Assembly (NCBI RefSeq): GCF_028274965.1
Contig: NZ_JAQCNO010000067.1
Span: forward strand, 1 to 64,000
DNA: 64,000 nt
Origin: Natronomonas sp.
Lineage (GTDB): Archaea > Halobacteriota > Halobacteria > Halobacteriales > Haloarculaceae
Direction: 5' to 3'
A program made the translations under genes and the position numbers. The notes under the pieces are model-generated. The model had not been told where the DNA came from. It saw only the letters and a program-made list of their open reading frames with translations, and made no database searches. Shown one piece after another: positions 1-64,000 of the stretch (positions are counted from its first letter, which is position 1; each line of letters starts with the position of its first letter).

Positions 1-20
1 TTCAAATCCGAGTTGGCCCA
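1..20 (+). tRNA. 3' end of a tRNA gene (partial)
   Basis: The window opens with TTCAAAT followed by CCGAG and then TTGGCCC plus A. This matches a T-loop, the 3' half of a T-stem, the 3' strand of the acceptor stem and a discriminator base. No CCA is encoded, as is common in archaea. The anticodon lies outside the window. A GGGCCAA acceptor strand would suit an isoleucine tRNA, but identity cannot be settled here. Confidence 0.6.
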
Positions 21-189
21 CTCGGTTCCCGAACGGTCTTCGGCCGTCCGGGATCGGTGGGCACACTCCCGTTGGCGTTTCATTTCGGACGGCACGACGC
101 TTCCGAGAGCCGTCCGTGCCGTCCGTCGGGGCCGGAGATCCGAAACGGCCGGCTTCGAGGCCGCGCTACGGCCCCGGATGGCTCGCGGC

Positions 190-1551
190 TCACGGGTCCG
201 CGTCCGCGTCGTCTCGCGAGAGGGCGCCGAGCGCCGCCAGGTCGTCGTTGATGTCGGCCCCGGAGCTCTCGCCCGGGAGGATGTCGCCGAGGGCGGCCCC
301 GAAGGAGGCGACCGTCCAGACGACGCTGATCCGGGCCAGCGCCGCGGCCGGGTCCGCCCAGTTCCCGACGCGGCCCCACATCGTCATGAGCGCCGCCGCC
401 GTCAGAAACGAGACGACCGCGGTCCCGACGAGCCGTCGCGGCACGATCCCGAAGATCGGCCGCGACATCCGCACGTCCCGGGGGCCCGCCCAGTAGATGA
501 GCGCCAGGATCATCGTCAGGACGAACAGGGAGTTGGCGAGGAGATACACCGGAAACGGCCCGACGCGAAACGACACGAAAAACTCGGCGACATCGAAGAC
601 GCCGTCCTCGACGAGAAACGGGATCGAGAAGAAGATGCTCCCGACGAACGCCTCCGCGATGTCCCGCGAGGTGTACTTCTCGATCCGGTCGCCGAGAGCG
701 TCGTCGATCGCCGCCCGCATCGTCTCCTCTCTGAGCCGGGTCACCTCCGAGCGGTTCGCCGGGCCGTCGACGACCGACTCGAGGTCGTCGAACTGCTCGT
801 GGAGGGCCTGCACGAGGGCCCCGTCGCTCAGATGCCGGACGGACGCCCGCCTCGGCGACCCCCCGGCGTGGCCGTCCGCACCCTGCGGCCCGTTCGGGGC
901 GTGGCCGTTCGCCGCGGCGCCCGGGGCGGCGTCGTCGCCGGCGAGGATGTCCCCCAGCGCCGCCCCGAGCGAGCCCACGGTCCAGATGACGTTGATCCGC
1001 GCGATGGCTTCGACCGGGGACGCCAGCCCGTCGACGCGGCCCCACACGACCATCAACACCGTTGCGACGACGAACGATACCGCGAGGATCATCACCACAC
1101 GCACCGGCACGACCCCGAAGAGCGTCCGCGTCTCTTCGGTGTTCCGCCCGGTCCACTCGAGTAACGCGTAGGTCATGACCACGACGAAGACCGTGTTCGC
1201 TATCAGGAATACGGGGACGCCGTAGGCGGTGAACCCGAACAGGTACTCGGCGATGTCGAAGATCCCGTCCTCGACGAGAAGCGGCGACGCGAAGATGACG
1301 CTCCCGACGAAGGCCTCGGCGGCGTCGCGCAGCCGGAGGTCACGCATACTCGATTCGATGAGGCCGCGCTCGTGGGCCTCGGCGAGCAGATGCGTGATGT
1401 CGCGGACCTCCTTGCGGGTCTCGGTGTCGGCGTGGTCGTCCGTCAGATCCGTCAGATCGGCGTAGAGGTCCTCGATGGTGGACTCAATGCGCCCGCCCCT
1501 GCCGTCGCTCGGCCCGCCCGGCGACCGCTCCGGTGGCGCTGCGTCGGACAT
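190..1551 (-). CDS. Membrane protein with two tandem DUF2391-like modules
   Basis: The 453-residue protein has a soluble acidic N-terminus and then two homologous membrane modules. Each starts with a LRDAAEAFVGS / SRDIAEAFVGS motif, continues with LVEDGxFDxAE, a hydrophobic pair, an FGxVPxRxV segment and ends with ALGDIL. This pattern is that of the DUF2391 integral membrane family, which usually has one copy, so this looks like an internal duplication or fusion. An acidic linker of about 100 residues separates the copies. The chosen ATG (MSDAAPP) lies inside a longer ORF whose first 16 codons look like leader DNA with a TATATA box. Function is unknown. Confidence 0.8.
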   Translation of the reverse strand: MSDAAPPERSPGGPSDGRGGRIESTIEDLYADLTDLTDDHADTETRKEVRDITHLLAEAHERGLIESSMRDLRLRDAAEAFVGSVIFASPLLVEDGIFDIAEYLFGFTAYGVPVFLIANTVFVVVMTYALLEWTGRNTEETRTLFGVVPVRVVMILAVSFVVATVLMVVWGRVDGLASPVEAIARINVIWTVGSLGAALGDILAGDDAAPGAAANGHAPNGPQGADGHAGGSPRRASVRHLSDGALVQALHEQFDDLESVVDGPANRSEVTRLREETMRAAIDDALGDRIEKYTSRDIAEAFVGSIFFSIPFLVEDGVFDVAEFFVSFRVGPFPVYLLANSLFVLTMILALIYWAGPRDVRMSRPIFGIVPRRLVGTAVVSFLTAAALMTMWGRVGNWADPAAALARISVVWTVASFGAALGDILPGESSGADINDDLAALGALSRDDADADP

Positions 1552-1689
1552 CGGCGTACGTGGATGTACGTCGCTCACCGGAAGTATATACCTACGCACA
1601 CGCCTCGGGGCGACCCGCCGAGCGGCGGCTCCGGTCCGGCCGGGCGCTCCCGGTCGCGTCCCGACGCGGAGGTCCAGTCGGCGTTCCGC

Positions 1690-2529
1690 CTACGTTCGAG
1701 AGCGGCCCGTCCACCGATCGAGCAACCCGGAGTAGTCGGCGATGATCCCGTCGACCCCGGCGTCGGCGAGTCGCTGTGCGTGTCGCCACGTTGCGACCGT
1801 CCAGGCGTTCACGCGACGGCCCTCGGCGTGGGCGGTTGCGACGAGGCCGGCGTCCGGGGACCCCGAGCGGCCGGCCGTTCCGAGGACCGCCCCGAGCGAC
1901 GGGTGTATCGCCTCGGCGTCGTGTCGGCGCGCAACGGCGGTTCCGTCGGCGACCGACTCGTACGCGATCGGTGCGATCGGGTGCGACGATGCCTCCCGGA
2001 CCACCGCCAGCGGAGCCTCGCAGAACGACGAGAACAGGACGTGGTTGTCGTGGTCCTCGACGACCGAGAGGACGCGCTCGACGAAGGGCCGCCAGACGGC
2101 CGTCCGCTCGGAGAGCGCCGACTCGGAGAGGTACTCGCCGACGCGGAGATCCGCCCGTCCGGGGTTCTTCAGTTCGACGTTCACCCCCACGCCCGCCGGG
2201 ACGGCCGCGAGGACCTCGGAGAGACGCGGGACGGTCTCGCCGCTGTCGAGTACCTCCGCGCCCGTGACGGTGTCGGTGTCCGTCTCCCAGACGACGCCCT
2301 CCGCGTCGGTGAGTCCCTTGGCGCCCTCGCGCCCGGCGAGTCGGTCGTCGTGGAAGACGACGACGTCGCCCGACGCAGTCGGGACGGCGTCGACCTCGAC
2401 GAGGTCGGCGCCCCGGTCGGCGGCCGCGACCGCCGCCGCGACCGTGTTCTCCGGGTTCTCGCCGGCGAACCCCCTGTGTGCGATCACGTCGAGGTCGGCG
2501 GGGGCGGGCGGATCGTCGCGTGCGGTCAT
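1690..2529 (-). CDS. Glycerophosphodiester phosphodiesterase
   Basis: The 279-residue protein carries the GDPD TIM-barrel signature: an N-terminal DVIAHRGFAGENPENT strand with the catalytic HR, LVEVDAV with the metal-binding E-x-D, and VVFHDD with the second catalytic His. The C-terminal VNAWTV...GVDGIIADYSGLL is also typical. It should hydrolyse glycerophosphodiesters released from lipids to glycerol phosphate (glycerol 1-phosphate headgroup chemistry is possible in an archaeon) in the cytoplasm; no signal peptide is visible. It stands alone, transcribed in the same direction as its neighbours but with more than 130 bp gaps on both sides. Confidence 0.9.
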   Translation of the reverse strand: MTARDDPPAPADLDVIAHRGFAGENPENTVAAAVAAADRGADLVEVDAVPTASGDVVVFHDDRLAGREGAKGLTDAEGVVWETDTDTVTGAEVLDSGETVPRLSEVLAAVPAGVGVNVELKNPGRADLRVGEYLSESALSERTAVWRPFVERVLSVVEDHDNHVLFSSFCEAPLAVVREASSHPIAPIAYESVADGTAVARRHDAEAIHPSLGAVLGTAGRSGSPDAGLVATAHAEGRRVNAWTVATWRHAQRLADAGVDGIIADYSGLLDRWTGRSRT

Positions 2530-2708
2530 GGCCGGTGGTGGTCGTCCGCCGGCATAATAGCTGCTAAGAGGTCACCGGAGCGCTACGGAGCGTGAGGGGA
2601 CCGTCGAGGGCGGCGGCGTGCGGCCGTCGGTGGCGGCTCACGGATCGCGACGGGATCGGAGCTTCGGGCAGCGACCTTCAAGGGTGACGCGCCGCGGCGG
2701 AGTCGGCC

Positions 2709-3551
2709 TCATGCCGACCGTTCGGGGTCAAAGGCGAGTTCGATCCGCCCCTCGCAGTCCTTGATGCGCCGCGTCAACGCGCCGCAGGCGTTCAGTACGG
2801 GAAACGTCGACGGGAGCGGCTGGTAGAGGTACTCACAGAGATCGAGCGTGTCGGTCGCCCGGCCGTACGTCGCCCGGTGCTCCCGGATCGTCGCCTGGCG
2901 GGCGGCGGCGACGCGCTCGCAGGTGTCCCGAAGCGCCGACAGCCGCGCGCCGTAGGCGTCCAGCGCGCTCGGTTCGGCGGCGTCGAATCCGATCGCCTCC
3001 AGCGAGCGGAGGCCCTCGGCGACCGGAAGGAGGGCGGCCGCCGCGTCCTCGATCGACTCGCGCTCGCGCTCGCAGGACTCGAGCAGCAGTTTCCGTTCCG
3101 ATCGGGCCTCCTCGGCCTTCGCCAGGAGGACCCGCTTGACGGGCGGGCCGAACGCCGAGCGCTGGGTCAGCGCCGCGGCGACGTCGGGGCCGAACTCCTC
3201 GCGGAGGCTCTCGTCGTACGTGTCGCCGTACTCGTCTTCGTAGAACGGGAGGCTCATCACCGTCTCCTCGTAGGCGGTTCGCACCGCCTCGAGGGGGCTC
3301 GCGGCGGCGGAGGGGGCGGACACGAACGTCGGTTCCGGCGCGGCGATCGCGCTCGCCGCGGCCGTGCCGCCCCGGTCCGGATCGCTCCCCCGTCGGGCGC
3401 CCGAGGGCTGTACGTCGGCGACCCGGTCCGCGAACGCATCGAAGGCCCGGCGCTCGGCCTCGGTTCGGCGTCGCTCCGTCTCGAGGGCGTCGTACACAGA
3501 CTCGAACGTCTCGTCGGTCGGCCCGGTTCCGACGCGCTCCGTTCGGCTCAT
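2709..3551 (-). CDS. Haloarchaeal conserved protein of unknown function
   Basis: The 280-residue protein has an acidic, coiled-coil-prone N-terminus (ALETERRRTEAERRAFDAFADRV), a low-complexity Ala-rich link, then a helical C-terminal half. It has no signal peptide or membrane segment. The overall look (EAVRTAYEETVMSLPFYEDEYGDT) matches a haloarchaea-restricted DUF family (DUF7260-like, from memory), but I cannot assign a role. A TATA-like TATTATAAC at about 3588-3596 on the minus strand sits 37-45 bases upstream of the ATG and supports this start. Confidence 0.65.
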   Translation of the reverse strand: MSRTERVGTGPTDETFESVYDALETERRRTEAERRAFDAFADRVADVQPSGARRGSDPDRGGTAAASAIAAPEPTFVSAPSAAASPLEAVRTAYEETVMSLPFYEDEYGDTYDESLREEFGPDVAAALTQRSAFGPPVKRVLLAKAEEARSERKLLLESCERERESIEDAAAALLPVAEGLRSLEAIGFDAAEPSALDAYGARLSALRDTCERVAAARQATIREHRATYGRATDTLDLCEYLYQPLPSTFPVLNACGALTRRIKDCEGRIELAFDPERSA

Positions 3552-3732
3552 GGCACGTATTCGGCGGGGGCCCTCGGGACTTAGTTCGTTATAATAGGCG
3601 TGTCATCGGGCATAGAGCACTACGTCGGGATATATAGCCGCCGAGGACGGCTTGGGGAGCGACGGACCGAACGCTCCGGCGAACGTGGGCATAAAAAATG
3701 AAATAGAGAGAGCGAAGGAGCGAGGCCGGCGC

Positions 3733-5175
3733 TCAGGCCATGCTCCGCCCCGGTGAGTCGGGGCCGTAGAACTGACCGTGGAACCCGTAGGGAAGCGCGT
3801 GCGGAAGCCGCGCCCGCCCGTGTTCCTCGAGCGTCGCGGCGTCGAGACAGACCAGGTCCGACCGCTCCGTTGCGGGGTCTAACACGACGGAGAGCAGCGC
3901 GCCGTCGTCCTCGGCCGTCGGCTCCGGCGAGGGCACGAACACCGGTTCGCCGGGGTGGGTTCCGGACTCGCGCCACCGCCGGACCGTCCGGCGCTCGACG
4001 TCGACCTTCGTGATGTCGGTCGGTAGACTCGAGTTCCCGTCGGTCTCGGCGAGGTAGACGTACCGGTGTCTCTCGCCGTTGGTCCGCCGGTAGTTGATCA
4101 TCGGGAACTCGACCGGCCCCGGGTGCAGGCGCTCGCGTTTCGCGTCGCCGCCCGACAGCGGGAGGCGGTACCGGACGAGATCGCCGGCGGGCAACTCGGG
4201 GGACTCGCTCCGGAGGTTCGACAGCGTGAGCCCGGTGACCGCGCGGTCGTCCTCGAAGGCGACGAGATCGACCACGAGTTCGTCGTCGCGCTCGTAGGCG
4301 TTGGCGTGGTGGTACACGAACGCGGGCGGGGCGGTGACCGTGGTCTCGTGGGCGCCCGTTTCGCGGTCGATGACGACGAACCGCGTCGGCGAGTCGAGCG
4401 CCTCGAAGGAGTCCAGAAACGTCTCCCGGGTGAACGCCCCCCGGAGCAGCCCGGCGGCGTCGAGTCCGAAGGCGTTGGCGGTGACGACCGCGTACCGCTC
4501 GGTCAGCGCGAAGGAGTGGACGTACGGCGCGTCGTCGAAGCGAAGCCGGGTCAGCGGCGTCGGCGTACCGCCGTCGGCCGGGCGGCGAAACAGCGTACAC
4601 GTCGCGGTGCGGCCGTAGGAGACGCCGAGGTTAAAAAACGCCTCGCGGTCGTTGTCGTAGTGGACGTGAGCGAGCGTGAGGTCGCTGTCGAGACCCGCCG
4701 TGAGGTCGATCCGGCCCGTCGTCTCCAGGGTGTCGGGATCGAAACACAGCGCCGTCGGCGACTCTGTCACCGCCGCGAACTCCGAACCGAACCGCTGGAC
4801 CCCGATGACCGGGTTGTCGGGGAACGTCCCGCGGAGGACCTGTGCGAGCCGCGTCCACACGGGACGATCGGGCGGCGTCCCCGGGAAGGGGGTCCGGACG
4901 CCGCCGCCGTCGGCCGCGTGCTCGTAGTCCCGGCTCCGCACGAACCGGTTGGCGTAGGTCACGTCGCCGTCGCGGATGCGGAACCGACGGAGCATCCCGA
5001 AGGGGTCGAACCAGTGTCGCAGCCGCGTCTCGCCGGCCTCGAACCGTCCCGGACCGTTCCGGATGAGGTCGCCCCGGAGCCACCCCGGAAACGAGCCCTC
5101 TGTCGGGAGCCGAACGTTCGTTCGTTCCTCGTCCTGCGTGCGGAACCCGAGGCGGTACGGGGCGGACGCGTCCAT
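3733..5175 (-). CDS. Carotenoid oxygenase (RPE65/CCD family)
   Basis: The 480-residue protein begins with the family hallmark region PGWLRGDLIRNGPGRFE and contains the four iron-ligand histidine contexts: LAHVHYDND (about residue 170), YVHSFAL (about 219), FVYHHANAYE (about 289) and GFHGQFYG (about 466). It should be a non-haem Fe(II) seven-bladed propeller enzyme that cleaves carotenoid polyenes, giving retinal-like or apocarotenoid products in these carotenoid-rich organisms. It is unrelated to the Brp/Blh membrane enzymes. The ATG at 5175 (MDASAPYRLGF) was chosen because upstream codons read as an antisense shadow. Substrate and cleavage position cannot be told. Confidence 0.88.
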   Translation of the reverse strand: MDASAPYRLGFRTQDEERTNVRLPTEGSFPGWLRGDLIRNGPGRFEAGETRLRHWFDPFGMLRRFRIRDGDVTYANRFVRSRDYEHAADGGGVRTPFPGTPPDRPVWTRLAQVLRGTFPDNPVIGVQRFGSEFAAVTESPTALCFDPDTLETTGRIDLTAGLDSDLTLAHVHYDNDREAFFNLGVSYGRTATCTLFRRPADGGTPTPLTRLRFDDAPYVHSFALTERYAVVTANAFGLDAAGLLRGAFTRETFLDSFEALDSPTRFVVIDRETGAHETTVTAPPAFVYHHANAYERDDELVVDLVAFEDDRAVTGLTLSNLRSESPELPAGDLVRYRLPLSGGDAKRERLHPGPVEFPMINYRRTNGERHRYVYLAETDGNSSLPTDITKVDVERRTVRRWRESGTHPGEPVFVPSPEPTAEDDGALLSVVLDPATERSDLVCLDAATLEEHGRARLPHALPYGFHGQFYGPDSPGRSMA

Positions 5176-5306
5176 GGGCGCGGCTTGTGGGCCGAGCGGT
5201 GTGATAGCGTCGGTTCCGGCAACGACCGATGCGGTGTCCGGGCTGGTCGTCCGCGTGCGAGTCGCCCCCGGCAGCGGGTGGATCGCCCCGGGAGCCTCAG
5301 TGCCGG

Positions 5307-5738
5307 CTACCCCCAGGTCCACTGGGAGTCCAGCGCGAACCGGTAGAGGCCGCTTATCAGGATCGCGGCGACGTTTGCGATGAGGTACATGATCCCGGCC
5401 CACTCGACGAGCGCGGCGAGCACGCCGAGTTGGATCGGGATGGCCGTCCCGCGGACCAGGTTCGTCTTGAAGAGCCCCGAGAGGTACGCCGCCGTCCCGA
5501 CGTTCTGGCTCGCGCGGAACGTCCAGGCGTTGTTGAGCACGTACGAACAGATGATCGTGATCTCGATGGCGATGGCCGCGCCGATGAGGTAGTTGAGCCC
5601 GGCCGTGTCGACGAACAGCCACAGCAGGGCCAGTTGGAGCCCCGCGGTGAGCGCTCCGACGACGACGAAGCGCCGGAGTTGGATCGCGATCGGTTTATCG
5701 AGAAGCGGGCGGAGGGCGCGGATGACACGCCGGAGCAT
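5307..5738 (-). CDS. GtrA family membrane protein
   Basis: The 143-residue protein has four predicted membrane segments and the GtrA pattern: IQLRRFVVVGALTAGLQLALLWLFV, IAIEITIICSYVLNNAWTFR and a closing FALDSQWTW. GtrA proteins help flip or present polyprenyl-linked sugars at the membrane. Its ATG overlaps the stop codon of the upstream sulfatase-like gene (TGATG), so the two are translationally coupled. That suggests a joint role in surface glycan or lipid-linked sugar modification. Confidence 0.85.
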   Translation of the reverse strand: MLRRVIRALRPLLDKPIAIQLRRFVVVGALTAGLQLALLWLFVDTAGLNYLIGAAIAIEITIICSYVLNNAWTFRASQNVGTAAYLSGLFKTNLVRGTAIPIQLGVLAALVEWAGIMYLIANVAAILISGLYRFALDSQWTWG

Positions 5739-7228
5739 CACCGGTAACCGAGGGCCTCGAGGCGCGCTTCGAGGTCGTCGCCGACCTCGCCGTCGCCGGC
5801 CGTGGCCGCCGCGCCGCGCTCGCGGAGCAGCTCCGCGTGGTCGGCGGCGATCGGCGCGAGGCGGTCGATGGCGCGTTGGGCCGTCTCGTCCGGGTCCTCT
5901 GTGAGGTCGTCCTGTTGGGTCGGGTCGGTGGAGCGGCGGTACAACTCGCTGTCGCCGGAGTCGACGTTCTCGATGTATGTCCACTCGGCGTCGCGGGCGC
6001 TGACGAGGAGTTCGCCGTCGGACAGCGACCGCGGGATCGGCTGTTGGGTCACCTCGTCCCCGCGGACGGTGACCGAGACGACCGGCGCGTCGTCGGTGCC
6101 CCCGGCGCGGTCGTCCGTCGTCCCGCGGAGCGCCGGCACGAGCGACTCGCCGTGCCACTCGTCGGGCGGGTCGACGCCGAGCAAGTCGGCGACCGTCGGC
6201 GGGATCGCTTCGAGGCCGACGTGTTCGTCGACCCGTCCGCCGTCGAAGCCGGGGACGTCGGCCACGAACGGGACGCGGATCAGCTCGTCGTACAGCTTCG
6301 GGTAGTGCGCGAGGTGGCCGTGCTCCTGGAACTCCTCGCCGTGGTCGCCGGCCAGCAGGACCGCGGTGTTGTCCGCGACGCCGGCGGCGTCCAAGCTATC
6401 GAGCAGCCGGCCAACGCTCGCGTCGACCTGCCGGACCGCGGCCTGATAGAGCGTCCGGAGGTCGTCGAGGGTCCGCTCGCCGACCGTGAGGCCGAGGCTC
6501 GTTCTGGTGTGGGCGTGGAGCATCCGGTGGGTGCCGACGAGACCCTCCGAGACCTCGCGGATGTACCGCGGGGCCGGGACGTAGGGGGTGTGGGTGTCCA
6601 TGTAGTGGATCCACAGGAAGAACGGCTCGTCGGCGCCGGCGACGAAGCCGGTCGCCGCGTCCTCGACGTCGAACATCCGCGAGGCGTCGAGGAAGGGCCG
6701 GTCGTCGGCCTCGCCGCGGAGTTTCGAGCCGAGCCGCCGGATCGGCGAGGTCGCGAGTTGGACCCACGCCTCGACGGTGGGGTGTGCGGCGAGATAGCGG
6801 CTGTAAACGCTGGAACCGACGCTCGTCACGAACGGCTCGAACTCGTCGAAGCCGTCCGGGTACCCCCAGTGTTCGGTGAGAAAGCCGTTGGCGGCGTTGA
6901 ACCCGCCGGTCTCGACGCCCGCCTCCGAAAGCGTCTCCGCGAGCGTCTCGGAGCCCTCGACCCCGATCTCGCCGTTTCGGGCGAACACCGGCTCCGAGGC
7001 GAGGATCGACGGGAACGAAAACGGCGTCCAGTTGCCGGTCGCGAAGGCGTGATCGAAGACGGTGCCGTCCTCCCCGAGTCGCCCCATCACCGGCGAGCGC
7101 CGCTCGGAGTCGTAGGGGGCGATCGCGTCGGCCCGCAGCGAGTCGACCGTGACGAGAACGACGTTCGAGACGGCTGCGTCGCTCGCGCCGTCGGTCGCGT
7201 CCGGCGTGGTCGACGGATCTGGCGTCAT
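5738..7228 (-). CDS. Sulfatase-superfamily protein lacking the formylglycine motif
   Basis: The 496-residue protein has the alkaline phosphatase/sulfatase fold signatures: NVVLVTVDSLRADAIAPY near residue 25 with a metal-binding Asp, FFLWIHYMDTHTPYVPAP in the middle and LLAGDHGEEFQEHGHLAHYPKLYDELIRVPFV later. At the place where true sulfatases have C/S-x-P-x-R it reads NWTPFSFPSIL, with no Arg, so it may be a phospho- or sulfotransferase-like member rather than a sulfatase. The start MTPDPSTTPDATDG follows about 40 non-protein-like codons. It is coupled to a GtrA gene, pointing to envelope glycan modification. Confidence 0.82.
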   Translation of the reverse strand: MTPDPSTTPDATDGASDAAVSNVVLVTVDSLRADAIAPYDSERRSPVMGRLGEDGTVFDHAFATGNWTPFSFPSILASEPVFARNGEIGVEGSETLAETLSEAGVETGGFNAANGFLTEHWGYPDGFDEFEPFVTSVGSSVYSRYLAAHPTVEAWVQLATSPIRRLGSKLRGEADDRPFLDASRMFDVEDAATGFVAGADEPFFLWIHYMDTHTPYVPAPRYIREVSEGLVGTHRMLHAHTRTSLGLTVGERTLDDLRTLYQAAVRQVDASVGRLLDSLDAAGVADNTAVLLAGDHGEEFQEHGHLAHYPKLYDELIRVPFVADVPGFDGGRVDEHVGLEAIPPTVADLLGVDPPDEWHGESLVPALRGTTDDRAGGTDDAPVVSVTVRGDEVTQQPIPRSLSDGELLVSARDAEWTYIENVDSGDSELYRRSTDPTQQDDLTEDPDETAQRAIDRLAPIAADHAELLRERGAAATAGDGEVGDDLEARLEALGYR

Positions 7229-7423
7229 CGCGTGGGGGTGTGACCGCCCCGACGCGGTGCGAACTCCGGGGGCGTGCGGTCGGACGATGTCACAAGTACG
7301 GCTATCAAAGCGCTTGCCACCGGCTTGAGGATTTCGGTCCGCCGGCACCCGACGCGGCAGCCACGGGGGACCCCGAACCGGCGTTCGGACGCGATCGCAC
7401 CCCGACGGAGAGCCCGGAAGCGG

Positions 7424-10228
7424 TCAACTCTCCGTCCGGTCCGTCGGATCCGTCGGGTCCGTCGAATTAGTCGGGTCCGTTTGCCCGCCGTCCCGGCTCT
7501 GTCCGCGCCGACGGTGTCGGTCGATCGGGTCGAGCTGTGCCAGCGCGGTCGCGGCGTTTTCGGCCAGAAGCTCACCGAAGAGCCGGTCGCGCTCGTCGAA
7601 CGAGGCGGGCGTTTCGGACCCGGCGATCAACACGCCGTGCTCGCCGAGCGGGAGGTACAGTTCGCCCCGGATCGGCGTGTCGGGGTTGTGCACGTCTCGG
7701 TCCTCCTGGACGTCCTCGACGATGAGCGGTTCTGAGGCCTCGTAGGCCCGCCAGGCGATGCTTCCGCCCTCGCCGAGCGCCGGCGGCTCCCCGATGAGCT
7801 CGCGGATCGCGTCGGTGGTAGCGACTGGCACCAGCCGTCGGTCCCCGTCGCGGAGGTGGACCGCACTCGCCTCGAGCCCGAGTATGTCCTCGGCCGCCCG
7901 CACGGCGATGTCGGCGATCTCCTCGGCCGAGTCGGCGGCGATCAGCTCGCGGTTCGTCTCGTTGAGGCCTCTGAGTCGGTCCTCGCGCTCGACGCGGTCG
8001 GAGACGTCCCGAAGGACCCCGACCGATCCGTCGAAGCTCGCCTCGTCGTACCGGAGCACGCTCATCCGGTCCTCGCAGGGGATCGGGTCGCCGGAGGCCG
8101 GTTCGATCTCGATCTCGAAGGTCACGCTCGTCGGGGCGTCCTCGGCGAGGAGCCCCCGGAGGTTCTCGACGCCCAACTCGTGGGCCCGCTCGGATTTGAT
8201 CAGCTCGGGGCCCTCGCCGATGATCGTCTCGCGGTCGTACCCGACCATGTCGACGAACGCGTCGTTGACGTACTCGAATCGCCCCTCGTCGTCGAGCGCG
8301 TAGACGGGGTCGTCGAGCGCCTCGACGATCGTCGCGTGCCGCCGCAGTTTCTGCTCCCGGAGGTTCCGGTCGGTCGTGTCCCGGAAGTAGACGGACAGCC
8401 CGCCGTTGAGATCGGGATAAAAGTACGCCGAGAGCCAGGCGTCGATCGAGCCGTGGTACCCCTCGGCGCCCGCAGACGATCGGGCGTCCATCGCCTCCCG
8501 GCAGGCGTCCTCGAAGGCGGGGTCCTCGGCGTCCGGGAACACGTCGAAGAAGTCCGAGCCGGTCGCCGCGTCGGCGTCGATGCCGAGGATCGACCCGGCC
8601 CTGTCGTCGACGAAGGTGACCGTCCAGGAGTCGTCGACCTCGATGACCGCGTCGGTCATCCGGTCGATGACGGTTCGGAGCCGCCGTTCGCGGGCCTTGA
8701 GATCCGACACGTCGAGGCCGTCCGATCCGACCATCGACGGCGGCGGGAACTCGACGGACACCCGCATCCCCTCGGGCGTGCTGTCGAACGACAGCGTCCC
8801 GCCGGCCCCCTCGATCACCCACTTGCTGAGCCAGATCCCGACGCCGCTGCTGTGCTCGAGCGAGGACTCCGTGCCCTGCTCGAACGCCGCGAGGTCGTGA
8901 TCCGGGATCCCGGGGCCGTTGTCCTCGATCGTGAGCCGCGCCCCGTTCCGCGGGCCGACCCGGACCCGGACCCGGACCCGGACCCAGGGGTCGTCGGCGT
9001 CGTTGTGCTTGGCGGCGTTCTCGACGAGACCGCCGACCGCCTGCTCGATGCCCCGCCCGGCGATCACCGTACACGTCTCGGGCGCGTCGACGGTGACGGA
9101 GACCGAGGGGTACGCCGAGTCGATCTCGGCGACCGTCTCCTCGAGCACCGCCGAGAGGTCGTACTCCGAGGGCTCGCCGCCACGATCGATCAGCGAACTG
9201 TAGCGCCGGGCGGTGTCACTCGTCTCGATCAGCCGGTCGGTCTGCTCGACGATCGCGTCGGCCGAACGGTTTGTCTCCGGCGACGACGCCGTCTCCGCGA
9301 GGAGTTCGGCGTGGCCGCGGATCACGTTGAGGCCGTTCCCGAGGTTGTGCCGGAGATACCGGGTCAGCACCTGTCGGAGCAGATCGAGTTCGTCCTGGCG
9401 CTCCCGGAGCGTCCGCTCGCGTTGGATCCGCTCCGTGACGTCCCGGAGGACGGCGACGAAGCCCACGACGCCGCCGTTGCGCTCGATCGCCGCCAGCGTC
9501 GTCGCGGCGACGCGTTGCTCGCCGTCGGTCCGCTCGACGACGATCTCGCCCTCCCAGCCCGACCCGTCACCGAGCGTCCGCCAGAACGACTCATCAAAGG
9601 GATCGTCGGCCTGATCCGTCTGAAGCGTCCGGAGCGGTCGGTCGATCATCTCCGTGCCGGTGTACCCGCTGAAGGCCTCGAAGGCCGGGTTCACGTACTC
9701 GACGCAGCCGTCGGTATCGAGGATCGCCACCGCGTTCCGGGTGGCCTCGACCGCGCGATCGAACCGCCTGAGGTCGCGTTCGCGCTCTTCGAGGGCCGAG
9801 ACGTACTCGGTCAGCTCCGCCGACTGCGTCCGGCGGACGAGAAGCGACTGCAGCCGGCGGACGAGTTGCGTCTCGTCGATCGGCGCGTCGACGGTCTCGT
9901 CGACGAGAAGGGGTCGCCCCTCGGATCGGTCGTCGAGCGCTCCGAGCCGGTGGGGCGACCCGCTCCGCCGAATGACGACGACCGGACAGAAGGTCGGGTG
10001 GTCCGTCTCGACCCGCTCGCGGAGGCGGCCACGGTACCTGTCCAAGAGGCGGTCCTCGAGGAGATACAGGTCGGCGTCGGCGACGGATCGGTCCGTCAGG
10101 ACCTCGAAGTGCCCCTCTAACATCCGTTCGATCGCCCGCCGGTTGCCGGGGTCCTCGACGAGCAACTGGACGAGGTCGGTACTCTCGGACCCCTCCGACC
10201 GGGGGAGGGCGTCGTCCCCGGCGGTCAT
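7424..10228 (-). CDS. Multi-PAS sensor histidine kinase with internal kinase core and C-terminal GAF
   Basis: The 934-residue protein has an N-terminal receiver-like region (residues about 15-130), a PAS domain (about 160-275), a HisKA-like helix with phosphoacceptor context YLRHNLGNGLNVIRGHAELL (about 300), an HATPase with N-box VENAAKHN and G1 DNGPGIP, then two more PAS domains and a GAF domain. The kinase core is internal rather than C-terminal. No membrane segment is visible, so it should sense cytoplasmic signals. Hexamer slippage tracts encode VRVRVRVRV (DNA 8957-8986) and the repetitive DPTNSTDPTDPTD tail. Its start overlaps the KaiC-like gene stop by 4 bases, implying a shared transcript. 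Confidence 0.88.
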   Translation of the reverse strand: MTAGDDALPRSEGSESTDLVQLLVEDPGNRRAIERMLEGHFEVLTDRSVADADLYLLEDRLLDRYRGRLRERVETDHPTFCPVVVIRRSGSPHRLGALDDRSEGRPLLVDETVDAPIDETQLVRRLQSLLVRRTQSAELTEYVSALEERERDLRRFDRAVEATRNAVAILDTDGCVEYVNPAFEAFSGYTGTEMIDRPLRTLQTDQADDPFDESFWRTLGDGSGWEGEIVVERTDGEQRVAATTLAAIERNGGVVGFVAVLRDVTERIQRERTLRERQDELDLLRQVLTRYLRHNLGNGLNVIRGHAELLAETASSPETNRSADAIVEQTDRLIETSDTARRYSSLIDRGGEPSEYDLSAVLEETVAEIDSAYPSVSVTVDAPETCTVIAGRGIEQAVGGLVENAAKHNDADDPWVRVRVRVRVGPRNGARLTIEDNGPGIPDHDLAAFEQGTESSLEHSSGVGIWLSKWVIEGAGGTLSFDSTPEGMRVSVEFPPPSMVGSDGLDVSDLKARERRLRTVIDRMTDAVIEVDDSWTVTFVDDRAGSILGIDADAATGSDFFDVFPDAEDPAFEDACREAMDARSSAGAEGYHGSIDAWLSAYFYPDLNGGLSVYFRDTTDRNLREQKLRRHATIVEALDDPVYALDDEGRFEYVNDAFVDMVGYDRETIIGEGPELIKSERAHELGVENLRGLLAEDAPTSVTFEIEIEPASGDPIPCEDRMSVLRYDEASFDGSVGVLRDVSDRVEREDRLRGLNETNRELIAADSAEEIADIAVRAAEDILGLEASAVHLRDGDRRLVPVATTDAIRELIGEPPALGEGGSIAWRAYEASEPLIVEDVQEDRDVHNPDTPIRGELYLPLGEHGVLIAGSETPASFDERDRLFGELLAENAATALAQLDPIDRHRRRGQSRDGGQTDPTNSTDPTDPTDRTES

Positions 10229-11709
10229 CGCTCGGACCTACCGGCCGTATCGGGGTCTCCGGGCGGGCGGGTGCCCCCGCGGAGGACGTCGCCGTACTGC
10301 CGCATCGGCTCGCCGATCCGGATCCCGTCGGTCGTGATCTCGAACTCGCGGATCGTGTCCTCGAAGTCGCCCGCGCGCTTTTTCAACACGCCGATGACCC
10401 GCCGGAGCATGCCGTTCGATTCGAGGTAGCTGAGAAACAGGAGGTTGTCCGCGGCGGGGCTGATCTCCGCGCCGGTCACCGAGGAGACGCCGGTGATCCG
10501 GCGCATCGAGTCCGTGACGAACACGCTCACCTCGTGGTGGACGAGGTACCGCGCGAGCGTCTGTAGCTTCCGCTGTAGTGTCGCCTCGTCGCCTTTCAGC
10601 GCGGAGGTGTAGCCGCCGACCCCGTCTATCATCACGACCTCGGCCCCGGCCTCGACCCGCGTCCGGACGTCGTGGCCGAACTCCTCGGCCGACAGCGACT
10701 GCGGATCGATCGCCCGCACGGCCAACGAGCCGTCTTCGACGGGTCCGTCGACGTCGATCCCGATCGACCGACACCGGTGTCGGAGCGTCTCCTCGCGCTC
10801 CTCGAAGAGATATATGACGCCCCGTTGGCCCCGGTCCGCCGCCCGCGTGAGAAACTGCGTTCCGACCGTAGTCTTCCCGACGCCCGGCGGCCCGCTGATG
10901 AACGTCACCGTTCCGCGCTCGAAGCCGCCGCCGGTGAGCGTGTCGAGCTCGTCGATGCCGGATTCGAGCGGGGTCGGGTCGAACGGGCGGCTCTTGGGCC
11001 CGGGGACCAACTGCGGGAACACCTCGATCCCCGAGGATCTGATCTCGAGGCCGTGGGTCCCGTCGGTCTGTCCGACGCCCCGGTGCTTTTCGACCTCGAT
11101 GCGTCGGTCGTCGTGGTCCCGCGTGAGGCGGATCACGCCGTCGCTCAGCGATCGGACCTCCATGTCGGACTCGCGGGACGCGTCGGTGGTCGCGGTCGTC
11201 ACGACCGTGATGCCGCGCTCCTTGAGAAAGCGCATGAACGACAGGAGTCGCTTCCGGTAGTGGTGCTCGGATGTCTCGACGTACCGCAGTTGCGTGATCG
11301 GGTCCAAAAAGACCCGCGAGGGGTCGATCTCCTCGATCGCGCCGTGGATCTCCCGGGTGTACCGGTCCTCCTCGACGTCGCCGGGCGCGACCAGATCGTA
11401 CGAGGGGTCGTCGGTGAAAAACGTCGAGTCCGGGCCCAGATCGAGAAAGCGCGCATCAGTGATGTCGATGCCGAACTGCCCGGCGTTCTCGAGGACCTCT
11501 GCCGAGGACTCCTCGCCGTGGATGTACAGGACCGTCTCGCCCTCCTCAAGTCCCTCCTCAAGGAAGTGGAATCCGACGGTCGTCTTTCCGGTCCCCGGAG
11601 CCCCCGAAACGAGGTACATGCGACCGGCGACGAGCCCGCCCGACAGCAACTCATCGAGGCCCGGGACGCCGCTGCCGGTCCGGGCGATCCCGCGTTGATT
11701 CGGCTCCAT
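10225..11709 (-). CDS. Dual-domain KaiC-like RecA ATPase
   Basis: The 494-residue protein has two KaiC/RadA-like ATPase domains. Domain 1 has Walker A GAPGTGKTTVGFHF (about residue 30) and a Walker B-like RVFLDPIT. Domain 2 has GPPGVGKTTVGTQFL (about 270) and EVVMIDGVGGY. Catalytic Glu pairs follow the KaiC pattern (HGEESS, FEEREE). In haloarchaea such proteins commonly sit beside PAS kinases and are thought to take part in signal transduction rather than a true clock. It is the first gene of the pair with the kinase downstream (ATGA overlap). A TATA-like ATATAAAA stretch lies just upstream of the ATG. Confidence 0.9.
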   Translation of the reverse strand: MEPNQRGIARTGSGVPGLDELLSGGLVAGRMYLVSGAPGTGKTTVGFHFLEEGLEEGETVLYIHGEESSAEVLENAGQFGIDITDARFLDLGPDSTFFTDDPSYDLVAPGDVEEDRYTREIHGAIEEIDPSRVFLDPITQLRYVETSEHHYRKRLLSFMRFLKERGITVVTTATTDASRESDMEVRSLSDGVIRLTRDHDDRRIEVEKHRGVGQTDGTHGLEIRSSGIEVFPQLVPGPKSRPFDPTPLESGIDELDTLTGGGFERGTVTFISGPPGVGKTTVGTQFLTRAADRGQRGVIYLFEEREETLRHRCRSIGIDVDGPVEDGSLAVRAIDPQSLSAEEFGHDVRTRVEAGAEVVMIDGVGGYTSALKGDEATLQRKLQTLARYLVHHEVSVFVTDSMRRITGVSSVTGAEISPAADNLLFLSYLESNGMLRRVIGVLKKRAGDFEDTIREFEITTDGIRIGEPMRQYGDVLRGGTRPPGDPDTAGRSER

Positions 11710-11816
11710 ACCCGATAGGCGCGCCGCCGTCGATATAAAAACTCGGCCGAACTCACCCGCGCTCTACCGGTCCCGGACCTCGGGGGCGACCGGGGGTAGA
11801 GCGCCGACTCGGCCGC

Positions 11817-12536
11817 TCAGATGAACTCGGAGTTGCCCGGCCCGTTGGTGATGTGGACCTCGAAGGGCTGGGTGCTGACGTCGTCCTGTTCGACGAGGTG
11901 CCAGTAGGTCTCGGCCATCTCGTCGGGATCGAGGAACGTCTCGTCGGCGCGGTCGGGGAACCGATCGCGCACGCCGGGCGTGTCGATCTGTCCGTCGATC
12001 ACGACGTGGGCGACGTGGACCCCCTCGGGGCCGAACTCCTGGGCGATGTCCATCGCCATCCCCCGGGCGGCGAACTTCGCGGCCGTAAACCCGATCGCGC
12101 CGCCGAGGCTCCGCACCGCCGAGGTCGCGCCCGTGAAGATGACCGTCCCGCCGCCCGACTCGAGCATGTCGCCGACCGCCTCCCGCGAGCAGACGAACGC
12201 GCCGCGGCCGTTGACCGCCCACGAGCGTTCGAACTCCTCGAGGCTCACGTCCATGAGCCCCTTCCAGGCGGCGGCGCTCGCGTGGTTCACGAGGACGTCG
12301 ACCGGGCCGAACGCCTCGCGGACGGTCTCGAAGCTCTCGCGTATCCGGTCGGTGTCGGCGAGGTCGGTCGGGACCGCAAGCCCCTCGCCAGGGTCCGGAA
12401 GGTCGGCAGCGAGGTCCTCGATGTAGTCCTCGGAGCGAGCGAACAGTGCCACGCGGCAGCCTTCTGCCGCGAACGTCCGCGCGAGCGATTCGCCGAGCCC
12501 CGGTCCGACGCCCGCGATGACCGCTGTGTGAGTCAT
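11817..12536 (-). CDS. SDR-family oxidoreductase (FxxxK variant)
   Basis: The 239-residue Rossmann protein starts HTAVIAGVGPGLGESLARTFA with a glycine-rich NAD(P)-binding loop and has NHASAAAW in place of the NAG motif. The active-site region reads GGAIGFTAAKFAARGMA, so the usual Tyr of YxxxK is Phe. The HVAHVVIDGQIDTP segment matches the SDR_c10-like group, which often has this change. Dehydrogenase activity is therefore uncertain. The ATG at 12536 was preferred because the 32 upstream codons are unlike protein. It is divergent from dpsA. Confidence 0.85.
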   Translation of the reverse strand: MTHTAVIAGVGPGLGESLARTFAAEGCRVALFARSEDYIEDLAADLPDPGEGLAVPTDLADTDRIRESFETVREAFGPVDVLVNHASAAAWKGLMDVSLEEFERSWAVNGRGAFVCSREAVGDMLESGGGTVIFTGATSAVRSLGGAIGFTAAKFAARGMAMDIAQEFGPEGVHVAHVVIDGQIDTPGVRDRFPDRADETFLDPDEMAETYWHLVEQDDVSTQPFEVHITNGPGNSEFI

Positions 12537-12727
12537 GCGCCGGGTTCGGCGCGGCCGGACTAAACCGTGGCGGTGGATGCGATCGCGGCGTAAATCACCG
12601 AGCGGCCGGCGGGAGCGACGAGAGCGGGACACTGGGAGTGGGGCGGCGGGAGCGGGTTTTCTGCGGCGCGGAAAGCTATTGGATTTTTGAGAAGTTTGAA
12701 GTAGTCGCGGGCCCTATCACGGGCGTG

Positions 12728-13273
12728 ATGGGCACACAGAAGACCGTCCGTCAGGAGGCCGACGCCGTCGCGGAGAACGCCCTCCGGATCGAGCCCGGGA
12801 AGGCCGAGCAGATAATCGACGCGCTCAACGCGGACCTCGCGGACGCGTACGTCCTGTACCACCAACTGCACAAACACCACTGGAACGTCGAGGGCGCCGA
12901 GTTCCTCGAGGTGCACGTGTTCCTCCAGGAGGTGTACGAGGACATCGAGGGCGCGGCCGACGAACTCGCAGAGCGGCTCCAGACGCTCGGCGGCGTTCCC
13001 CACGCCAGCATGACCACGCTCGCGGAGCGCGCGAGCGTCGAGCCCGAAGGCGAGGACGTCTACGACGTTCGGACATCGCTCTCGAACGACCTCGAGATGA
13101 TGGGCGAGATCATCGAGAGCTACCGCGAGCACGTCGAGTTGGCCGAGAGCCTCGGCGACTACGCGACCGAGGAGATGCTCCGGGACCACCTCGAGACGAT
13201 CGAGGAGCACGCCCACCACATCGAGCACTACCTCGAGGACGACACGCTCGTCGTGGAGTCCGCAACCCGGTAG
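12728..13273 (+). CDS. dpsA: DNA-protecting ferritin-like protein DpsA
   Basis: The 181-residue protein shows the Dps signature: YVLYHQLHKHHWNVEGAEFLEVHVFLQEVYEDIEGAADELAERLQTLGG, carrying the inter-subunit ferroxidase ligands, followed by four-helix bundle sequence and a short C-terminal tail. It should form a dodecamer that oxidises and stores iron using peroxide and protects DNA under oxidative stress. Length fits haloarchaeal DpsA (about 180 residues). The ATG at 12728 (MGTQKTVRQEAD) is preferred over the upstream in-frame GTG-type start. An AT-rich ATTGGATTTTTGAG stretch 40-55 bases upstream is the likely promoter. Confidence 0.95.
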   Translation: MGTQKTVRQEADAVAENALRIEPGKAEQIIDALNADLADAYVLYHQLHKHHWNVEGAEFLEVHVFLQEVYEDIEGAADELAERLQTLGGVPHASMTTLAERASVEPEGEDVYDVRTSLSNDLEMMGEIIESYREHVELAESLGDYATEEMLRDHLETIEEHAHHIEHYLEDDTLVVESATR

Positions 13274-13344
13274 ACGGCCCGACGGCCCCTCGGAGCGATC
13301 GGCCGACGGAGAGTCACAGACTATACGTCTCGCGCCCGCGACAC

Positions 13345-13603
13345 CGGTGTATGGGCGGCTCTCACGGGCTCGGTGACCGTCGGGCGCGGGCGGACGGACA
13401 GCGGGGTCCGCATCGAGATCGCCGACGACGGTCCGGGAATCTCCAACGACCAGTGGGGCGTCATCACGAGCGGCGAGGAGACGCCGCTCAAACACAGCAC
13501 CGGGATCGGGCGCTGGTCGATCCACTGGACCGAGACCGCGCTCGGGGGAACGCGGCTCGTGTTAACGATCCTGACCGGGACGGACGACCGAGCGGAACGG
13601 TAA
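13345..13603 (+). pseudogene. Histidine kinase HATPase remnant
   Basis: About 80 codons encode the tail of a kinase ATP-binding domain: VRIEIADDGPGISNDQWGVITSGEETPLKHSTGIGRWSIHWT, with G1 (DDGPGI) and G2 (STGIGRW) motifs, and then a natural-looking end. Nothing upstream encodes the sensor, HisKA or N-box parts, so this is a 5'-truncated relic. The short ORF (76 residues) would not be an active kinase. It runs convergently into another kinase relic on the opposite strand. Confidence 0.7.
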
Positions 13604-13639
13604 GCGAAGAGAGCTCCGCGAGCGTCGACGACCGGGGGA

Positions 13640-13750
13640 CTACGCCGCCGACGAGGCCTTGGAGGTATCGGTCGTCTCGGGGTCGGTCGTGAACTCGAAG
13701 CGGGCGCCGCCGGCGCCGCCGTCGGTCACCGCGACGTCCCAACAGTGGGC
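13640..13750 (-). pseudogene. C-terminal tip of a second histidine kinase
   Basis: The minus-strand frame ending at a TAG at 13640-13642 reads DAHCWDVAVTDGGAGGARFEFTTDPETTDTSKASSAA. This matches the last strand and tail of haloarchaeal sensor kinases (usually AHGWxVxVTxGxDGGARFEF). The preceding codons do not resemble a kinase, so only the extreme C-terminus survives. It belongs to a different gene from the plus-strand relic because orientation is opposite. Confidence 0.55.
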
Positions 13751-13859
13751 GTCGGTGGTCGCAGTTCCGGGCCTGACGAGCGCGCGTGCGGGGTTTTGCG
13801 GGTCGACCGCCGGGCGGGGGTCGTCGATTGAGGGCCGTGCGCCGGGGGACGCTGGGTGT

Positions 13860-14012
13860 TCAGAACTCCGGCACGAGCGGAGCGCCCCACTCGGCGGTGT
13901 CGTACCGCGCCGTCGATCCGCCGTCGGGGCGCAGATCCGCGTCCGCTTTGCCGGTCGGTTCTGTCGGGTCCTCGGGGGCGATCGGAACGATCGGTGCGTC
14001 GGGGGCGTCCAT
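13860..14012 (-). CDS. Small acidic protein of unknown function
   Basis: A 50-codon ORF (MDAPDAPIVPIAPEDPTEPTGKADADL...ARYDTAEWGAPLVPEF) has typical haloarchaeal acidic composition. The AT-rich segment TAATCATTAACTTTATTT (14037-14055, read on the minus strand) lies 28-40 bases upstream and would be a good promoter for a leaderless message. It could also be the truncated head of a HalOD1-type gene, given the RYDxxE motif. It lies in a decayed interval, so expression is uncertain. Confidence 0.4.
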   Translation of the reverse strand: MDAPDAPIVPIAPEDPTEPTGKADADLRPDGGSTARYDTAEWGAPLVPEF

Positions 14013-14172
14013 TACAACCGGTCGTATGGGCCGGTCCGAAATAAAGTTAATGATTATTAATCCGGTATTGTGAACAGGTGACACAGCCGCTCTCCATCGC
14101 GCCGGCGGCCTGGGTCAAAATCCGCTGTGAGCCTTCTTCGCGTTTATGCCCTCCCGGCGTCGAACGCGTATC

Positions 14173-14952
14173 ATGTCCCTCCAACTCGGCCGAGCCATCG
14201 GCGACGGGATCCGGCGGATCGTCACCCCGACCGGCGGCGCGCTGTTCGTCGTCTTTCTCGCCTTGCAGTTGCTGACGCAGGCGTCGATCAACACGGCCGT
14301 GCTCCGATTTGCCCCGTCGGATCCGGCCGGCGAACTCGAGGCGGCGTTCGGCATGACGCTTCCCGTCTCCGGTACCGTCGCCGCCGGGCTGTTTCTCGGG
14401 GCGATCGTGCTCACCTCCGTGTACTTCGTCGTCCTCTCACGGGCGTTGACCCGCCCGAGCGGGGAGCTATCGCGGCTTCCGAGCGCGCTGTACACCCGGC
14501 GGATGGGGCGGGCGACGCTGTCGCTTCTCGTCGGCGGGTTCCTCGTCACGGTCGCCATCATGGCCGGCTTCCTCCTGTTGATCCTGCCCGGGGTCTTTCT
14601 CGCCGTCTGTTTCGTGTTCTTCAGCTTCGCCGTCGCCGTCGAGGACCGAGGGGTCATCGGCGGCCTCAAGCGGAGTTGGGGCCTCTCGCGGGGCAACAGG
14701 CTCAAGCTCGTCGTTCTCGTGATCGCCGCCGGGGTCTTCGGGGGAGTCATCGGCGCCGTCGGGACGGTGTTCGACCTCGCCGCCTCGCCGGTCGTCGGCG
14801 AACTCCTCGTCACGGCGCTCAACAGCGTCTTTTTCGTGCTGCTGTACGGGATACTCGCCGCGGCCTACCTCCAGACGCGGGGTGACGGTCCCCGGGACGC
14901 CGGCGACGGCGACGGCGGCGTCTCCGAGTCGCTCGAAACCATCGGCGGTTAA
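14173..14952 (+). CDS. Haloarchaeal multi-pass membrane protein (DUF7847/DUF4013-like)
   Basis: The 259-residue protein has about five to six hydrophobic segments and the motif ARRMGRATLSLLVGGFLVTVAIMAGFLLLILPGVFLAVCFVFFSFAVAVEDRGVIGGLKRSWGLSRGNR in spirit: a LILPGIFL-type turn followed by a conserved D/E-rGV-x-ALKRSWxLtkGnR stretch. This arrangement is common in haloarchaeal membrane proteins annotated only by DUF numbers and in GDPD membrane-domain proteins. The C-terminal tail is short and acidic. Start ATG at 14173 (MSLQLGRAIGDG). No functional partner is adjacent. Confidence 0.75.
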   Translation: MSLQLGRAIGDGIRRIVTPTGGALFVVFLALQLLTQASINTAVLRFAPSDPAGELEAAFGMTLPVSGTVAAGLFLGAIVLTSVYFVVLSRALTRPSGELSRLPSALYTRRMGRATLSLLVGGFLVTVAIMAGFLLLILPGVFLAVCFVFFSFAVAVEDRGVIGGLKRSWGLSRGNRLKLVVLVIAAGVFGGVIGAVGTVFDLAASPVVGELLVTALNSVFFVLLYGILAAAYLQTRGDGPRDAGDGDGGVSESLETIGG

Positions 14953-14985
14953 AATTTTGGCGGGGTGACTACAACCAACGGCGGG

Positions 14986-15594
14986 TCAGTACCCGAAGGT
15001 GACGCCCGAGTCCTCGTCGTCCGTCCCCCCGGCGTCGGCGTCGCCGCCCGAGTCGTCTTCGGTCCCGGCCTCGGTCTCATCGTTGTCGTCGGCGTCGTCG
15101 TCGCTTCCGGCTCGGTGGGCGACGCGGAACAGCTCCGCCGCCTGCTGGTCGGTCACCGAGAGCACCTCGACGGCCAGGTGATCGAGTCCGGCCGCTTCGG
15201 CCGCCGCGGCCCGCTTGTGTCCGTCGAGGATCGTCCCGTTGTCCCGGACGACCGGGAACCCCTCGGGGAACCGGTTCCGGTAGTACTGTCCGATAACGTC
15301 GTCATCTAAGCCGAATCCGGCGTCGTACTCGGGGTACGGCGAGAGTTCCTCGAGGGCGACGAACTCGATCCGCCGCGTGGGCTTCAGCACCTCGACGACG
15401 TCGCAGGCCCGGACGAACACGCTTCCGAGCGATTCGTCCGTCGTCGTGTTCGTCGCGTCCCGGAGGACGACGCTCCCGCGGTCGCGGCGGACGCGGTCGA
15501 CCCAGCCCTCGAACGTCCCCGCGTCGGTGTGGACGCGGGCGTACTTGCCCCGCAGCGCCCCCTCGAGCGCGTCGCCAAAGCGGTCGGTGCTCAT
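14986..15594 (-). CDS. ParB/Srx-fold domain protein with acidic tail
   Basis: The 202-residue protein has an N-terminal SH3-like strand set (GKYARVHTDAGTFEGWVDRVRRDRGSVVLRDAT), then a ParB N-terminal-like core: FVALEELSPYPEY...VIGQYYRNRFPEGFPVVRDNGTILDGHKRAAAAEAAGLDHLAVEVLSVTD. The DGHKR motif corresponds to the GxxR nucleotide-binding box of ParB. The last 45 residues are Asp/Glu/Gly-rich. It has no HTH, so it is not a classic centromere-binding ParB. It is a haloarchaeal ParB-fold protein of unknown target. Confidence 0.75.
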   Translation of the reverse strand: MSTDRFGDALEGALRGKYARVHTDAGTFEGWVDRVRRDRGSVVLRDATNTTTDESLGSVFVRACDVVEVLKPTRRIEFVALEELSPYPEYDAGFGLDDDVIGQYYRNRFPEGFPVVRDNGTILDGHKRAAAAEAAGLDHLAVEVLSVTDQQAAELFRVAHRAGSDDDADDNDETEAGTEDDSGGDADAGGTDDEDSGVTFGY

Positions 15595-15766
15595 AGTGCG
15601 ACTGTTTGCGGCCTCGGCAGTATATGTCTTGGCTGATCGCCCCGGCGGACGCGCCCCGGACCGGGAGGCGCCTGTCGGCGCGCAACGTCCGAGAGAACCG
15701 TGCGACGGCGCGGTGACGAGGCTGCGTCCCGGTTGGTGGAGGTAATAGACGCCGACGGACGTGCGC

Positions 15767-16417
15767 TCAGGCGCCGTGCTCGACGTTCCCAAAGAGGGTC
15801 TCGGCGCGGGAGCGCTCCTCCTCGACGAGTTGCTGCGGGTAGGCGGCCCCGACGACGATGATGTCGCCGTCGCGCTGGACGCGCGCGACCAGCAGCCGGA
15901 GCGTGAGCTCTCTGCCGTCGGTTTCGGCGACGGCGTCGAAGACGCCCATCGTGGTCTCGGTCTCGAGGACGGTTGTGTCCCGCTCTTCGACTTTGGTGAT
16001 GTCCCTGATGCTCCCGGCCTCGAAGCGGTCGTCGAGTTGGTCGCTCGCCCGCGCGACGAGATCAAGGAGGTTCTCGCTCGCGGCCGGGTTGAACTCCTGT
16101 CCGACGATCGATATCGACGGCGTGCTGAACACGACCGCCGAGGCGAGCGGGCGAGTCTGATCGCCGACCGACACCTCGCGGCTGTAGGCCGTCGCGTAGT
16201 TCGTGACGGTCACGTCGCGTTCGGTCCCGCCCGCCTCGACGGAGCGATCGACCACGATGTCCTGCTGTTGGACCCGTTCGTACCCGGCCTCGTTCACCGC
16301 CGCGTCGTCGAACGCCGCCGGTTCCGCTTCGAACTCGAACTCCTCTTGGGTGGCCGCACAGCCGGCGAGGCCGGCCGTGAGGCCGAGTGCCCCTGTGATG
16401 AGTGTGCGTCGTTGCAT
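15767..16417 (-). CDS. Lipoprotein, DUF6517-like
   Basis: The 216-residue protein starts MQRRTLITGALGLTAGLAGCAATQEEFEF: a short RR-containing signal, a hydrophobic stretch and the lipobox LAGC, so it should be exported (probably by Tat) and lipid-anchored. The mature part (VTNYATAYSREVSVGDQTRPLASAVVFSTPSI ... LLDLVARASDQLDDRFEAGSIRDI) matches the haloarchaeal DUF6517 family as I remember it. The start was moved downstream of the longest ORF to put the signal at the N-terminus; a TATATA box lies about 40 bases upstream. Function is unknown. Confidence 0.78.
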   Translation of the reverse strand: MQRRTLITGALGLTAGLAGCAATQEEFEFEAEPAAFDDAAVNEAGYERVQQQDIVVDRSVEAGGTERDVTVTNYATAYSREVSVGDQTRPLASAVVFSTPSISIVGQEFNPAASENLLDLVARASDQLDDRFEAGSIRDITKVEERDTTVLETETTMGVFDAVAETDGRELTLRLLVARVQRDGDIIVVGAAYPQQLVEEERSRAETLFGNVEHGA

Positions 16418-16511
16418 GTGTGTCCGTGCCCTGTTTCGGCGTTGTGTAGCCCCGCATATATACCTGTACCCGGGGTTGGGCGTCGATACGGCCGCCGCCG
16501 CGGACGGACGC

Positions 16512-17582
16512 TCACCGGCGGGGCGAACCACGCGGCGGGCTCTCGGCGGCGAGCAGGCGGTCATAGATCGCCTCCAGTTCCGCGATGGTCTCGGAGATGC
16601 CGAAGCGTTCGACGGCCCGCCGGGTGGGCCGGTCGCCCTCGAGGCAGTCGACCACCGCCCGCCGCATGTCCGCGACGTTCCGGTACTCGAAGAGCGCGCC
16701 GTTGTCCGGCCCGATCGTCTCGTCGAACGGCGAAACGGCGGCCGCGGCGACCGGCGTGCCGCAGGCGTTGGCCTCGAGCGAGGACAGCCCGAGGGTGTCA
16801 CAGGTCGACGCGGTGACGAACACGTCGAAGGCGGAGTACACCGCCGGGAGCCGCTCGCGGGGGACGAAATCGTGGAACGCGACGTTGTCGGGCGCCGCGC
16901 GTTCGAGCGAACCGCGCGCCGGGCCCTCGCCGACCAGGTGAAACCGCGCGCGCGGCATCCGCTCGGCGAGCCGGAGCAGCTCGTCGACGTTCTTGTTCTC
17001 CGTCATCCGGCCGCTGTATCCGACGACGGGGGCGTCGGCTCCGAACGGTCCGCCCGCCCGCGGACGGAACGTGTCCAGCTCGACGCCGACCGGGAGTGTC
17101 CGGGGGTCGACGCGCCGTCGGATCCGCGGCGTCGAGGCCGTCACGCAGTCGAACGACCGGAGCAGCCGGTTCTCGTATGCCACGTAGAGCCGCCCGAGGA
17201 CCGCGGCGAGGCGCTCCGAGCCCAGCCCGCCGGCGAAGTACTCCTCGACGGGGGTGTGGTGCGTGTAGACCGCCGGCACGCCGCGTGTGTCCGCATAGCG
17301 CCTGCCCATGAGCCCCGTCGCGGCGGGACCGTGGCAGTGAACGACGTCGAACGCCGGCAGCGCCGAGACGCGGCCGTACACGGGGACCGGGTACTGCCGG
17401 TAAAACGGGTTCGGGAGCGAGCCGACGGGGATCTCCCGGTCGCCCGGCTCGTAGTCGCTCGCCGGGTAGATCACGTAGACGTCGTGTCCGTCGGACTCGA
17501 GGCGCTCGCGCCAGGCCCGCACGGTGTACGTGACGCCGTCGATGCCGGGAAAGTAGCTGTCGGTGAAGAATCCGATCCTCAT
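16512..17582 (-). CDS. Family 4 glycosyltransferase
   Basis: The 356-residue protein has a GT-B fold: MRIGFFTDSYFPGIDGVTYTVRAWRERLESDGHDV at the N-terminus, VHCHGP and YTHHTPVEEYF in the acceptor domain, VGYSGRMTENKNVDELLRLAERMP at the start of the donor domain, and TLGLSSLEANACGTPVAAA, the EX7E region. It resembles glycolipid mannosyl/glucosyltransferases acting on diacyl- or dialkylglycerol, so a role in glycolipid or exopolysaccharide synthesis is likely. Sugar donor and acceptor cannot be specified. It stands alone, not in a glycan cluster. Confidence 0.85.
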   Translation of the reverse strand: MRIGFFTDSYFPGIDGVTYTVRAWRERLESDGHDVYVIYPASDYEPGDREIPVGSLPNPFYRQYPVPVYGRVSALPAFDVVHCHGPAATGLMGRRYADTRGVPAVYTHHTPVEEYFAGGLGSERLAAVLGRLYVAYENRLLRSFDCVTASTPRIRRRVDPRTLPVGVELDTFRPRAGGPFGADAPVVGYSGRMTENKNVDELLRLAERMPRARFHLVGEGPARGSLERAAPDNVAFHDFVPRERLPAVYSAFDVFVTASTCDTLGLSSLEANACGTPVAAAAVSPFDETIGPDNGALFEYRNVADMRRAVVDCLEGDRPTRRAVERFGISETIAELEAIYDRLLAAESPPRGSPRR

Positions 17583-17709
17583 GTGTCACTCGCGTGGCCG
17601 ACCGTACGGGAGGATCCGTCCCCGATCGGAATAGGGGTTTTCGTCCGCCGCGGCGCCTCCGTCGCGTCGACCGATAGAGCTAATCGCCGCGGGGCCGACC
17701 CCTCGGGCG

Positions 17710-18033
17710 ATGACGGAGACACTCTTCGACGCGACGATCCGCGTCGCGGAGGTAACGGACGCCGAACCGTTCCCCGAGGCCGAGAAGCCGGAGTTGATCA
17801 AGCTCCGACTCGACGTCGGTGACGAGTCGCTTCGGTCGGCGGCACAGCTCGGGTACCACCACGACGCGTCGGAGCTCGTCGGCGAGCAGGTCCTGTGTGC
17901 GACCGATCTCGGGTCGGTCCGGATCGCCGGGTTCGAATCCGAGGCGCTGACCGTCGGCGTCCCGGGCGAGGACGGAACGCCGGTGCTCGTCACCCCCGAG
18001 GAGACGGTGCCGCTCGGCGGGACGCTGTACTGA
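17710..18033 (+). CDS. CsaA-like tRNA-binding domain protein
   Basis: The 107-residue single-domain protein follows the EMAPII/CsaA OB-fold: FDATIRVAEVTDAEPFPEAEKPELIKLRLDVG, then SAAQLGYHHDASELVGEQVLCATDLGSVRIAGFESEALTVGV. The KP-xLIKLRLDVG strand and ELVGxQVLxxxDL are the typical core. CsaA-type proteins bind tRNA-like structures and have been reported as export-related chaperones in Bacillus. Length is close to that of CsaA (about 110). Start ATG follows a clear gap after the divergent glycosyltransferase. Confidence 0.82.
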   Translation: MTETLFDATIRVAEVTDAEPFPEAEKPELIKLRLDVGDESLRSAAQLGYHHDASELVGEQVLCATDLGSVRIAGFESEALTVGVPGEDGTPVLVTPEETVPLGGTLY

Positions 18034-18073
18034 TCGGCGTCCTCGCGGCCGCGACCGGCGGTCGTCGCTCGGA

Positions 18074-18460
18074 TCACTCGGCGTCGCGGACGATCCCGTC
18101 GATCGTCGCTTCGATGACCGTGTCGCCCGCGTCGTTCTCACAGACGACGTCCCAGGTGAACGCGTAGCCGTCGGCGCGCTCGGTGACCGCGTCGTACGTC
18201 GCCAGGCAGGTGATCCGCTCGCCCGTGTAGACGGGTTCGACGAACTCGAAGGACATCCTCGGCGCCAGCACCTCCCGGTCGCCGCCCAGTTTCGTCGGCA
18301 TCGTCGCGGTCAGAAGGCCCTGGACCATCACGCGCCCGTCCCCGTCCGGTTCGGTGTGTCGGGGCTGTGTGTCCCCGGAGATCTCGGCGAAACGCCGCAC
18401 CTCCTCGACGGTGAACGTCCGCTCGTACGTGATCGTCTCGCCCTCCCGTGGCGTGTCCAT
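18074..18460 (-). CDS. MaoC-like hotdog hydratase domain protein
   Basis: The 128-residue protein has the hotdog-fold motifs of R-hydratase/MaoC proteins: FTVEEVRRFAEISGDTQPRHTEPDGDGRVMVQGLLTATMPTKLGG and FVEPVYTGERITCLATYD. The catalytic Asp-x5-His pair appears as D-TQPRH. It probably hydrates a short enoyl-thioester or acts as a thioesterase-like module in acyl-CoA metabolism. It is divergent from mgtE with about 120 bp between them. Confidence 0.85.
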   Translation of the reverse strand: MDTPREGETITYERTFTVEEVRRFAEISGDTQPRHTEPDGDGRVMVQGLLTATMPTKLGGDREVLAPRMSFEFVEPVYTGERITCLATYDAVTERADGYAFTWDVVCENDAGDTVIEATIDGIVRDAE

Positions 18461-18581
18461 GCGTCGTCTCTCGGCGCCGCGGGGTTTGAATCGATCGACC
18501 GGGGACCGCTCGGTCGCCGGCGCGGCCGCGGCCCGCGGGGCATCGCGTACCGTTTAGTGGGTGGCACGGGACGGTGGGGGT

Positions 18582-19841
18582 ATGGCACGGCAGTCCCCGG
18601 ACGTACAGGAGGCGATCGCGGCGTCGCCGGAGCCGTCGGCCCCGTTCGTGGACCTGCCCGGACACGAGTGGCGCGACGTGTTCTTCGGGCTCTCGGAGGA
18701 CGTCCGGAGCGTCCTCGTCGGGGACATGGACCGCGCCGAACTGGAGTCGTTCATCGGGCGGCTCGATCCCGACGAGGTGACGGACGTCCTCGGCTACGCG
18801 GACGAGGAGGCGCGCGAGGCGCTTTTGGCCACGCTCGACAGCGAGCGCCGCGAGCGGATCGACTTCCTGCTGTCGTTCGACCCCGAGAGCGCGGCCGGGC
18901 TGATGAGCCTCGATTACGTCACCGTCGACGCGGCGCGGACGTTCTCGGAGGTGACGGAGCGCGTCCGTCGGTTCAGTGATCGAACGGGCCGCGTCCCGAC
19001 GATCTTCGTCACCGACGAGGGGACACTGCGCGGCGAACTCCCCGGTGCGGTGCTGTCCGTCGCGGACCACGACACGGAGGCGATCGGCGACTACGTGCGG
19101 GAGGCGCCCTCGGTCCGGTACGACCGCGAGGACGAGGAGGTGCTCAGGGTCTTCAGGGAGAACCGCGAGCGGACCGTCGCCGTGCTCGACGAGGAGGGCG
19201 ACGTTCTCGGGGTGCTCTTCGCCGAGGACCTGTTGCGGTCCCTCGAGGACGCACGAGGCGAAACGCTTTATGAGTTCACCGGCGTCGCGGAGGCCGAAAG
19301 CGTCCTCGACGGCCCCGTCAGGAAGGTGCGACAGCGGTACAAGTGGCTGATCCTCAACCTCGGGACGGCGTTCATGGCCGCGGCGGTCGTCGGGCTGTTC
19401 GAGTCGACGATCACCGCCGTCGCCATCCTCGCGGCGTACATGCCCGTCGTCGCCGGGATGGGCGGAAACGCCGGCACGCAGGCGATGGCGGTCACGGTCC
19501 GCGGGATCTCCCTCGGCGAGGTGTCGATCGCCACCGGCAAGCGCGTCGTCCTCAACGAGGCCGTCGCGGGCGCCGTCAACGGGGTGATAATCGGCGTGCT
19601 CGTCGCCGTGATCGCGACCGCCTTCTCCTTTGCCGAGTTCGGCCTCCTTTTGGGGGCCGTCATCGGGGTCTCGATGGTCGCGAACCTCGTCATCGCGGGC
19701 TTTTTCGGGGCGCTCACGCCGCTGGTGCTCGATCGGATCGGGTACGACCCGGCCACGTCGGCGACGATATTCATCACGACGGCGACGGACGTGCTCGGGT
19801 TTTTCGTCTTCCTCGGGCTGGCGCAGGCGGTCCTGTTGTAG
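18582..19841 (+). CDS. mgtE: Magnesium transporter MgtE
   Basis: The 419-residue protein has an N-terminal MgtE superhelical domain (ELESFIGRLDPDEVTDVLGYADEEAREALLATL), a CBS pair (residues about 115-230) and five membrane segments starting KWLILNLGTAFMAAAVVGLFE. It contains the diagnostic YMPVVAGMGGNAGTQAMAVTVRG pore motif and ends FITTATDVLGFFVFLGLAQAVLL. It should be a Mg2+-gated homodimeric Mg2+ channel in the cytoplasmic membrane. ATG at 18582 is preferred over the GTG-type start 21 bases upstream. Usual length is about 450, so the N domain is slightly short. Confidence 0.93.
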   Translation: MARQSPDVQEAIAASPEPSAPFVDLPGHEWRDVFFGLSEDVRSVLVGDMDRAELESFIGRLDPDEVTDVLGYADEEAREALLATLDSERRERIDFLLSFDPESAAGLMSLDYVTVDAARTFSEVTERVRRFSDRTGRVPTIFVTDEGTLRGELPGAVLSVADHDTEAIGDYVREAPSVRYDREDEEVLRVFRENRERTVAVLDEEGDVLGVLFAEDLLRSLEDARGETLYEFTGVAEAESVLDGPVRKVRQRYKWLILNLGTAFMAAAVVGLFESTITAVAILAAYMPVVAGMGGNAGTQAMAVTVRGISLGEVSIATGKRVVLNEAVAGAVNGVIIGVLVAVIATAFSFAEFGLLLGAVIGVSMVANLVIAGFFGALTPLVLDRIGYDPATSATIFITTATDVLGFFVFLGLAQAVLL

Positions 19842-19932
19842 GCGGCGTTTTCGCCGAGGGCGCCGAAAGGGTCGGGGCGCTCTCAGAGCGGGACCGAAAC
19901 GCACCACGGGCGGGCGACCGGAACGGCCCGAT

Positions 19933-20214
19933 TCACCCGCCGGTGACCGGCGGCGTGATCGAGAGGCTGTCGCCGTCCGCCAACTCGGTATCCGCGCCGT
20001 CGTAGTGCGTCACGTTGGTGCCGTTTCGCATCACCGTGATGCCCCGGGCGACGCCCCCGTCGTCGGCGAGCAGGCGGCCCTCCAGTTCCGGCACCCGGGT
20101 CTCGGTGTCGGCGAGGGCGTCCCGGACCGTCGCTCCCGGATCGAACGCCCGGCGTGTCGTTCGCTTTCCGACCGCCTCCCGCACCGTCGCGAAAAATCGG
20201 AGTTCGACCTCCAT
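19933..20214 (-). CDS. MoaD/ThiS-like small modifier (SAMP1-type)
   Basis: The 93-residue beta-grasp protein begins MEVELRFFATVREAVGKR and ends SLSITPPVTGG, with the C-terminal Gly-Gly that is adenylated and used either as a sulfur carrier in molybdopterin synthesis or as a ubiquitin-like tag (SAMP1). It overlaps the aldehyde oxidoreductase stop codon (TGATG), so it is translationally coupled to a pterin-dependent enzyme. This favours a sulfur-carrier role for tungstopterin, although both roles are known for haloarchaeal SAMP1. Confidence 0.88.
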   Translation of the reverse strand: MEVELRFFATVREAVGKRTTRRAFDPGATVRDALADTETRVPELEGRLLADDGGVARGITVMRNGTNVTHYDGADTELADGDSLSITPPVTGG

Positions 20215-22073
20215 CACTCCGAGACGGCCGCGGCGACGTCGGCGAGATCGAGGCGTTCGACCGTGTCCATCGTCGGGTGGCCGTTGTCGTTCCACCCGCG
20301 GAACCGGTAGTACGTGTCCAGCATCGCATCTAACTCCTCGGGCGGACAGTACATCCCCTCGGCGGGGCCATCGGAGATCGGCTCGTTCATGACCCGATGC
20401 GGCAGCGTGTCGGCGTCGCGGTCGGCGACGTCCCGCGCGGCGTTGATCAGCCGCTCGAGGTTGTAGATCCGCTCGCCGATGCGCTCGACGTCCTCGACGG
20501 AGAGCTCCCAGCCGGTCGCGAGGTTTATGGCCTCGGTGTAGCTCTCGTTGATCTCCGTCCCCCACCCGCCCTCGCTGACGAAGCGACACTGCGTCAGCGA
20601 GTCACCGAGCGCGGTGAAGTGTTGGATCCGGGCGGCGAACTCGGGGGTGCCCTCGGTGGTCTCGTCGTGGTGGCCGTCGTACTGCATCGTCGGCCGCGTG
20701 TCGTGGTGCGATCCCCCGCGCGTCGCCGTCGCGTAGCCGATGCTCATCCCCTTCAGTCCGCGCGCGGAGTGGGCGGCGAACTCCAAGCCCTTCGCGCCGT
20801 AGAGGTACCGTTCGGCCCCCTCCTCGAGCGATTCGGCGAGCCGGAAGGAGCCCTCGGCGAGGTCGTCGCCGAAGTCCTCCCGGCGGGCCGTCTTGCGGGC
20901 GAGTTCGACCAATCCGTCGGCGTCGCCGAACGAGAGGTGCGGCGAATCGTTGTCGTCGAGCAGGCCCCGCTCGCGGCACTCCCGCGCGAACGCGACCGTG
21001 ACGCCCCACGAGATCGTATCGAGGCCCAGGCGGTCACAGAGGTCGTTGGCTTTGATGACGCGTTCGATGTCGTAGACCTCCTGTAGCGTGGCCGTACCGA
21101 AAAGCGACTCGAACTCCGGGATCTTCGCCTCGGTCACCCCCTCGGACTCGACGGAGACGTGTTTGCCGCACTTGACCGCACAGTTGGCACAGGTCGTATC
21201 CTCGGTGACGTACTCGTCCCGCAGCGTCTCGCCGCTTATCGCCTCGGCGTCGTCGGGGTCGGCCCGTTCGGTCTGCATGTTCCGCTGGCCGAGTTTGCCC
21301 ATCTCGTTGATCGGGTTGACGAGACCCGCGGTGCCGTACTCCTGGAGCATCTCGGTGTCCGCCATCAGCCGCCCCATCTGCTGGACCGACCGTCCGCGCA
21401 GCCCGCCGGCGGGTTCGGGCTCGAACTCCCCGCCCTGGACGGCGATCGCCTTCACGTTCTTCGATCCCAACACCGCGCCGGACCCGCCCCGGCCGGCGAC
21501 CCCCTCGCGGATCTCCGATTCGTGGACCAGACAGGCGTACCGGACCTGGTTCTCGCCGGCCGGTCCGTTGGCGAGGACGTGCGTGTCGTAGCCGACCCCC
21601 TCGCGGTCGCGGATCTCCTGGCACGTCTCGTAGGTCTCGGCTCCGGCGAGGCCGTCGGCCGGCTTTATCTCGGCGCCGTCCTCGTGGACGAGTACGTAGG
21701 AGTCCTCGTCGGCCCGCCCGTGGAGCACGACCACCTCGAAGCCGGTCGTCTTGAGCGCCTGCGGCAGCGTCCCCCCAAACGTGGAATCGAAAAAGCCGTC
21801 CGTCATGGGGCTTATGAACCCGAGCACGCCCCGGGAGGTCGACTGGAACGGCGTGGCGTTCATCGGCCCGACCGCCATCGCTAAGACGTTCTCGGGGTCG
21901 AAGGCGTCGGCGTCGGCCGGCACGTGCTCGGCGACCTGCTTGGCGACGAACCCGTTGCCGCCGAGGAACCGACGGGCGTCCTCGGGGGCGATCGCTTCCG
22001 TTTCGGTCTCGCCGGTGTCGAGGTGTACGTGTAGTATCTTGCCTCCGTACACGGGGGGCAGCGTATCGCTCAT
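20214..22073 (-). CDS. Tungsten-dependent aldehyde ferredoxin oxidoreductase family protein
   Basis: The 619-residue protein has the AOR N-terminal domain (YGGKILHVHLDTGETE...RFLGGNGFVAKQV), pterin-binding GRGGSGAVLGSKNVKAIAV, and the 4Fe-4S cluster motif CANCAVKCG with a fourth Cys in ANDLCDRLGLDTISWG. It should oxidise aldehydes to carboxylates with ferredoxin as acceptor, using a tungstobispterin cofactor, in the cytoplasm. Length matches the family (about 600-620). The ATG at 22073 is chosen over a TTG two codons upstream. The downstream MoaD-like gene is coupled. Confidence 0.92.
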   Translation of the reverse strand: MSDTLPPVYGGKILHVHLDTGETETEAIAPEDARRFLGGNGFVAKQVAEHVPADADAFDPENVLAMAVGPMNATPFQSTSRGVLGFISPMTDGFFDSTFGGTLPQALKTTGFEVVVLHGRADEDSYVLVHEDGAEIKPADGLAGAETYETCQEIRDREGVGYDTHVLANGPAGENQVRYACLVHESEIREGVAGRGGSGAVLGSKNVKAIAVQGGEFEPEPAGGLRGRSVQQMGRLMADTEMLQEYGTAGLVNPINEMGKLGQRNMQTERADPDDAEAISGETLRDEYVTEDTTCANCAVKCGKHVSVESEGVTEAKIPEFESLFGTATLQEVYDIERVIKANDLCDRLGLDTISWGVTVAFARECRERGLLDDNDSPHLSFGDADGLVELARKTARREDFGDDLAEGSFRLAESLEEGAERYLYGAKGLEFAAHSARGLKGMSIGYATATRGGSHHDTRPTMQYDGHHDETTEGTPEFAARIQHFTALGDSLTQCRFVSEGGWGTEINESYTEAINLATGWELSVEDVERIGERIYNLERLINAARDVADRDADTLPHRVMNEPISDGPAEGMYCPPEELDAMLDTYYRFRGWNDNGHPTMDTVERLDLADVAAAVSE

Positions 22074-22278
22074 TAACAATTGAATGGGGGAACGAGTCGT
22101 CTTAAAACCTCGTAAGCGCCGCCGACGATACGCGGCGGCGGCTCGTTCAGTGCTAACTTCAGCGCCTCAAGGCATATATACGTTTGGTTTACCGTCGAGA
22201 AGTCGCATGGACGGTCAGGCTGCATCGGGAATAGTGTGGATCCAGTTCTTTTATTAGACAGCGGGCAGAACCGGCTCC
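22074..22278. promoter_or_regulatory. Divergent promoter region between AOR and BMP genes
   Basis: This 205-base gap separates two divergent genes. For the plus-strand lipoprotein the TTCTTTTATTAG stretch at 22246-22256 lies 23-33 bases before the ATG and fits a leaderless TATA box. A second strong TATA-like CATATATACG occurs at about 22169-22178. AT-rich AAACCTCG-side sequence near 22095-22110 could serve the minus-strand oxidoreductase. Confidence 0.4.
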
Positions 22279-23463
22279 ATGCCCGATCCGACTGAGGACG
22301 GAACCAAGACGTTCGTTTCGAGACGACAGCTACTTTCGACCGCCGGCGCGTCCGGGGTCGCGCTCGCCGCTGGGTGTGCGGGCAACGGCGGCGGCAACGG
22401 CAACGGCGGGAACGGCAACGGCAACGGCGGTGGCGGCAACGGCAACGGAAACGGGGACGGAAGCGGCGGTGACGGCAGCGGCGACGACGCGGTCGTCTCC
22501 GCTGCGTGGATCTACTTCGCCGACGCCGGCGATCAGGGCTGGACGGCCTCGCACGACGGCGGGCGGCAGGCGACCGTCGAGGCGATGGACGATCTCGAGA
22601 GCGACTTCGTCGAGAACGTTGACGCCGCGAACGTCGAACAGACGGCGAGTCAGTACGCCGAGCAGGGGTTCGACATCGTCTTCGGCGCCAGCGCGAGCTT
22701 CACCGATCCGATGGCGGCCGCGTCCGAGCAGTACCCCGAGACGGCCTTCGAGGTCGCCTCGGGGATCGACACCGGGGAAAACTACGGCTCGTACTACGTG
22801 AAGCTGTACCACGCCCGGTACCTCGTCGGCTACGCCGCGGGGATGCTCACCGAGAACGACAGCGTGGGGTACGTCGCCGCCAACCCGGTCTCGACGGTCT
22901 ATCAGGACATCAACGCCTTCGCGTCCGGGCTGGCCGACGCGAACGCCGACGCGACGCTGTATCTCCGGTGGACGAACGCCTGGTACGACCCGCCGACGGA
23001 GGGCGAGAACGCCCAGACGCTGATCGACGACGAGGACGTCGACGTCATGGCCCAACACCAAGACTCGGCGGCGGCGATCGAGACGGCGGCCGAGAACGGC
23101 ATCTGGGGGAGCGGCTACGCGCAGTCGATGAGCGAGTTCGCCGGCGAGAACTACCTGATGACGCCGGTGTTCAACTGGGAGGAGACGTACGTCCCCCTCA
23201 TCGAGGCCGCCCGCGACGGCGAGTGGGAGGCCGGGATGACGTTCCCCGGGATCGGAGAGGGCGCCGCGGCCCTGAGCGAGCCCGGCCCCGAGGTCCCCGA
23301 GGACGTCCTCGAGGAGGTCATGGGGATCAGAGATGAGATGATCGACGGCGACGCCGACGAGATCGTCTGGAGCGGGACGCCGTACGCCGACCGGACCGAC
23401 GAGGAGATCCTCTTCGGATCCGACACGCTCGGTTTGGACAACATCGACGGCGACGAGCTCTGA
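22279..23463 (+). CDS. BMP-family (nucleoside) ABC transporter substrate-binding lipoprotein
   Basis: The 394-residue protein has a Tat-type signal (SRRQLLSTAGASGVALAAGC, twin Arg and lipobox AAGC), a striking Gly-Asn linker of about 30 residues encoded by near-perfect hexamer repeats, and a BMP/Med-like periplasmic-binding fold: VSAAWIYFADAGDQGWTASHDGG, FDIVFGASASFTDPMAAASEQYP. BMP proteins bind nucleosides or related ligands. The matching permeases and ATPase lie immediately downstream but on the opposite strand, so binding protein and transporter are convergent rather than in one operon. Confidence 0.88.
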   Translation: MPDPTEDGTKTFVSRRQLLSTAGASGVALAAGCAGNGGGNGNGGNGNGNGGGGNGNGNGDGSGGDGSGDDAVVSAAWIYFADAGDQGWTASHDGGRQATVEAMDDLESDFVENVDAANVEQTASQYAEQGFDIVFGASASFTDPMAAASEQYPETAFEVASGIDTGENYGSYYVKLYHARYLVGYAAGMLTENDSVGYVAANPVSTVYQDINAFASGLADANADATLYLRWTNAWYDPPTEGENAQTLIDDEDVDVMAQHQDSAAAIETAAENGIWGSGYAQSMSEFAGENYLMTPVFNWEETYVPLIEAARDGEWEAGMTFPGIGEGAAALSEPGPEVPEDVLEEVMGIRDEMIDGDADEIVWSGTPYADRTDEEILFGSDTLGLDNIDGDEL

Positions 23464-23587
23464 GCGGAGCGACGCCCGAGATCCCGTCCCGTCGCGTTTC
23501 GTCCGGACCTGTTCTGTCCCGTGTCACCCCGCCTCAGTTCGAGAGCGCCGTCCGGAGGCCTATCGTGGCCGAGGGCAGCGGCGTCGG

Positions 23588-24562
23588 TCAGTCCCGTTCT
23601 CTGCTGTAGGACTCCAACAGCGCCGACGGGGCCCCGAGTTCAGCGAGCGTCCCGCGCCGCATGACGTACCACAACACGGCGATCGTCAGGAGGTACGGGT
23701 ACGTGTTCATGACCTGCGGGTTCAACAGAAACCGGACGGTCGACTCGAGCGCCGGGGTGTCGAGGACGCCGAGCGTCGCGTCCCGGACCGCCGCCGCGCG
23801 AAACGAGAGCGCGTCGATTGCGGCGAAGAAGTAGGTGCCGGCGAGCACGCGCCAGATCCGCCACTGCGCGAAAATGACCAAGGCGACGGCGATCCACCCG
23901 CGACCGGCGACCATCTCGGGGGCCCAGAAGTTCGTGAACGCGAGCGAGAGCTGCGCGCCGCCAGCCCCGGCGAACGCGCCGCCGAGGACGACGCAGGCGT
24001 ACTGGATCCGGTAGACGGGGACGCCGGCGGTGTCGGCCGTTTCGGGGTCGTCGCCGACGGCGGTGATCTCCCTGCCGACGTTCGTCCGAAAGAGGAGATA
24101 CCACACGAACGGGACGAGCGCCAACCCGAGGTAATCGAGCGCGGTGACGCTGAAGAACGCGGCGCCGACGACCGGGATCTCCGAGAGCAGCGGGACCGTG
24201 ATCGTCCGGAACCCCTCGATGCTCTCGCCGACCCACCCCTGGCTGAAGTACGTCGTCAGCCCGACACCGAGGAGGGTGAGCATAATGCCGCTTATGACCT
24301 GATCGGCCTCGAAGGAGACGCACAGAACGGCGTGCAACAGCGCCATCGCCGCGCCGATCGCCGTTCCGGCTATGAATCCGACGACAAGGCTGCCGGAGGC
24401 GACCGCGGCGGCAAAGCCGGTGAGCGCGCCGCCGAGCATCATCCCCTCGACGCCGAGGTTGAGGACGCCGCTCCGCTCGGCGATGATCTCGCCCATCGCG
24501 GCCAACAGCAGCGGCGTTGCGAGCCGGACCGTCGATTCGAGCACGCCGGCGACGAGCGTCAT
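23588..24562 (-). CDS. ABC transporter permease (BMP/nucleoside type, second subunit)
   Basis: The 324-residue protein has about eight membrane segments and the branched-chain/BMP permease pattern: [27 protein letters not shown] and [41 protein letters not shown]. It resembles YufQ/NupQ-type permeases of guanosine or nucleoside uptake systems. Its ATG overlaps the stop of the first permease by 4 bases. It forms the membrane channel together with that partner. Confidence 0.9.
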
Positions 24563-25644
24563 GCGGCCCCCTCCGCGCTCGGATCGGAGCCGCCCCGCTC
24601 GAGGCGGATCCGGTACTCCTTGATGAACTCGGCGGTCAACAGACAGAGGATCGTGAGCGCGACGATGACGTCTATCAGCGCCGTCGGGACGTTCTGCGTG
24701 ATCGCGAGGGTCGTGCCACCCGCGGTGAGCACGCCGAAGAAGGCCGCGGCGAGAAACACCCGAAGGACGCCGTTTCGCCCGAGCAGCGCAACGGCGATCG
24801 CGGTGAAGCCGTACTGCGGCGAGAAGTCCTCGAACAGCCGGCCGTGGACCCCGGCGACCTCGATGATCCCGGCCAGGCCGGCTAGACAGCCGCCGACGAC
24901 GAACACAACGACGTACACCTTGTACGTGCTGATGCCGGCCTGTGCGGCCGCCTCGGGGTTCGATCCGGCGAACGTGGTCTCGTACCCGAACCGCGTCCGG
25001 CTCAAAAGCAGGTACGCGAAGACCCCGACGACCGCCAGCGCGACGACACCGACGTGGAGCCGGGGGTGAAACGCCGTCGGGAGCTGAGCGGCCTCGGGCA
25101 GGCGGTCCGTGGCGGTCTGTCCGCCCGACCCCTGTATCGGACCGCGGAGGAGGTACCCGGTGAACGTCGTCGCCGCGAACGTGAGCATCAGCGAGGAGAT
25201 GATCTCGTTGACGTCGTGTTCGGCCCGGAGATACCCCGGGATCGCGCCGTAGAGAGCGGAGACGACCGTCGCCGCAATGAGCATCGACGGCACCAACAGC
25301 GGCCGCGGGAGGTCGGCGTTCAGCCCGACGTAGCTGCCGACGACCGCGCCGACGAACAGCTGTCCCTCCGCGCCGACGTTCCACAGCCCCGCCTTCAGCG
25401 GGATGTACACCGCCAGTCCGGCGAGAAACAGCGGGAGCGTGGTCGTGAGGACGTCCGCGAGCCCGCCGATGCTCGAGGGCTGAACGACGAACACCGTCGC
25501 GTAGGCGACGAGGGGGTTGACGCCGATCCACACGAGCGGGACCGCGGCGATGCCGAGCGCCGCCAGAACCGTTAGCAGCGGGGCGGCGTAGGCGAGCCAC
25601 CGCGGCAGCGAATCGCGGCGCTCGAACTCGACGGTGGGGCTCAT
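24559..25644 (-). CDS. ABC transporter permease (BMP/nucleoside type, first subunit)
   Basis: The 361-residue membrane protein has the YufP/NupP-like sequence GLAVYIPLKAGLWNVGAEGQLFVGAVVGSYVG, HDVNEIISSLMLTFAATTFTGYLLRGP and TTFAGSNPEAAAQAGISTYKVYVVVFVVGGCLAGLAG, which contains the permease EAA-like coupling region. It overlaps both the ATPase upstream and the second permease downstream by 4 bases, so the three genes are one translationally coupled operon. Confidence 0.9.
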   Translation of the reverse strand: MSPTVEFERRDSLPRWLAYAAPLLTVLAALGIAAVPLVWIGVNPLVAYATVFVVQPSSIGGLADVLTTTLPLFLAGLAVYIPLKAGLWNVGAEGQLFVGAVVGSYVGLNADLPRPLLVPSMLIAATVVSALYGAIPGYLRAEHDVNEIISSLMLTFAATTFTGYLLRGPIQGSGGQTATDRLPEAAQLPTAFHPRLHVGVVALAVVGVFAYLLLSRTRFGYETTFAGSNPEAAAQAGISTYKVYVVVFVVGGCLAGLAGIIEVAGVHGRLFEDFSPQYGFTAIAVALLGRNGVLRVFLAAAFFGVLTAGGTTLAITQNVPTALIDVIVALTILCLLTAEFIKEYRIRLERGGSDPSAEGAA

Positions 25645-27245
25645 GTGGGCTCCGTCGTCGGCGCGCGTTCGTCCGTCGTCGGTGCCGTTCCGGTCGACAT
25701 GTACATGCCGAGCTCCCAGCGATCGGTCTCGGCCGGGGTCGTCTCGTGGACGAACTCGCCGTCGTACATAACGAGGATGCGATCGCTCACGTCAAGCAGT
25801 TCGTCGAGGTCCTCGGAGATCATCAACACACCGGTCCCGGCCGTCCGCTGTTCGAGCATGAGCTCTCTGATGTTCTCGATCGCGCCGACGTCGACCCCGC
25901 GGGTGGGCTGGTTTGCCACGAGCACCTCCGGCGAGCGCCGCATCTCCCGGCCCAGGATGAGCTTCTGGAGGTTCCCGCCGGAGAGCTCGCCGGCGGGCGT
26001 CGCCCGGACGTCCCCGACGCCGCGGACGTCGAAGACCGAAACGAGGTCGTCTGCGTACTCGGCCATGGCGTCGTAGTCGACGAAGGGGCCGTCGCCGCCG
26101 AGCCCGTCGCGGTACGTCTTGACCCCGGCGTTGTGCATCACGCTGAGACCCGACGCACAGCCGTACCGGTAGCGGTCCTCGGGGACGAACGAGACCCCCG
26201 CGTCGACGAACGCCCGCGGCTTCGCTCCGGTGAGGTCTCGGCCGTCGATCGCTATTTCGCCGTCCTCGAGGGGCCGAAAGCCGATCAGGCTCTCGGCGAG
26301 CTCCCGCTGGCCGTTCCCGCTGACACCGGCGATCCCGACGATCTCGCCGCGTCGAACGGTCACGTCGACGCCGGACAGCGCCGTCGTCCCGCGGTCGTCC
26401 GAGACGCTGAGGTCCGCGGCCTCAAGGACCGGATCGCCGACCGAAACGGGCTCCTTGTCGAGGCGGAACAGCACCTCCCGGCCGACCATCTTCTCGGCGA
26501 GGTCGGCCTCGCTGACCGAGTCGGCGTCGACGGTCTCGATCCGCCGGCCGTCGCGCAGGACGGTCACGCGGTCGGCCATCCGATCGATCTCCCACAGTTT
26601 GTGCGTGATGAACACGACCGTGAGCCCCTCCTCGACGAGCGTTCGGATCGTCTCGAACATGCGTTCGGCCTCGTTCGGCGTCAACACCGCCGTCGGCTCG
26701 TCGAGGATCAACAGCTCGACGTCGCGATAGAGGGCCTTCAGAATCTCGACGCGCTGCCGTTCGCCGATGTCGAGCTCCCAGACCTTGGCATCCGGATCGA
26801 CCGCCAGGCCGTACTCCTCGGAGAGTCGCTCGATCCGCGATCGGGGCCCCTCGCGGCTCCGGGACAGCATCGCTTTGAGCCCGGACAACAGCCCCCCGTC
26901 CGCGCCCCCGGAGGCGGTTTCTCGCTCGCCAAGGACGATGTTCTCGAGGACGCTCATCCGCGGAACGAGCATGAAGTGCTGATGCACCATGCCGATGCCC
27001 GCGTCGATCGCGTCCTTCGGGGACTCGAAGGACCGCTCCTCGCCGTCGAAGACGATCCGCCCGCTCGTCGGGCTGTACAGCCCATAGAGGACGTTCATCA
27101 GCGTGCTCTTTCCGGCGCCGTTCTCGCCGAGGAGGCCGTGGACCTCGCCGCGGCGGACCGTCAGGTCGATGTCGTCGTTTGCGACGACATCGTCGAAGCG
27201 CTTGGTGAGGTTCTCGACCGAGAGGATCGGGTCAGCCTCAGACAT
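25641..27245 (-). CDS. Dual ABC ATPase of the nucleoside-type transporter
   Basis: The 534-residue protein contains two ABC domains in one chain, as in RbsA/YufO proteins. Domain 1 has Walker A GENGAGKSTLMNV, signature-region ELDIGERQRVEILKALYR and Walker B LLILDEPTAVL. Domain 2 has the usual degenerate Walker A GVSGNGQRELAE, signature LSGGNLQKLILGREM and VLVANQPTRGVDVG. It energises uptake through the two coupled permeases. An in-frame GTG at 27251 could add two residues; ATG 27245 is preferred. Confidence 0.92.
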   Translation of the reverse strand: MSEADPILSVENLTKRFDDVVANDDIDLTVRRGEVHGLLGENGAGKSTLMNVLYGLYSPTSGRIVFDGEERSFESPKDAIDAGIGMVHQHFMLVPRMSVLENIVLGERETASGGADGGLLSGLKAMLSRSREGPRSRIERLSEEYGLAVDPDAKVWELDIGERQRVEILKALYRDVELLILDEPTAVLTPNEAERMFETIRTLVEEGLTVVFITHKLWEIDRMADRVTVLRDGRRIETVDADSVSEADLAEKMVGREVLFRLDKEPVSVGDPVLEAADLSVSDDRGTTALSGVDVTVRRGEIVGIAGVSGNGQRELAESLIGFRPLEDGEIAIDGRDLTGAKPRAFVDAGVSFVPEDRYRYGCASGLSVMHNAGVKTYRDGLGGDGPFVDYDAMAEYADDLVSVFDVRGVGDVRATPAGELSGGNLQKLILGREMRRSPEVLVANQPTRGVDVGAIENIRELMLEQRTAGTGVLMISEDLDELLDVSDRILVMYDGEFVHETTPAETDRWELGMYMSTGTAPTTDERAPTTEPT

Positions 27246-27473
27246 CGTCACGGTCCGTTCCGGTCGGGAGGACGGGAGCGCTCATGGTTCGATGGGACAG
27301 CGACCGTCCGTTGGTTTCTTTCGGTAGCTGCAATACTTGATCCGTGCCGCCTCGGTCCGCTCGAGGCGGCGGACGCGGGGGCGGGACGCGCCGTCCGAAC
27401 CGCGGTCGGAACGGGACATACCGTTCGAACTACGCCGCGGGTCTCAAAGGTTACCATTCGGCGCTGGCGGCTC

Positions 27474-28259
27474 TCAGAGCGGCGCGTCGGTGACGCCGCC
27501 GTCGATCGGGACCGTCGCACCGGTGACGTAGCTGGCCCGCTCGGAGGCGAGATACGCGACCAGATCGCCGAGTTCCGAGGGCTCTCCGGGCCGCCCGAGC
27601 GGGACGTCGCCGGCCCACGCCTCGTAGGCCGCCTCCCGGGACTCGAAGCGGCCGCTCTCGACGCTTTCGGCCACCAGCGTACCGATCCGACCGGTCTCGA
27701 AGGGGCCGGGCGCGACCGCGTTGACGCGGACCTCCGGGGCCAGTTCCTTTGCGAGCGTCTTGTTCAGCCCGACGAGCGCGAGCCGGAAGACGTTCGAGAG
27801 GGCGTACTCCTCGATGATCTCGCGGGTCGTCCGGGAGGTCATCATCACGATCGACCCACCGCCCTCCGTCAGCGCCGGAGCGGCGGTCCGGATCGACCGG
27901 AGCGCGCTCATGAACAACAGGTCGTACGTCGCCTGCCACGTTCCGTCGTCGATGTCGAGTGCCCGCGCCGTCGAGGGCCCGGCGACGTTCGTCACGAGGT
28001 GATCCAACCCGCCGAAGGTGTCGACGGTTTCGGAGACCAGCGCGTCGATGGCGTCGGGATCAGTCAGGTCGGCCGCCACGCCGCGGACGGTGCCGGGGGT
28101 CCCCTCGAGCGCCTCGACCGCGGCGTCGAGTCTGTCCCGGTCGCGTCCGTTACAGACGACGTTGGCCCCTTCGTTTGCAAGCGCCCGCGCGCAGGCTCGC
28201 CCGAGACCGCTGCTCGACGCCGTGACGAGCGCCGTGTCGTTCGCGAGTCCGAGATCCAT
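27474..28259 (-). CDS. SDR-family oxidoreductase (YxxxN variant)
   Basis: The 261-residue Rossmann protein has the NAD(P) loop TASSSGLGRACARALA, NVAG and a Ser-Tyr active site, but the expected YxxxK reads EYALSNVFRLALVGLNKTLAKEL, so the catalytic Lys is Asn. This YxxxN-R pattern is known in a subset of FabG-like SDRs (BKR-like). The end VTGATVPIDGGVTDAPL is typical. It may reduce an acyl-thioester or act in a non-canonical way. It stands alone with no acyl-CoA operon. Confidence 0.85.
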   Translation of the reverse strand: MDLGLANDTALVTASSSGLGRACARALANEGANVVCNGRDRDRLDAAVEALEGTPGTVRGVAADLTDPDAIDALVSETVDTFGGLDHLVTNVAGPSTARALDIDDGTWQATYDLLFMSALRSIRTAAPALTEGGGSIVMMTSRTTREIIEEYALSNVFRLALVGLNKTLAKELAPEVRVNAVAPGPFETGRIGTLVAESVESGRFESREAAYEAWAGDVPLGRPGEPSELGDLVAYLASERASYVTGATVPIDGGVTDAPL

Positions 28260-28417
28260 ACCGAACGCCCGTCGGCCGGACGTATGAAACCTGCCGACGC
28301 CGGACGCCCCGAGCCGGACCGAGCGCGGAACCGAACCGAGCGCGGCGTCGATCGGAGCCCGCTTCGGGCCGAGGGCGAGCCCGCGAGAGCTCCCGTCGGG
28401 GGATCGCGTCCCAAGTT

Positions 28418-28430
28418 TTTATACGACACC
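28418..28430 (+). promoter_or_regulatory. Probable TATA box for the membrane protein gene
   Basis: AGTTTTTATACGA is the only AT-rich stretch in this GC-rich gap and sits about 18-28 bases upstream of the ATG at 28446. It fits a haloarchaeal TATA element for a leaderless message. Confidence 0.5.
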
Positions 28431-28445
28431 CGGAGACAATTTGGT

Positions 28446-29051
28446 ATGCGATTCGCTGTCGCGTTCAAAAAGGCGCTGAAGTACCACGCCGTGGCGTTCG
28501 TGCCGAACCTGATCGGCGGCGGGATCGCGGCGGTCTCGCTGTGGATCGGCGTGATCGAACCGGCGCTCTCGGCGCTTCCGGGGGCGGCAGGCGGGGTGCA
28601 GGGGCTACTCGGGGCCGCCCTCGGGGCGCCCTACAACCTTCCGGTCGCCGTCGTCGGGGTGGTCGGCGGGCTGTTGCTCCGACGCATCGGCAAGACGGCG
28701 CTGCTGTTCAAGATACACGGCACCGCGGTCGTCAACACCGTCGATGGCCAGTTGATAGAGGAAGAACCGAGCGGCGACGGGTCGGGCGGGGCCGACGCAG
28801 GTTCGGCGCGTTCGACCGGCGAGCGGAGCGGAGACGGCTCGCGCGGGAGCGCCGAAGACGGGACCGACACCGTAGAGGACGGCTCCGAGGACGTCGGTCC
28901 AGGTGATACCGGAACGGGGGCCAACGCGGCGGCCGACGGCGCGAACGCGACGGATGAGGACCTCAAGGGTAAGGAACGAACCGGTGGGGGCGCCGAACCC
29001 GAACCCGAACCCGAACCTGAAACTGAGCCCGAACGCGGAACCGATCGGTGA
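28446..29051 (+). CDS. Membrane protein with long acidic repetitive tail
   Basis: The 201-residue protein has two hydrophobic segments in the first 90 residues (FVPNLIGGGIAAVSLWIGVIEPALSAL and YNLPVAVVGVVGGLLLRRIGKTALLFKIHGTAVVNTVDGQLIEEE) followed by about 110 residues of acidic, Ser/Gly/Thr-rich disorder ending EPEPEPEPETEPE, encoded by CCCGAA-type hexamers prone to slippage. It is unrecognised beyond a haloarchaeal hypothetical. The ATG at 28446 is backed by a TATA-like box; the ORF track's 1,101-residue version is antisense read-through from the transporter genes. Confidence 0.7.
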   Translation: MRFAVAFKKALKYHAVAFVPNLIGGGIAAVSLWIGVIEPALSALPGAAGGVQGLLGAALGAPYNLPVAVVGVVGGLLLRRIGKTALLFKIHGTAVVNTVDGQLIEEEPSGDGSGGADAGSARSTGERSGDGSRGSAEDGTDTVEDGSEDVGPGDTGTGANAAADGANATDEDLKGKERTGGGAEPEPEPEPETEPERGTDR

Positions 29052-29157
29052 ACCGGCGCGCCGGCGCGGTATATACCGCCACGGTACGGTGGGACGACGC
29101 CGGATCCCGGTCGTACCGCAACCCTAATCAGCGCCTCGCGGCCTGTGTGTACACGTG

Positions 29158-29424
29158 ATGAACGGACAACGATGCCGGACGATCGGGTCGGCGTGGGCGA
29201 TCGGACAGGGACTGCTCAGCGCGCTCGCGCCGGGCGTGAGCGTCGCGGTCATCAAGCGGCTGCTCGGGACGAACTTCGAGAACGCCGACGACCTCGAGGC
29301 CAAACCCGCGTACGTCCGACAGCTGCGCGCCCTCGGGATCGGGCTCGCCGCGGCGGGGATCGCCGGGCTCGCGATGGAGCGGGTCAGCGGGAACCCGGAG
29401 GATTCCTCCGAGCCGGACCGCTGA
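29158..29424 (+). CDS. Small haloarchaeal membrane-associated protein
   Basis: The 88-residue protein (MNGQRCRTIGSAWAIGQGLLSALAPGVSVAVIKRLLGTNFENADDLEAKPAYVRQLRALGIGLAAAGIAGLAMERV) has one or two weak hydrophobic helices and a short acidic tail. The pattern is seen in haloarchaeal hypothetical proteins, but I know no function. ATG at 29158 is chosen over the GTG one codon upstream. Confidence 0.65.
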   Translation: MNGQRCRTIGSAWAIGQGLLSALAPGVSVAVIKRLLGTNFENADDLEAKPAYVRQLRALGIGLAAAGIAGLAMERVSGNPEDSSEPDR

Positions 29425-29442
29425 GCCCAACGGCCGCGGCAA

Positions 29443-29541
29443 GAAGGCGCCGTAGCTCAACATCGCGTCGTCGGAAACGATCGCCGGCGATCCCGGCGCG
29501 GCCTCGACCGTTTCCGCCACGTCGGTAACGAGGGTCGTCAT
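29443..29541 (-). pseudogene. N-terminal stub of an AMP-binding (acyl-CoA ligase-like) gene
   Basis: The minus-strand ORF starts MTTLVTDVAETVEAAPGSPAIVSDDAMLSYGAF. This is the very characteristic opening of adenylate-forming enzymes (VAETVxxxPDxPAIVxDDxxLTYxxF). After about 33 codons the similarity stops and the frame runs antisense through the preceding small gene. Only the head of the gene remains, with its ATG intact, so it is a deletion relic. Confidence 0.6.
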
Positions 29542-29648
29542 GGCGTCCGGAACGTCGACGGACGTCGATAAAAGGGTGCCCTCCGGCGGGGGCCAACGGG
29601 CGCGGGCGACCGGACGGTTTTAGTGGGTTCGGCGCGCCCGGTCCCGCC

Positions 29649-30614
29649 ATGCAGGCAGTTCGGCTCTCGGAGCACGGCGGCCCGGAGACGCTGCGGGTGG
29701 CATCGATCGATCGCCCTAACCCGGCGAGCGGGGAGCTCCTCGTCGAGGTGGCGGCGGCCGGGGTCAACCCCGTCGACACGTACTTCCGGGACGGCTCGTA
29801 CGAGCCCGTCGGGCTCCCGTTTACGCCCGGCGTCGATTTCTCGGGGACGGTCGTCGAAACCGGCGACGGCGTGTCGGGGTTTTCGGCCGGCGATCGGGTG
29901 TACGGGACCGGGATCGGCAACGGCGGATTTCAGGGGGCCTACGCCGAGTACGCGACGGTGCCGACGGACCGCGTCGTCGCGCTGCCCGAGGGGGTGTCGC
30001 TGCTCGAGGCCGGCGCGGCGGGCGTCGTCGCCTGTACGGCCTGGCGCGCGCTCGTCGATCACGCCGACCTCGACCCGGCCGAGCACTGTCTCGTCCACGG
30101 CGGGTCCGGCGGCGTCGGGCACGTCGCCGTCCAGATCGCGTCGGCCGTCTCGGCGCAAACCATCGCGACGGCCGATCCGTCGTACCACGAGGCTGTCTCC
30201 GAACTCGGCGCCGACACCGTCCTCGGGTACGACCGCGAGGACCTCGCCGAGGCTGTCCTCGAGGCGTCCGACGGCGGGGTCGACGCGGTGTTGGATCACC
30301 GCCTCGACGACTACCTCCAGTTCGACGCCGACGTCGCCGCGACCGGCGCGACCGTCGTCGGGATCGGCGAGAACGATCCCGCGCCCGCCTTTTCGAACGT
30401 CGCGGGAGCGCGCGGCAAGGACATCGAGTACCAGCTGATGAGCGTGTTCAACGCGCCGGATCTGCGGGTCCCGCTCCGGGGCGTCGCCCACCTGATGGCG
30501 ACCGGGGAGCTCTCTGTGACGGTGGCCCGGCGCTACGGCCTCAAGGACGCCGCCGACGCACAGCGGGACGTGCTGAACGAGAGCGTCTTCGGGAAGCTCG
30601 TCGTCGAGCCCTGA
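29649..30614 (+). CDS. Zinc-independent quinone oxidoreductase (MDR family)
   Basis: The 321-residue protein opens MQAVRLSEHGGPETLRVASIDRPNPASGELLVEVAAAGVNPVDTYFRDG, has GVDFSGTVVETGDGV and the NADPH-binding CLVHGGSGGVGHVAVQIASA. The zinc-ligand residues of alcohol dehydrogenases are absent, as in QOR/zeta-crystallin. It should reduce quinones or other electrophiles with NADPH in the cytoplasm. Length is standard. It lies directly upstream of the disrupted nop5. Confidence 0.9.
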   Translation: MQAVRLSEHGGPETLRVASIDRPNPASGELLVEVAAAGVNPVDTYFRDGSYEPVGLPFTPGVDFSGTVVETGDGVSGFSAGDRVYGTGIGNGGFQGAYAEYATVPTDRVVALPEGVSLLEAGAAGVVACTAWRALVDHADLDPAEHCLVHGGSGGVGHVAVQIASAVSAQTIATADPSYHEAVSELGADTVLGYDREDLAEAVLEASDGGVDAVLDHRLDDYLQFDADVAATGATVVGIGENDPAPAFSNVAGARGKDIEYQLMSVFNAPDLRVPLRGVAHLMATGELSVTVARRYGLKDAADAQRDVLNESVFGKLVVEP

Positions 30615-30643
30615 CCGGCCGGCGCGGCCCCGGGTTCGGGAAC

Positions 30644-30652
30644 GCATATACG
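30644..30652 (+). promoter_or_regulatory. Native nop5 promoter (TATA-like)
   Basis: GCATATACG lies 23-31 bases upstream of the native nop5 ATG, the spacing expected for a leaderless haloarchaeal message. It now drives only the stranded 5' fragment, because the rest of the gene has been moved about 15.8 kb away by the integrated element. Confidence 0.55.
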
Positions 30653-30674
30653 CGGGGCAGCAGTACGGGGACGC

Positions 30675-30959
30675 ATGACAGGAGAACGTCCGGCCGATCG
30701 CGGCTGGTTCGCCGGCGTCGACCCCGGATCGGAGGCGGCTGCCGCGGCGATACGGGAGGGGTCCGCGGAGACCACCGAGCAGTGGCCCCGGGCGGCCGTC
30801 GAATCGGGGTTCGCCGCCGACGAGGGCGACTACTACGACAGGCTCCGCGAGGCGACGATGGCGGCGACCCGGGCGGCCGTCCGCGAGGCCGAGACCGCCG
30901 ACGACAGACAGCTCATCCACGCCGTTCGGGCGATGGACGACATAAGCAGATATCTATAG
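30675..30959 (+). pseudogene. nop5: Native 5' fragment of nop5, cut off by the integrated element
   Basis: The 94-residue ORF is the N-terminal domain of the C/D-box RNP protein Nop5: WFAGVDPGSEAAAAAIREGSAE...WPRAAVESGFAADEGDYYDRLREAT...DDRQLIHAVRAMDD. At codon 89 the chromosomal frame stops and five element-derived codons (ISRYL) lead to a TAG. The coiled-coil and Nop C-terminal domains, which bind Nop5 and the guide RNA/L7Ae, are missing. Its own promoter is intact, so a stable fibrillarin-binding fragment could still be made. Composition is as GC-rich as the chromosome, unlike the replacement N-terminus at 46450. Confidence 0.9.
30927..30941 (+). repeat. Left attachment repeat (attL core)
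   Basis: CGGGCGATGGACGAC matches CGTGCTATGGACGAC at 46702-46716: 13 of 15 identical, both mismatches at third codon positions, with an exact 9-base ATGGACGAC core. Both copies encode R-A-M-D-D at codons 85-89 of the two Nop5 N-termini. Chromosomal sequence lies to the left and lower-GC element sequence to the right. Confidence 0.8.
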
Positions 30960-31081
30960 TAGTTGACTGTGTGAACCAGCCGACCAAATGAACGCGTACA
31001 TCGGCTGACTAATGATATAACATCCCTGTAAAGCCGCGAGAGTGACAGCATCGCGCCTTGGCGGACCGCCCCCGGCAAGCC
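30942..31081. other. Left terminal non-coding segment of the element
   Basis: These 140 bases lie between attL and the first element gene. They hold a 7 bp inverted repeat, CAGCCGA (30977-30983) and TCGGCTG (31001-31007), and two similar GTTGACT/GCTGACT heptamers. They are candidates for integrase or accessory-protein arm sites. No gene is seen. Confidence 0.4.
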
Positions 31082-31672
31082 CTACCCTCCGTCGTTAGAC
31101 TCAACTGACATTTCTTCGATTATTTCCTCCGCGGTTTCTCTCGGGACAGTCTCGTCTAGTTCGCCCGACTGAGCGTAGAGACGCAGGAATGCTCGAAGTT
31201 CGTGTTCATCGATTTCGTCGAAGTCACGGTTTCGGACTTGCGTCTCAACCTGCTCGAAGTCTGTTTTATGTACAGGGTACCGGTTGACGGAAAACTCAAC
31301 TTCGACACTCACACTGTCTCTTTCGGCACCGAGAATGTCGCGTTCAGCTTGCCGAACGCCTCGTCTCAACATCGCCGCGAAGCCGGGATTCTGGGTCTGG
31401 GTGTTCCGATACAGAAATGTGAATAAGTTAACCAAACCCTTGGAGAACTCCGGATTGTTGTCGCGGTGTGGATCGAAAATCAACTGTTGGTCTCTGTGGT
31501 CAAGCGCCGTTTGTAACAGGGTAAAATCCTGGATACTCTCTCGTATACGGGTACGAATCTCCTGTCGCACCCGCCGTTCGTTGGCGTCGTCGTACGATTT
31601 ATGCCCTAGCAGGTATTGTCGGTCCCTTTTCGATAGAATCCCGCGTTCTCGCTCCGACGGTTTTCCAGTCAT
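31082..31672 (-). CDS. Element protein of unknown function
   Basis: The 196-residue protein begins MTGKPSERERGILSKRDRQYLLGHKSYDDANERRVRQEIRTRIRESIQDFTLLQTAL. The 'GILSxxDRxYL-G-K-Y-ERQxRxxIRxRIxxSIxDF' arrangement recurs at the N-terminus of haloarchaeal plasmid and provirus proteins of unknown role. The remainder is soluble, mixed alpha/beta, acidic at the C-terminus. It is the only gene of the left zone on the minus strand and is divergent from the RHH-like gene at 31733; the AT-rich gap between them (TTAGATTACGT...TATTAATAAT) should hold both promoters. It may be a regulator. Confidence 0.7.
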   Translation of the reverse strand: MTGKPSERERGILSKRDRQYLLGHKSYDDANERRVRQEIRTRIRESIQDFTLLQTALDHRDQQLIFDPHRDNNPEFSKGLVNLFTFLYRNTQTQNPGFAAMLRRGVRQAERDILGAERDSVSVEVEFSVNRYPVHKTDFEQVETQVRNRDFDEIDEHELRAFLRLYAQSGELDETVPRETAEEIIEEMSVESNDGG

Positions 31673-31732
31673 GATATCGTACGCTAAAATCTATACGCAT
31701 GTATTAATAATCTTTCTAATCAACGTAATCTC

Positions 31733-31879
31733 ATGTCTAGGAATTCGAGTATCCCCGTATCGGACGAGACCCGCCGACGAATCAAAGCGTGTAAGCGCGC
31801 CGGTGAGACCTACGACGACCTTCTCACGCGGATGGCCGACCATTACGAGCCGCCAGCGCGGCCGGAGGGCATGCCATGA
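31733..31879 (+). CDS. Small ribbon-helix-helix-like protein
   Basis: This 48-codon ORF is too short for the ORF track. It reads MSRNSSIPVSDETRRRIKACKRAGETYDDLLTRMADHYEPPARPEGMP. The IPVSDETRRRIKxxKRxGETYDDLLxRM pattern matches haloarchaeal RHH/antitoxin-like proteins (DUF7557-like, from memory). The stop codon overlaps the next ATG (ATGA), supporting both genes. Its likely role is DNA binding and control of this promoter or of the divergent gene. Confidence 0.65.
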   Translation: MSRNSSIPVSDETRRRIKACKRAGETYDDLLTRMADHYEPPARPEGMP

Positions 31880-32127
31880 GCGGCCCTCACGACCGCTCCA
31901 ACATGGCTGACGGAACCCGCGAGGCACGAGTATCCCACGATGGCGACGGGGATCCTATTGGCGCGGCCGTGTTTCTCACACCGGAAGACCTCGCGGCCCT
32001 CGGCGTCGACACCGAAGCCGTCAATCGGGTACAATACACCGTAATCAACGGCCGATTACATCTTGGCTCCATGACCGGCGGTGAAGTGGATACCTCAGAC
32101 AAAGCCGAGGCTGGCGCCCAAGGGTAG
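31876..32127 (+). CDS. Small element protein of unknown function
   Basis: The 83-residue protein has an acidic tail and a compact core GDPIGAAVFLTPEDLAALGVDTEAVNRVQYTVINGRLHLGSM. The core looks like a small beta barrel of AbrB/SpoVT type, where a short strand is followed by L-x-xLG and a return strand, but this is only a resemblance. It overlaps the preceding RHH-like ORF by 4 bases; the two could be a regulator pair or antitoxin-like pair. Confidence 0.6.
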   Translation: MSGPHDRSNMADGTREARVSHDGDGDPIGAAVFLTPEDLAALGVDTEAVNRVQYTVINGRLHLGSMTGGEVDTSDKAEAGAQG

Positions 32128-32276
32128 CATGTGGGAGGGAAACCGAAATGGGCGGTGGGACGCCCGCGTCTACGGAGCTAAAACGACCACCCCGGAGGGG
32201 AAGCCGTCGTGAATAGCCTCTCCCGGCGTTTGTATGAAGATTCCGCCGCCGAGAAGCCAAGAGCAATTAGTACGTC

Positions 32277-32284
32277 TTTTTTTT
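32277..32284 (+). terminator. T-rich terminator candidate
   Basis: An uninterrupted run of eight T residues follows TACGTC about 150 bases after the 31733-32127 gene pair. Archaeal intrinsic termination uses such U-runs without needing a hairpin. Confidence 0.4.
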
Positions 32285-32400
32285 CGCGCATCGCTCAAAA
32301 GAGAGTGTTTCCCACCGGTATAACCTGCTCGACACACAGAAAACCGCCGGAATGGGCAAGGAAGGCCGTCGTGGTGGCCGACCGGACGGGACCGCACTAC

Positions 32401-32422
32401 ACTACTGTATTACTACTGTATT
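32401..32422 (+). repeat. Perfect 11 bp tandem repeat, probable operator
   Basis: ACTACTGTATT occurs twice back to back, followed by GTATCAGTACGTTACGTT, about 75 bases upstream of the operon beginning at 32495. The position and AT content suggest a promoter/operator, perhaps bound by one of the small DNA-binding proteins of the element. Confidence 0.4.
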
Positions 32423-32494
32423 GTATCAGTACGTTACGTTCGTTCACTTTGGCCTGACACGTTCGCATCGATCCGTTACGTCGTGGTGGTTCGG

Positions 32495-32782
32495 ATGAAC
32501 TCGGCCGAGCGCATCCCGCTCAACTGGAAACGTCCGCCCGAGTGGGACAGGTTCCTCTCGTCGGTCGAGAAAAAACATTCCGCGACGGCGCTGTATGCTG
32601 GTTTCGAGATAGAAATTGCCTGGCGGCGGTTCCACAAGGAACACTCGGTCGAGGAGTACACCGACCGACTCATGGGAGCCGTCGGTCGTCGTAACCAAGA
32701 CACGCGAAAAAAAAAGCACAGCCGACGCGGGAGGCCAGCGACGGCGGCCAGCGGATTTCTATTCGTATCAGAAAGGGAGTGA
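32495..32782 (+). CDS. Element protein of unknown function
   Basis: The 95-residue protein (MNSAERIPLNWKRPPEWDRFLSSVEKKHSATALYAGFEIEIAWRRFHKEHSVEEYTDRLMGAVGRR...) is basic at its C-terminus with RKKKHSRRGR, which suggests nucleic-acid contact. No family was recognised. ATG at 32495 is preferred to GTG at 32483. Its TGA overlaps the GTG start of the next gene, so it is the first gene of a coupled run of three. Confidence 0.6.
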   Translation: MNSAERIPLNWKRPPEWDRFLSSVEKKHSATALYAGFEIEIAWRRFHKEHSVEEYTDRLMGAVGRRNQDTRKKKHSRRGRPATAASGFLFVSERE

Positions 32783-33639
32783 AAAAAGACATGGCCGCCT
32801 CCGCGACCGAGAAGGGGAGCGCAAAACACGAGCTGCTCCGGGCCGTCGTGTGCTGGCACCTCTCCGGTGGTCTACTCGGCAGGGTCACGGACAAGCTGGA
32901 GGTAGCCGTCCCAGAGGCCGAGACCCAACTGGCCGGACTCGACCCGAGCGACGACCGGGGCCTGACAACTGTAGAAAAAAAGCGCCGGTGGCTGGCGGAC
33001 GAACTCACGCCGGGCCCATTCCCACGCGATGTGTTCGGTAGGAAGCTGGAGGCAATGTCCTGGCGAGGTGGCGACACGAAACACATGCGGAAGACGCACC
33101 TCCAGCCGGTGCTCAACCGTATCGGATACACGGAGCATCCGAACAACCGCGACCTGTTCATCCCTAAGGAGCAGGCCCGCGAGTACGCTGAGGAGCAGGG
33201 CATAGACCTCGACGCCCCAGCTTTCGAGTGGAAGCCATACTATGAACTCACCGATGACGAACGGACGCACGGCCTCCGTGTCGAGCTAGTGCGACGGGCG
33301 GCGCGATGTGGCGGAAAGCACGCCCTCTCGGCTGACAAGGCACGGAGCCAGGTGTTTGACGGGACCCCTGGGACGCGGAAGGTGAAAGGTCTCATGGACT
33401 GGGCGGCCGACGGCCATCCAGCCTTCGAGACGGACGCGAAGGGCGGGAGGAAACGGCTCCGGTGTGACCTCGGAGTGGGTGTGGACCCGGACATGCTGGC
33501 CGATGCCGGGCTCACCACCGACACCGACCCTCGCGAAGTCAGTGAGACGGATGAGAACGAACTCAAAACGGGCATAAAAGAGGATATGGACCGTATAATA
33601 GCCTCTACGCCCCCAGTGGGCGACAGGGGTAAAGAGTGA
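32779..33639 (+). CDS. Element protein, possible DNA-binding or replication-related
   Basis: The 286-residue acidic protein begins at a GTG that overlaps the preceding TGA by 4 bases. It has a helical region with RRWLADELTPGPFPRDVFGRKLEAMSWRGGDTKHMRKTHLQPVLNRIGYTEHPNNRDLFIPKEQAREYAEEQGIDLDAP, which reads like a winged-helix repeat unit, and a second half with ELVRRAARCGGKHALSADKARSQVF. I do not recognise the family; its size and place in the element make a replication initiator or regulator possible but unproven. Confidence 0.65.
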   Translation: MKKDMAASATEKGSAKHELLRAVVCWHLSGGLLGRVTDKLEVAVPEAETQLAGLDPSDDRGLTTVEKKRRWLADELTPGPFPRDVFGRKLEAMSWRGGDTKHMRKTHLQPVLNRIGYTEHPNNRDLFIPKEQAREYAEEQGIDLDAPAFEWKPYYELTDDERTHGLRVELVRRAARCGGKHALSADKARSQVFDGTPGTRKVKGLMDWAADGHPAFETDAKGGRKRLRCDLGVGVDPDMLADAGLTTDTDPREVSETDENELKTGIKEDMDRIIASTPPVGDRGKE

Positions 33640-33893
33640 CGGGGTACGATCGGAGCCTAGGAACGCCTGTAGTCCATCGGTGTGAGACGGTGGCCGCGAC
33701 GAGCGACTGTAAGGTTATCCACCTCGTGCTCCCTCCGCGCCGAGCGTGTACGACGCCACTATCTGACCTGCGGGACGCGGGCCGTGAGGTGTTCGCTGTC
33801 GGCGTACTTCCATCGGAGATCCCGAAGTGTCCTGTTGCCGACCACTACATCGGGTGCGAACAACTCCTCGTGCGAGACAGTGATCGGTCGTGA
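33636..33893 (+). CDS. Small element protein of unknown function
   Basis: The 85-residue protein starts at a GTG overlapping the previous stop by 4 bases. It contains KVIHLVLPPRRACTTPLSDLRDAGREVFAVGVLPSEIPKCPVADHYIGCEQLLV, with three to four Cys residues but no clear zinc motif. Coupling to the preceding gene supports translation. No function can be given. Confidence 0.55.
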   Translation: MTGYDRSLGTPVVHRCETVAATSDCKVIHLVLPPRRACTTPLSDLRDAGREVFAVGVLPSEIPKCPVADHYIGCEQLLVRDSDRS

Positions 33894-33963
33894 CCAGTCG
33901 TCACGCTTTCTTCTCCTCGAGGCTCAATGGTATAGTTCCCGTCACCACCGCCTTCCAGATCCC

Positions 33964-34194
33964 ATGACACGGCAGAACGGTAGCTTGGGGACCCGAGAGG
34001 TCAGCCGTATCGGCAGCATCGACCGCGTGCTGTCCCGGAAAGTAACCGAGGTTGTTGACGGAGGACCACCGACCGGAGTGTCGGAGGTTCGCGAGGTGTG
34101 CGACGGGGAGTTGTTTAAGAAGCGAGTGAGCGTCGCGGGATGGCCGACGAGGATGCGACAGTCGCACAGTCTACGCTCGCCGGCGAGCCTATGA
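33964..34194 (+). CDS. Small element protein with HTH-like stretch
   Basis: The 76-codon ORF reads MTRQNGSLGTREVSRIGSIDRVLSRKVTEVVDGGPPTGVSEVREVCDGELFKKRVSVAGWPTRM. The VLSRKVTEVV...GVSEVREVCDGELFKKRV part resembles a small helix-turn-helix. Its TGA overlaps an ATGATG that starts the next small ORF, which supports both. Evidence is otherwise only reading-frame and position. Confidence 0.42.
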   Translation: MTRQNGSLGTREVSRIGSIDRVLSRKVTEVVDGGPPTGVSEVREVCDGELFKKRVSVAGWPTRMRQSHSLRSPASL

Positions 34195-34367
34195 TGTCGA
34201 AGCTTCAAACACGGGGTATGCCCAACCCTCTCCTGACTGACGGCGTTCTCGACCTGGCCGATATCTCCAAGCTCGACCTCGAAGGAATCACCGGCATCGA
34301 CGACGACAAACCCATCATCGAACGCCCCACCTGTGAAGCGATCCCTGCACTCAGCCGCTTAGAATGA
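34191..34367 (+). CDS. Small acidic element protein
   Basis: The 58-codon ORF (MMSKLQTRGMPNPLLTDGVLDLADISKLDLEGITGIDDDKPIIERPTCEAIPALSRLE) is strongly acidic and haloarchaeal in composition. It starts in the stop codon of the preceding ORF (ATGA). An in-frame ATG at 34140 is possible but would overlap the preceding gene by about 55 bases. Function unknown. Confidence 0.45.
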   Translation: MMSKLQTRGMPNPLLTDGVLDLADISKLDLEGITGIDDDKPIIERPTCEAIPALSRLE

Positions 34368-34423
34368 AATCCCACCGACGACGTGGCGGCGGATGGTGGT
34401 GACGCCGAGGAGCCGCACGCAAA

Positions 34424-34960
34424 ATGACGCAAAACAACGCGGGCGCGGGTGACGACGAGGGGGGTACGACCGCCGCAGACCTTCCAAAGTATCTCGCTGT
34501 TGCGGTCAACCCAGACAAAGACCCCGAGGCGATGGATACCTACGAGCGCCGGAGCGAGATTGGCGACTTCGTGCTCCAGGCCGGATCGGCCGAGCGGCTC
34601 AATTACTCGGAGCTCGCGCGACGATACGACGTAGCCCCCTCAACTGTGAAGCGGGACGTCGACGCCATCGCCGACGATCTCGCGAAACACCTGGCGTATC
34701 GAGTGGAACTGAACACGATGGCCATCCATCGTCGAGCTGTCAACGGTCTGCTCGACGCTGAGGAATTTTATGACGCCTGGCGAGTTCAAAAGGAGTTCTC
34801 CGAGTGGCTGGAGGACCGGGGCACCCTAGAGCGAGCGCCAGATCGGGTAAACACAGAAGTAACCCAACACGAGACCGACACCACCACCGACTCCTACACG
34901 GTGATGAGCGACGAGCAGGCCGACAGGTTTGAGTCCGACGACTGTGGCCGTTCGGAGTAA
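34424..34960 (+). CDS. HTH-domain DNA-binding protein
   Basis: The 178-residue acidic protein contains a clear helix-turn-helix at residues about 61-90: RLNYSELARRYDVAPSTVKRDVDAIADDLAKHL. This is followed by a helical region (AIHRRAVNGLLDAEEFYDAWRVQKEFSEWLEDRG) and an acidic Thr-rich tail. The layout resembles terminase small-subunit-like or regulator proteins of haloarchaeal viruses, but no terminase large subunit is present here. It may regulate the element. Confidence 0.68.
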   Translation: MTQNNAGAGDDEGGTTAADLPKYLAVAVNPDKDPEAMDTYERRSEIGDFVLQAGSAERLNYSELARRYDVAPSTVKRDVDAIADDLAKHLAYRVELNTMAIHRRAVNGLLDAEEFYDAWRVQKEFSEWLEDRGTLERAPDRVNTEVTQHETDTTTDSYTVMSDEQADRFESDDCGRSE

Positions 34961-35544
34961 CGTGGGATGCGTCTAGACAGAGTTGGACGCGACATCGTCG
35001 CTTGGGTAATCCATGATCGACACCGCGGCTGCCGAGCGCGTCGGGATTAACCAATAAAGACCGGTAGCCTTGGTTAATCTCTGAATCAGGTGGCGTTTAA
35101 TGACTATCTAAGATTCGACCAAACAGCAGTACTGCGTGGTCCCAAGCCGGGGCGCGTGAGAGCATGGCAACTGATCGGGGGCAGCTTGTATACGCAGAGG
35201 GGTCCCATACACAGAATGAGTCCTCGGCTGGATGATACCGCGAAAGGTCGACACAAGCGACACGATCGAACCAGTAGAATCCGCGGTTCGGACCACCGAC
35301 TCGCCCAGTTGTTCAGCTACAATCTGATAGCATATAGTGTGAGCAAGAGACCACAGAAGCGACCTGGCACAGCGGTGATCCGCGCCACCGCAACTCTAGC
35401 TATGTTTGGAGGATAGGTATTTGATAGATGAAAACATTACTAATCTCTAGCGAGATGGTTCAGATAGCAGTGGTTACCGTATCGTCTGCCGACAGCAAAG
35501 CCTAAACAATCACATCATAAACCGATGATCCAGACTACTGACCC
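34961..35544. other. Gene-poor interval at the boundary of the defence island
   Basis: This 584-base interval marks a drop in GC. I see a perfect 10 bp inverted repeat at 35045-35079 and no convincing gene. One 31-codon ATG frame at 35232 (MIPRKVDTSDTIEPVESAVRTTDSPS) looks protein-like but is too short to call. The last 100 bases are AT-rich and should hold the methyltransferase promoter. Confidence 0.5.
35045..35079. repeat. Perfect 10 bp inverted repeat with 15 bp spacer
   Basis: GATTAACCAA (35045-35054) and TTGGTTAATC (35070-35079) are exact reverse complements around TAAAGACCGGTAGCC. It lies about 85 bases after the HTH gene stop. It could be an operator, a stem-loop terminator or part of an origin. 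Confidence 0.55.
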
Positions 35545-36762
35545 ATGAGTCAAGATTCTTCTGTCACACAATTGATGGAGTCCTCACCTGAATATACCGA
35601 GGACTACGGGTCTGCTTATCAGGGAGACAGTCAAGAGCTGCTACGTGAACTTCCCGACAACAGTATCGATCTACTCGTCACCTCGCCTCCATTCGCGCTT
35701 CAACATCAGAAGCAGTACGGAAATGAGGACCAGTCCGAGTACAACGACTGGTTTATGCAGTTCGTGCCGGAGATCCGACGAGTACTCCAGCCACACGGGA
35801 GCTTAGTAATCGAGATAGGCGGGGCATTCAAGAAAGGCTATCCAGAGCGCTCAACATACCAGTTCGAGTTGCTTAATCGGCTGGTGGATCCTGATGAAGG
35901 GCAACTACATCTGGCACAAGACTTCTACTGGTATAACCCGGCAAAGCTACCGAATCCGATAGAGTGGGTGAATATCCGAAAGATCCGCGTGACTGACGCA
36001 GTCACGCATATCTGGTGGCTCACACCGGAGATCAACAAAGAGTCAGCAGCCGTTGACGGAGAACACCCCCACCCTGAAGCTGATAACCAGCGGGTGCTAC
36101 AGGAGTACTCTGATTCTCATAAGAAGCTTCTCGAAACCGGCGAGTACAACGACGGCGAGCGAAACTCCGGGTGGAACATAGATTCAGAAGCCTTCGCAAA
36201 TGAGAACGAAGGCTCCATTCCAGATAATTTGCTTGAGGGGCTGTCAGCTGATAATGTGCTTTCCCGGCTCGAAGAGGTCGATGCGAGCACGTTGCTTGAG
36301 AAGCTTGGTGCTGATCAACCGCTTGAGGAAATGTCAGCTGCGGAGTTACTTGGTCTTCTCGGGCTGGGTGGGCAGACTCCCAACAATGTGATCGAGGCGT
36401 CGAACACCGCGAGTAACACAAAGTATCTTAAGATGTGCCGGGAGTTCGATGATGTCGATCCCCACCCTGCCCGGTTCCCCCGGCAGATCCCAGAGTTCTT
36501 TATCGATTTCCTGACGCCGAACCCCCCATACGACGACTGGGAACGGGGCTATCTAGACCGACCGATTGTACTGGACATCTTTGCAGGGAGCAACCTCACC
36601 GGATTCGCAGCTGAAGCCAAAGGCCGGCACTGGCTCGCATTCGAAAAAGAGCAGAACTACGTCGAGTCCTCACAGTTCCGGTTCAAGTCTGAGGAGAAAA
36701 TCCGGGAGATGATAGAAGACGATCAGAGCAGCCTCGGCGATTTCCCCGTAGTCGGAGAATAG
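35545..36762 (+). CDS. Site-specific DNA methyltransferase (N4-cytosine/N6-adenine, beta-class layout)
   Basis: The 405-residue protein has motif IV as TSPPF at about residues 46-50 (DNSIDLLVTSPPFALQHQKQYG), and the AdoMet motif I as LDIFAGSNLTGFAAEAKGRHWLAFEKE near residue 345. Motif IV before motif I defines the beta class; SPPF favours N4-cytosine specificity. Between them is an insert with the target-recognition region and a Leu-rich acidic stretch (LLEGLSADNVLSRLEEVDASTLLEKLGADQPLEEMSAAELLGLL). It should methylate DNA and mark self for the island's restriction-like genes. It converges on the GyrA-CTD gene. Lower GC than the host suggests transfer. Confidence 0.88.
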   Translation: MSQDSSVTQLMESSPEYTEDYGSAYQGDSQELLRELPDNSIDLLVTSPPFALQHQKQYGNEDQSEYNDWFMQFVPEIRRVLQPHGSLVIEIGGAFKKGYPERSTYQFELLNRLVDPDEGQLHLAQDFYWYNPAKLPNPIEWVNIRKIRVTDAVTHIWWLTPEINKESAAVDGEHPHPEADNQRVLQEYSDSHKKLLETGEYNDGERNSGWNIDSEAFANENEGSIPDNLLEGLSADNVLSRLEEVDASTLLEKLGADQPLEEMSAAELLGLLGLGGQTPNNVIEASNTASNTKYLKMCREFDDVDPHPARFPRQIPEFFIDFLTPNPPYDDWERGYLDRPIVLDIFAGSNLTGFAAEAKGRHWLAFEKEQNYVESSQFRFKSEEKIREMIEDDQSSLGDFPVVGE

Positions 36763-36893
36763 CAACCCTCCGGGGTGCCCGTGTCGAATAGACGTGATGG
36801 CTCTGGCGAACCAAACGCCACCATGGCCATCGTTGTCGGCATATAGACAGATGCCCGCTCTTGCTGCCAGCGTCCCGGTAAATTGGTCGTAGC

Positions 36894-38423
36894 TCAACTC
36901 CTAGAGACAATAGTTACGCCGGCAACGGTATCCTCAGGATTCAGCTCGATTATATTGACTCCCTTCGTGTTCCGGCCGACCGTTGAAATCTCCGAGGCTG
37001 GAACTTTGATACCACGGCCTTGGCGTGTTACAATAATGACGTCCTCGGCACTGGTTATTGGGCGAGTCGTTACGACGGGTCCGTTGCGGTCGCCTGTGTT
37101 GATATCAACTAAGCCCCTCCCGTACCGGTTCTGTTTTCGGTATTCACCCACAGGGGTGCGTTTGCCGTAGCCATTCTGGGTTAGACTCAATATCTCGCCG
37201 TCAAAGTCGCTGGGCAGGACGGAAAGTGATACCGCCTGATCTGTCGAATCTAGCTCAATGCCAGCAACGCCCTTCGCTTGCCTTGTCATCGGCCGTGCCT
37301 CGTCTTCTCTAAATCTGATCGACTGCCCTGCGGCGGTCGTGATCAAAAGATCACTCTCCCCATCAGACCATCCAACATCTATCAGGGAGGACTCAGAGAG
37401 ATCAGCCGCAATAATCCCTGTGCTACGGATGTTTTCAAACTGTCCCGTGCCTGTGCGCTTCAGCTTGCCGTCCGCAGTCGCCGTCAGAAGAAATCCGTAA
37501 TAGCCGATGTCCGGTGCATCGAGTAACTCTACAATAGCTTCCTCATCCTGGATCGGGAGGGAATCTTGTACGGCTATGCCAGGATCGTCCAACGATCCGA
37601 CGGGGATTTCGTGGCCCTGAAACTCATAAATTTGTCCCGCTGTCGTCAGACAATATAGCTGATTACGCGGATTATAGGAATAGATAGCGTTGATCTGGTC
37701 ATCTTCGTGGAGATGGATTCTGTTGGTTCCTTTACCACCCCGATGTTGTGTCTGAAATGCTGAGCAAGGTGTTCGTCTGATCCGGCCGTCATCAGTCAGT
37801 ATCACCACCGCAGGTTCCCGAGGTATTACGTCGGTTCCCGCAAGCGCCTCATTCAGGGCGTCTAGCTCCTTCTTATCGAACTGCGCTGGCTCAGATTGAG
37901 AATTGCTCACGCCGACAATCGCCCGGCTAAGTTGTAATCGGAGTTTCGTTGGCGTGGGACGGAACGTAGGGAAGTCCGTTGGCAGCGCCTTCTTGATTGC
38001 AAGCAATTCCGACTTCGAGAACTCACCCGGTGAAGCTTCAGTCGGGGCGACAGTGTCGACATGCTCTGCAATCGCCGCTCTGAATTGTCGTCGTTGCTCC
38101 TCATTGGACTCACGGCTGCTCTGGCCGTGGCATTGCTTACACGGGTCGAGGAGGTCAGGCTTGCGAGAACTGCTTTTGAACTCTCTGTCGGCAATTGATA
38201 AGCCACAGACGGTCTCCGGAGCATTGTCACGCCTGAGGTGATAGGTAAACGTTCCAAAGTTGAGATAATCGATATCAGAGAGTTTGTTGGTTCCGACAGT
38301 TTCGGGATCGACGGTGTTGCCCTTCGTTGACTCATCGGACGGTGCCGCCTCATCATCCGGGTTATCCTCAGAGAGAATATCCGAAAAAAGCCCATCGTCA
38401 TCGGAGGCGTTGTCGTCTGTCAC
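36894..38423 (-). CDS. Stand-alone gyrase A C-terminal beta-pinwheel protein with zinc-like N-terminus
   Basis: The 509-residue protein lacks any gyrase breakage-reunion domain or catalytic Tyr region. Residues about 205-505 form a complete GyrA C-terminal DNA-wrapping domain: the GyrA-box appears as TQHRGGKG (about 224-230), then blades LLTATADGKLKRT, DLLITTAAGQSIRFREDEARPMTRQAKGVAGI, ILSLTQNGYGKRTPVGEYRKQNRYGRGLVDI and EISTVGRNTKGVNII, very close to bacterial GyrA. The N-terminus has an H...C...CKQC arrangement (YHLRRDNAPETVCG ... DPCKQCHG) suggesting a zinc site, and a helical linker. It starts with GTG. It probably binds or wraps DNA and may sense topology for the neighbouring helicase/SMC genes; that role is inference. 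Confidence 0.88.
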   Translation of the reverse strand: MTDDNASDDDGLFSDILSEDNPDDEAAPSDESTKGNTVDPETVGTNKLSDIDYLNFGTFTYHLRRDNAPETVCGLSIADREFKSSSRKPDLLDPCKQCHGQSSRESNEEQRRQFRAAIAEHVDTVAPTEASPGEFSKSELLAIKKALPTDFPTFRPTPTKLRLQLSRAIVGVSNSQSEPAQFDKKELDALNEALAGTDVIPREPAVVILTDDGRIRRTPCSAFQTQHRGGKGTNRIHLHEDDQINAIYSYNPRNQLYCLTTAGQIYEFQGHEIPVGSLDDPGIAVQDSLPIQDEEAIVELLDAPDIGYYGFLLTATADGKLKRTGTGQFENIRSTGIIAADLSESSLIDVGWSDGESDLLITTAAGQSIRFREDEARPMTRQAKGVAGIELDSTDQAVSLSVLPSDFDGEILSLTQNGYGKRTPVGEYRKQNRYGRGLVDINTGDRNGPVVTTRPITSAEDVIIVTRQGRGIKVPASEISTVGRNTKGVNIIELNPEDTVAGVTIVSRS

Positions 38424-38567
38424 AGGCGGATATCTTTCAGAGTGGACTTAATTGCTGTGTAATGGTGTTTTAGCTGCCTACAGCGAAACAACCCGCCGAC
38501 TGAACCCGATCGTCATAACACTTATTCTTGGGCCCTCTACAATTACAGGCGGGATTTGTGGGAACGG
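38424..38567. promoter_or_regulatory. Divergent promoter region in the defence island
   Basis: The 144-base AT-rich gap separates the minus-strand GyrA-CTD gene from the plus-strand run of five genes. GGATATC (38427-38433) is near the GTG start and TAACACTTATTCTTGG (38516-38531) lies 38-52 bases before the ATG at 38568, a TATA-like candidate. Confidence 0.35.
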
Positions 38568-39086
38568 ATGGTAGATCAGATCTCAAAACAGCAGATCCAC
38601 GAGCGCTTTCTCGACAGTCTTGAACCAGTTGTACAGGACCACGAGGACACCAGTTCTGTCCCCCTAGAGGCTGAACTCACGCGCCCACTACCTCCAAAGA
38701 TCAGAGTGTACGCCTACCAGGTGACAACCCCACCAGGTACCGGTACAGAGGGCGACCGGCTAGCACATCTGATCGTCCCCGGACAGTCTTCCGGAGAACG
38801 CGCTTCGTTCGATCACTCTGGCGGCCACTTCGCACTGCTAGTCGGATATGACCCTCAGATCCAGGTGTTCATCCTGTGGGATGCTGGGTTACACCAGAAC
38901 TTCAAATATGGAAAGAGAATTAGGGTCACCTCAGAAACAGTTTATGAGGCCGTCGGCGGAGAAATTGGAACCCAACAGCGTCACCTCAACACGGGGACAG
39001 AAACGGTTCTTACTGTTAAACACGACCGGCTGGCGGATGCTATCGAGCGCCGGTCAGAAATCACTACGGAGCGGCTTGTGGGCTAA
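38568..39086 (+). CDS. Methylase/helicase-associated small protein
   Basis: The 172-residue protein has a conserved-looking block: KIRVYAYQVTTPPGTGTEGDRLAHLIVPGQSSGERASFDHSGGHFALLVGYDPQIQVFILWDAGLHQNFKYGKRIRVTSETVYEA. I recall similar proteins beside DNA methylases and helicases in bacterial modification/restriction loci, but cannot name the family with certainty. The G-F-ALLVGY ... FILWDA strands could be a modified-base or DNA-end recognition fold. It is 3 bases upstream of the helicase and surely in its operon. ATG at 38568 is preferred over a TTG at 38556. Confidence 0.7.
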   Translation: MVDQISKQQIHERFLDSLEPVVQDHEDTSSVPLEAELTRPLPPKIRVYAYQVTTPPGTGTEGDRLAHLIVPGQSSGERASFDHSGGHFALLVGYDPQIQVFILWDAGLHQNFKYGKRIRVTSETVYEAVGGEIGTQQRHLNTGTETVLTVKHDRLADAIERRSEITTERLVG

Positions 39087-39089
39087 CAT

Positions 39090-41222
39090 ATGAAGGATAA
39101 ATTACAGGACCTCTCATTGGCACCCTCCTATCACAAAGGCGAAGACAATATCGCGACAGAGTTTTATCGACCTTGTCTGGAGCGGGCAACACAGTACGAC
39201 CGGGCAGTCGGGTTCTTCCGGAGTTCCATCTATCTTCTTGCCTGGGATAGCCTGAAGACCTTCGTCAACAACGGCGGCAAGATGCGAATCATCTGCTCAC
39301 CGGTGCTTGACTTGGAGGACCGAGATGCGATCGAGAGTGGTTACCAGGCCCGAACCGACGAACAGCTCGCCGAGGAACTGGCAGAGGTTATTGACTCGAT
39401 GCTCTCGGAGCCTGGGTTAGAGAAGCCGACGAAAGTCCTTGCCGCACTCGTCGCAGAGGGGATCATCGAGTTTAAGATCGCTTCCCTCGATGATGATGCC
39501 CCTGCGCGACATAAACGGCTGTTCCATGACAAGCTGGGTATCTTCACCCAGGAACAGCCGCAAGCGCCACAAGATCCTGCTGTCGTATTCAAAGGTTCGA
39601 TGAATGAAACTTGGGCTGGCCTGGCGATGGACGGAAACCTCGAATCGGTTGATGTCTACGTCTCTTGGGGCCCAGACCGAGAACAAGAACGGGTCCGTGA
39701 TGAGCAGACCTACTTCGACACGCTGTGGGAAGACACCTACGACGCTGTGAGGGTTCGAGACTTCCCGGCGGTTGCGAAAGAGAAGTTGGTCTCGGCGGCT
39801 GATGCCGTCGAGTGGGAGTCCGTTGTCGATGAAATTGTCGAGGAGATCGAGCGCTCCCGTGTTGAGTCTCCTGACACAGGGCCCAACCCGCGAACACCGT
39901 TACCACATCAACAGCGAGCGCTCGAAGCCTGGCGTGAACGGGGTCATTCAGGTGTCTTCGAACACGCAACGGGTAGTGGTAAGACCTTCACCGCACTTTG
40001 TGCGATTCGTGAGGCCCTTCAGGAAGGAAAATCACCGGTCGTTTTCGTTCCGAACACCGATCTGCTGGAGCAGTGGAAAGCTGAGCTAAAGTCGACAAAT
40101 CAGGATCTCGATCCAAGTCTATTGATCTGCGGCGGTGGAAATAACGACTGGAAAAAAGATGGGCTATTACGCTCTTGGACCCGCCCGAACGGATCGCCGC
40201 GAATTGTGCTATCGACGATGCAGTCGGGTATCGCTGATGACTTCCAGTCACTATTTAATGACGGTGAGCACACATTTTTGATTGCTGATGAAGTTCACCG
40301 GATTGGCAGCCCGGAACATCAAAAGCTTCTTGATTTTGATGCTGGCTGGCGACTCGGATTAAGTGCGACCCCGCGTAGGTACGGCGATGAGGAAGGAACA
40401 GCAGTGATCATGGAGTATTTCGATGGCATCGTCCAGCCACCATTTACACTCGCCGACGCAATCGAGGCTGGCCGGCTCACGCCATATTTTTATCATGTAC
40501 ACACTGTTTCGCTGACTCCGGGCGAACAGGACGACTGGGAGGAGCTCACCCAAGAGATTCGCAAGAGGTATGCCCGTTCGCAGGCGGGTGACGACACCGA
40601 TCTGGATGACCTACCAGAGCACATCAAGCAGCTACAGATTGATCGCGCTCGAATACTGAAAGGGGCTAGCCAGAAGACCCAGAAAGCACGAGAGATCCTC
40701 GCACGACAGTATTCGGGAGGCGATCGATGGCTGGTGTACTGCGCTGGAATAGACCAGCTGAAAGAGGTCCGTGACGAGCTTGCGGATCAGCCCTTCCGAG
40801 TGCTGGAGTATCATAGCAAGATGGACGGTGACCGGGCACAGACATTAGAATTCTTCGAGAACCAAGGAGGAGTTATTTTGTCGATCAAATGCCTTGACGA
40901 AGGTGTTGATATTCCAAATGCAACACATGCGCTAATCCTTGCCTCCTCGAAGAACCCTCGTGAGTTCATTCAGCGTCGGGGTCGAGTTCTCCGAAATTCA
41001 GAAAATAAACATCATGCGAATATCCACGACGTGGTAGTTGAACCGTACAGCACCGAGAGCGACATCCCCGTTAATAGTATTCTCGAGGGCGAACTCGCTC
41101 GAGCGATTCAGTTCGGGAAGGATGCGGAGAATCCGAAATCGGTTGCTGATCTAAAACAAATTGCGCACAAAGCCGGAATCGACTACGACGCTCTTGCCGA
41201 AACCGGAGTTGAAGATGACTGA
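39090..41222 (+). CDS. PLD-nuclease-like / DEVH superfamily 2 helicase
   Basis: The 710-residue protein has an N-terminal phospholipase D-like domain (residues about 15-215; RAVGFFRSSIYLLAWDSLKTFVNNGGKMRIICSP, HDKLGIF, VFKGSMNETWAGL) and an SF2 helicase core: Walker A ATGSGKTFTALC (about 291), IADEVHRIGS (about 398), LGLSATPRR, and motif VI QRRGRVLRN (about 627). The fused nuclease-like and translocase domains match the enzyme type found in anti-phage restriction systems, including those tied to DNA phosphorothioation. Only one HxK half-motif is seen, so nuclease activity would need dimerisation. It overlaps the next small gene by 8 bases. Confidence 0.9.
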   Translation: MKDKLQDLSLAPSYHKGEDNIATEFYRPCLERATQYDRAVGFFRSSIYLLAWDSLKTFVNNGGKMRIICSPVLDLEDRDAIESGYQARTDEQLAEELAEVIDSMLSEPGLEKPTKVLAALVAEGIIEFKIASLDDDAPARHKRLFHDKLGIFTQEQPQAPQDPAVVFKGSMNETWAGLAMDGNLESVDVYVSWGPDREQERVRDEQTYFDTLWEDTYDAVRVRDFPAVAKEKLVSAADAVEWESVVDEIVEEIERSRVESPDTGPNPRTPLPHQQRALEAWRERGHSGVFEHATGSGKTFTALCAIREALQEGKSPVVFVPNTDLLEQWKAELKSTNQDLDPSLLICGGGNNDWKKDGLLRSWTRPNGSPRIVLSTMQSGIADDFQSLFNDGEHTFLIADEVHRIGSPEHQKLLDFDAGWRLGLSATPRRYGDEEGTAVIMEYFDGIVQPPFTLADAIEAGRLTPYFYHVHTVSLTPGEQDDWEELTQEIRKRYARSQAGDDTDLDDLPEHIKQLQIDRARILKGASQKTQKAREILARQYSGGDRWLVYCAGIDQLKEVRDELADQPFRVLEYHSKMDGDRAQTLEFFENQGGVILSIKCLDEGVDIPNATHALILASSKNPREFIQRRGRVLRNSENKHHANIHDVVVEPYSTESDIPVNSILEGELARAIQFGKDAENPKSVADLKQIAHKAGIDYDALAETGVEDD

Positions 41223-41415
41223 AGACACAGACGAACTCATGGCCGCGCTGGAGAGTATCCGACAAGAAGAGTTTCCGGAAATACCAGCCGATTTGGTTGA
41301 GGAAATCATCCGGATTGAAGAAGAAACGCTCGAAGAGCGAGAAAAGACACAAAGCCGGATTTCGGAGGTTGTCGAGTCCCAGTTGGAGGACGGATCAGAT
41401 GTTAAAAATAAATAG
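41215..41415 (+). CDS. Small acidic coiled-coil protein of the modification island
   Basis: The 66-residue protein (MTEDTDELMAALESIRQEEFPEIPADLVEEIIRIEEETLEEREKTQSRISEVVESQLEDGSDVKNK) is nearly all helix. It overlaps the helicase by 8 bases and the SMC-like ATPase by 17 bases, so it is translationally bound to both. Such small proteins recur between helicase and DndD-like genes in bacterial loci (I recall a 'DNA modification system-associated small protein'). It probably bridges or tethers the two large enzymes. Confidence 0.8.
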   Translation: MTEDTDELMAALESIRQEEFPEIPADLVEEIIRIEEETLEEREKTQSRISEVVESQLEDGSDVKNK

Positions 41416-43387
41416 ACTCGAACTTGAGGACTTTGGCCCGTTCAAAGGGAACCAGACTTTGGAGTTCCCAAAAGAGGATGGGGTGACAATCGTCTTCGGC
41501 GAAAACATGCGGGGAAAAACCACGCTATTGAATGCAATTCGATATGCGTTATTCGGTCGTATTCTTGATCGAGGCACCCGTGAGATCTCTCCAGAACAGT
41601 TTATCAACTGGGAAACTAAAGAGGAGGGAAAATTCTCGTTCAAGATTGCCCTGTATTTCGAAGAAAACGGGACAGACTACGAACTTGTCAGAGAACATAC
41701 CCCGAAAGATGGGATTGAGGTGCCACAGGCGGACGATGATTACACCGAAAACGTATATCTCGTCAAAGATGGGACGGTGACCGGACCGGAAGCACGGGAA
41801 AAAGAGCTGGCGGAGATCTTACCCCAGCAGGTCTCGCGATTTTTCCTGTTTGATGGAGAACTCCTCCAGCAGTATGAGGAACTCCTCATCGATGAAAGTG
41901 AGATGGGCCAGCAGATCCGGGAAGCAATCGAAAGGATCCTGGGAGTCCCGGTCCTTAAAAACGGTCGCGCTGACATACAAGCGCTCCTGAATGACGCCCA
42001 GACTAAAGAGCAAGAAGCAGCCCAGCGAGACGACGAAACCGAACAGCTCGGGACGCAGTTGGAGACGACGCATGGCAAGCGGAACCAACTTGAATCAGAC
42101 CTATCAGAACTCAAAGATGAGTTAGATGGGTTGAAAGAAGAAAAGCTGGCAATACAAAACAAGCTTCAGCAACTCGAGGGTGCTCGGAGTCTCGTCAACC
42201 GGCGGGAAAACTTGGAGGAAGAGCTGGAAGAGATTGACCAAGGCCTCGAGGATAAGCAGGCTCAACTTCAAGAGGCGATGGCAGATTCCTGGCGGAGTGT
42301 ACTACAAAGTACCGTCCAAGATCGACTTGAAACTCTCAAAGAACAGCGGCAAGAACTTGAAAAAAAACAGACCCGGATATCCGTCGCAGAGCAGCTTGCG
42401 GAACGGATTTCTGATGGCTTAGAGCGCGGGGACTGCCCGATCTGTGACCAGCCCTTAGAAGACGGGGCAGAACAGCACCTCCAGAGTGAACTTGAGCAGT
42501 TCCAAGGACTAACCGATCAGGACTTCGATCCGGAAGAGAGATACGACCAGATCCTTCGTTCGATCGAAGCGTTGGAGCGCGTCATCGAGTCAGATAACAC
42601 CGACCGTGTCAAAGCAATTATTTCTGAAATTGACGAATTGAAAGCGCGGCGTGCAACGGTAAGTGACGATCTCAGTGAGGTCAAAGAGGGTCTCGAGTCC
42701 TCAAAAGAAGAGCGGGTCCGGGATCTCAACAAACAGTACGAGGATACCGTCGGCGAGATCCGTATCAAGAAGGACGCCATCGAGGAGACTGAAAACGAAC
42801 TGGAGAAAGCTAAGAACACTGTTCAAGATCTCCAAGATAGATTGGATCAAATTTCCGGTAGTGGGCTTGAGCGGGAGCGCGCCCGTCGAGAGCTATACGA
42901 GAAGCTGGAGGAGCTCTTCGATCAGGGTGTTGCTGAGTACCGCGATAGGCTGCGTCAGCGTGTCGAAAGCGATGCGTCAGAGATTTTTCTTCGGCTGACG
43001 ACCGAGCCAGAATATGAGCGACTGAAAATTAACGACAATTACGGCTTGACTATCATACATGAGGACGGGGACGAGATTGAGGTGCGCTCAGCCGGTGCGG
43101 AACACGTCGTTGCACTAGCTCTGATGGGTGCCCTCCAGAACAACGCGCCGCTACAAGGACCAATCATTATGGACTCGCCGTTTGGACGGTTGGACCGAGG
43201 GCATATGGAGAACGTTGTTGAGGCACTGCCGACGTTCACCGATCAGGTGATGCTGCTGGTCTACCGTGATGAGATTGATCCTCAGAGGGCCCGTGATATT
43301 CTCAAGGGGCAGCTACGGAAAGAGTACACGCTTGAACGCGTCAGTGCGCGGCACACAGATCTACAGAAAGGAGGTGTTGAAGAATGA
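41399..43387 (+). CDS. DndD-like SMC/Rad50-type ATPase
   Basis: The 662-residue protein begins MLKINRLELEDFGPFKGNQTLEFP with Walker A GENMRGKTTLLNAIRYALFG (about residue 33), and ENVYLVKDGTVTGPEAREKELAEILPQQVSRFFLFDGELLQQ, a block typical of DndD. A long coiled coil carries a zinc-hook-like CPICDQPL (about 345). The C-terminal lobe has signature SAGAEHVVALALMGAL and Walker B/D-loop IIMDSPFGRLDRGH (about 590). It should bind and act on DNA ends or loops with ATP. No dndA, dndB, dndC or ssp genes lie in the window, so this is not a standard phosphorothioation locus. Confidence 0.9.
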   Translation: MLKINRLELEDFGPFKGNQTLEFPKEDGVTIVFGENMRGKTTLLNAIRYALFGRILDRGTREISPEQFINWETKEEGKFSFKIALYFEENGTDYELVREHTPKDGIEVPQADDDYTENVYLVKDGTVTGPEAREKELAEILPQQVSRFFLFDGELLQQYEELLIDESEMGQQIREAIERILGVPVLKNGRADIQALLNDAQTKEQEAAQRDDETEQLGTQLETTHGKRNQLESDLSELKDELDGLKEEKLAIQNKLQQLEGARSLVNRRENLEEELEEIDQGLEDKQAQLQEAMADSWRSVLQSTVQDRLETLKEQRQELEKKQTRISVAEQLAERISDGLERGDCPICDQPLEDGAEQHLQSELEQFQGLTDQDFDPEERYDQILRSIEALERVIESDNTDRVKAIISEIDELKARRATVSDDLSEVKEGLESSKEERVRDLNKQYEDTVGEIRIKKDAIEETENELEKAKNTVQDLQDRLDQISGSGLERERARRELYEKLEELFDQGVAEYRDRLRQRVESDASEIFLRLTTEPEYERLKINDNYGLTIIHEDGDEIEVRSAGAEHVVALALMGALQNNAPLQGPIIMDSPFGRLDRGHMENVVEALPTFTDQVMLLVYRDEIDPQRARDILKGQLRKEYTLERVSARHTDLQKGGVEE

Positions 43388-43725
43388 GCACGAACGATCG
43401 GACCACGATCGGCCTTACGCCAGAAAACAAAGGGACGATGGAGAGTGTAATGGACCAGTTCGATGAAAAGGCAGATGCCGCGAAGTTCGCGATGTCGCTG
43501 GCTATCGAGAACGGTGTCGAGCCGGGTAAAACAGCGAACACACAGACCGTCTGGAATATCGGCACATTCGATCCAGACGGTGAGCTCCGCAACTTAGTGA
43601 TTGCCCTCTATCCGACCGTAGATGCGCCATATGCAACGGTTGAACACTTAATCAACCAAGGATTCCGACAGCTGAATGACCATCTTGAGGAAAACAAGGA
43701 GATAGACATCGAGGCGCTTCTGTGA
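43384..43725 (+). CDS. Small terminal protein of the island, RHH/DndE-like guess
   Basis: The 113-residue protein overlaps the ATPase stop by 4 bases. The N-terminal TIGLTPENKGTMESVMDQFDEKADAAKFAMSLAIENGVEPG looks like a ribbon-helix-helix or DndE-style DNA-binding fold, followed by TANTQTVWNIGTFDPDGELRNLVIALYPTVDAPYATVEHLINQGFRQLNDHL. It likely contacts DNA or the ATPase. The assignment to DndE is not supported beyond shape and position. Confidence 0.72.
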   Translation: MSTNDRTTIGLTPENKGTMESVMDQFDEKADAAKFAMSLAIENGVEPGKTANTQTVWNIGTFDPDGELRNLVIALYPTVDAPYATVEHLINQGFRQLNDHLEENKEIDIEALL

Positions 43726-44054
43726 GATAGTTGGGGAGTTATTAATCACCTCGCTGCCGCCGAGCGACGGACCACGATCCTACGGAGGTGGTGATGTATC
43801 TTCCCCGGGTTGTTGCTTAACCTCATGAAGCGCCACGAACGCGGGCTCCTGGAACAGAACCGATTCACGAGATTCCTGGGTGTGAGATGCCGCACGATAT
43901 CGGCTATGAGGGATTCGGTGGCGATCTGTCTCTCTACTCCGTCATTCGTGTAATAGTCCTGTAAAATCGTATGAATTTCGGGGACTGAGGATTTGGCCAA
44001 GGCACACCTGTGTGAGAAGAATTAACGTTACTGGTGGATAGGAGTAGGTATAGT
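43726..44054. other. Boundary between defence island and integration module
   Basis: No intact gene is seen in these 329 bases. On the minus strand two overlapping frames look protein-like (SVPEIHTILQDYYTNDGVERQIATESLIADIVRHLTP and, shifted, ESRESVLFQEPAFVALHEVKQQPGEDTSPPP before a TAG near 43788), which would fit a frameshifted gene remnant. The right end carries the integration-operon promoter with two short dyads. Confidence 0.4.
44003..44030 (+). promoter_or_regulatory. Dyad-containing promoter of the integration operon
   Basis: CACACCTGTGTG (44003-44014, arms CACAC/GTGTG) is followed by TAACGTTA (44023-44030), a perfect 8 bp palindrome. The AT-rich part lies 25-34 bases before the ATG at 44055, suitable for a TATA element with operator overlap. 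The RHH protein encoded two genes downstream is a natural candidate repressor. Confidence 0.4.
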
Positions 44055-44384
44055 ATGGCAGGGCAACCAACATACGTCTGCGAAACGGGGCAGTCAGAGT
44101 GGCCGCCGGAGGTGAAAGATCTCATACACTCGCAAGACCTCGACGTAGAGCTAGTCGAGGCGAGTGGGTGGGATGACGATGAGAGAACGGGGTTCTACCA
44201 GAGTAAGCTGTTCCCCCGGAGTGTCGAGCAGGGAAAGAAACCCCGGGGACGTGTTCGGACTCATAAAACCAGGAAAGTCAACCTCTTCAAAAGCTCCTTA
44301 CTCACGGGAAGTGTTCAGGACAGCGACTTTTTTCTCGGGAAAGAAGTTGACCGCCTCCAAGAGACGGAAGACACTGATGAGTGA
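44055..44384 (+). CDS. First gene of the integration operon, unknown function
   Basis: The 109-residue protein has TYVCETGQSEWPPEVKDLIHSQDLDVELVEASGWDDDERTGFYQSKLFPRSVEQGKKPRGRVRTHKTRKVNLFKSSLLTG, with a basic patch after the middle that may touch nucleic acid. It overlaps the RHH/coiled-coil gene by 8 bases, so it belongs with the integrase operon. I do not recognise the family. Confidence 0.6.
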   Translation: MAGQPTYVCETGQSEWPPEVKDLIHSQDLDVELVEASGWDDDERTGFYQSKLFPRSVEQGKKPRGRVRTHKTRKVNLFKSSLLTGSVQDSDFFLGKEVDRLQETEDTDE

Positions 44385-44835
44385 GTCTAATCACGTCGCC
44401 ACGTACCCGTCCGACAAACAACTTAGCCGGTGGAAGGTCAAATGTGAGGAAATGGGATTTCGTTCTCGGTCGGAGTTCGTAGAGGCGATGGTAGAGGCGG
44501 GCCTCAAGAAGTTCGACGCGTCGGAGATAGACCCCGACGAAACGAACCGAGAGCTCCGTGAACAACGAAACAACCTAAAGGCGGAACTGGACCGCGCCCG
44601 GGACCGGATAGCGGACCTCGAAGACGCCGTCTACCACGGCGAACGCCAGGCTATCAAAGAGTTCGTGGATACAAACCCGGGAGCCAGCTATGACGAAATC
44701 ATCCAGCACGTCATCGACACAGTCCCGGAGCGTGTGACCACTCATCTGGACGACATGGAGGGGGAGTACCTTCGTGTCGAAGATGGGCGGTACTACCTAC
44801 GGGACGAAATCACCACGGTGGACGAAAAATCTTGA
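44377..44835 (+). CDS. RHH / coiled-coil / winged-helix-like accessory protein
   Basis: The 152-residue protein has an N-terminal ribbon-helix-helix (VATYPSDKQLSRWKVKCEEMGFRSRSEFVEAMVEAGLKKF), a coiled coil (ETNRELREQRNNLKAELDRARDRIADLEDAVYHGERQ) and a C-terminal wHTH-like block (FVDTNPGASYDEIIQHVIDTVPERVTTHLDDMEGEYLRVEDGRYYL). It precedes a recombinase relative and the integrase by only a few bases. Small DNA-binding partners encoded beside the SNJ2-type haloarchaeal integrase assist integration and excision; this is likely an equivalent. Confidence 0.78.
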   Translation: MSESNHVATYPSDKQLSRWKVKCEEMGFRSRSEFVEAMVEAGLKKFDASEIDPDETNRELREQRNNLKAELDRARDRIADLEDAVYHGERQAIKEFVDTNPGASYDEIIQHVIDTVPERVTTHLDDMEGEYLRVEDGRYYLRDEITTVDEKS

Positions 44836-44839
44836 AATC

Positions 44840-45346
44840 ATGCCAGCACCGAAGAACCGACCACAACTGTCGAACGATGTCCGCGACCGCATGGGCGTCT
44901 ACAAGCAGATCAACGCGGTCCCCGACAAGTACCGACTTCAAAACCACGAAGCTGCCTACTCTGGGAGGGACGTGTGGGCGGACTACTTCGAGGAGAAGAC
45001 GGAAAAGTTCGATACGAAGTCCACCCGCGACCGCTACGAAAAGGCGGGTCGCTACTTCAAAACCTACATGGACGACGTGGGCCGGCACCATGCCCTGGCC
45101 GATCCCCAGCAGATCAAAGACTTCCTGGTCGCTCTCCGAGACGGGAACGTGGGACGACACAGCCACTCGCGGAAGCTTCAGACTGTCTACTTCGAATACT
45201 TCCAACCGCTGGAAGAATTCTACAACTGGTTACAGTGGCACGCTGACCACCCGCACGTCTACCACCCTGTGCTGATGGCAGTGGTGGCCGGCGGCTTCTC
45301 CCGCGACGTGTGGGACCGGAAACTAGAGCAGAACGACAAGAGATGA
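44840..45346 (+). CDS. Core-binding-domain protein without recombinase catalytic domain
   Basis: The 168-residue protein contains a SAM-like core-binding domain of tyrosine recombinases: FDTKSTRDRYEKAGRYFKTYMDDVGRHHALADPQQIKDFLVALRDGNVGRHSHSRKLQTVYFEYFQPLEEFYNWLQWHADHPHVYHPV. It ends where a catalytic domain would begin, and no R...HxxR...Y is present. It is 3 bases from the integrase ATG. It probably acts as an accessory subunit in the integrase complex, comparable in position to the accessory ORFs of the SNJ2 integrase operon. Confidence 0.75.
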   Translation: MPAPKNRPQLSNDVRDRMGVYKQINAVPDKYRLQNHEAAYSGRDVWADYFEEKTEKFDTKSTRDRYEKAGRYFKTYMDDVGRHHALADPQQIKDFLVALRDGNVGRHSHSRKLQTVYFEYFQPLEEFYNWLQWHADHPHVYHPVLMAVVAGGFSRDVWDRKLEQNDKR

Positions 45347-45349
45347 ACT

Positions 45350-46441
45350 ATGTCCGAAAACGATAGACAAACACTGGCAGAAGCCTTCAACCGCGAAATA
45401 GACCCCCTGGCTAACCACGCTACGACGTTCGACGGCGTCGACGTCGACGTATTTGGCCTGTTCATGGACGATGTCCTGAAGCCACAGGACCCATCCCAAG
45501 GTACGTTGGATTCCTATGACCGGACAATTCGAGAGTGGCGGGAGTTCATGTCTGACCAGGGTCGCCATCCGGCATGTCCTCACGAAGACCACGTCAAGCG
45601 GTTTATTCGTCGAGAACTGGATGAAAAAGGGAACTCCCGGCGAACAACAAAAAAGAAACTGTGGGAGCTCAACAAGATATACAAATACTGGCAGAACGGC
45701 GCGGAGTTCCCTCATCCGATGGACTACAATCCGTTCATGATAGCGAAGAAGAAGATGTCTCTGTCTACCAAGCGAGTGAAGGAGCCCCCGCGAATTCCGG
45801 TAGAAGATCTTCAGGATATCGTGGCGGACGTGAAGCACATCCGAGACCGGGCGTTCATCGTCACCCAGCTGAAGCTGGGGCTTCGTGCTAGCGAAATGGC
45901 GAACATCAAGATTAGTGAACTGAACATCACGAACAGCGAAGTCGAAAAGCACTATCCGGACATGGGAAGTTCACCACACGTTGCCCGATTCGACAACGCA
46001 GTTTACATTCCCCACGACCGACAGGGGAACAAGTCGCAGCGCCCACGGGTCCTACCAGTGGACGAAGAACTCCGCCGGCTGTGGATGAACTACCTGCTGA
46101 TCCGCCCCGACAACAACGAATCCTGGCTGTTCCTCTCGCGGACGAACCACACCCAGGTGGACGACGAAGCTATCAACCTGACGTGGAAACGCCACTTCCA
46201 CCCAGAATATAAAGAAACCCAGCAGCACAGGGCTGTGACGTCCCACTACGGACGGCACCGCTTCACCACGTTCTGGCGCGTGGAGCAAGACGTGAACCGC
46301 GAACTCATAAAATATATGCGCGGGGACACGTCCGCTGGTGGAACCACCGACCCGGCTGGTGGAATCGACCACTACATTCACAGCTATTACGAGGACATCG
46401 AGCCGCTCTATCGGAAGCGCATTTACAAGCTGGGTGTCTAA
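45350..46441 (+). CDS. int: Tyrosine site-specific integrase
   Basis: The 363-residue protein has an N-terminal core-binding domain (SQGTLDSYDRTIREWREFMSDQG...HVKRFIRRELDEKGNSRRTTKKKLWELNKIYKYW) and a catalytic domain with Arg I in LGLRASEMANIKISEL (about residue 178), HYGRHRF for the HxxR box (about 298-303), and the Tyr nucleophile in IDHYIHSYYED (about 339-347). It should recombine attP with the RAMDD codons of nop5. It is the last gene of the integration operon and ends 8 bases before the element-supplied nop5 start codon. Confidence 0.92.
   Translation: MSENDRQTLAEAFNREIDPLANHATTFDGVDVDVFGLFMDDVLKPQDPSQGTLDSYDRTIREWREFMSDQGRHPACPHEDHVKRFIRRELDEKGNSRRTTKKKLWELNKIYKYWQNGAEFPHPMDYNPFMIAKKKMSLSTKRVKEPPRIPVEDLQDIVADVKHIRDRAFIVTQLKLGLRASEMANIKISELNITNSEVEKHYPDMGSSPHVARFDNAVYIPHDRQGNKSQRPRVLPVDEELRRLWMNYLLIRPDNNESWLFLSRTNHTQVDDEAINLTWKRHFHPEYKETQQHRAVTSHYGRHRFTTFWRVEQDVNRELIKYMRGDTSAGGTTDPAGGIDHYIHSYYEDIEPLYRKRIYKLGV
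46421..46430 (+). promoter_or_regulatory. Possible embedded promoter for reconstituted nop5
   Basis: ATTTACAAGC, inside the last integrase codons (R-I-Y-K-L), lies 20-29 bases before the nop5 ATG at 46450. It is the only TATA-like element at leaderless spacing. Otherwise nop5-flpA must be read through from the integrase operon. Confidence 0.35.
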
Positions 46442-46449
46442 GTCAGATT

Positions 46450-47286
46450 ATGACTGACAGTTCTGCGGATACGAGCTGGTTCCGAGGGATAAACCCTGGC
46501 GACTTGGATGCCGCCCGTGATGCTATCGAAAGCGGAAGCACGGAAGCGCCTAGTGACTGGCCGATCCAGGCAGTGGAGTCCGACTTTGCGGACGACGAAG
46601 ACGACTATTATGATCTCCTTCACGACGCCACGGTGTACGCGGCCCGTGAGGAAACTCGAGAGCGCGAAAGGGCAGATGACCAACAGTTAAAACATAGTAT
46701 TCGTGCTATGGACGACTGCGAGCGGGTCGCGAACGAACTCGCCGAGCGGGTCGCGGCGTGGGCCGGCAGCCGGCGTCCGGACGCCGGGGCGGGGATCGAG
46801 TACGCGAGGGAGCTGGCGGCCGACGACGACGCGGACCCGGCCCTGGCCGCGCTCGCCCGCCGGGTCCGGGATCTCGACGAGGAGGCGGCGGCGCTTCGGA
46901 CCCGCGTCGAGCGGGCGGCCCCCGAGGTCGCCCCGAACCTCGCGTCGCTCGCGGGGCCGGTCCTCGCCGCGCGGCTGATCGCGCTCGCCGGCGGGCTGGA
47001 CGAGCTCGCCCGGAAGCCGGCCGGGACCGTCCAGGTCCTCGGGGCCGAGGAGGCGCTTTTCGCCCACCTCCGGGGGCGCGCGCCGTCGCCGAAACACGGC
47101 GTCATATTCACCCACGAGGCGATCCAATCGAGCGCCCCCGAGGACCGCGGGTCGGCGGCGCGGGCGCTGTCGGGGAAGCTGGCGATCGCCGCGCGGGTCG
47201 ATCACTACTCCGGGGAGCGAAAGCCCGAGTTGGACGCCGAACTCGCCGACCGGATCGAACGGATCCAAGGGCGTGAGACCGAATGA
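46450..47286 (+). CDS. nop5: Nop5 (C/D-box RNP core), chimeric: element N-terminus, native C-terminus
   Basis: The 278-residue protein is complete Nop5. Residues 1-89 come from the element and parallel the stranded native head (same 89-residue length, about 40 of the last 69 residues identical, ending SIRAMDD). From residue 90 (CERVANELAERV) it is native GC-rich sequence with the coiled coil and the Nop domain (APNLASLAGPVLAARLIALAGGLDELARKPAGTVQVLGAEEALFAHLRGRAPSPKHGVIFTH). It bridges fibrillarin and L7Ae on guide RNAs for rRNA/tRNA 2'-O-methylation. Its stop overlaps flpA by 4 bases. Confidence 0.93.
   Translation: MTDSSADTSWFRGINPGDLDAARDAIESGSTEAPSDWPIQAVESDFADDEDDYYDLLHDATVYAAREETRERERADDQQLKHSIRAMDDCERVANELAERVAAWAGSRRPDAGAGIEYARELAADDDADPALAALARRVRDLDEEAAALRTRVERAAPEVAPNLASLAGPVLAARLIALAGGLDELARKPAGTVQVLGAEEALFAHLRGRAPSPKHGVIFTHEAIQSSAPEDRGSAARALSGKLAIAARVDHYSGERKPELDAELADRIERIQGRETE
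46702..46716 (+). repeat. Right attachment repeat (attR core)
   Basis: CGTGCTATGGACGAC is the partner of the repeat at 30927-30941. Sequence to the left is element-like (TTAAAACATAGTATT) and to the right is chromosome-like (TGCGAGCGGGTCGCG). The sharp composition change at this point supports the crossover here. Confidence 0.8.
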
Positions 47287-47909
47287 GCCTGCCCGACGGC
47301 GTCGAGAGGCGCTCATTCGGCGGCGGCGAGTGGCTGGCGACGGAGGGAGATCCGGTCTACGGCGAGCCGACCGCGGGCGGGTGGCGGCGCTGGGACCCGC
47401 GCCGCTCGAAGCTCGGCGCGATGCTCGAAGACGGGATGGACACCGGGCTCGAGGGCGGGGAGACGGTGCTGTATCTCGGCGCAGCCGCGGGGACGACAGC
47501 GAGTCACGTCGCCGATTTCGCCGGCCCGACGTACGCCGTCGAGTTCGCCGCCCGACCGGCCCGGGAGCTGCTCGAGGCCGCCGAGCCGCGCTCGAGGCTG
47601 TTTCCGCTGTTGAAAGACGCCCGAAAGCCCGAGACGTACGCCCACGTCATCGAGCCGGTCGACGTCGTGATACAGGATGTCGCGACGCGGGGACAGGCGG
47701 CGGTCGCGCTTGCGAACCGGCGGTTCCTCCGCGAGGACGGCCGCCTGCTGCTCGCGGTGAAAGCAAGAAGCGAGGACGTCACGCGTGATCCGGACGCGGT
47801 GTTCGAGTCGGTTCTCGGGGACCTGCGGGAGGGGTACGCCGTCCGCGAGACGCGGTCGCTCACACCGTTTCACCGCGATCACCTCGCCGTCGTCGCGGAG
47901 CCGCGCTGA
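47283..47909 (+). CDS. flpA: Fibrillarin-like rRNA/tRNA 2'-O-methyltransferase
   Basis: The 208-residue protein has the fibrillarin pattern: YGEPTAGGWRRWDPRRSKLGAMLEDGM, AdoMet site VLYLGAAAGTTASHVADF, PLLKDARKPETYAHVIEPVDVVIQDVA and LLLAVKARSEDVTRDP with the catalytic Lys. It is the catalytic subunit of the C/D-box RNP and binds the Nop5 N-terminal domain. It overlaps nop5 by 4 bases, so its expression now also depends on the promoter provided by the integrated element. Confidence 0.95.
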   Translation: MSLPDGVERRSFGGGEWLATEGDPVYGEPTAGGWRRWDPRRSKLGAMLEDGMDTGLEGGETVLYLGAAAGTTASHVADFAGPTYAVEFAARPARELLEAAEPRSRLFPLLKDARKPETYAHVIEPVDVVIQDVATRGQAAVALANRRFLREDGRLLLAVKARSEDVTRDPDAVFESVLGDLREGYAVRETRSLTPFHRDHLAVVAEPR

Positions 47910-47944
47910 GGGCCCGGAGCGAGCAGAGGCGGCCGCGGGCGCAT

Positions 47945-47953
47945 GGTATTTAG
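47945..47953 (+). promoter_or_regulatory. TATA-like box upstream of gshA
   Basis: GTATTTAGT lies 28-36 bases upstream of ATG 47981, which supports that start over the ATG at 47963. Confidence 0.35.
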
Positions 47954-47980
47954 TGGTCGCCGATGAACCGGACACCAATA

Positions 47981-49066
47981 ATGGATCTGGGCTCGCGCGA
48001 GGCGTTCGACCGGGCGGGGACGCTCGGCATCGAGGAGGAGTTCTTCGTCGTCGATGACGCGGGGCGGCCGGCCGCCGGAACGGACGAACTCGTCTACGAG
48101 AACGATCCGCCCCCGTCCCTAGAGGGGCGCTTGGACCACGAGCTGTTCAAGTTCGTGATCGAAACGCAGACGCCGACCGTCGGATCGCTCGAGGAGGCCC
48201 GCGAGTCCCTCGAGGAGGTCAGAACGGCGCTTCTCGGTCACGCCGCCGACCACGGGTTCGGCATCGCCGCGGCCGGGCTGCACCCGGCGGCGAAGTGGCG
48301 CGAGCTCGATCACGTCGAAAAGCCCCGGTACAGAGAGCAGCTCGAACGCATCCAGTACCCCCAACACCGGAACACGACCGCCGGCCTTCACGTCCACGTC
48401 GGGGTCGACGACGCCGACAAGGCCGTCTGGATCGCCAACGAGATGCGGTGGTACCTCCCGATCATGCTCGCGCTGTCGGCGAACTCGCCGTACTGGAACG
48501 GGTTCGACACGGGGCTGGAGTCGGCCCGCGCGAAGATCTTCGAGGCGCTCCCGAACACCGGGATGCCGACCGTCTTCGAGGACTTCGAGACGTTCCAGCG
48601 CTTCGAGCGGACGATGGTCGAGACGGGATCGATAAACGACCGCGGCGAGCTGTGGTACGACGTGCGGCCCCACTCCGTCCACGGGACCGTCGAGGTCAGA
48701 ACACCCGACGGCCAGGCCGATCCACAGCGCGTGCTCGCGTTCGTCGAGTACACCGAGGCCCTCGTCGAGGACCTCGCGGCGCGGTACGAGGACGGCGAGT
48801 CGGGGGCCGACCACCGCCGGGAGTTCCTGGAGGAAAACAAGTGGCGGGCCCTCCGGTACGGCCGCGACGCGTCGCTTCTGTCCCGCGAGTGGACGGAGGC
48901 GGTTCCGCTCGGCGAACTCGTCGAACGCGAACGCGATCGTCTCGGGGTCAGCGGCATCGTCGACGTCTACGAGGCCGAAAGCGGGGCAACGCGCCAGCGC
49001 CGGCTCATGGATGAGTCCGGGCTCGACGCGGTCTGTGCGGCGCTTCGGCTTCCCGGGGCGGCCTGA
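47981..49066 (+). CDS. gshA: Glutamate-cysteine ligase (haloarchaeal GshA type)
   Basis: The 361-residue protein begins [30 protein letters not shown] and has [10 protein letters not shown] and [19 protein letters not shown]-type motifs of the GCS2/YbdK-like ligase family ([21 protein letters not shown]). In haloarchaea this enzyme makes gamma-glutamylcysteine, the main low-molecular-weight thiol, from glutamate and cysteine using ATP. Its place beside flpA matches haloarchaeal gene order as I remember it. Start 47981 is preferred to 47963 on family N-terminus and TATA spacing. Confidence 0.88.
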
Positions 49067-49219
49067 CCGTCCGGTCGGCTCGGACCGAAGGGAAGCGTTA
49101 TCAACCCCGCAGTCGAACGAACGTTCAATCGATGAGAGCACGCGAGCCGCACTCGGGTTGGTCCCCGGCGTCGCCGTCCGCAACCGAACCGGTTTCGATC
49201 GCCGCCGCGCACCCCGTCG

Positions 49220-50821
49220 ATGGCCGGTAGCCGGTCGACCGCCGTCGTACTCGCCGCGCTGCTCGTCGTCTCCCTCGGCGGCGCGTCGGTGGCGGCGGGA
49301 CAGGGCATCGTCACCGGCGAACCGCGCCTGAACGTGGACGTCCCCGACTCGACGCTGACGCCGGGGACGGCCACGCAACTCGACGTACAGATCTCGAACA
49401 ACGGGCAGGTCGACCTCGGCTCGCCCGACGAGCGCGACGTGGTGACCGCAGCCAGGAACGTCCGGGTCGACGCCGAGGCCGACGGGCCGATAGAGGTCGA
49501 AACGGAGCGACAAGCGATCGGGACGGTCACGGAGGGCGAGCCCCAGACCGTCTCGCTGAACGTTCGGGTCCCCGAGGGGGCCGATCCCGGCGAGTACGAA
49601 CTCGACGTCGAACTCGAGTACGGCTACACGGCGCGGATCGAGCAGGGCGCGGGCGTGTTAAACGATCGGACGCGGACGGTGACGCGCTCCGTCGACGTCG
49701 AGGTCGACGACGGGGCCCGCTTCGAGATCGAGGCCGTCGAGGACCGGAGCCAGGTCGGCGATACCGGGCCGGTGACGGCACGGGTCGAGAACGTCGGCAA
49801 CGAGCGCGCCGACGAGGTGACAGTCGATCTCAGCGTGGCGCGGGACCAGTCTCGGGTCTCCTTCGACGCGACGAGCGACCGGATCGGCGTCGGGAGCCTC
49901 GCGCCCGGCGAGGCGGCGCGCTTCGAGTTCGAGACGACGGTGAGCCCGGACGCGAGCCCGCACGGCTACCCGATCGAGGCGGTCGCTCGCTTCGAGGACA
50001 CGGACGGCATCGAGTCCCAGGGCGTCCCGCGGCGGCTGACGGTGACCCCGGAGCCGAAACAGCGGTTCAGCTTCGCCGACGTCGAGTCGACGCTTCGGGT
50101 CGGCGAGGACGGCGAACTGCGGGGGACGGTCACGAACGACGGCCCGAGACCCGTCCGGAGCGTCGTCGTCCGGTTCGCCGATCAGTCCCCCAACGTGGTC
50201 CCGATCGAGGATTCGGTCGCGGTCGGGACCCTCTCGGCCGGCGAGTCGGCCTCCTTCGAGTTGCCCATCGCGCTGAACCGCGAGGCCGAGGCGATCCCGC
50301 GGAACTTCGGTATGGCCGTCGCTTACCGGAACGCCGACGACGAGCGCCGCGCCTACGAGGACATCGACGTCACCGTCGACGTCGGCGAGAACCGCGACGA
50401 GTTCCTGCTTGCGGTCGCCGACCGGGAGCTCACGGCCGGAGGCTCGACGCTCGTCGACGTCGAGGTGACGAACAACCTCGACGAGTCGGTCACCGACGTG
50501 GAGGCGAAGCTGTTCACCGACGATCCCCTCAGCAGCGACGAAAGCGAGGGCTACATCGAGAGCCTCGCGCCCGGCGAGTCGGCGACGGTCACCTTCGAGG
50601 TGTCGGCGAGCGGCGGGGCGACGCCGCGGACGTACGCGCTACAGACCGACTTCCGGTACGACGACGCCGACGGGACGAGCAAGGTCTCGGACACGTACCG
50701 GACCGCGATCGACGTGACAGAGGCCGAAGACGGCGGGATCCCGTGGCTCGGCGTCGGCGTCGTCATCGTGGTTGTGGTCGTCGCAGCCGGGGCGTTCGCG
50801 TACAGGCGACGGGAGGGCTGA
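49220..50821 (+). CDS. COG1361-like S-layer/NEW3-domain exported protein
   Basis: The 533-residue protein has a signal peptide (STAVVLAALLVVSLGGASVAAGQG), four to five Ig-like CARDB/NEW3 repeats (for example VTARVENVGNERADEVTVDLSV, TVTNDGPRPVRSVVVRF, VDVEVTNNLDESVTDVEAKL) and a C-terminal membrane anchor (IPWLGVGVVIVVVVVAAGAFAYRRREG). It is displayed outside the cell. It is followed 2 bases later by an MMPL exporter, a pairing common in haloarchaea, suggesting the protein is an extracytoplasmic partner of that transporter. Confidence 0.87.
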   Translation: MAGSRSTAVVLAALLVVSLGGASVAAGQGIVTGEPRLNVDVPDSTLTPGTATQLDVQISNNGQVDLGSPDERDVVTAARNVRVDAEADGPIEVETERQAIGTVTEGEPQTVSLNVRVPEGADPGEYELDVELEYGYTARIEQGAGVLNDRTRTVTRSVDVEVDDGARFEIEAVEDRSQVGDTGPVTARVENVGNERADEVTVDLSVARDQSRVSFDATSDRIGVGSLAPGEAARFEFETTVSPDASPHGYPIEAVARFEDTDGIESQGVPRRLTVTPEPKQRFSFADVESTLRVGEDGELRGTVTNDGPRPVRSVVVRFADQSPNVVPIEDSVAVGTLSAGESASFELPIALNREAEAIPRNFGMAVAYRNADDERRAYEDIDVTVDVGENRDEFLLAVADRELTAGGSTLVDVEVTNNLDESVTDVEAKLFTDDPLSSDESEGYIESLAPGESATVTFEVSASGGATPRTYALQTDFRYDDADGTSKVSDTYRTAIDVTEAEDGGIPWLGVGVVIVVVVVAAGAFAYRRREG

Positions 50822-50823
50822 GC

Positions 50824-53331
50824 GTGCCGGGCGACGACGCGGAGCCGTCGGACGCGTCGGCGATCGGGCGGCTGAACGAGGCGGCGCTCTCGCGGCCCCT
50901 CGCGGTCATCGTCGCCTTTTTACTCGTCACCGCGGCGTTCGCCGGTGGGCTGCCGCTCGTCTCGACAGACAGCGAGGGCACCGGCTCGTTCACCGAGGGG
51001 CTGCCCGAACAGGAGGCCCTCGACGCGGTCAACGATGAGTTCGGCGACCGCTTCGAGGAGTCCGCCGCACAGACATCCGTGATCCACGTCGGCGACAACG
51101 TCCTCGCACAGCGGGAACTCGTCCGGAACCTCCGGTTTCTCGAGCGGGTCGACCGCCGGAGCGAACTCCGCATCGACGGCGCGCGCGGCCCGGCGACGCT
51201 TATCGCGTCGACGCTCGATCCGAGCGCCGAGACGCCCGAAGAGCGGACACGAGCCGTCGAGCAGGCGACGCCCTCCGAGATCAGGCGGGCGGTGCGTGAA
51301 CTCGCCGGAAATCCGACATTCGAGGGCGCGCTCTCGAACGATTTCAACCCCACGGCGGCGTCGGCCTCGGCGTCGATCACCGGTGTCACCCACGACCTCG
51401 AAAGCGAGGGAAGCGGCGGGCCCCAGGGTGGCGGCAGCGATGAGCTCGAGTCGATACAGCTGGCCATGGAGGACCTCGCGGAGGAGGGCGGCGGCGACGT
51501 CCGCGTGTTCGGCCCCGGGATCACGGGCAGCGAGTTCGGGAACATCATCGGGGACTCGCTCGCCATCGTCGTTCCGATCGTGCTCGTGTTGATCCTCGGA
51601 TTCTTGGCCGTCGCGTACCGCGACCCGATCGATCTGGGGCTCGGACTCGCCGCCCTGCTGTTGACGCTCGTGTGGGCCTTCGGGTTCGTCGGGTACGCGG
51701 GGATCCCCTTCGATCAGAACCTCGTCTCCGTTCCCGTGTTGATACTCGCCGTCGGCGTCGATTTCGGCATCCACATCATCAACCGCTACCGCGAGGAGCG
51801 CGAGAAGGGCCTCGACCCGCTCGCGGCGATGACGGAGGCGAACAGACAGCTGCTCGTCGCCTTCCTCATCGTGACCGTGACGACCGTCTTCGGGTTCGGC
51901 GCGAACATCGTCAGCGACCTCGGTCCGATCAGCAACTTCGGGCTCGTCGCCGCCGTCGGGATCATCTTCACCTTCTTCATCTTCGGGCTGTTCCTGCCGA
52001 GCGCGAAGCTGCTCGCCGACCGCGTCCGAGAGCGGCTGTCGATCCCGACGTTCGGGTCCTCGCCGATCGCCTCCGAGGGGTCGACCCTCGGGCGGGCGCT
52101 CTCGGTGAGCGCAACGGTGACCCGGACCGCACCCGTTGTGTTCGTCGTCCTGTTTTTGCTTGTCGGCGCGTCGGCGGGCGTGTACGGCCAGGGCGTCGAT
52201 CAGTCCTTCGAGACGGACGATTTCCTCCCGCCGGAGGACATCCCCGCGTACATCGAGGCGCTGCCGGGGCCGATGTCGCCGGGCGAGTACACCGTCACGG
52301 AGACGACGAACCTCCTCGACGACCGCTTCGAGGCCGATCAGGACGGCTCGGTGACGCTGTACGTCGTCGGACCGCTGACCTCGGATCACGCCCTGGAGTC
52401 GCTCGCCCGGCCGAACGCCGACCCGCCGGACAGTTTCACCCGGGTCGACGGCCGGGCGGTGTCCGAGGGGCTCTTGGACGTGATCGACAGGTACGCCGCC
52501 GAGAGCCCGGAGTTCGCCGCGTTAATCGCCCGCAACGACCGGGACGGAAACGGGATCCCCGACCGGAACCTCGGTCTGATATACGACGAGTTGCTCGCCT
52601 CGCCGTTCGCCGACGCGGCCTCGCAGTACCTCACCGAGGACCGGCGTTCGACGAAAGTCGAGTACAGCGTCGACGCCGAGGCGAGCCAGGGCGAGGTGGC
52701 CGCCGACGCCGGGGAGTTCGCCGAGGAGTTTCGCTTCGACGCCACGGCGACCGGCGGCGTCGTCGTGTTCAGCGCGGTCTCGGACGTGATCTTCGAGAGC
52801 GCGATCGAGGGGATGATCCTCGCGATCGCTCTCACCGGGGTCTTTCTCGTCGTCGTGTACTGGGCCTTAGAGCGCCGGCCGCTTTTGGGGATCGTCAACC
52901 TCCTTCCGATCCTCATCGCACTCGCGTTACTCCTGGCGACGATGCGGGTGATCGGGCTGCCGTTGAACGCCCTGACCGCGACGCTTCTGTCGATCACCAT
53001 CGGCGTCGGCGTCGCGTACTCCGTCCACGTCACCGCGCGGTTCATCGACGAGTACAACATGGGTAAGACCCCCTATCGGGCGCTCGAGACGACGCTTTCG
53101 GGGACCGGCGGCGCCCTCACCGGCAGCATGCTGACGACGTCGCTCGGCACCGGCGCGTTGGTGTTGGCGATCACGCCCGTGCTCGGGAACTTCGGGCTCC
53201 TCATGGCGCTCAGCGTCTTCCTGTCGTACGTCAGTGCGATCGTCGTGCTGCCGCCGGCGCTTTTGATCTGGGCGAGCCGGCGGGACCCCCGGCCGTCCGG
53301 GGACGCCGCCGCCCCGACGCGATCCGACTGA
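50824..53331 (+). CDS. RND/MMPL-family exporter
   Basis: The 835-residue protein has the twelve-helix RND layout: helix 1 (RPLAVIVAFLLVTAAFAGGLPL), a first extracytoplasmic loop, a five-helix block with VPVLILAVGVDFGIHIINRYREE (motif D region), a duplicated second half starting RTAPVVFVVLFLLVGAS, and TLLSITIGVGVAYSVHVTARFIDEY. The duplicated GVD/GVA-x-H-x-x-xRx-EE motif is typical of MMPL proteins. Likely cargo is a lipid or hydrophobic compound. It starts at GTG 50824, two bases after the COG1361 gene. Confidence 0.88.
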   Translation: MPGDDAEPSDASAIGRLNEAALSRPLAVIVAFLLVTAAFAGGLPLVSTDSEGTGSFTEGLPEQEALDAVNDEFGDRFEESAAQTSVIHVGDNVLAQRELVRNLRFLERVDRRSELRIDGARGPATLIASTLDPSAETPEERTRAVEQATPSEIRRAVRELAGNPTFEGALSNDFNPTAASASASITGVTHDLESEGSGGPQGGGSDELESIQLAMEDLAEEGGGDVRVFGPGITGSEFGNIIGDSLAIVVPIVLVLILGFLAVAYRDPIDLGLGLAALLLTLVWAFGFVGYAGIPFDQNLVSVPVLILAVGVDFGIHIINRYREEREKGLDPLAAMTEANRQLLVAFLIVTVTTVFGFGANIVSDLGPISNFGLVAAVGIIFTFFIFGLFLPSAKLLADRVRERLSIPTFGSSPIASEGSTLGRALSVSATVTRTAPVVFVVLFLLVGASAGVYGQGVDQSFETDDFLPPEDIPAYIEALPGPMSPGEYTVTETTNLLDDRFEADQDGSVTLYVVGPLTSDHALESLARPNADPPDSFTRVDGRAVSEGLLDVIDRYAAESPEFAALIARNDRDGNGIPDRNLGLIYDELLASPFADAASQYLTEDRRSTKVEYSVDAEASQGEVAADAGEFAEEFRFDATATGGVVVFSAVSDVIFESAIEGMILAIALTGVFLVVVYWALERRPLLGIVNLLPILIALALLLATMRVIGLPLNALTATLLSITIGVGVAYSVHVTARFIDEYNMGKTPYRALETTLSGTGGALTGSMLTTSLGTGALVLAITPVLGNFGLLMALSVFLSYVSAIVVLPPALLIWASRRDPRPSGDAAAPTRSD

Positions 53332-53393
53332 GGCTCGCCCCGATCGGGCCGGAGAGGCCCCGTCTGCGGCGAAATCGCCGCGCTGAGGGTGGT

Positions 53394-53423
53394 CACAGGG
53401 TTTATGTACCGGAGTACCCTGTG
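53394..53423 (+). promoter_or_regulatory. Inverted-repeat operator around the TATA box of the HTH regulator
   Basis: CACAGGGT (53394-53401) and ACCCTGTG (53416-53423) form an 8 bp perfect inverted repeat. The TTTATGTA TATA-like box lies between the arms and the ATG is 19 bases after the second arm. A regulator bound here would block its own promoter. Confidence 0.55.
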
Positions 53424-53441
53424 TCCGGCTGAATATCACAG

Positions 53442-53942
53442 ATGTCTACCGACGAGACCGCCGACGACGGGGACGGAGCGTCCGCCGACGGGGAGACGGA
53501 GGGCGTGCGGGACCGGTTGGAGCAGGAGGCCGAGCGGGCGGCCGAGGAGTTCGACGAGGGGATCGTCGACCTGCTCTCGTGGGTGCTCGACACCGAGACC
53601 CGGGCGCGGATCTACGTGTTTCTCAGGCGGAGCCCCGGGAGCACAAGCGAGGAGATCGCCGACGGGACCGGCCTGTATCCGAGCACCGTCCGGGAGGCGT
53701 TGGCCGAGCTCAACGAGGAGGGCAAACTCGAGCGCCGCAAACGCGAGTCGGGGAGCGCCGGCAACAACCCCTACGAGTACACGGCGATGGCGCCGAGCGA
53801 GCTCGTCGGAAGCGTCGTCGAGGAGATCCAAGACGAGCTCAACACGGTGTTCAACCTCGATTCGCACCTCGGGATCGACCGGAGCGACGGGGCCGAACCG
53901 GTGGACATCACCGTCGAGGACGACCGAGAAGAGCGGCCCTAA
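53442..53942 (+). CDS. Winged helix-turn-helix transcriptional regulator
   Basis: The 166-residue protein has a long acidic N-terminus, a helix (GVRDRLEQEAERAAEEFDEGIVDLLSWVL) and an ArsR/TrmB-like wHTH: TRARIYVFLRRSPGSTSEEIADGTGLYPSTVREALAELNEEGKLERRKRESGSAGNNPYEYTAMAPSELV. It is a cytoplasmic DNA-binding protein of unknown target. The perfect inverted repeat in its promoter suggests autoregulation and a dimer. It lies between an exporter gene and coaD. Confidence 0.85.
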   Translation: MSTDETADDGDGASADGETEGVRDRLEQEAERAAEEFDEGIVDLLSWVLDTETRARIYVFLRRSPGSTSEEIADGTGLYPSTVREALAELNEEGKLERRKRESGSAGNNPYEYTAMAPSELVGSVVEEIQDELNTVFNLDSHLGIDRSDGAEPVDITVEDDREERP

Positions 53943-54002
53943 GCGGGTCGAGCCCCCGCCGGCACCGAAGCCACTAAACCGCGGCCGACCGAGCCGGGTT
54001 CT

Positions 54003-54494
54003 ATGGAAGTCGTACTGGGTGGCACGTTCGATCCGGTCCACGACGGACACCGGGAGCTCTTCGAGCGTGCGTTCGAACTCGGTGACGTGACCGTCGGGCT
54101 GACAAGCGACGAGCTCGCTCCCGAGACGCGGAGCGTCGACCGGTACGTCCGCCCGTTCGACGAGCGGAAGGCCGATCTCGAGGTCGAACTCCGGGCGTTC
54201 TCCGAGGAGTACGACCGGACGTTCGAGGTCCGGAAGCTACGCGAGCCGACCGGAATCGCGACCGAACCGGGGTTCGACGTGCTCGTCGTCTCGCCGGAGA
54301 CCGAGGACGGCGGTCGGCTCGTTAACGAGGAACGGGAGCAAAACGGGCTGGAACCGCTCGAGATCGAGGTCGTCGATCACTGCTACGCCGAGGACGGGGA
54401 GATCATCTCCTCGACCCGGATCGTCGACGGCGAGATCGACGAGCACGGGAACCTCACCCCGGAGGCCACCGGCCGGGCGAAGCCCTCGGAATGA
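54003..54494 (+). CDS. coaD: Phosphopantetheine adenylyltransferase (archaeal CoaD)
   Basis: The 163-residue protein has the nucleotidyltransferase signature GGTFDPVHDGHRELFERAFELGDVTVGLTSDEL with the T/HxGH motif (HDGH), and the C-terminal ISSTRIVDGEI region that replaces the KMSKS-like ISSTxIR. It joins ATP to 4'-phosphopantetheine to give dephospho-CoA. Length matches the archaeal/eukaryal-type PPAT (about 160). Confidence 0.93.
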   Translation: MEVVLGGTFDPVHDGHRELFERAFELGDVTVGLTSDELAPETRSVDRYVRPFDERKADLEVELRAFSEEYDRTFEVRKLREPTGIATEPGFDVLVVSPETEDGGRLVNEEREQNGLEPLEIEVVDHCYAEDGEIISSTRIVDGEIDEHGNLTPEATGRAKPSE

Positions 54495-54545
54495 GCGGGC
54501 GCCGAACCTGCCGTTTTTTGTTATCCGGCGCGCCAATCGCTCGTG

Positions 54546-55481
54546 ATGGCTGATCGTTCGGACGTCTGTGTCCTCCTGCCGACGCTCGACGAGGCCGAAA
54601 CGATCGGCGAGGTGATCGAGGGGTTCCGCGAGGAGGGGTTCGAGAACGTCCTCGTCGTCGACGGCGACTCGAGCGACGGGACCAGATCGATCGCCAAGGA
54701 CCGCGGCGCCCGGGTCATGGTACAGTCGGGGAGCGGGAAGGGGCAGGCGGTCAGGGAGGCCGTGGCCGCCATCGACGCGCCGTACGTCCTGATGGCGGAC
54801 GGGGACGGCACGTACCGGCCGGCCGAGGCCGACGCGATGCTGGAGCCGATCTTCGAGGGGCGGGCCGAACACGTCATCGGCAACCGCTTCGCGGAGATGG
54901 AGCCGGGGGCGATGACGCGGCTCAACAGGTTCGGAAACCGCGCGATCAACCGCCTGTTCGCGGCGGTGTACGGCCGCGATCTGAGCGACATCCTCTCGGG
55001 GTACCGGGCGTTCACGAGGCGGTCGTTCGAGCAGCTCCGGCCCGACGCCGACGGCTTCGGCATCGAGACCGAACTCGCGGTCAAGTGCGTCAGACAGCGC
55101 GTCAGTACGGCGGTCGTGCCGATCACGTACCGGGCCCGCCCCGGCGGATCGGAGACGAACCTCAGCCCGTTCCGGGACGGCGGGCGGATCGTCCTGACGC
55201 TGTACGCCCTCGCGAGGACGAACAACCCGATATTCTACTTCGGTAGCGTCGCCCTACTGGGGACCGTCGTCGGCGTCGGGACGGGCGGCTTCGTCGGGTA
55301 CCGCTACCTCGTCGAGGGCGTCTCCCACGACGTCCTGGCGCTTTTCGCCGCGTTCATGGTGCTGTTGTCGGTGCAGTTGCTGATGTTCGGCGTGCTGTCG
55401 GACATCCTCGTCTCGGTGAACCGCGAACAGACACAGCGCCTCGAGGACGTCGCCGAGCGCCTCCGGGAACTCGAGGAGTGA
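54546..55481 (+). CDS. aglJ: S-layer N-glycosylation glycosyltransferase AglJ-like
   Basis: The 311-residue protein has a GT2 domain (VCVLLPTLDEAETIGEVIEGF, VVDGDSSDGT, ADGDGTYRPAEADAM with the DxD-like metal site, YGRDLSDILSGYRAFTRRSFEQL) and two C-terminal membrane helices (FGSVALLGTVVGVGTGGFVGYRYL, VLALFAAFMVLLSVQLLMFGVLSDI). This is the dolichol-phosphate hexosyltransferase layout of haloarchaeal AglJ, which adds the first sugar of the N-glycan to dolichol phosphate. It stands apart from any agl cluster. ATG 54546 is chosen over GTG 54543. Confidence 0.85.
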   Translation: MADRSDVCVLLPTLDEAETIGEVIEGFREEGFENVLVVDGDSSDGTRSIAKDRGARVMVQSGSGKGQAVREAVAAIDAPYVLMADGDGTYRPAEADAMLEPIFEGRAEHVIGNRFAEMEPGAMTRLNRFGNRAINRLFAAVYGRDLSDILSGYRAFTRRSFEQLRPDADGFGIETELAVKCVRQRVSTAVVPITYRARPGGSETNLSPFRDGGRIVLTLYALARTNNPIFYFGSVALLGTVVGVGTGGFVGYRYLVEGVSHDVLALFAAFMVLLSVQLLMFGVLSDILVSVNREQTQRLEDVAERLRELEE

Positions 55482-55506
55482 CGGACCGAGCCGCGTCGCC
55501 GGGAGG

Positions 55507-55836
55507 TCAGAACGGCAACAGCGCCCGGAGCTGTCCGATGACGCTGTTGTTCGCCCGCTCGCGTTTGGCCTCGAAGATCGGGTGCACCGCGTTCAGGAAC
55601 TCCTGTCGGGTGTCGAAGCGCTCGCGGCTGAGCCGATCGCACGCCTCCGAGAGCCGCATCTCGTTGCCCTTCGCGTCGTAGGGGACGGTGGGATCGCCGA
55701 GGGCCGCCGTGAGCTCCTCGGCGGTCATCGGAAACGTCACCCCGGCCCGTTCGAGGTGGTCATCGAGCGCCGCGATCCCGAAAGCGACCGCTTCCGGAGC
55801 CTCGTCGTCGTCCTGTTGTGGCGGCCGAACTCCCAT
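55507..55836 (-). CDS. DUF5789-like haloarchaeal protein
   Basis: The 109-residue acidic protein contains TAEELTAALGDPTVPYDAKGNEMRLSEACDRLSRERFDTRQEFLNAVHPIFEAKR. The short conserved 'T-AEEL-ALGD-VPYD-KGN-L-EALDRL--ERFDSRQEFLNA' block is typical of the DUF5789 family found across haloarchaea. No function is known. Divergent from the RHH gene at 55901. Confidence 0.78.
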   Translation of the reverse strand: MGVRPPQQDDDEAPEAVAFGIAALDDHLERAGVTFPMTAEELTAALGDPTVPYDAKGNEMRLSEACDRLSRERFDTRQEFLNAVHPIFEAKRERANNSVIGQLRALLPF

Positions 55837-55900
55837 TACGTCCGGCTATACACGACGGTACCGTAAATATTCCCGACTCGGGCGGCCGGTAAACAGACAT

Positions 55901-56137
55901 ATGCACGCGAGCGACCAACCCCCGGGCGTGACCGAATACACGACGGTTTCGATACCCAAGGAGCTCTCCGAGCGCGTCGAGGAGACGATCGAGGGGACGA
56001 GCTTCTCCTCGACGAGCGATCTGGTTCGGTTCCTGCTGCGGAGCATCGTCATCCAGCATCAAAAACAGGGCGCGCTCACCGAGGCCGAGTTCGACGAGAT
56101 CACGGACCAACTCCGAGACCTCGGCTACCTGGAGTGA
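55901..56137 (+). CDS. Ribbon-helix-helix DNA-binding protein
   Basis: The 78-residue protein reads VTEYTTVSIPKELSERVEETIEGTSFSSTSDLVRFLLRSIVIQHQKQGALTEAEFDEITDQLRDLGYLE. TVSIPKELSERVEE...FSSTSDLVRFLLR is a CopG/MetJ-type RHH domain; the tail is a short helix pair. It is likely a chromosomal regulator common in haloarchaea. It is too short for its own line in the ORF track but lies in the 55688 frame. A TAAATATT stretch 30-37 bases upstream is a good TATA element. Confidence 0.82.
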   Translation: MHASDQPPGVTEYTTVSIPKELSERVEETIEGTSFSSTSDLVRFLLRSIVIQHQKQGALTEAEFDEITDQLRDLGYLE

Positions 56138-56156
56138 GCCCGGACGCGGAGCGCGG

Positions 56157-56570
56157 TCAGCCGGGCGCGTCGCCGAGTTCGCCGGCCGGCGGCTCGACGT
56201 CGAGGGTCTCGATCGGGAGGCCCTCGCCGGAGCGGGCGAAGGCGCCGACGTGTTCGACGTCGTACGGCGGCGTCGCAACGAAGACGACCTCGTGGAGGTC
56301 GTCGGTTTTCCGCAGCCCGAGCGTTCCGTCGGGGTGGCTGATGAAGCGACCGGCGGCCCCCGGCGTCGAGATGTCCATCCCGAAGACGGCGGTGACCGAC
56401 CCGCCGGTGTCGGGGAGGTACATGTCGGTGAACACCGATCGGTCGGCGGGGAGGTCGGCGTCCAGCTCCGCGGCCGGCATCACGGTCACAGAAACCGTGA
56501 CCGACGCGGGGTCGCGGTCCTCGGCGAGTTCGAGCAGCGCGGTCAGCAGCCCCCGGGTGATGTAGACCAC
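56157..56570 (-). CDS. Haloarchaeal conserved protein of unknown function
   Basis: The 137-residue protein starts at GTG (VVYITRGLLTALLELAEDRDPASVTVSVTVMPAAELD) and contains TDMYLPDTGGSVTAVFGMDISTPGAAGRFISHPDGTLGLRKTDDLHEVVFVATPPY. The ITRGLLxxLLxLAxDRDPxSVxVxLxV opening and the PHPD/HPDG turn look like a haloarchaea-specific family. A JAB/MPN-like fold is conceivable but metal ligands are not evident. No function is given. Previous ORF annotation in the track extends it far upstream through antisense sequence. Confidence 0.65.
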   Translation of the reverse strand: MVYITRGLLTALLELAEDRDPASVTVSVTVMPAAELDADLPADRSVFTDMYLPDTGGSVTAVFGMDISTPGAAGRFISHPDGTLGLRKTDDLHEVVFVATPPYDVEHVGAFARSGEGLPIETLDVEPPAGELGDAPG

Positions 56571-56629
56571 ACCGCGTCGTTGGCGCGGCGAGCACAAAAA
56601 CGTCCGCCGCGGCGGCGCTGGCGCCCGTC

Positions 56630-58024
56630 TCAGGCGAGGCGCTCGATGAACGTCTCGCCGTCGACGACGAGGTTGTACGCCTCCTCGTCGTCGTTCCAGA
56701 GGACCAATGCGTTCTCGAAGCCCAACAGCGCGCCGTAGGGGGCGCGTTCGAGCGGTTCGTTCAGCGCCGACGCGTCGGCCAACACGGCGTAGTGGTCGAT
56801 CCGCTCCGATCCGTCGCCGATCTTGAACACCGGGTTGCCGTCCGCGGCGAGGTTCGGGGAGAGCTTCACCGCGTCGAGGTCGATCCGATCGGTGACGTGG
56901 CGCTCGCTGTCGGCCATCTTCGCGACCCGGTCGGGGTCGGGGTCGTACTCGATGGCGCTCGCGCCGTCGGTTCTGAGGAGGAGGTACGCGAACTGGACCG
57001 TTCCGTTTCGGTACGTCCCGTCGTCGTCTCCGGCGACGTCCAGGCGGCGCTGGAACCCCGGCGGCTCGATGTCGGGGCGCCGGGTGAACGTCCAGCCGCG
57101 GTCGTCGGGTCGCTCGTCGGGCCACAGCCGGACCGTCGGGGCGTAGACCGTGGTCCCGGGGCGCCGCCGCAGGACCGCCCGCTCGATCGACCGGAGCCGC
57201 GTCGCCGTCCGCTCTTCGGCCGGCGAGACGGCGAGAAGCGTCCCGTCGGGGGCGAGCGCGTCCAGATACCGCGTCACAACGTCGACCGGGTCCTCGAGTT
57301 CCGAGAGGACGTTCGCGAAGACGATCAGGTCGTACTCCCCGTCGGGAACGAAGCTCTCGGCGGTCTCGCGGGCGACCGTCGTCCCGAACCCCGGGCGCGT
57401 TTCGGCGAGCATCGCCTCAAGGACCGCCGCCGCGGCGCTCGGCTCGACGGCGTCGTACTCGACGGCCGTGTCGGCGGGCAGGTAGTCGTGAATCCCGAGC
57501 GCCGGGCCGCCGGTGCCGGCCCCGACGTCGAGGATCCGGAGCGCGTGCGGGAGGCGGCCGTCGCGTCCGAGTTCCTCGAGGGCGTACTGGATCGCCGCGT
57601 AGTAGTCCGGGAGGTGATACAGCCCGTAGGCGAGGGCCGTCTCCTCGTCGTACGTGACCGTCTCGTCGGCGAAGTACGCGGCTTTCAGCTCGTCGATCCG
57701 GGCCCTGAGCCGATCGCCAGCCTCGCCTTCGGGCCAGTTCGCGCCGTAGCGCTCGAGGAGGCGGTCCTCGAAGCGTCGGGCGTACGCCGCCGGAAACCGC
57801 TCGACGCCCTCGAAGGCCGGGTCGATCGGGCCCTCCTCGAGGGGAACGAACGTGCCGTCGTCGCGCTCCGTGAGGCCGAGATCGAACGCGTTGCGCCTGA
57901 GCGTCTCCCTGACGACCGCCGGGTGCGGTCTGTCCTCGACGTACTCGTAGATCTCGTCGGGATCGATCGGACGGACGTTCCGGAGATACCGCGCGGCGTC
58001 GAGGATCCCCGCCGTGTCGGTCAT
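56630..58024 (-). CDS. Rsm22-like class I methyltransferase
   Basis: The 464-residue protein has an N-terminal helical region (YYAAIQYALEELGRDGRLPHALRILDVGAGTGGPALGI, AdoMet motif I GAGTGGP near residue 165), DLIVFANVLSELED as motif IV-like, and a C-terminal RNGTVQFAYLLLR block similar to Rsm22 proteins of small ribosomal subunits. No cysteine cluster is visible, unlike mitochondrial Rsm22 with its Fe-S site. The substrate may be rRNA. It overlaps tyrA by 4 bases. Confidence 0.65.
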   Translation of the reverse strand: MTDTAGILDAARYLRNVRPIDPDEIYEYVEDRPHPAVVRETLRRNAFDLGLTERDDGTFVPLEEGPIDPAFEGVERFPAAYARRFEDRLLERYGANWPEGEAGDRLRARIDELKAAYFADETVTYDEETALAYGLYHLPDYYAAIQYALEELGRDGRLPHALRILDVGAGTGGPALGIHDYLPADTAVEYDAVEPSAAAAVLEAMLAETRPGFGTTVARETAESFVPDGEYDLIVFANVLSELEDPVDVVTRYLDALAPDGTLLAVSPAEERTATRLRSIERAVLRRRPGTTVYAPTVRLWPDERPDDRGWTFTRRPDIEPPGFQRRLDVAGDDDGTYRNGTVQFAYLLLRTDGASAIEYDPDPDRVAKMADSERHVTDRIDLDAVKLSPNLAADGNPVFKIGDGSERIDHYAVLADASALNEPLERAPYGALLGFENALVLWNDDEEAYNLVVDGETFIERLA

Positions 58025-58752
58025 TCGCCGGCCTCCTCGTAGAGTTCGACGAACGCGTCGCCGTCGGCGTCCGCGAGACGCGCCGCGGCCTCGGCGACTG
58101 CGGCGCTGCCCTCGAACCGCTCTTGAATCTCGGCGTACACGCTCGGGGTGTTGCCGGTGAGGCCCTCGACGAGTTCCGAGAGCGGTCCCGAGAGGGCCGT
58201 GTGAAACCGCGGGTCGACGTCGTCGGCCGCGAGCGCGTACGCCAAGACGGCCGTGTGGGCCGTGGCCTGGACGGTCTCCATGGCGTCGTCGTGCGTGTCC
58301 GCATCCGTCTCGAAGACGTCGTTGCCGGCGGCCTCGAGGGCAGAGCGGAGCCGCCCGATCGTCGGACCCGCCGAGACCGTCACGCAGGGGACGTTCCCCG
58401 GCGCGTTCGAGGCCGAAAAAAGCGGGTGGAAGCTCGCGCGCTCGCGCCCCGCGGCGTGGGCCCGCAGCGCGTCGACCGCGTTCCGCATCTCCCCGGAGAC
58501 GTCGACGACGGCGCCGCGTGCCCGTTCGGCGTGGGTCTCGATCGCCGCCGGCGTCGCCGAGATCGGCACGGCCAGACAGACGACGTCGAAGCGCTCGTCG
58601 GTGTCGAGAGAAACGCCCCGAGCCCCCTCGAAGCCGGCCGCCGCCGCCCGCGCCGTCTCGGGATCGCGGTCGGCGAAGGCGACCGCATCGGCGCCGCAGT
58701 GGCCGGCGAACCACCGGCCCATCTCCCCCGCCCCCACGACGAGCAGTTGCAT
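58021..58752 (-). CDS. tyrA: Prephenate dehydrogenase
   Basis: The 243-residue protein has the NAD-binding Rossmann start MQLLVVGAGEMGRWFAGHCGADAVAFADRDP, then VVCLAVPISATPAAIETHA, VVDVSGEMRNAVDALRAHAAGRERASFHPLFSASNA, with the catalytic His in FHPLF(S). It oxidises and decarboxylates prephenate to 4-hydroxyphenylpyruvate in tyrosine synthesis. No ACT domain is present. It lies near aroA, 2 kb away, and is coupled to the methyltransferase gene. Confidence 0.88.
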   Translation of the reverse strand: MQLLVVGAGEMGRWFAGHCGADAVAFADRDPETARAAAAGFEGARGVSLDTDERFDVVCLAVPISATPAAIETHAERARGAVVDVSGEMRNAVDALRAHAAGRERASFHPLFSASNAPGNVPCVTVSAGPTIGRLRSALEAAGNDVFETDADTHDDAMETVQATAHTAVLAYALAADDVDPRFHTALSGPLSELVEGLTGNTPSVYAEIQERFEGSAAVAEAAARLADADGDAFVELYEEAGE

Positions 58753-58825
58753 ACGCTCGCTTGCTCCGCGGCGCTCAAAAGCCGTTCGTCTTCCGGCATC
58801 GGCCCCAGCGCGGCGCGGCCGCGGC

Positions 58826-60028
58826 TCAGCCGTTCGGCTCGATCCGCAGCGTCTCCTCGTAGTCGGTGAGGTTCTCGTACCCGTCCTCGGTGACGACGAC
58901 GAGGTCCTCGATCCTGACGCCGCCGACGGCGGGATCGTACAGCCCGGGCTCGACCGTGAGGACGTTGCCCGCTTCGAGTTCGTCGCCGCCCGTGCCGACC
59001 CGCGGCAGTTCGTGGATGTCGAGGCCGACGCCGTGACCCGTGCTGTGGATGAACCCCGTCTCGGCGTCCTCGTCGCTCCGGAGCGTCGGTAGCCCGGCGT
59101 CCTCGTACACGTCACAGACGACGTCGTGGACGTCCTCGCCGGTGACGCCGGGCTCGATGGCCCCGATCGCGGCCTCCTTTGCGTCCGCGGTGAGGTCGTA
59201 CCACTCCCGGACGGTCTCGTCGGGCTCACCGACGACGAACGTGCGGGTCATGTCCCCGAAGTAGTTCGTCCCCTTGTCCCTGGGGAAGATGTCGATGATG
59301 ATTGGTTCGTTCGCCCGGAGCGGACCGCTCCCGCGCTCGTGTGGGTCCGCGGCGTCCGAGCCGCAGGCCACGATGCGCCGCCTGAGCCCGCAGTTGCGCT
59401 CCAACAGCGTCACCTCGATCTCCGTTTTGACGCGCTCGCTGGTGAGCGGCTCGTCGTCGTGGTAGAGGGTCCCCGACCGGACCGTCGTCTCGCGCAGCAT
59501 CTCCTCTGCGGTCCGCATCGCAAGCGCGCCGGCCCGCTGTGTGGTCCGGATCGCGTCGATCTCCTCGTCCGTCTTCGTGGCTCGCATCCGCTCGACGACG
59601 TCCGTTCCCCGCCCGATCGGGGGGGCATCCGGCGTCGCGACGGAGACGCCCTGTTCTCGGAGCCCGTCGGCGGTCGCAAGCGGGAACCTCGCCGGGGTCG
59701 CGACCGACTCGACGCCGTATTCCCGGCAGAAATCGGCGAGGACGCGCCGGGCGGCCTCGGGTTGACCGTGCTCCTCGGTGGCCGCCGTCAGGTCGTAATC
59801 GGCGTGACGTTCGACGGTCGCCGCCGCCGCGTCCTCTTTTGCTCGCCCGTACTCGAGGCCGGAGACGAGCAGGTGGATCTCGCCGTCGTAGAGCGTATGG
59901 AAGGGGTCGGGGGCGTCGAACCCCGAGAGGTACAGCTGATCGGCCTCGTCGCTGTCGGCGTCGATGAGAAACCCGTCGACGCCCGTCTCCTCGATGAACC
60001 GATCGAGCTTCGAAAAGTCCCGTGACAC
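58826..60028 (-). CDS. M24 family Xaa-Pro peptidase
   Basis: The 400-residue protein has a creatinase-like N-terminal domain ([46 protein letters not shown]) and the pita-bread catalytic domain with the metal ligands: [23 protein letters not shown] (DD), [17 protein letters not shown] (H), [11 protein letters not shown] (E) and [10 protein letters not shown] (E). It should cleave X-Pro bonds in the cytoplasm. The start is a GTG at 60028; the TTTTATT stretch 22-28 bases upstream is the likely promoter. Confidence 0.9.
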
Positions 60029-60175
60029 GACTGCTCGTACGACAACGGGAATAAAATAGGTTGCGTTCGGCCGAATCAGACGCGGTTCGAAACGAACAGC
60101 CGCGCGTCGGGGTCGCCGTACGATCGGATGTGGCCGAGTCGGCAGACATTTGTCGTCCCCAGACGAGACGGCGGC

Positions 60176-61498
60176 ATGGACGTCCGGATCACGCCGTCGC
60201 GGGTTCGCGGTGTCGCGCGGGCACCGCCGTCGAAGAGCTACACGCACCGCGCGATCCTCGCGGCCGGGTACGCGGACGGTGCGACCGTTCGGAACCCGCT
60301 TTTCAGCGCGGATACGGCCGCGACGAGGCGGGCCGTCGAGGCCTACGGCGGCGAGACAGAGCGGACCGACGAGAGCCTCAAGATCGCGGGGTTCGGCGGC
60401 GAGCCGGCGACGCCGTCGGACGTGATCGACTGCGCCAACAGCGGGACGACGATGCGGCTGACGACCGCCGTGGGGGCGCTCGTCGACGGGCTCGCGGTGC
60501 TGACCGGTGACGCGTCGCTTCGGTCCCGACCGCAGGGGCCCCTGCTGGAGGCGTTGGAGGGGCTCGGTGCCGATGCGGCGTCGACGCGGCGAAACGGACG
60601 GGCCCCGATCGTCGTCGGCGGCGGCGTTGAGGGCTCGCGCGTCCGGATCCGGGGCGACGTCTCCTCGCAGTACGTCACCGGGCTGTTGATGGCCGGTGCG
60701 GTCACCGGATCGGGCCTCGAGATCGAACTCACGACCGAGCTCAAGTCGGCCCCGTACGTCGACATCACCCTCGAGGTGCTGGCCGACTTCGGCGTCGAGG
60801 CGACGGTGCTCGGCGGCGACGACTCGGCGGTCCGGGCGGCCGGCGCAGAGGGGTTCCGCGTGGAGGGCGGCCAGACGTACGAGCCGACCGGCGGCGAGTA
60901 CCGCGTCCCCGGGGACTTCTCGTCGATGTCGTACCTGCTCGCCGCGGGGGCGCTCGCCGCCGACGGCGAGGGTGAGGGCGTCGTCGTCGAGGGCGCAAAG
61001 CCGAGCGCGCAGGGCGACGCCGCGATCGTGTCCGTCCTCGAGGCGATGGGTGCCGACATCGAGTGGGACCGCGAAGCGGGGCGGGTAAGCGTCGACCGAT
61101 CGGCGCTGGAGGGGATCGAGGTCGGGGTCGCCGACACGCCGGATCTGCTCCCGACGATCGCGGTGCTCGGGGCCGCCGCGGACGGGACGACGCGGATCAC
61201 CGACTGCGCGCACGTCCGCCTGAAGGAGACCGATCGCGTCGCGGCGATGGCGGAGGAACTCGGGCGGATGGGGGTCGACGTCGAGGAGTTCGAGGACGAA
61301 CTCCGCGTCCACGGCGGCGGCATGGAGGGCACGACCGTCGAGGGCCACGACGACCACCGGATCATCATGGCGCTGGCCGTCGCCGGGCTCGTCGCTGAGG
61401 GGCCGACGACGATCGAGGGCGCCGAGGACGTCAACGTGTCGTTTCCGGGCTTTTTCGACGTACTCTCGGGGGTGGGCGCGGAGATCGACCGGCGCTGA
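60176..61498 (+). CDS. aroA: 3-phosphoshikimate 1-carboxyvinyltransferase (EPSP synthase)
   Basis: The 440-residue protein begins [35 protein letters not shown] with the PSKSxTHR substrate motif, has [44 protein letters not shown] and [18 protein letters not shown], all diagnostic of EPSP synthase. It joins shikimate 3-phosphate and PEP in the aromatic amino-acid pathway. ATG at 60176 is favoured over the ORF-track start 48 bases upstream. Confidence 0.95.
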
Positions 61499-61537
61499 TG
61501 TCCGATCTCGACCACGATCCCGGCCCGCGCCGCCGGG

Positions 61538-62572
61538 TCACTCGTTTCTGGCGAACCCGTGGGCGCCGTTTCGCCCTGTCGTCGTGGGTGTAACCTTCAT
61601 AAACTCGGCGTTCTCGCGGGCCGTTTCGAGGTCGTGAGCGCCGGCGTACGAGAGCCCGGAACGGATCCCGGCGGCGAACTCCGCGATGCGGGGGCCGACG
61701 GGACCGGTGTACTCGGTGACCGCCTCGACGCCCTCGTCGGCTTCGACGTCGCCGTCTTTGTCCTCGCGCTCGGCGGCGGCGGCGGCGGTCGACATGCCGC
61801 GGGACCGCTTGTGCCGCTCGCCATCGATCTCGACGACCTCGCCGGGGGACTCGGCGCACCCGGCGAAGAACCCGCCCATCATCACGGCGTCGGCGCCCGC
61901 GAGGAGGGCCTTGACCGCGTCGCCCGACGTTCGGATCCCCCCGTCCGCGATCGTCCGCACGCCACGTTCGTCGGCGGCGGCCGTACACCGCTCGACGGCG
62001 GTGAACTGCGGGACGCCGAAGCCGGTGACCTCCCGGGTCGTGCAGTGCGACCCCGGGCCGACGCCGATCTTGACGCAGTCGGCACCCGCGGCGGCGAGGT
62101 CGGCAACGCCGGCCTCGGTGGCGACGTTACCGGCACACAGCGGCGTTTTCGGGAATCGATCGGCGAGGCGCTCCGTCGCCTCGATCGCCCGCTCCATGTG
62201 TCCGTGGGCGACGTCCAACGCCAGCACCGACGCGCCGGCCTCGACGAGCGACGCCGCGCGCGTCTCGTAGTCCTCGGCGATGCCGACCGCGCCGCCCACC
62301 GGCAGACCCGCCTCGGCGACCGCACGCACCATCCGGGCCTGTTTCTCTATCGGGAGAAACCGGTGGATCACGCCCAGTCCGCCGGCCTCGCCGACGGCGC
62401 GGGCCATTTCGGTCTCGGTGACGGTGTCCATCGCCGCCGTCACGACCGGGACCGACAGCGCGAGCCCGTCGGCGAGTTCGGTCCGCAGCGTCACGTCCGA
62501 GCGGCTACCGACCGGCGATCGCTGTGGAACGAGTAGCACGTCGTCGTAGGAGAGTCCCGTTTCGTAGGGCAT
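61538..62572 (-). CDS. GMP reductase / IMP dehydrogenase-like enzyme without CBS domains
   Basis: The 344-residue TIM-barrel protein starts [27 protein letters not shown], has [35 protein letters not shown], the catalytic loop [55 protein letters not shown] and a C-terminal [15 protein letters not shown]. The CTTR-VTGFG-PQ loop and absence of a CBS pair favour a GMP reductase-type role, converting GMP to IMP with NADPH, over classical IMPDH. An AT-rich TTTATATTA box lies 14-22 bases upstream of the ATG. Confidence 0.82.
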
Positions 62573-62709
62573 GACAAACCCTTCGTTTATATTAGGTACG
62601 AACGCATAAGCACGTCGGTCGCGGGCGGAGCCCTCGCCCGTTCGGGGCAATCGAAGCGACCGAGCGTCGGCGGGGAAAATAAGTGACACGACCGAATACA
62701 CGCACACAA

Positions 62710-64000
62710 ATGGCTAGCACGGACGCGGCCGAAAGCGCCGTCACCGAGCGCGTCGCGGCCGCAAAACGGGCGATAGGGGAGTTCGAGGACAGCGGCCAGG
62801 AGGCTGTCGACGACGCGGTGGCGGCCGTCGCCTGGGCGATCTGTCGGGACGGGGCCTGCCGGGCGTTCGCCGAGCGCGCCGTCGAGGAGACCGGGATGGG
62901 AAACGTCGCCGACAAGATCGAGAAGACCGAGACGATCGTCCGGGGCGCGCTCTCTGATACGGCGGGCGAACCGACGGTCGGCGTCGTCGATCGCGACCCC
63001 GAAGAGGGGGTGATCGAGATCGCGCACCCCGCCGGGGTCGTCGGCGCGCTCACCCCTTCGACGAACCCCGTCGGAACGCCGGCGACACTGGCGATGTTCG
63101 CGATCAAGGGCCGGAACGCGATCGTCGTCTCGCCCTCGCCGAGCGCCGTCGAGACGACGGGAGCCGTCATCGAGGCGATCAGGGCGCGACTCGAGGCGGT
63201 CGGAGCGCCGCCGGATCTCGTGGGGATGGTCCCGCCGCCGATCACGAAGCCGAAAGCCCACGAACTCCTCGATCGGGCCGACCTCGTGCAGGTGACGGGC
63301 TCGCCGAACAACGTCGAGGCCGGACGGACCGCGGACACGCCGGACCTCTGTGTCGGGGAGGGCAACGTCGTCTGTCTGGTCGGCGAGCGCGCCGACGTGC
63401 CGGCGGCGGCCGACGACATCGCCCACAGCGCGTCGTTCGACCACGGCCTGACGTGTCTGAACGCGAACTCGATCGTCGCCCACGGCTCCGTCCGGTCGCA
63501 GCTGCTTGAGGCGCTCGAAGCCCGCGGCGGATACCTCTGTACGGAGGCCGAGACCGACCGTCTCAGGGAGGTGCTCTTCGACGCCGGCGAACTCCGCTCG
63601 GGCGCGATCGGGCGGTCGGCGGCCGAACTCGCGGCGCGCGCGGAGCTCCCCGAAGCGGCGAGTGAATCGTCGTTCCTGCTCGTCCAGCCGCCGGACGTCG
63701 GGGACGAGGCGCCGCTTTGCGGCGAGAAGCTCACCCCCGTCGTCGCCGCGTACGACCGCCCGAGTTTCGACGCGGCGATCGGTGCGAGCAACGCGATCCT
63801 CGAGCACGAGGGGCGGGGCCACTCGTGTGTGGTCTACACGCCGGACCGACAGCGGGCGATCGCGGCCGGCGAACGCCTCGACGTCCACCGGATCGGGCGG
63901 AACCAATCGAGCATCGAACTGGCGGGAGGGTTCGGCAACGGGGTCCGGTTTACCTTCTCGCTCGGCGGCGGGCCGATGGGCGGGAACCTGATCGACGAGA
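62710..64000 (+). CDS. Acylating aldehyde dehydrogenase (partial, runs off the window)
   Basis: The first 430 residues read MASTDAAESAVTERVAAAKRAIGEFEDSGQEAVDDAVAAVAWAICRDGACRAFAERAVEETGMGNVADKIEKTETIVRGAL, with GALTPSTNPVGTPATLAMFAIKGRNAIVVSPSPSAVETT, GSPNNVEAGRT and the catalytic Cys in FDHGLTCLNANSIVA. This is the EutE/SucD-like CoA-acylating aldehyde dehydrogenase family, which makes acyl-CoA from an aldehyde, CoA and NAD(P)+. The stop codon lies beyond base 64000. An AAAATAAG box at 62676 lies about 30 bases before the ATG. Confidence 0.85.
   Translation, partial: MASTDAAESAVTERVAAAKRAIGEFEDSGQEAVDDAVAAVAWAICRDGACRAFAERAVEETGMGNVADKIEKTETIVRGALSDTAGEPTVGVVDRDPEEGVIEIAHPAGVVGALTPSTNPVGTPATLAMFAIKGRNAIVVSPSPSAVETTGAVIEAIRARLEAVGAPPDLVGMVPPPITKPKAHELLDRADLVQVTGSPNNVEAGRTADTPDLCVGEGNVVCLVGERADVPAAADDIAHSASFDHGLTCLNANSIVAHGSVRSQLLEALEARGGYLCTEAETDRLREVLFDAGELRSGAIGRSAAELAARAELPEAASESSFLLVQPPDVGDEAPLCGEKLTPVVAAYDRPSFDAAIGASNAILEHEGRGHSCVVYTPDRQRAIAAGERLDVHRIGRNQSSIELAGGFGNGVRFTFSLGGGPMGGNLIDE

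Follow-up and report, generated by a model that had tools for sequence, protein, structure and literature searches.

The analysis of a 64,000-nucleotide stretch of Natronomonas sp. DNA (the window) confirmed that a low-GC element of ~15.8 kb interrupts the nop5 gene at its RAMDD codons. We consider it very probable (about 0.93) that this element recombined at the RAMDD site by means of a tyrosine integrase, that the target gene was rebuilt as a result, and that the element belongs to a haloarchaeal family whose members swap their cargo.

Between the two copies of the core sequence ATGGACGAC the GC content was mostly 0.50–0.63, versus ~0.70 in the chromosome. At the left end lies a stranded native nop5 head (30675–30959, forward strand; 94 aa), comprising 89 native codons through RAMDD and then ISRYL and a stop, a tail made up of five element codons and a stop codon. 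The attL core ATGGACGAC is at 30933–30941 (forward), and the right arm of attP, which stands at the left end of the element (30942–30959, forward), reads ATAAGCAGATATCTATAG and is degenerate relative to the consensus ATGGnnAGAATACTAT drawn from other elements. At the right end an element-borne head, also of 89 codons (46450–46716, forward), closes with the attR core ATGGACGAC (46708–46716, forward), which marks the right end of the element, and runs in frame into the native nop5 body (46717–47286, forward). This body, which is GC-rich and contains the coiled coil and Nop domain, overlaps at its 3′ end the following gene, and the full rebuilt nop5 (46450–47286, forward) encodes 278 aa with a match to Pfam Nop (PF01798, E = 8e-38). 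The 15-mers at the two junctions, CGGGCGATGGACGAC and CGTGCTATGGACGAC, agree at 13 of 15 positions. Direct att repeats are present at both ends of the element, and the uninterrupted site is present in relatives. A preliminary description of this DNA had reported two 89-codon heads, one stranded and one fused to the native body, att-like repeats around an exact core, and head identity of ~58% over 69 residues; the ORFs and core were as described, and the heads proved 55% identical by BLASTP across 88 residues (E = 9e-16), a value near the earlier one. Its range of 30675–47909 is too long at the right, as the element ends at 46716 and 47909 is the end of the next gene.

To learn how widely this layout occurs, nop5 was searched for in 394 Halobacteria genomes (identified below by G numbers) alongside a search for the integrase, and the junctions were then compared. 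The nop5 search found a lone head upstream of a full gene in further genomes, and the integrase search placed close relatives of the window integrase at several of those same loci; a further truncated head and integrases of this subfamily, which the preliminary description had proposed looking for elsewhere, were thus found in other genomes. Besides the window, no fewer than nine haloarchaeal genomes have this arrangement, and overall it recurs in roughly a dozen species of haloarchaea. The genomes are Halobellus captivus (G338), Halorubrum Atlit-26R (G335), Natrinema gari (G093), N. pallidum (G034, contigs split), G149, G194, G320 and QS_4_70_19 (G391), together with two that were reached via the att pattern, namely QS_8_65_32 (contigs split) and the complete genome of Haloglomus halophilum ZY41, in which the heads are 75 kb apart. 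The junctions fall on the same codons in G034, G093, G149, G194, G320, G335, G338 and G391, and since the whole arrangement recurs at the same codons in other genomes, the layout in the window is not a chance one. Our counts of independent insertions are estimates, in which the three Natrinema cases are separate head acquisitions and the non-Natrinema insertions were taken as separate on the basis of their hosts and head clades.

Recurrence also bears on whether the window layout could have been produced by an assembly artefact or a chimeric contig. The window genome is in 73 contigs with 94% completeness, which leaves some room for such an error, but the same layout is found in Haloglomus halophilum, whose chromosome is complete, and inside multi-megabase contigs of G149, G194 and G320, and we regard an artefact as having a very small probability.

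Some members of the integrated family were partial or degraded. Only the right half was found in Halorubrum californiense (G227), close to a contig end, and in G329 the rebuilt head adjoins an integrase remnant. The cores in some of the stranded copies (G149, G338, G320) have decayed, as expected of abandoned fragments, and the integrases of some related elements (G093, G194, G149) are broken. Several apparent second heads were rejected, because nop5 had merely matched in adjacent pieces (G025, G045, G175, G220, G348, G354, G356, G368), because the second match was a different gene region (G325) or because the pieces sit at contig ends (G379). In G354 (C1:207474-208297) the several matching pieces of nop5 included a stop, perhaps due to a frameshift or sequencing error. 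A separate observation was made in G291 (C1:924723-931813), where two nop5 heads ~6 kb apart (924723 and 931478) are 72% identical and have a similar core; the locus has transporter-like cargo and no integrase match, and is possibly a degenerate or different element.

The integrase of the window (45350–46441, forward; PF00589, E = 7e-10, and PF02899) lies beside the right repeat, as had been noted in the preliminary description, and ends 8 bp before the start of the rebuilt nop5. Integrases at the nop5 site group in a single clade (support 99). Almost every family member that was checked, at nop5 or elsewhere, has a gene of ~150–180 codons immediately upstream of its integrase, which in the window is int2N (44840–45346, forward), encoding a lone core-binding-like domain with no catalytic domain. 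The AlphaFold model of int2N has a mean pLDDT of 90 and its fold weakly matches the core-binding domains of Cre, lambda integrase and the N-domain of a Haloarcula integrase. As these matches have E values of 0.16 or worse, we infer only that int2N may be a recombinase partner or regulator. No tRNA target was found within ~1.5 kb of 23 related integrases. By tblastn the integrase had no match in the phage collection, and its plasmid matches were only haloarchaeal.

The sequences around the junctions suggest how the integrase might recognize its site. Nearly all element-borne heads end in CATAGTATTCGnGCnATGGACGAC, the AT-rich codons of which spell His-Ser-Ile-Arg. These heads share CATAGTATTCGnGCn-ATGGACGA, an inverted copy of which is found at most left ends, and in most elements the opposite end reads ATGGACGACATGGnnAGAATACTAT or near it. 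Based on the shared head-end sequence and its inverted copy, the integrase site is presumed to be written in nop5 codons, with the presumed left arm of the window element, CATAGTATTCG (46693–46703, forward), lying within the His-Ser-Ile-Arg codons. A search for CATAGTATTCGnGCnATGGACGA with up to two mismatches matched 20 of the 394 genomes, versus none of the 394 for a reversed control, and the matches that were examined lie in nop5. In the mechanism we propose, the integrase recombined the ~15.8 kb element at the nop5 site coding for RAMDD. The sequence shows that the crossover fell at ATGGACGAC, with the native 89-codon head left stranded and the element head joined in frame to the native body. 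The circular attP would consist of the core between the inverted arms CATAGTATTCG and CGAATACTAT, which probably bind the integrase, and the bases of the left arm would double as an integrase binding site and as codons. The earlier suggestion that the RAMDD codons serve as attB is supported by ~10 left/right junction pairs. Searches by att pattern and by integrase found no circular form in viral contigs, phages or plasmids; the plasmid matches were distant or to an ordinary nop5.

The element also appears to bring a promoter with it. In an alignment of upstream regions, a box like GGGAACGCATATACG stands ~30 bp ahead of the start of native and intact nop5 genes, and most element-borne heads are preceded by a similar box. 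By alignment with the native upstream regions, the promoter-like box for the rebuilt gene in the window is CGGAAGCGCATTTACAAGC (46412–46430, forward), which falls within the integrase ORF at its 3′ end, and we infer that the element supplies the promoter for the rebuilt nop5. The next gene (47283–47909, forward), which we take to be that of fibrillarin from its position after nop5 and from sequence knowledge, overlaps the nop5 stop codon and so would be served by the new promoter as well. With nop5 and the fibrillarin gene both kept expressed from the element promoter, the conserved target would tolerate the insertion.

To determine the origin of the two heads, we constructed a tree of 82 heads, whose alignment has only 80 columns and whose deep branches are uncertain. 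Element-type heads formed two strongly supported clades, one (100/98) with those of G243, G072, G149, G061, G335, G227 and G338, whose hosts represent several genera, and one (100/99) with those of G034, G093, G194 and G329, which spans two families. By comparison, the stranded head of the window grouped with those of two congeners, G100 and G222 (98/93), and that of G338 with five intact Halorubrum-group genomes, G009, G109, G015, G172 and G207 (99/96). The nop5 bodies follow their hosts in the body tree, with the body from the window placed with its host genus. Element-free relatives, whose comparison had been proposed in the preliminary description, have an uninterrupted nop5 with a head of the stranded type (for example G009, G109, G015, G172 and G207; G100 and G222). 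Constraining the rebuilt head of G338 to the host clade was rejected (p = 0.009), as was constraining the rebuilt Natrinema heads to their congeners (p = 0.004). For the stranded Natrinema heads, the topology test of grouping with intact congeners gave p = 0.07, and for this reason we do not claim older swaps in that genus. Among the three Natrinema species, dS was 0.04–0.08 for the rebuilt heads versus 0.23–0.56 for the bodies, indicating that the heads arrived after the species split.

These trees are relevant to a different explanation, in which a tandem duplication of nop5, or homologous recombination, was followed by divergence and mobile genes settled between the two heads later. Exchange between heads does occur, as in QS_4_70_19 (G391) the first codons of both heads and ~35 bp upstream are nearly identical. 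However, the head and body trees contradict a duplication, as most element-borne heads are nearer to the heads of other genera than to the host's own, and intact relatives have a single head of the native type. In addition, every genome has its breakpoint at the same codon, accompanied by conserved arms and one integrase clade. We therefore consider an origin by duplication highly improbable, and favor integration of an element that carried a foreign head.

The N-terminal domain of Nop5 binds fibrillarin, by homology, and from alignment to a solved Nop5 and general knowledge of the domain layout we judged the swapped part to be this whole domain. If the element decays, the foreign head could stay in place, so that the N-terminal domain of Nop5 would be permanently replaced. 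The preliminary description had taken element-type heads without an insertion to count against integration. Such heads do exist, but both look like scars of lost elements: G243 has only a low-GC element-type head next to host-like DNA, and G290, a congener without a nop5 element, has the apparent last 13 integrase codons and a stop directly before nop5. Intact GC-rich heads with near-matches to the arm (2 mismatches) were observed in G136 (C1:97655) and G235 (C1:861583), and are perhaps old, ameliorated scars.

These features raise the question of whether the swapped head could be cargo of use in its own right, for instance by affecting the Nop5–fibrillarin interaction or by allowing escape from a virus factor, and not a mere repair patch. 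The replaced segment, a whole N-terminal domain, is far longer than recombination needs, the element-borne heads are under purifying selection (dN/dS ~0.1–0.3 in the larger clade), and in G243 and G290 the heads seem to have outlasted the element. Persistence and purifying selection would be equally expected, however, if the head merely keeps nop5 working, and we think a benefit from the head itself unlikely, and prefer its role as a replacement that keeps the gene intact.

A sister lineage of the integrase was found in a gene that, from its sequence features, we take to be mutY, in G159 (C5:66986-93701) and G332 (C2:56845-78319). There, the element rebuilds the 3′ end of the gene over its last ~150 codons, and the native tail is stranded 20–25 kb away; that of G159 is closest to the tail of an intact congener (88%). 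A search for duplicated gene parts up to ~37 kb upstream at 20 further integrase loci found only mutY in G159 and G332, with the paralogue-like matches in G216 not counted. In G361 (C3:186582-186761) a stretch that contains a stop weakly matches the mutY tail; it lies ~1 kb from the intact mutY and is perhaps the scar of an element in this gene.

The genes between the junctions of the nop5 elements are, from their sequence matches, varying antiviral systems on one integration module. In the window, the left-end gene (31082–31672, reverse) has a similar protein beside a related integrase in G262. Defense cargo includes a DNA N6/N4 methyltransferase (35545–36762, forward; PF01555, E = 3e-28; PADLOC MTase_II, E = 7e-99), followed by a MTaX1 methylase-associated protein (38556–39086, forward; PF20296, E = 5e-15), a PbeA-like helicase (39090–41222, forward; PADLOC PbeA, E = 2e-208) and a PbeC/DndD-like ATPase (41297–43387, forward; PADLOC PbeC, E = 2e-219), the true start of which is probably further downstream. 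Relative to the Pbe system (PbeABCD and DndCDEA), PADLOC thus matched PbeA, PbeC and a methyltransferase, and called no Dnd modification genes among the ORFs scanned, which included only part of the small ones; the region from 35545 to 43387 may be a methylation-based relative of Pbe. Within this neighborhood is also a stand-alone protein of four GyrA C-terminal beta-propeller repeats (36894–38423, reverse; PF03989, E = 6e-50).

Other elements at nop5 have different cargo. That of G338 (C33:88494-97500) has a type I-B set of cas6, cas8b, cas7, cas5, cas3 and cas1 by PADLOC, and the G391 element (C20) has a PADLOC match to cas3. In G391, G093 and G194 there are ORFs of similar sizes, with similar start sequences in G391 and G093, and the G093 element (C30:126189-143096) contains a long CRISPR-like repeat-spacer array. 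The G093 and G391 loci were read, like that of G338, as type I-B cas operons. The G335 element (C4:61013-69641) has DISARM-like DrmA, DrmB and DrmC with a cytosine methyltransferase. The common module would consist of the partner gene, integrase, nop5 head and att, while the antiviral cargo changes between haloarchaea. More broadly, we think it reasonably probable that defense islands with a two-gene recombinase carry host half-genes in their att sites (for nop5 the 5′ domain, for mutY the 3′ half), spread whole CRISPR-Cas and other defense loci, and once decayed leave permanent domain swaps behind in a core ribonucleoprotein gene.

Restoration of the 5′ end and promoter of a target gene had been considered unusual in the preliminary description. 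This is the case for archaea but not in general, as one report (PMC8409611) describes bacterial elements, SXT in prfC and the dusA islands, that restore the 5′ end of the conserved gene they enter and equip it with a new promoter. The window element likewise supplies an in-frame 5′ coding part of its target; since that target is nop5, we do not assign the element to the dusA or SXT families proper. The dusA islands (IMEVchUSA3 and relatives, in Proteobacteria) resemble it in that an integrase inserts them into a conserved RNA-modification gene, within its 5′ part, and in that they bring a new promoter along with a diverged N-terminus (61% identity across 35 residues), for which expression was shown. 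They differ in being bacterial, in their target gene, and in replacing 35 residues versus a whole 89-codon domain, and the available text describes no lone core-binding partner gene for them (PMC8409611). SXT/R391 elements in prfC are bacterial and conjugative, with a different target and cargo. The portion of nop5 that is swapped exceeds that in both the SXT and the dusA cases.

Archaeal surveys have found mainly tRNA targets (PMC8371274). Thaumarchaeal elements resemble the nop5 elements in having short att sites in conserved protein genes, but all 14 of 14 protein-gene insertions were 3′-distal, with eight bases replaced in the example given (PMC6563490). The tRNA-targeting and suicidal SSV-type integrases are also tyrosine recombinases, and they too restore conserved genes or make use of them; the nop5 element differs as it targets a protein gene and its integrase stays whole beside att, and the complete ORF at 45350–46441 beside attR led us to reject the suicidal type. 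A casposon was likewise rejected, with no cas1 match among the main genes of the element and direct att repeats beside a tyrosine integrase. In the open-licence literature we found neither an archaeal precedent for such 5′-end rebuilding nor a report of nop5 as an integration target in haloarchaea, and the large automated TIGER/Islander catalogues (PMC12424338) may contain such islands without comment. What appears to be new is the archaeal setting, together with the extent of the swap (a whole domain), the defense cargo, the recombinase partner and the scars.

These findings indicate how, in archaea, a large piece of DNA can settle in a highly conserved protein gene and not destroy it, namely by bringing a replacement domain and an apparent promoter. 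The attB in nop5 represents a site-specific integration system of possible use in genetically tractable haloarchaea. The nop5 elements would also provide a concrete vehicle, as well as an address for insertion, by which complete CRISPR-Cas, DISARM-like and Pbe-like loci spread horizontally from one haloarchaeon to another. Finally, some mosaic Nop5 proteins may be explained as scars of such elements, which matters for phylogenies based on core genes of this kind.
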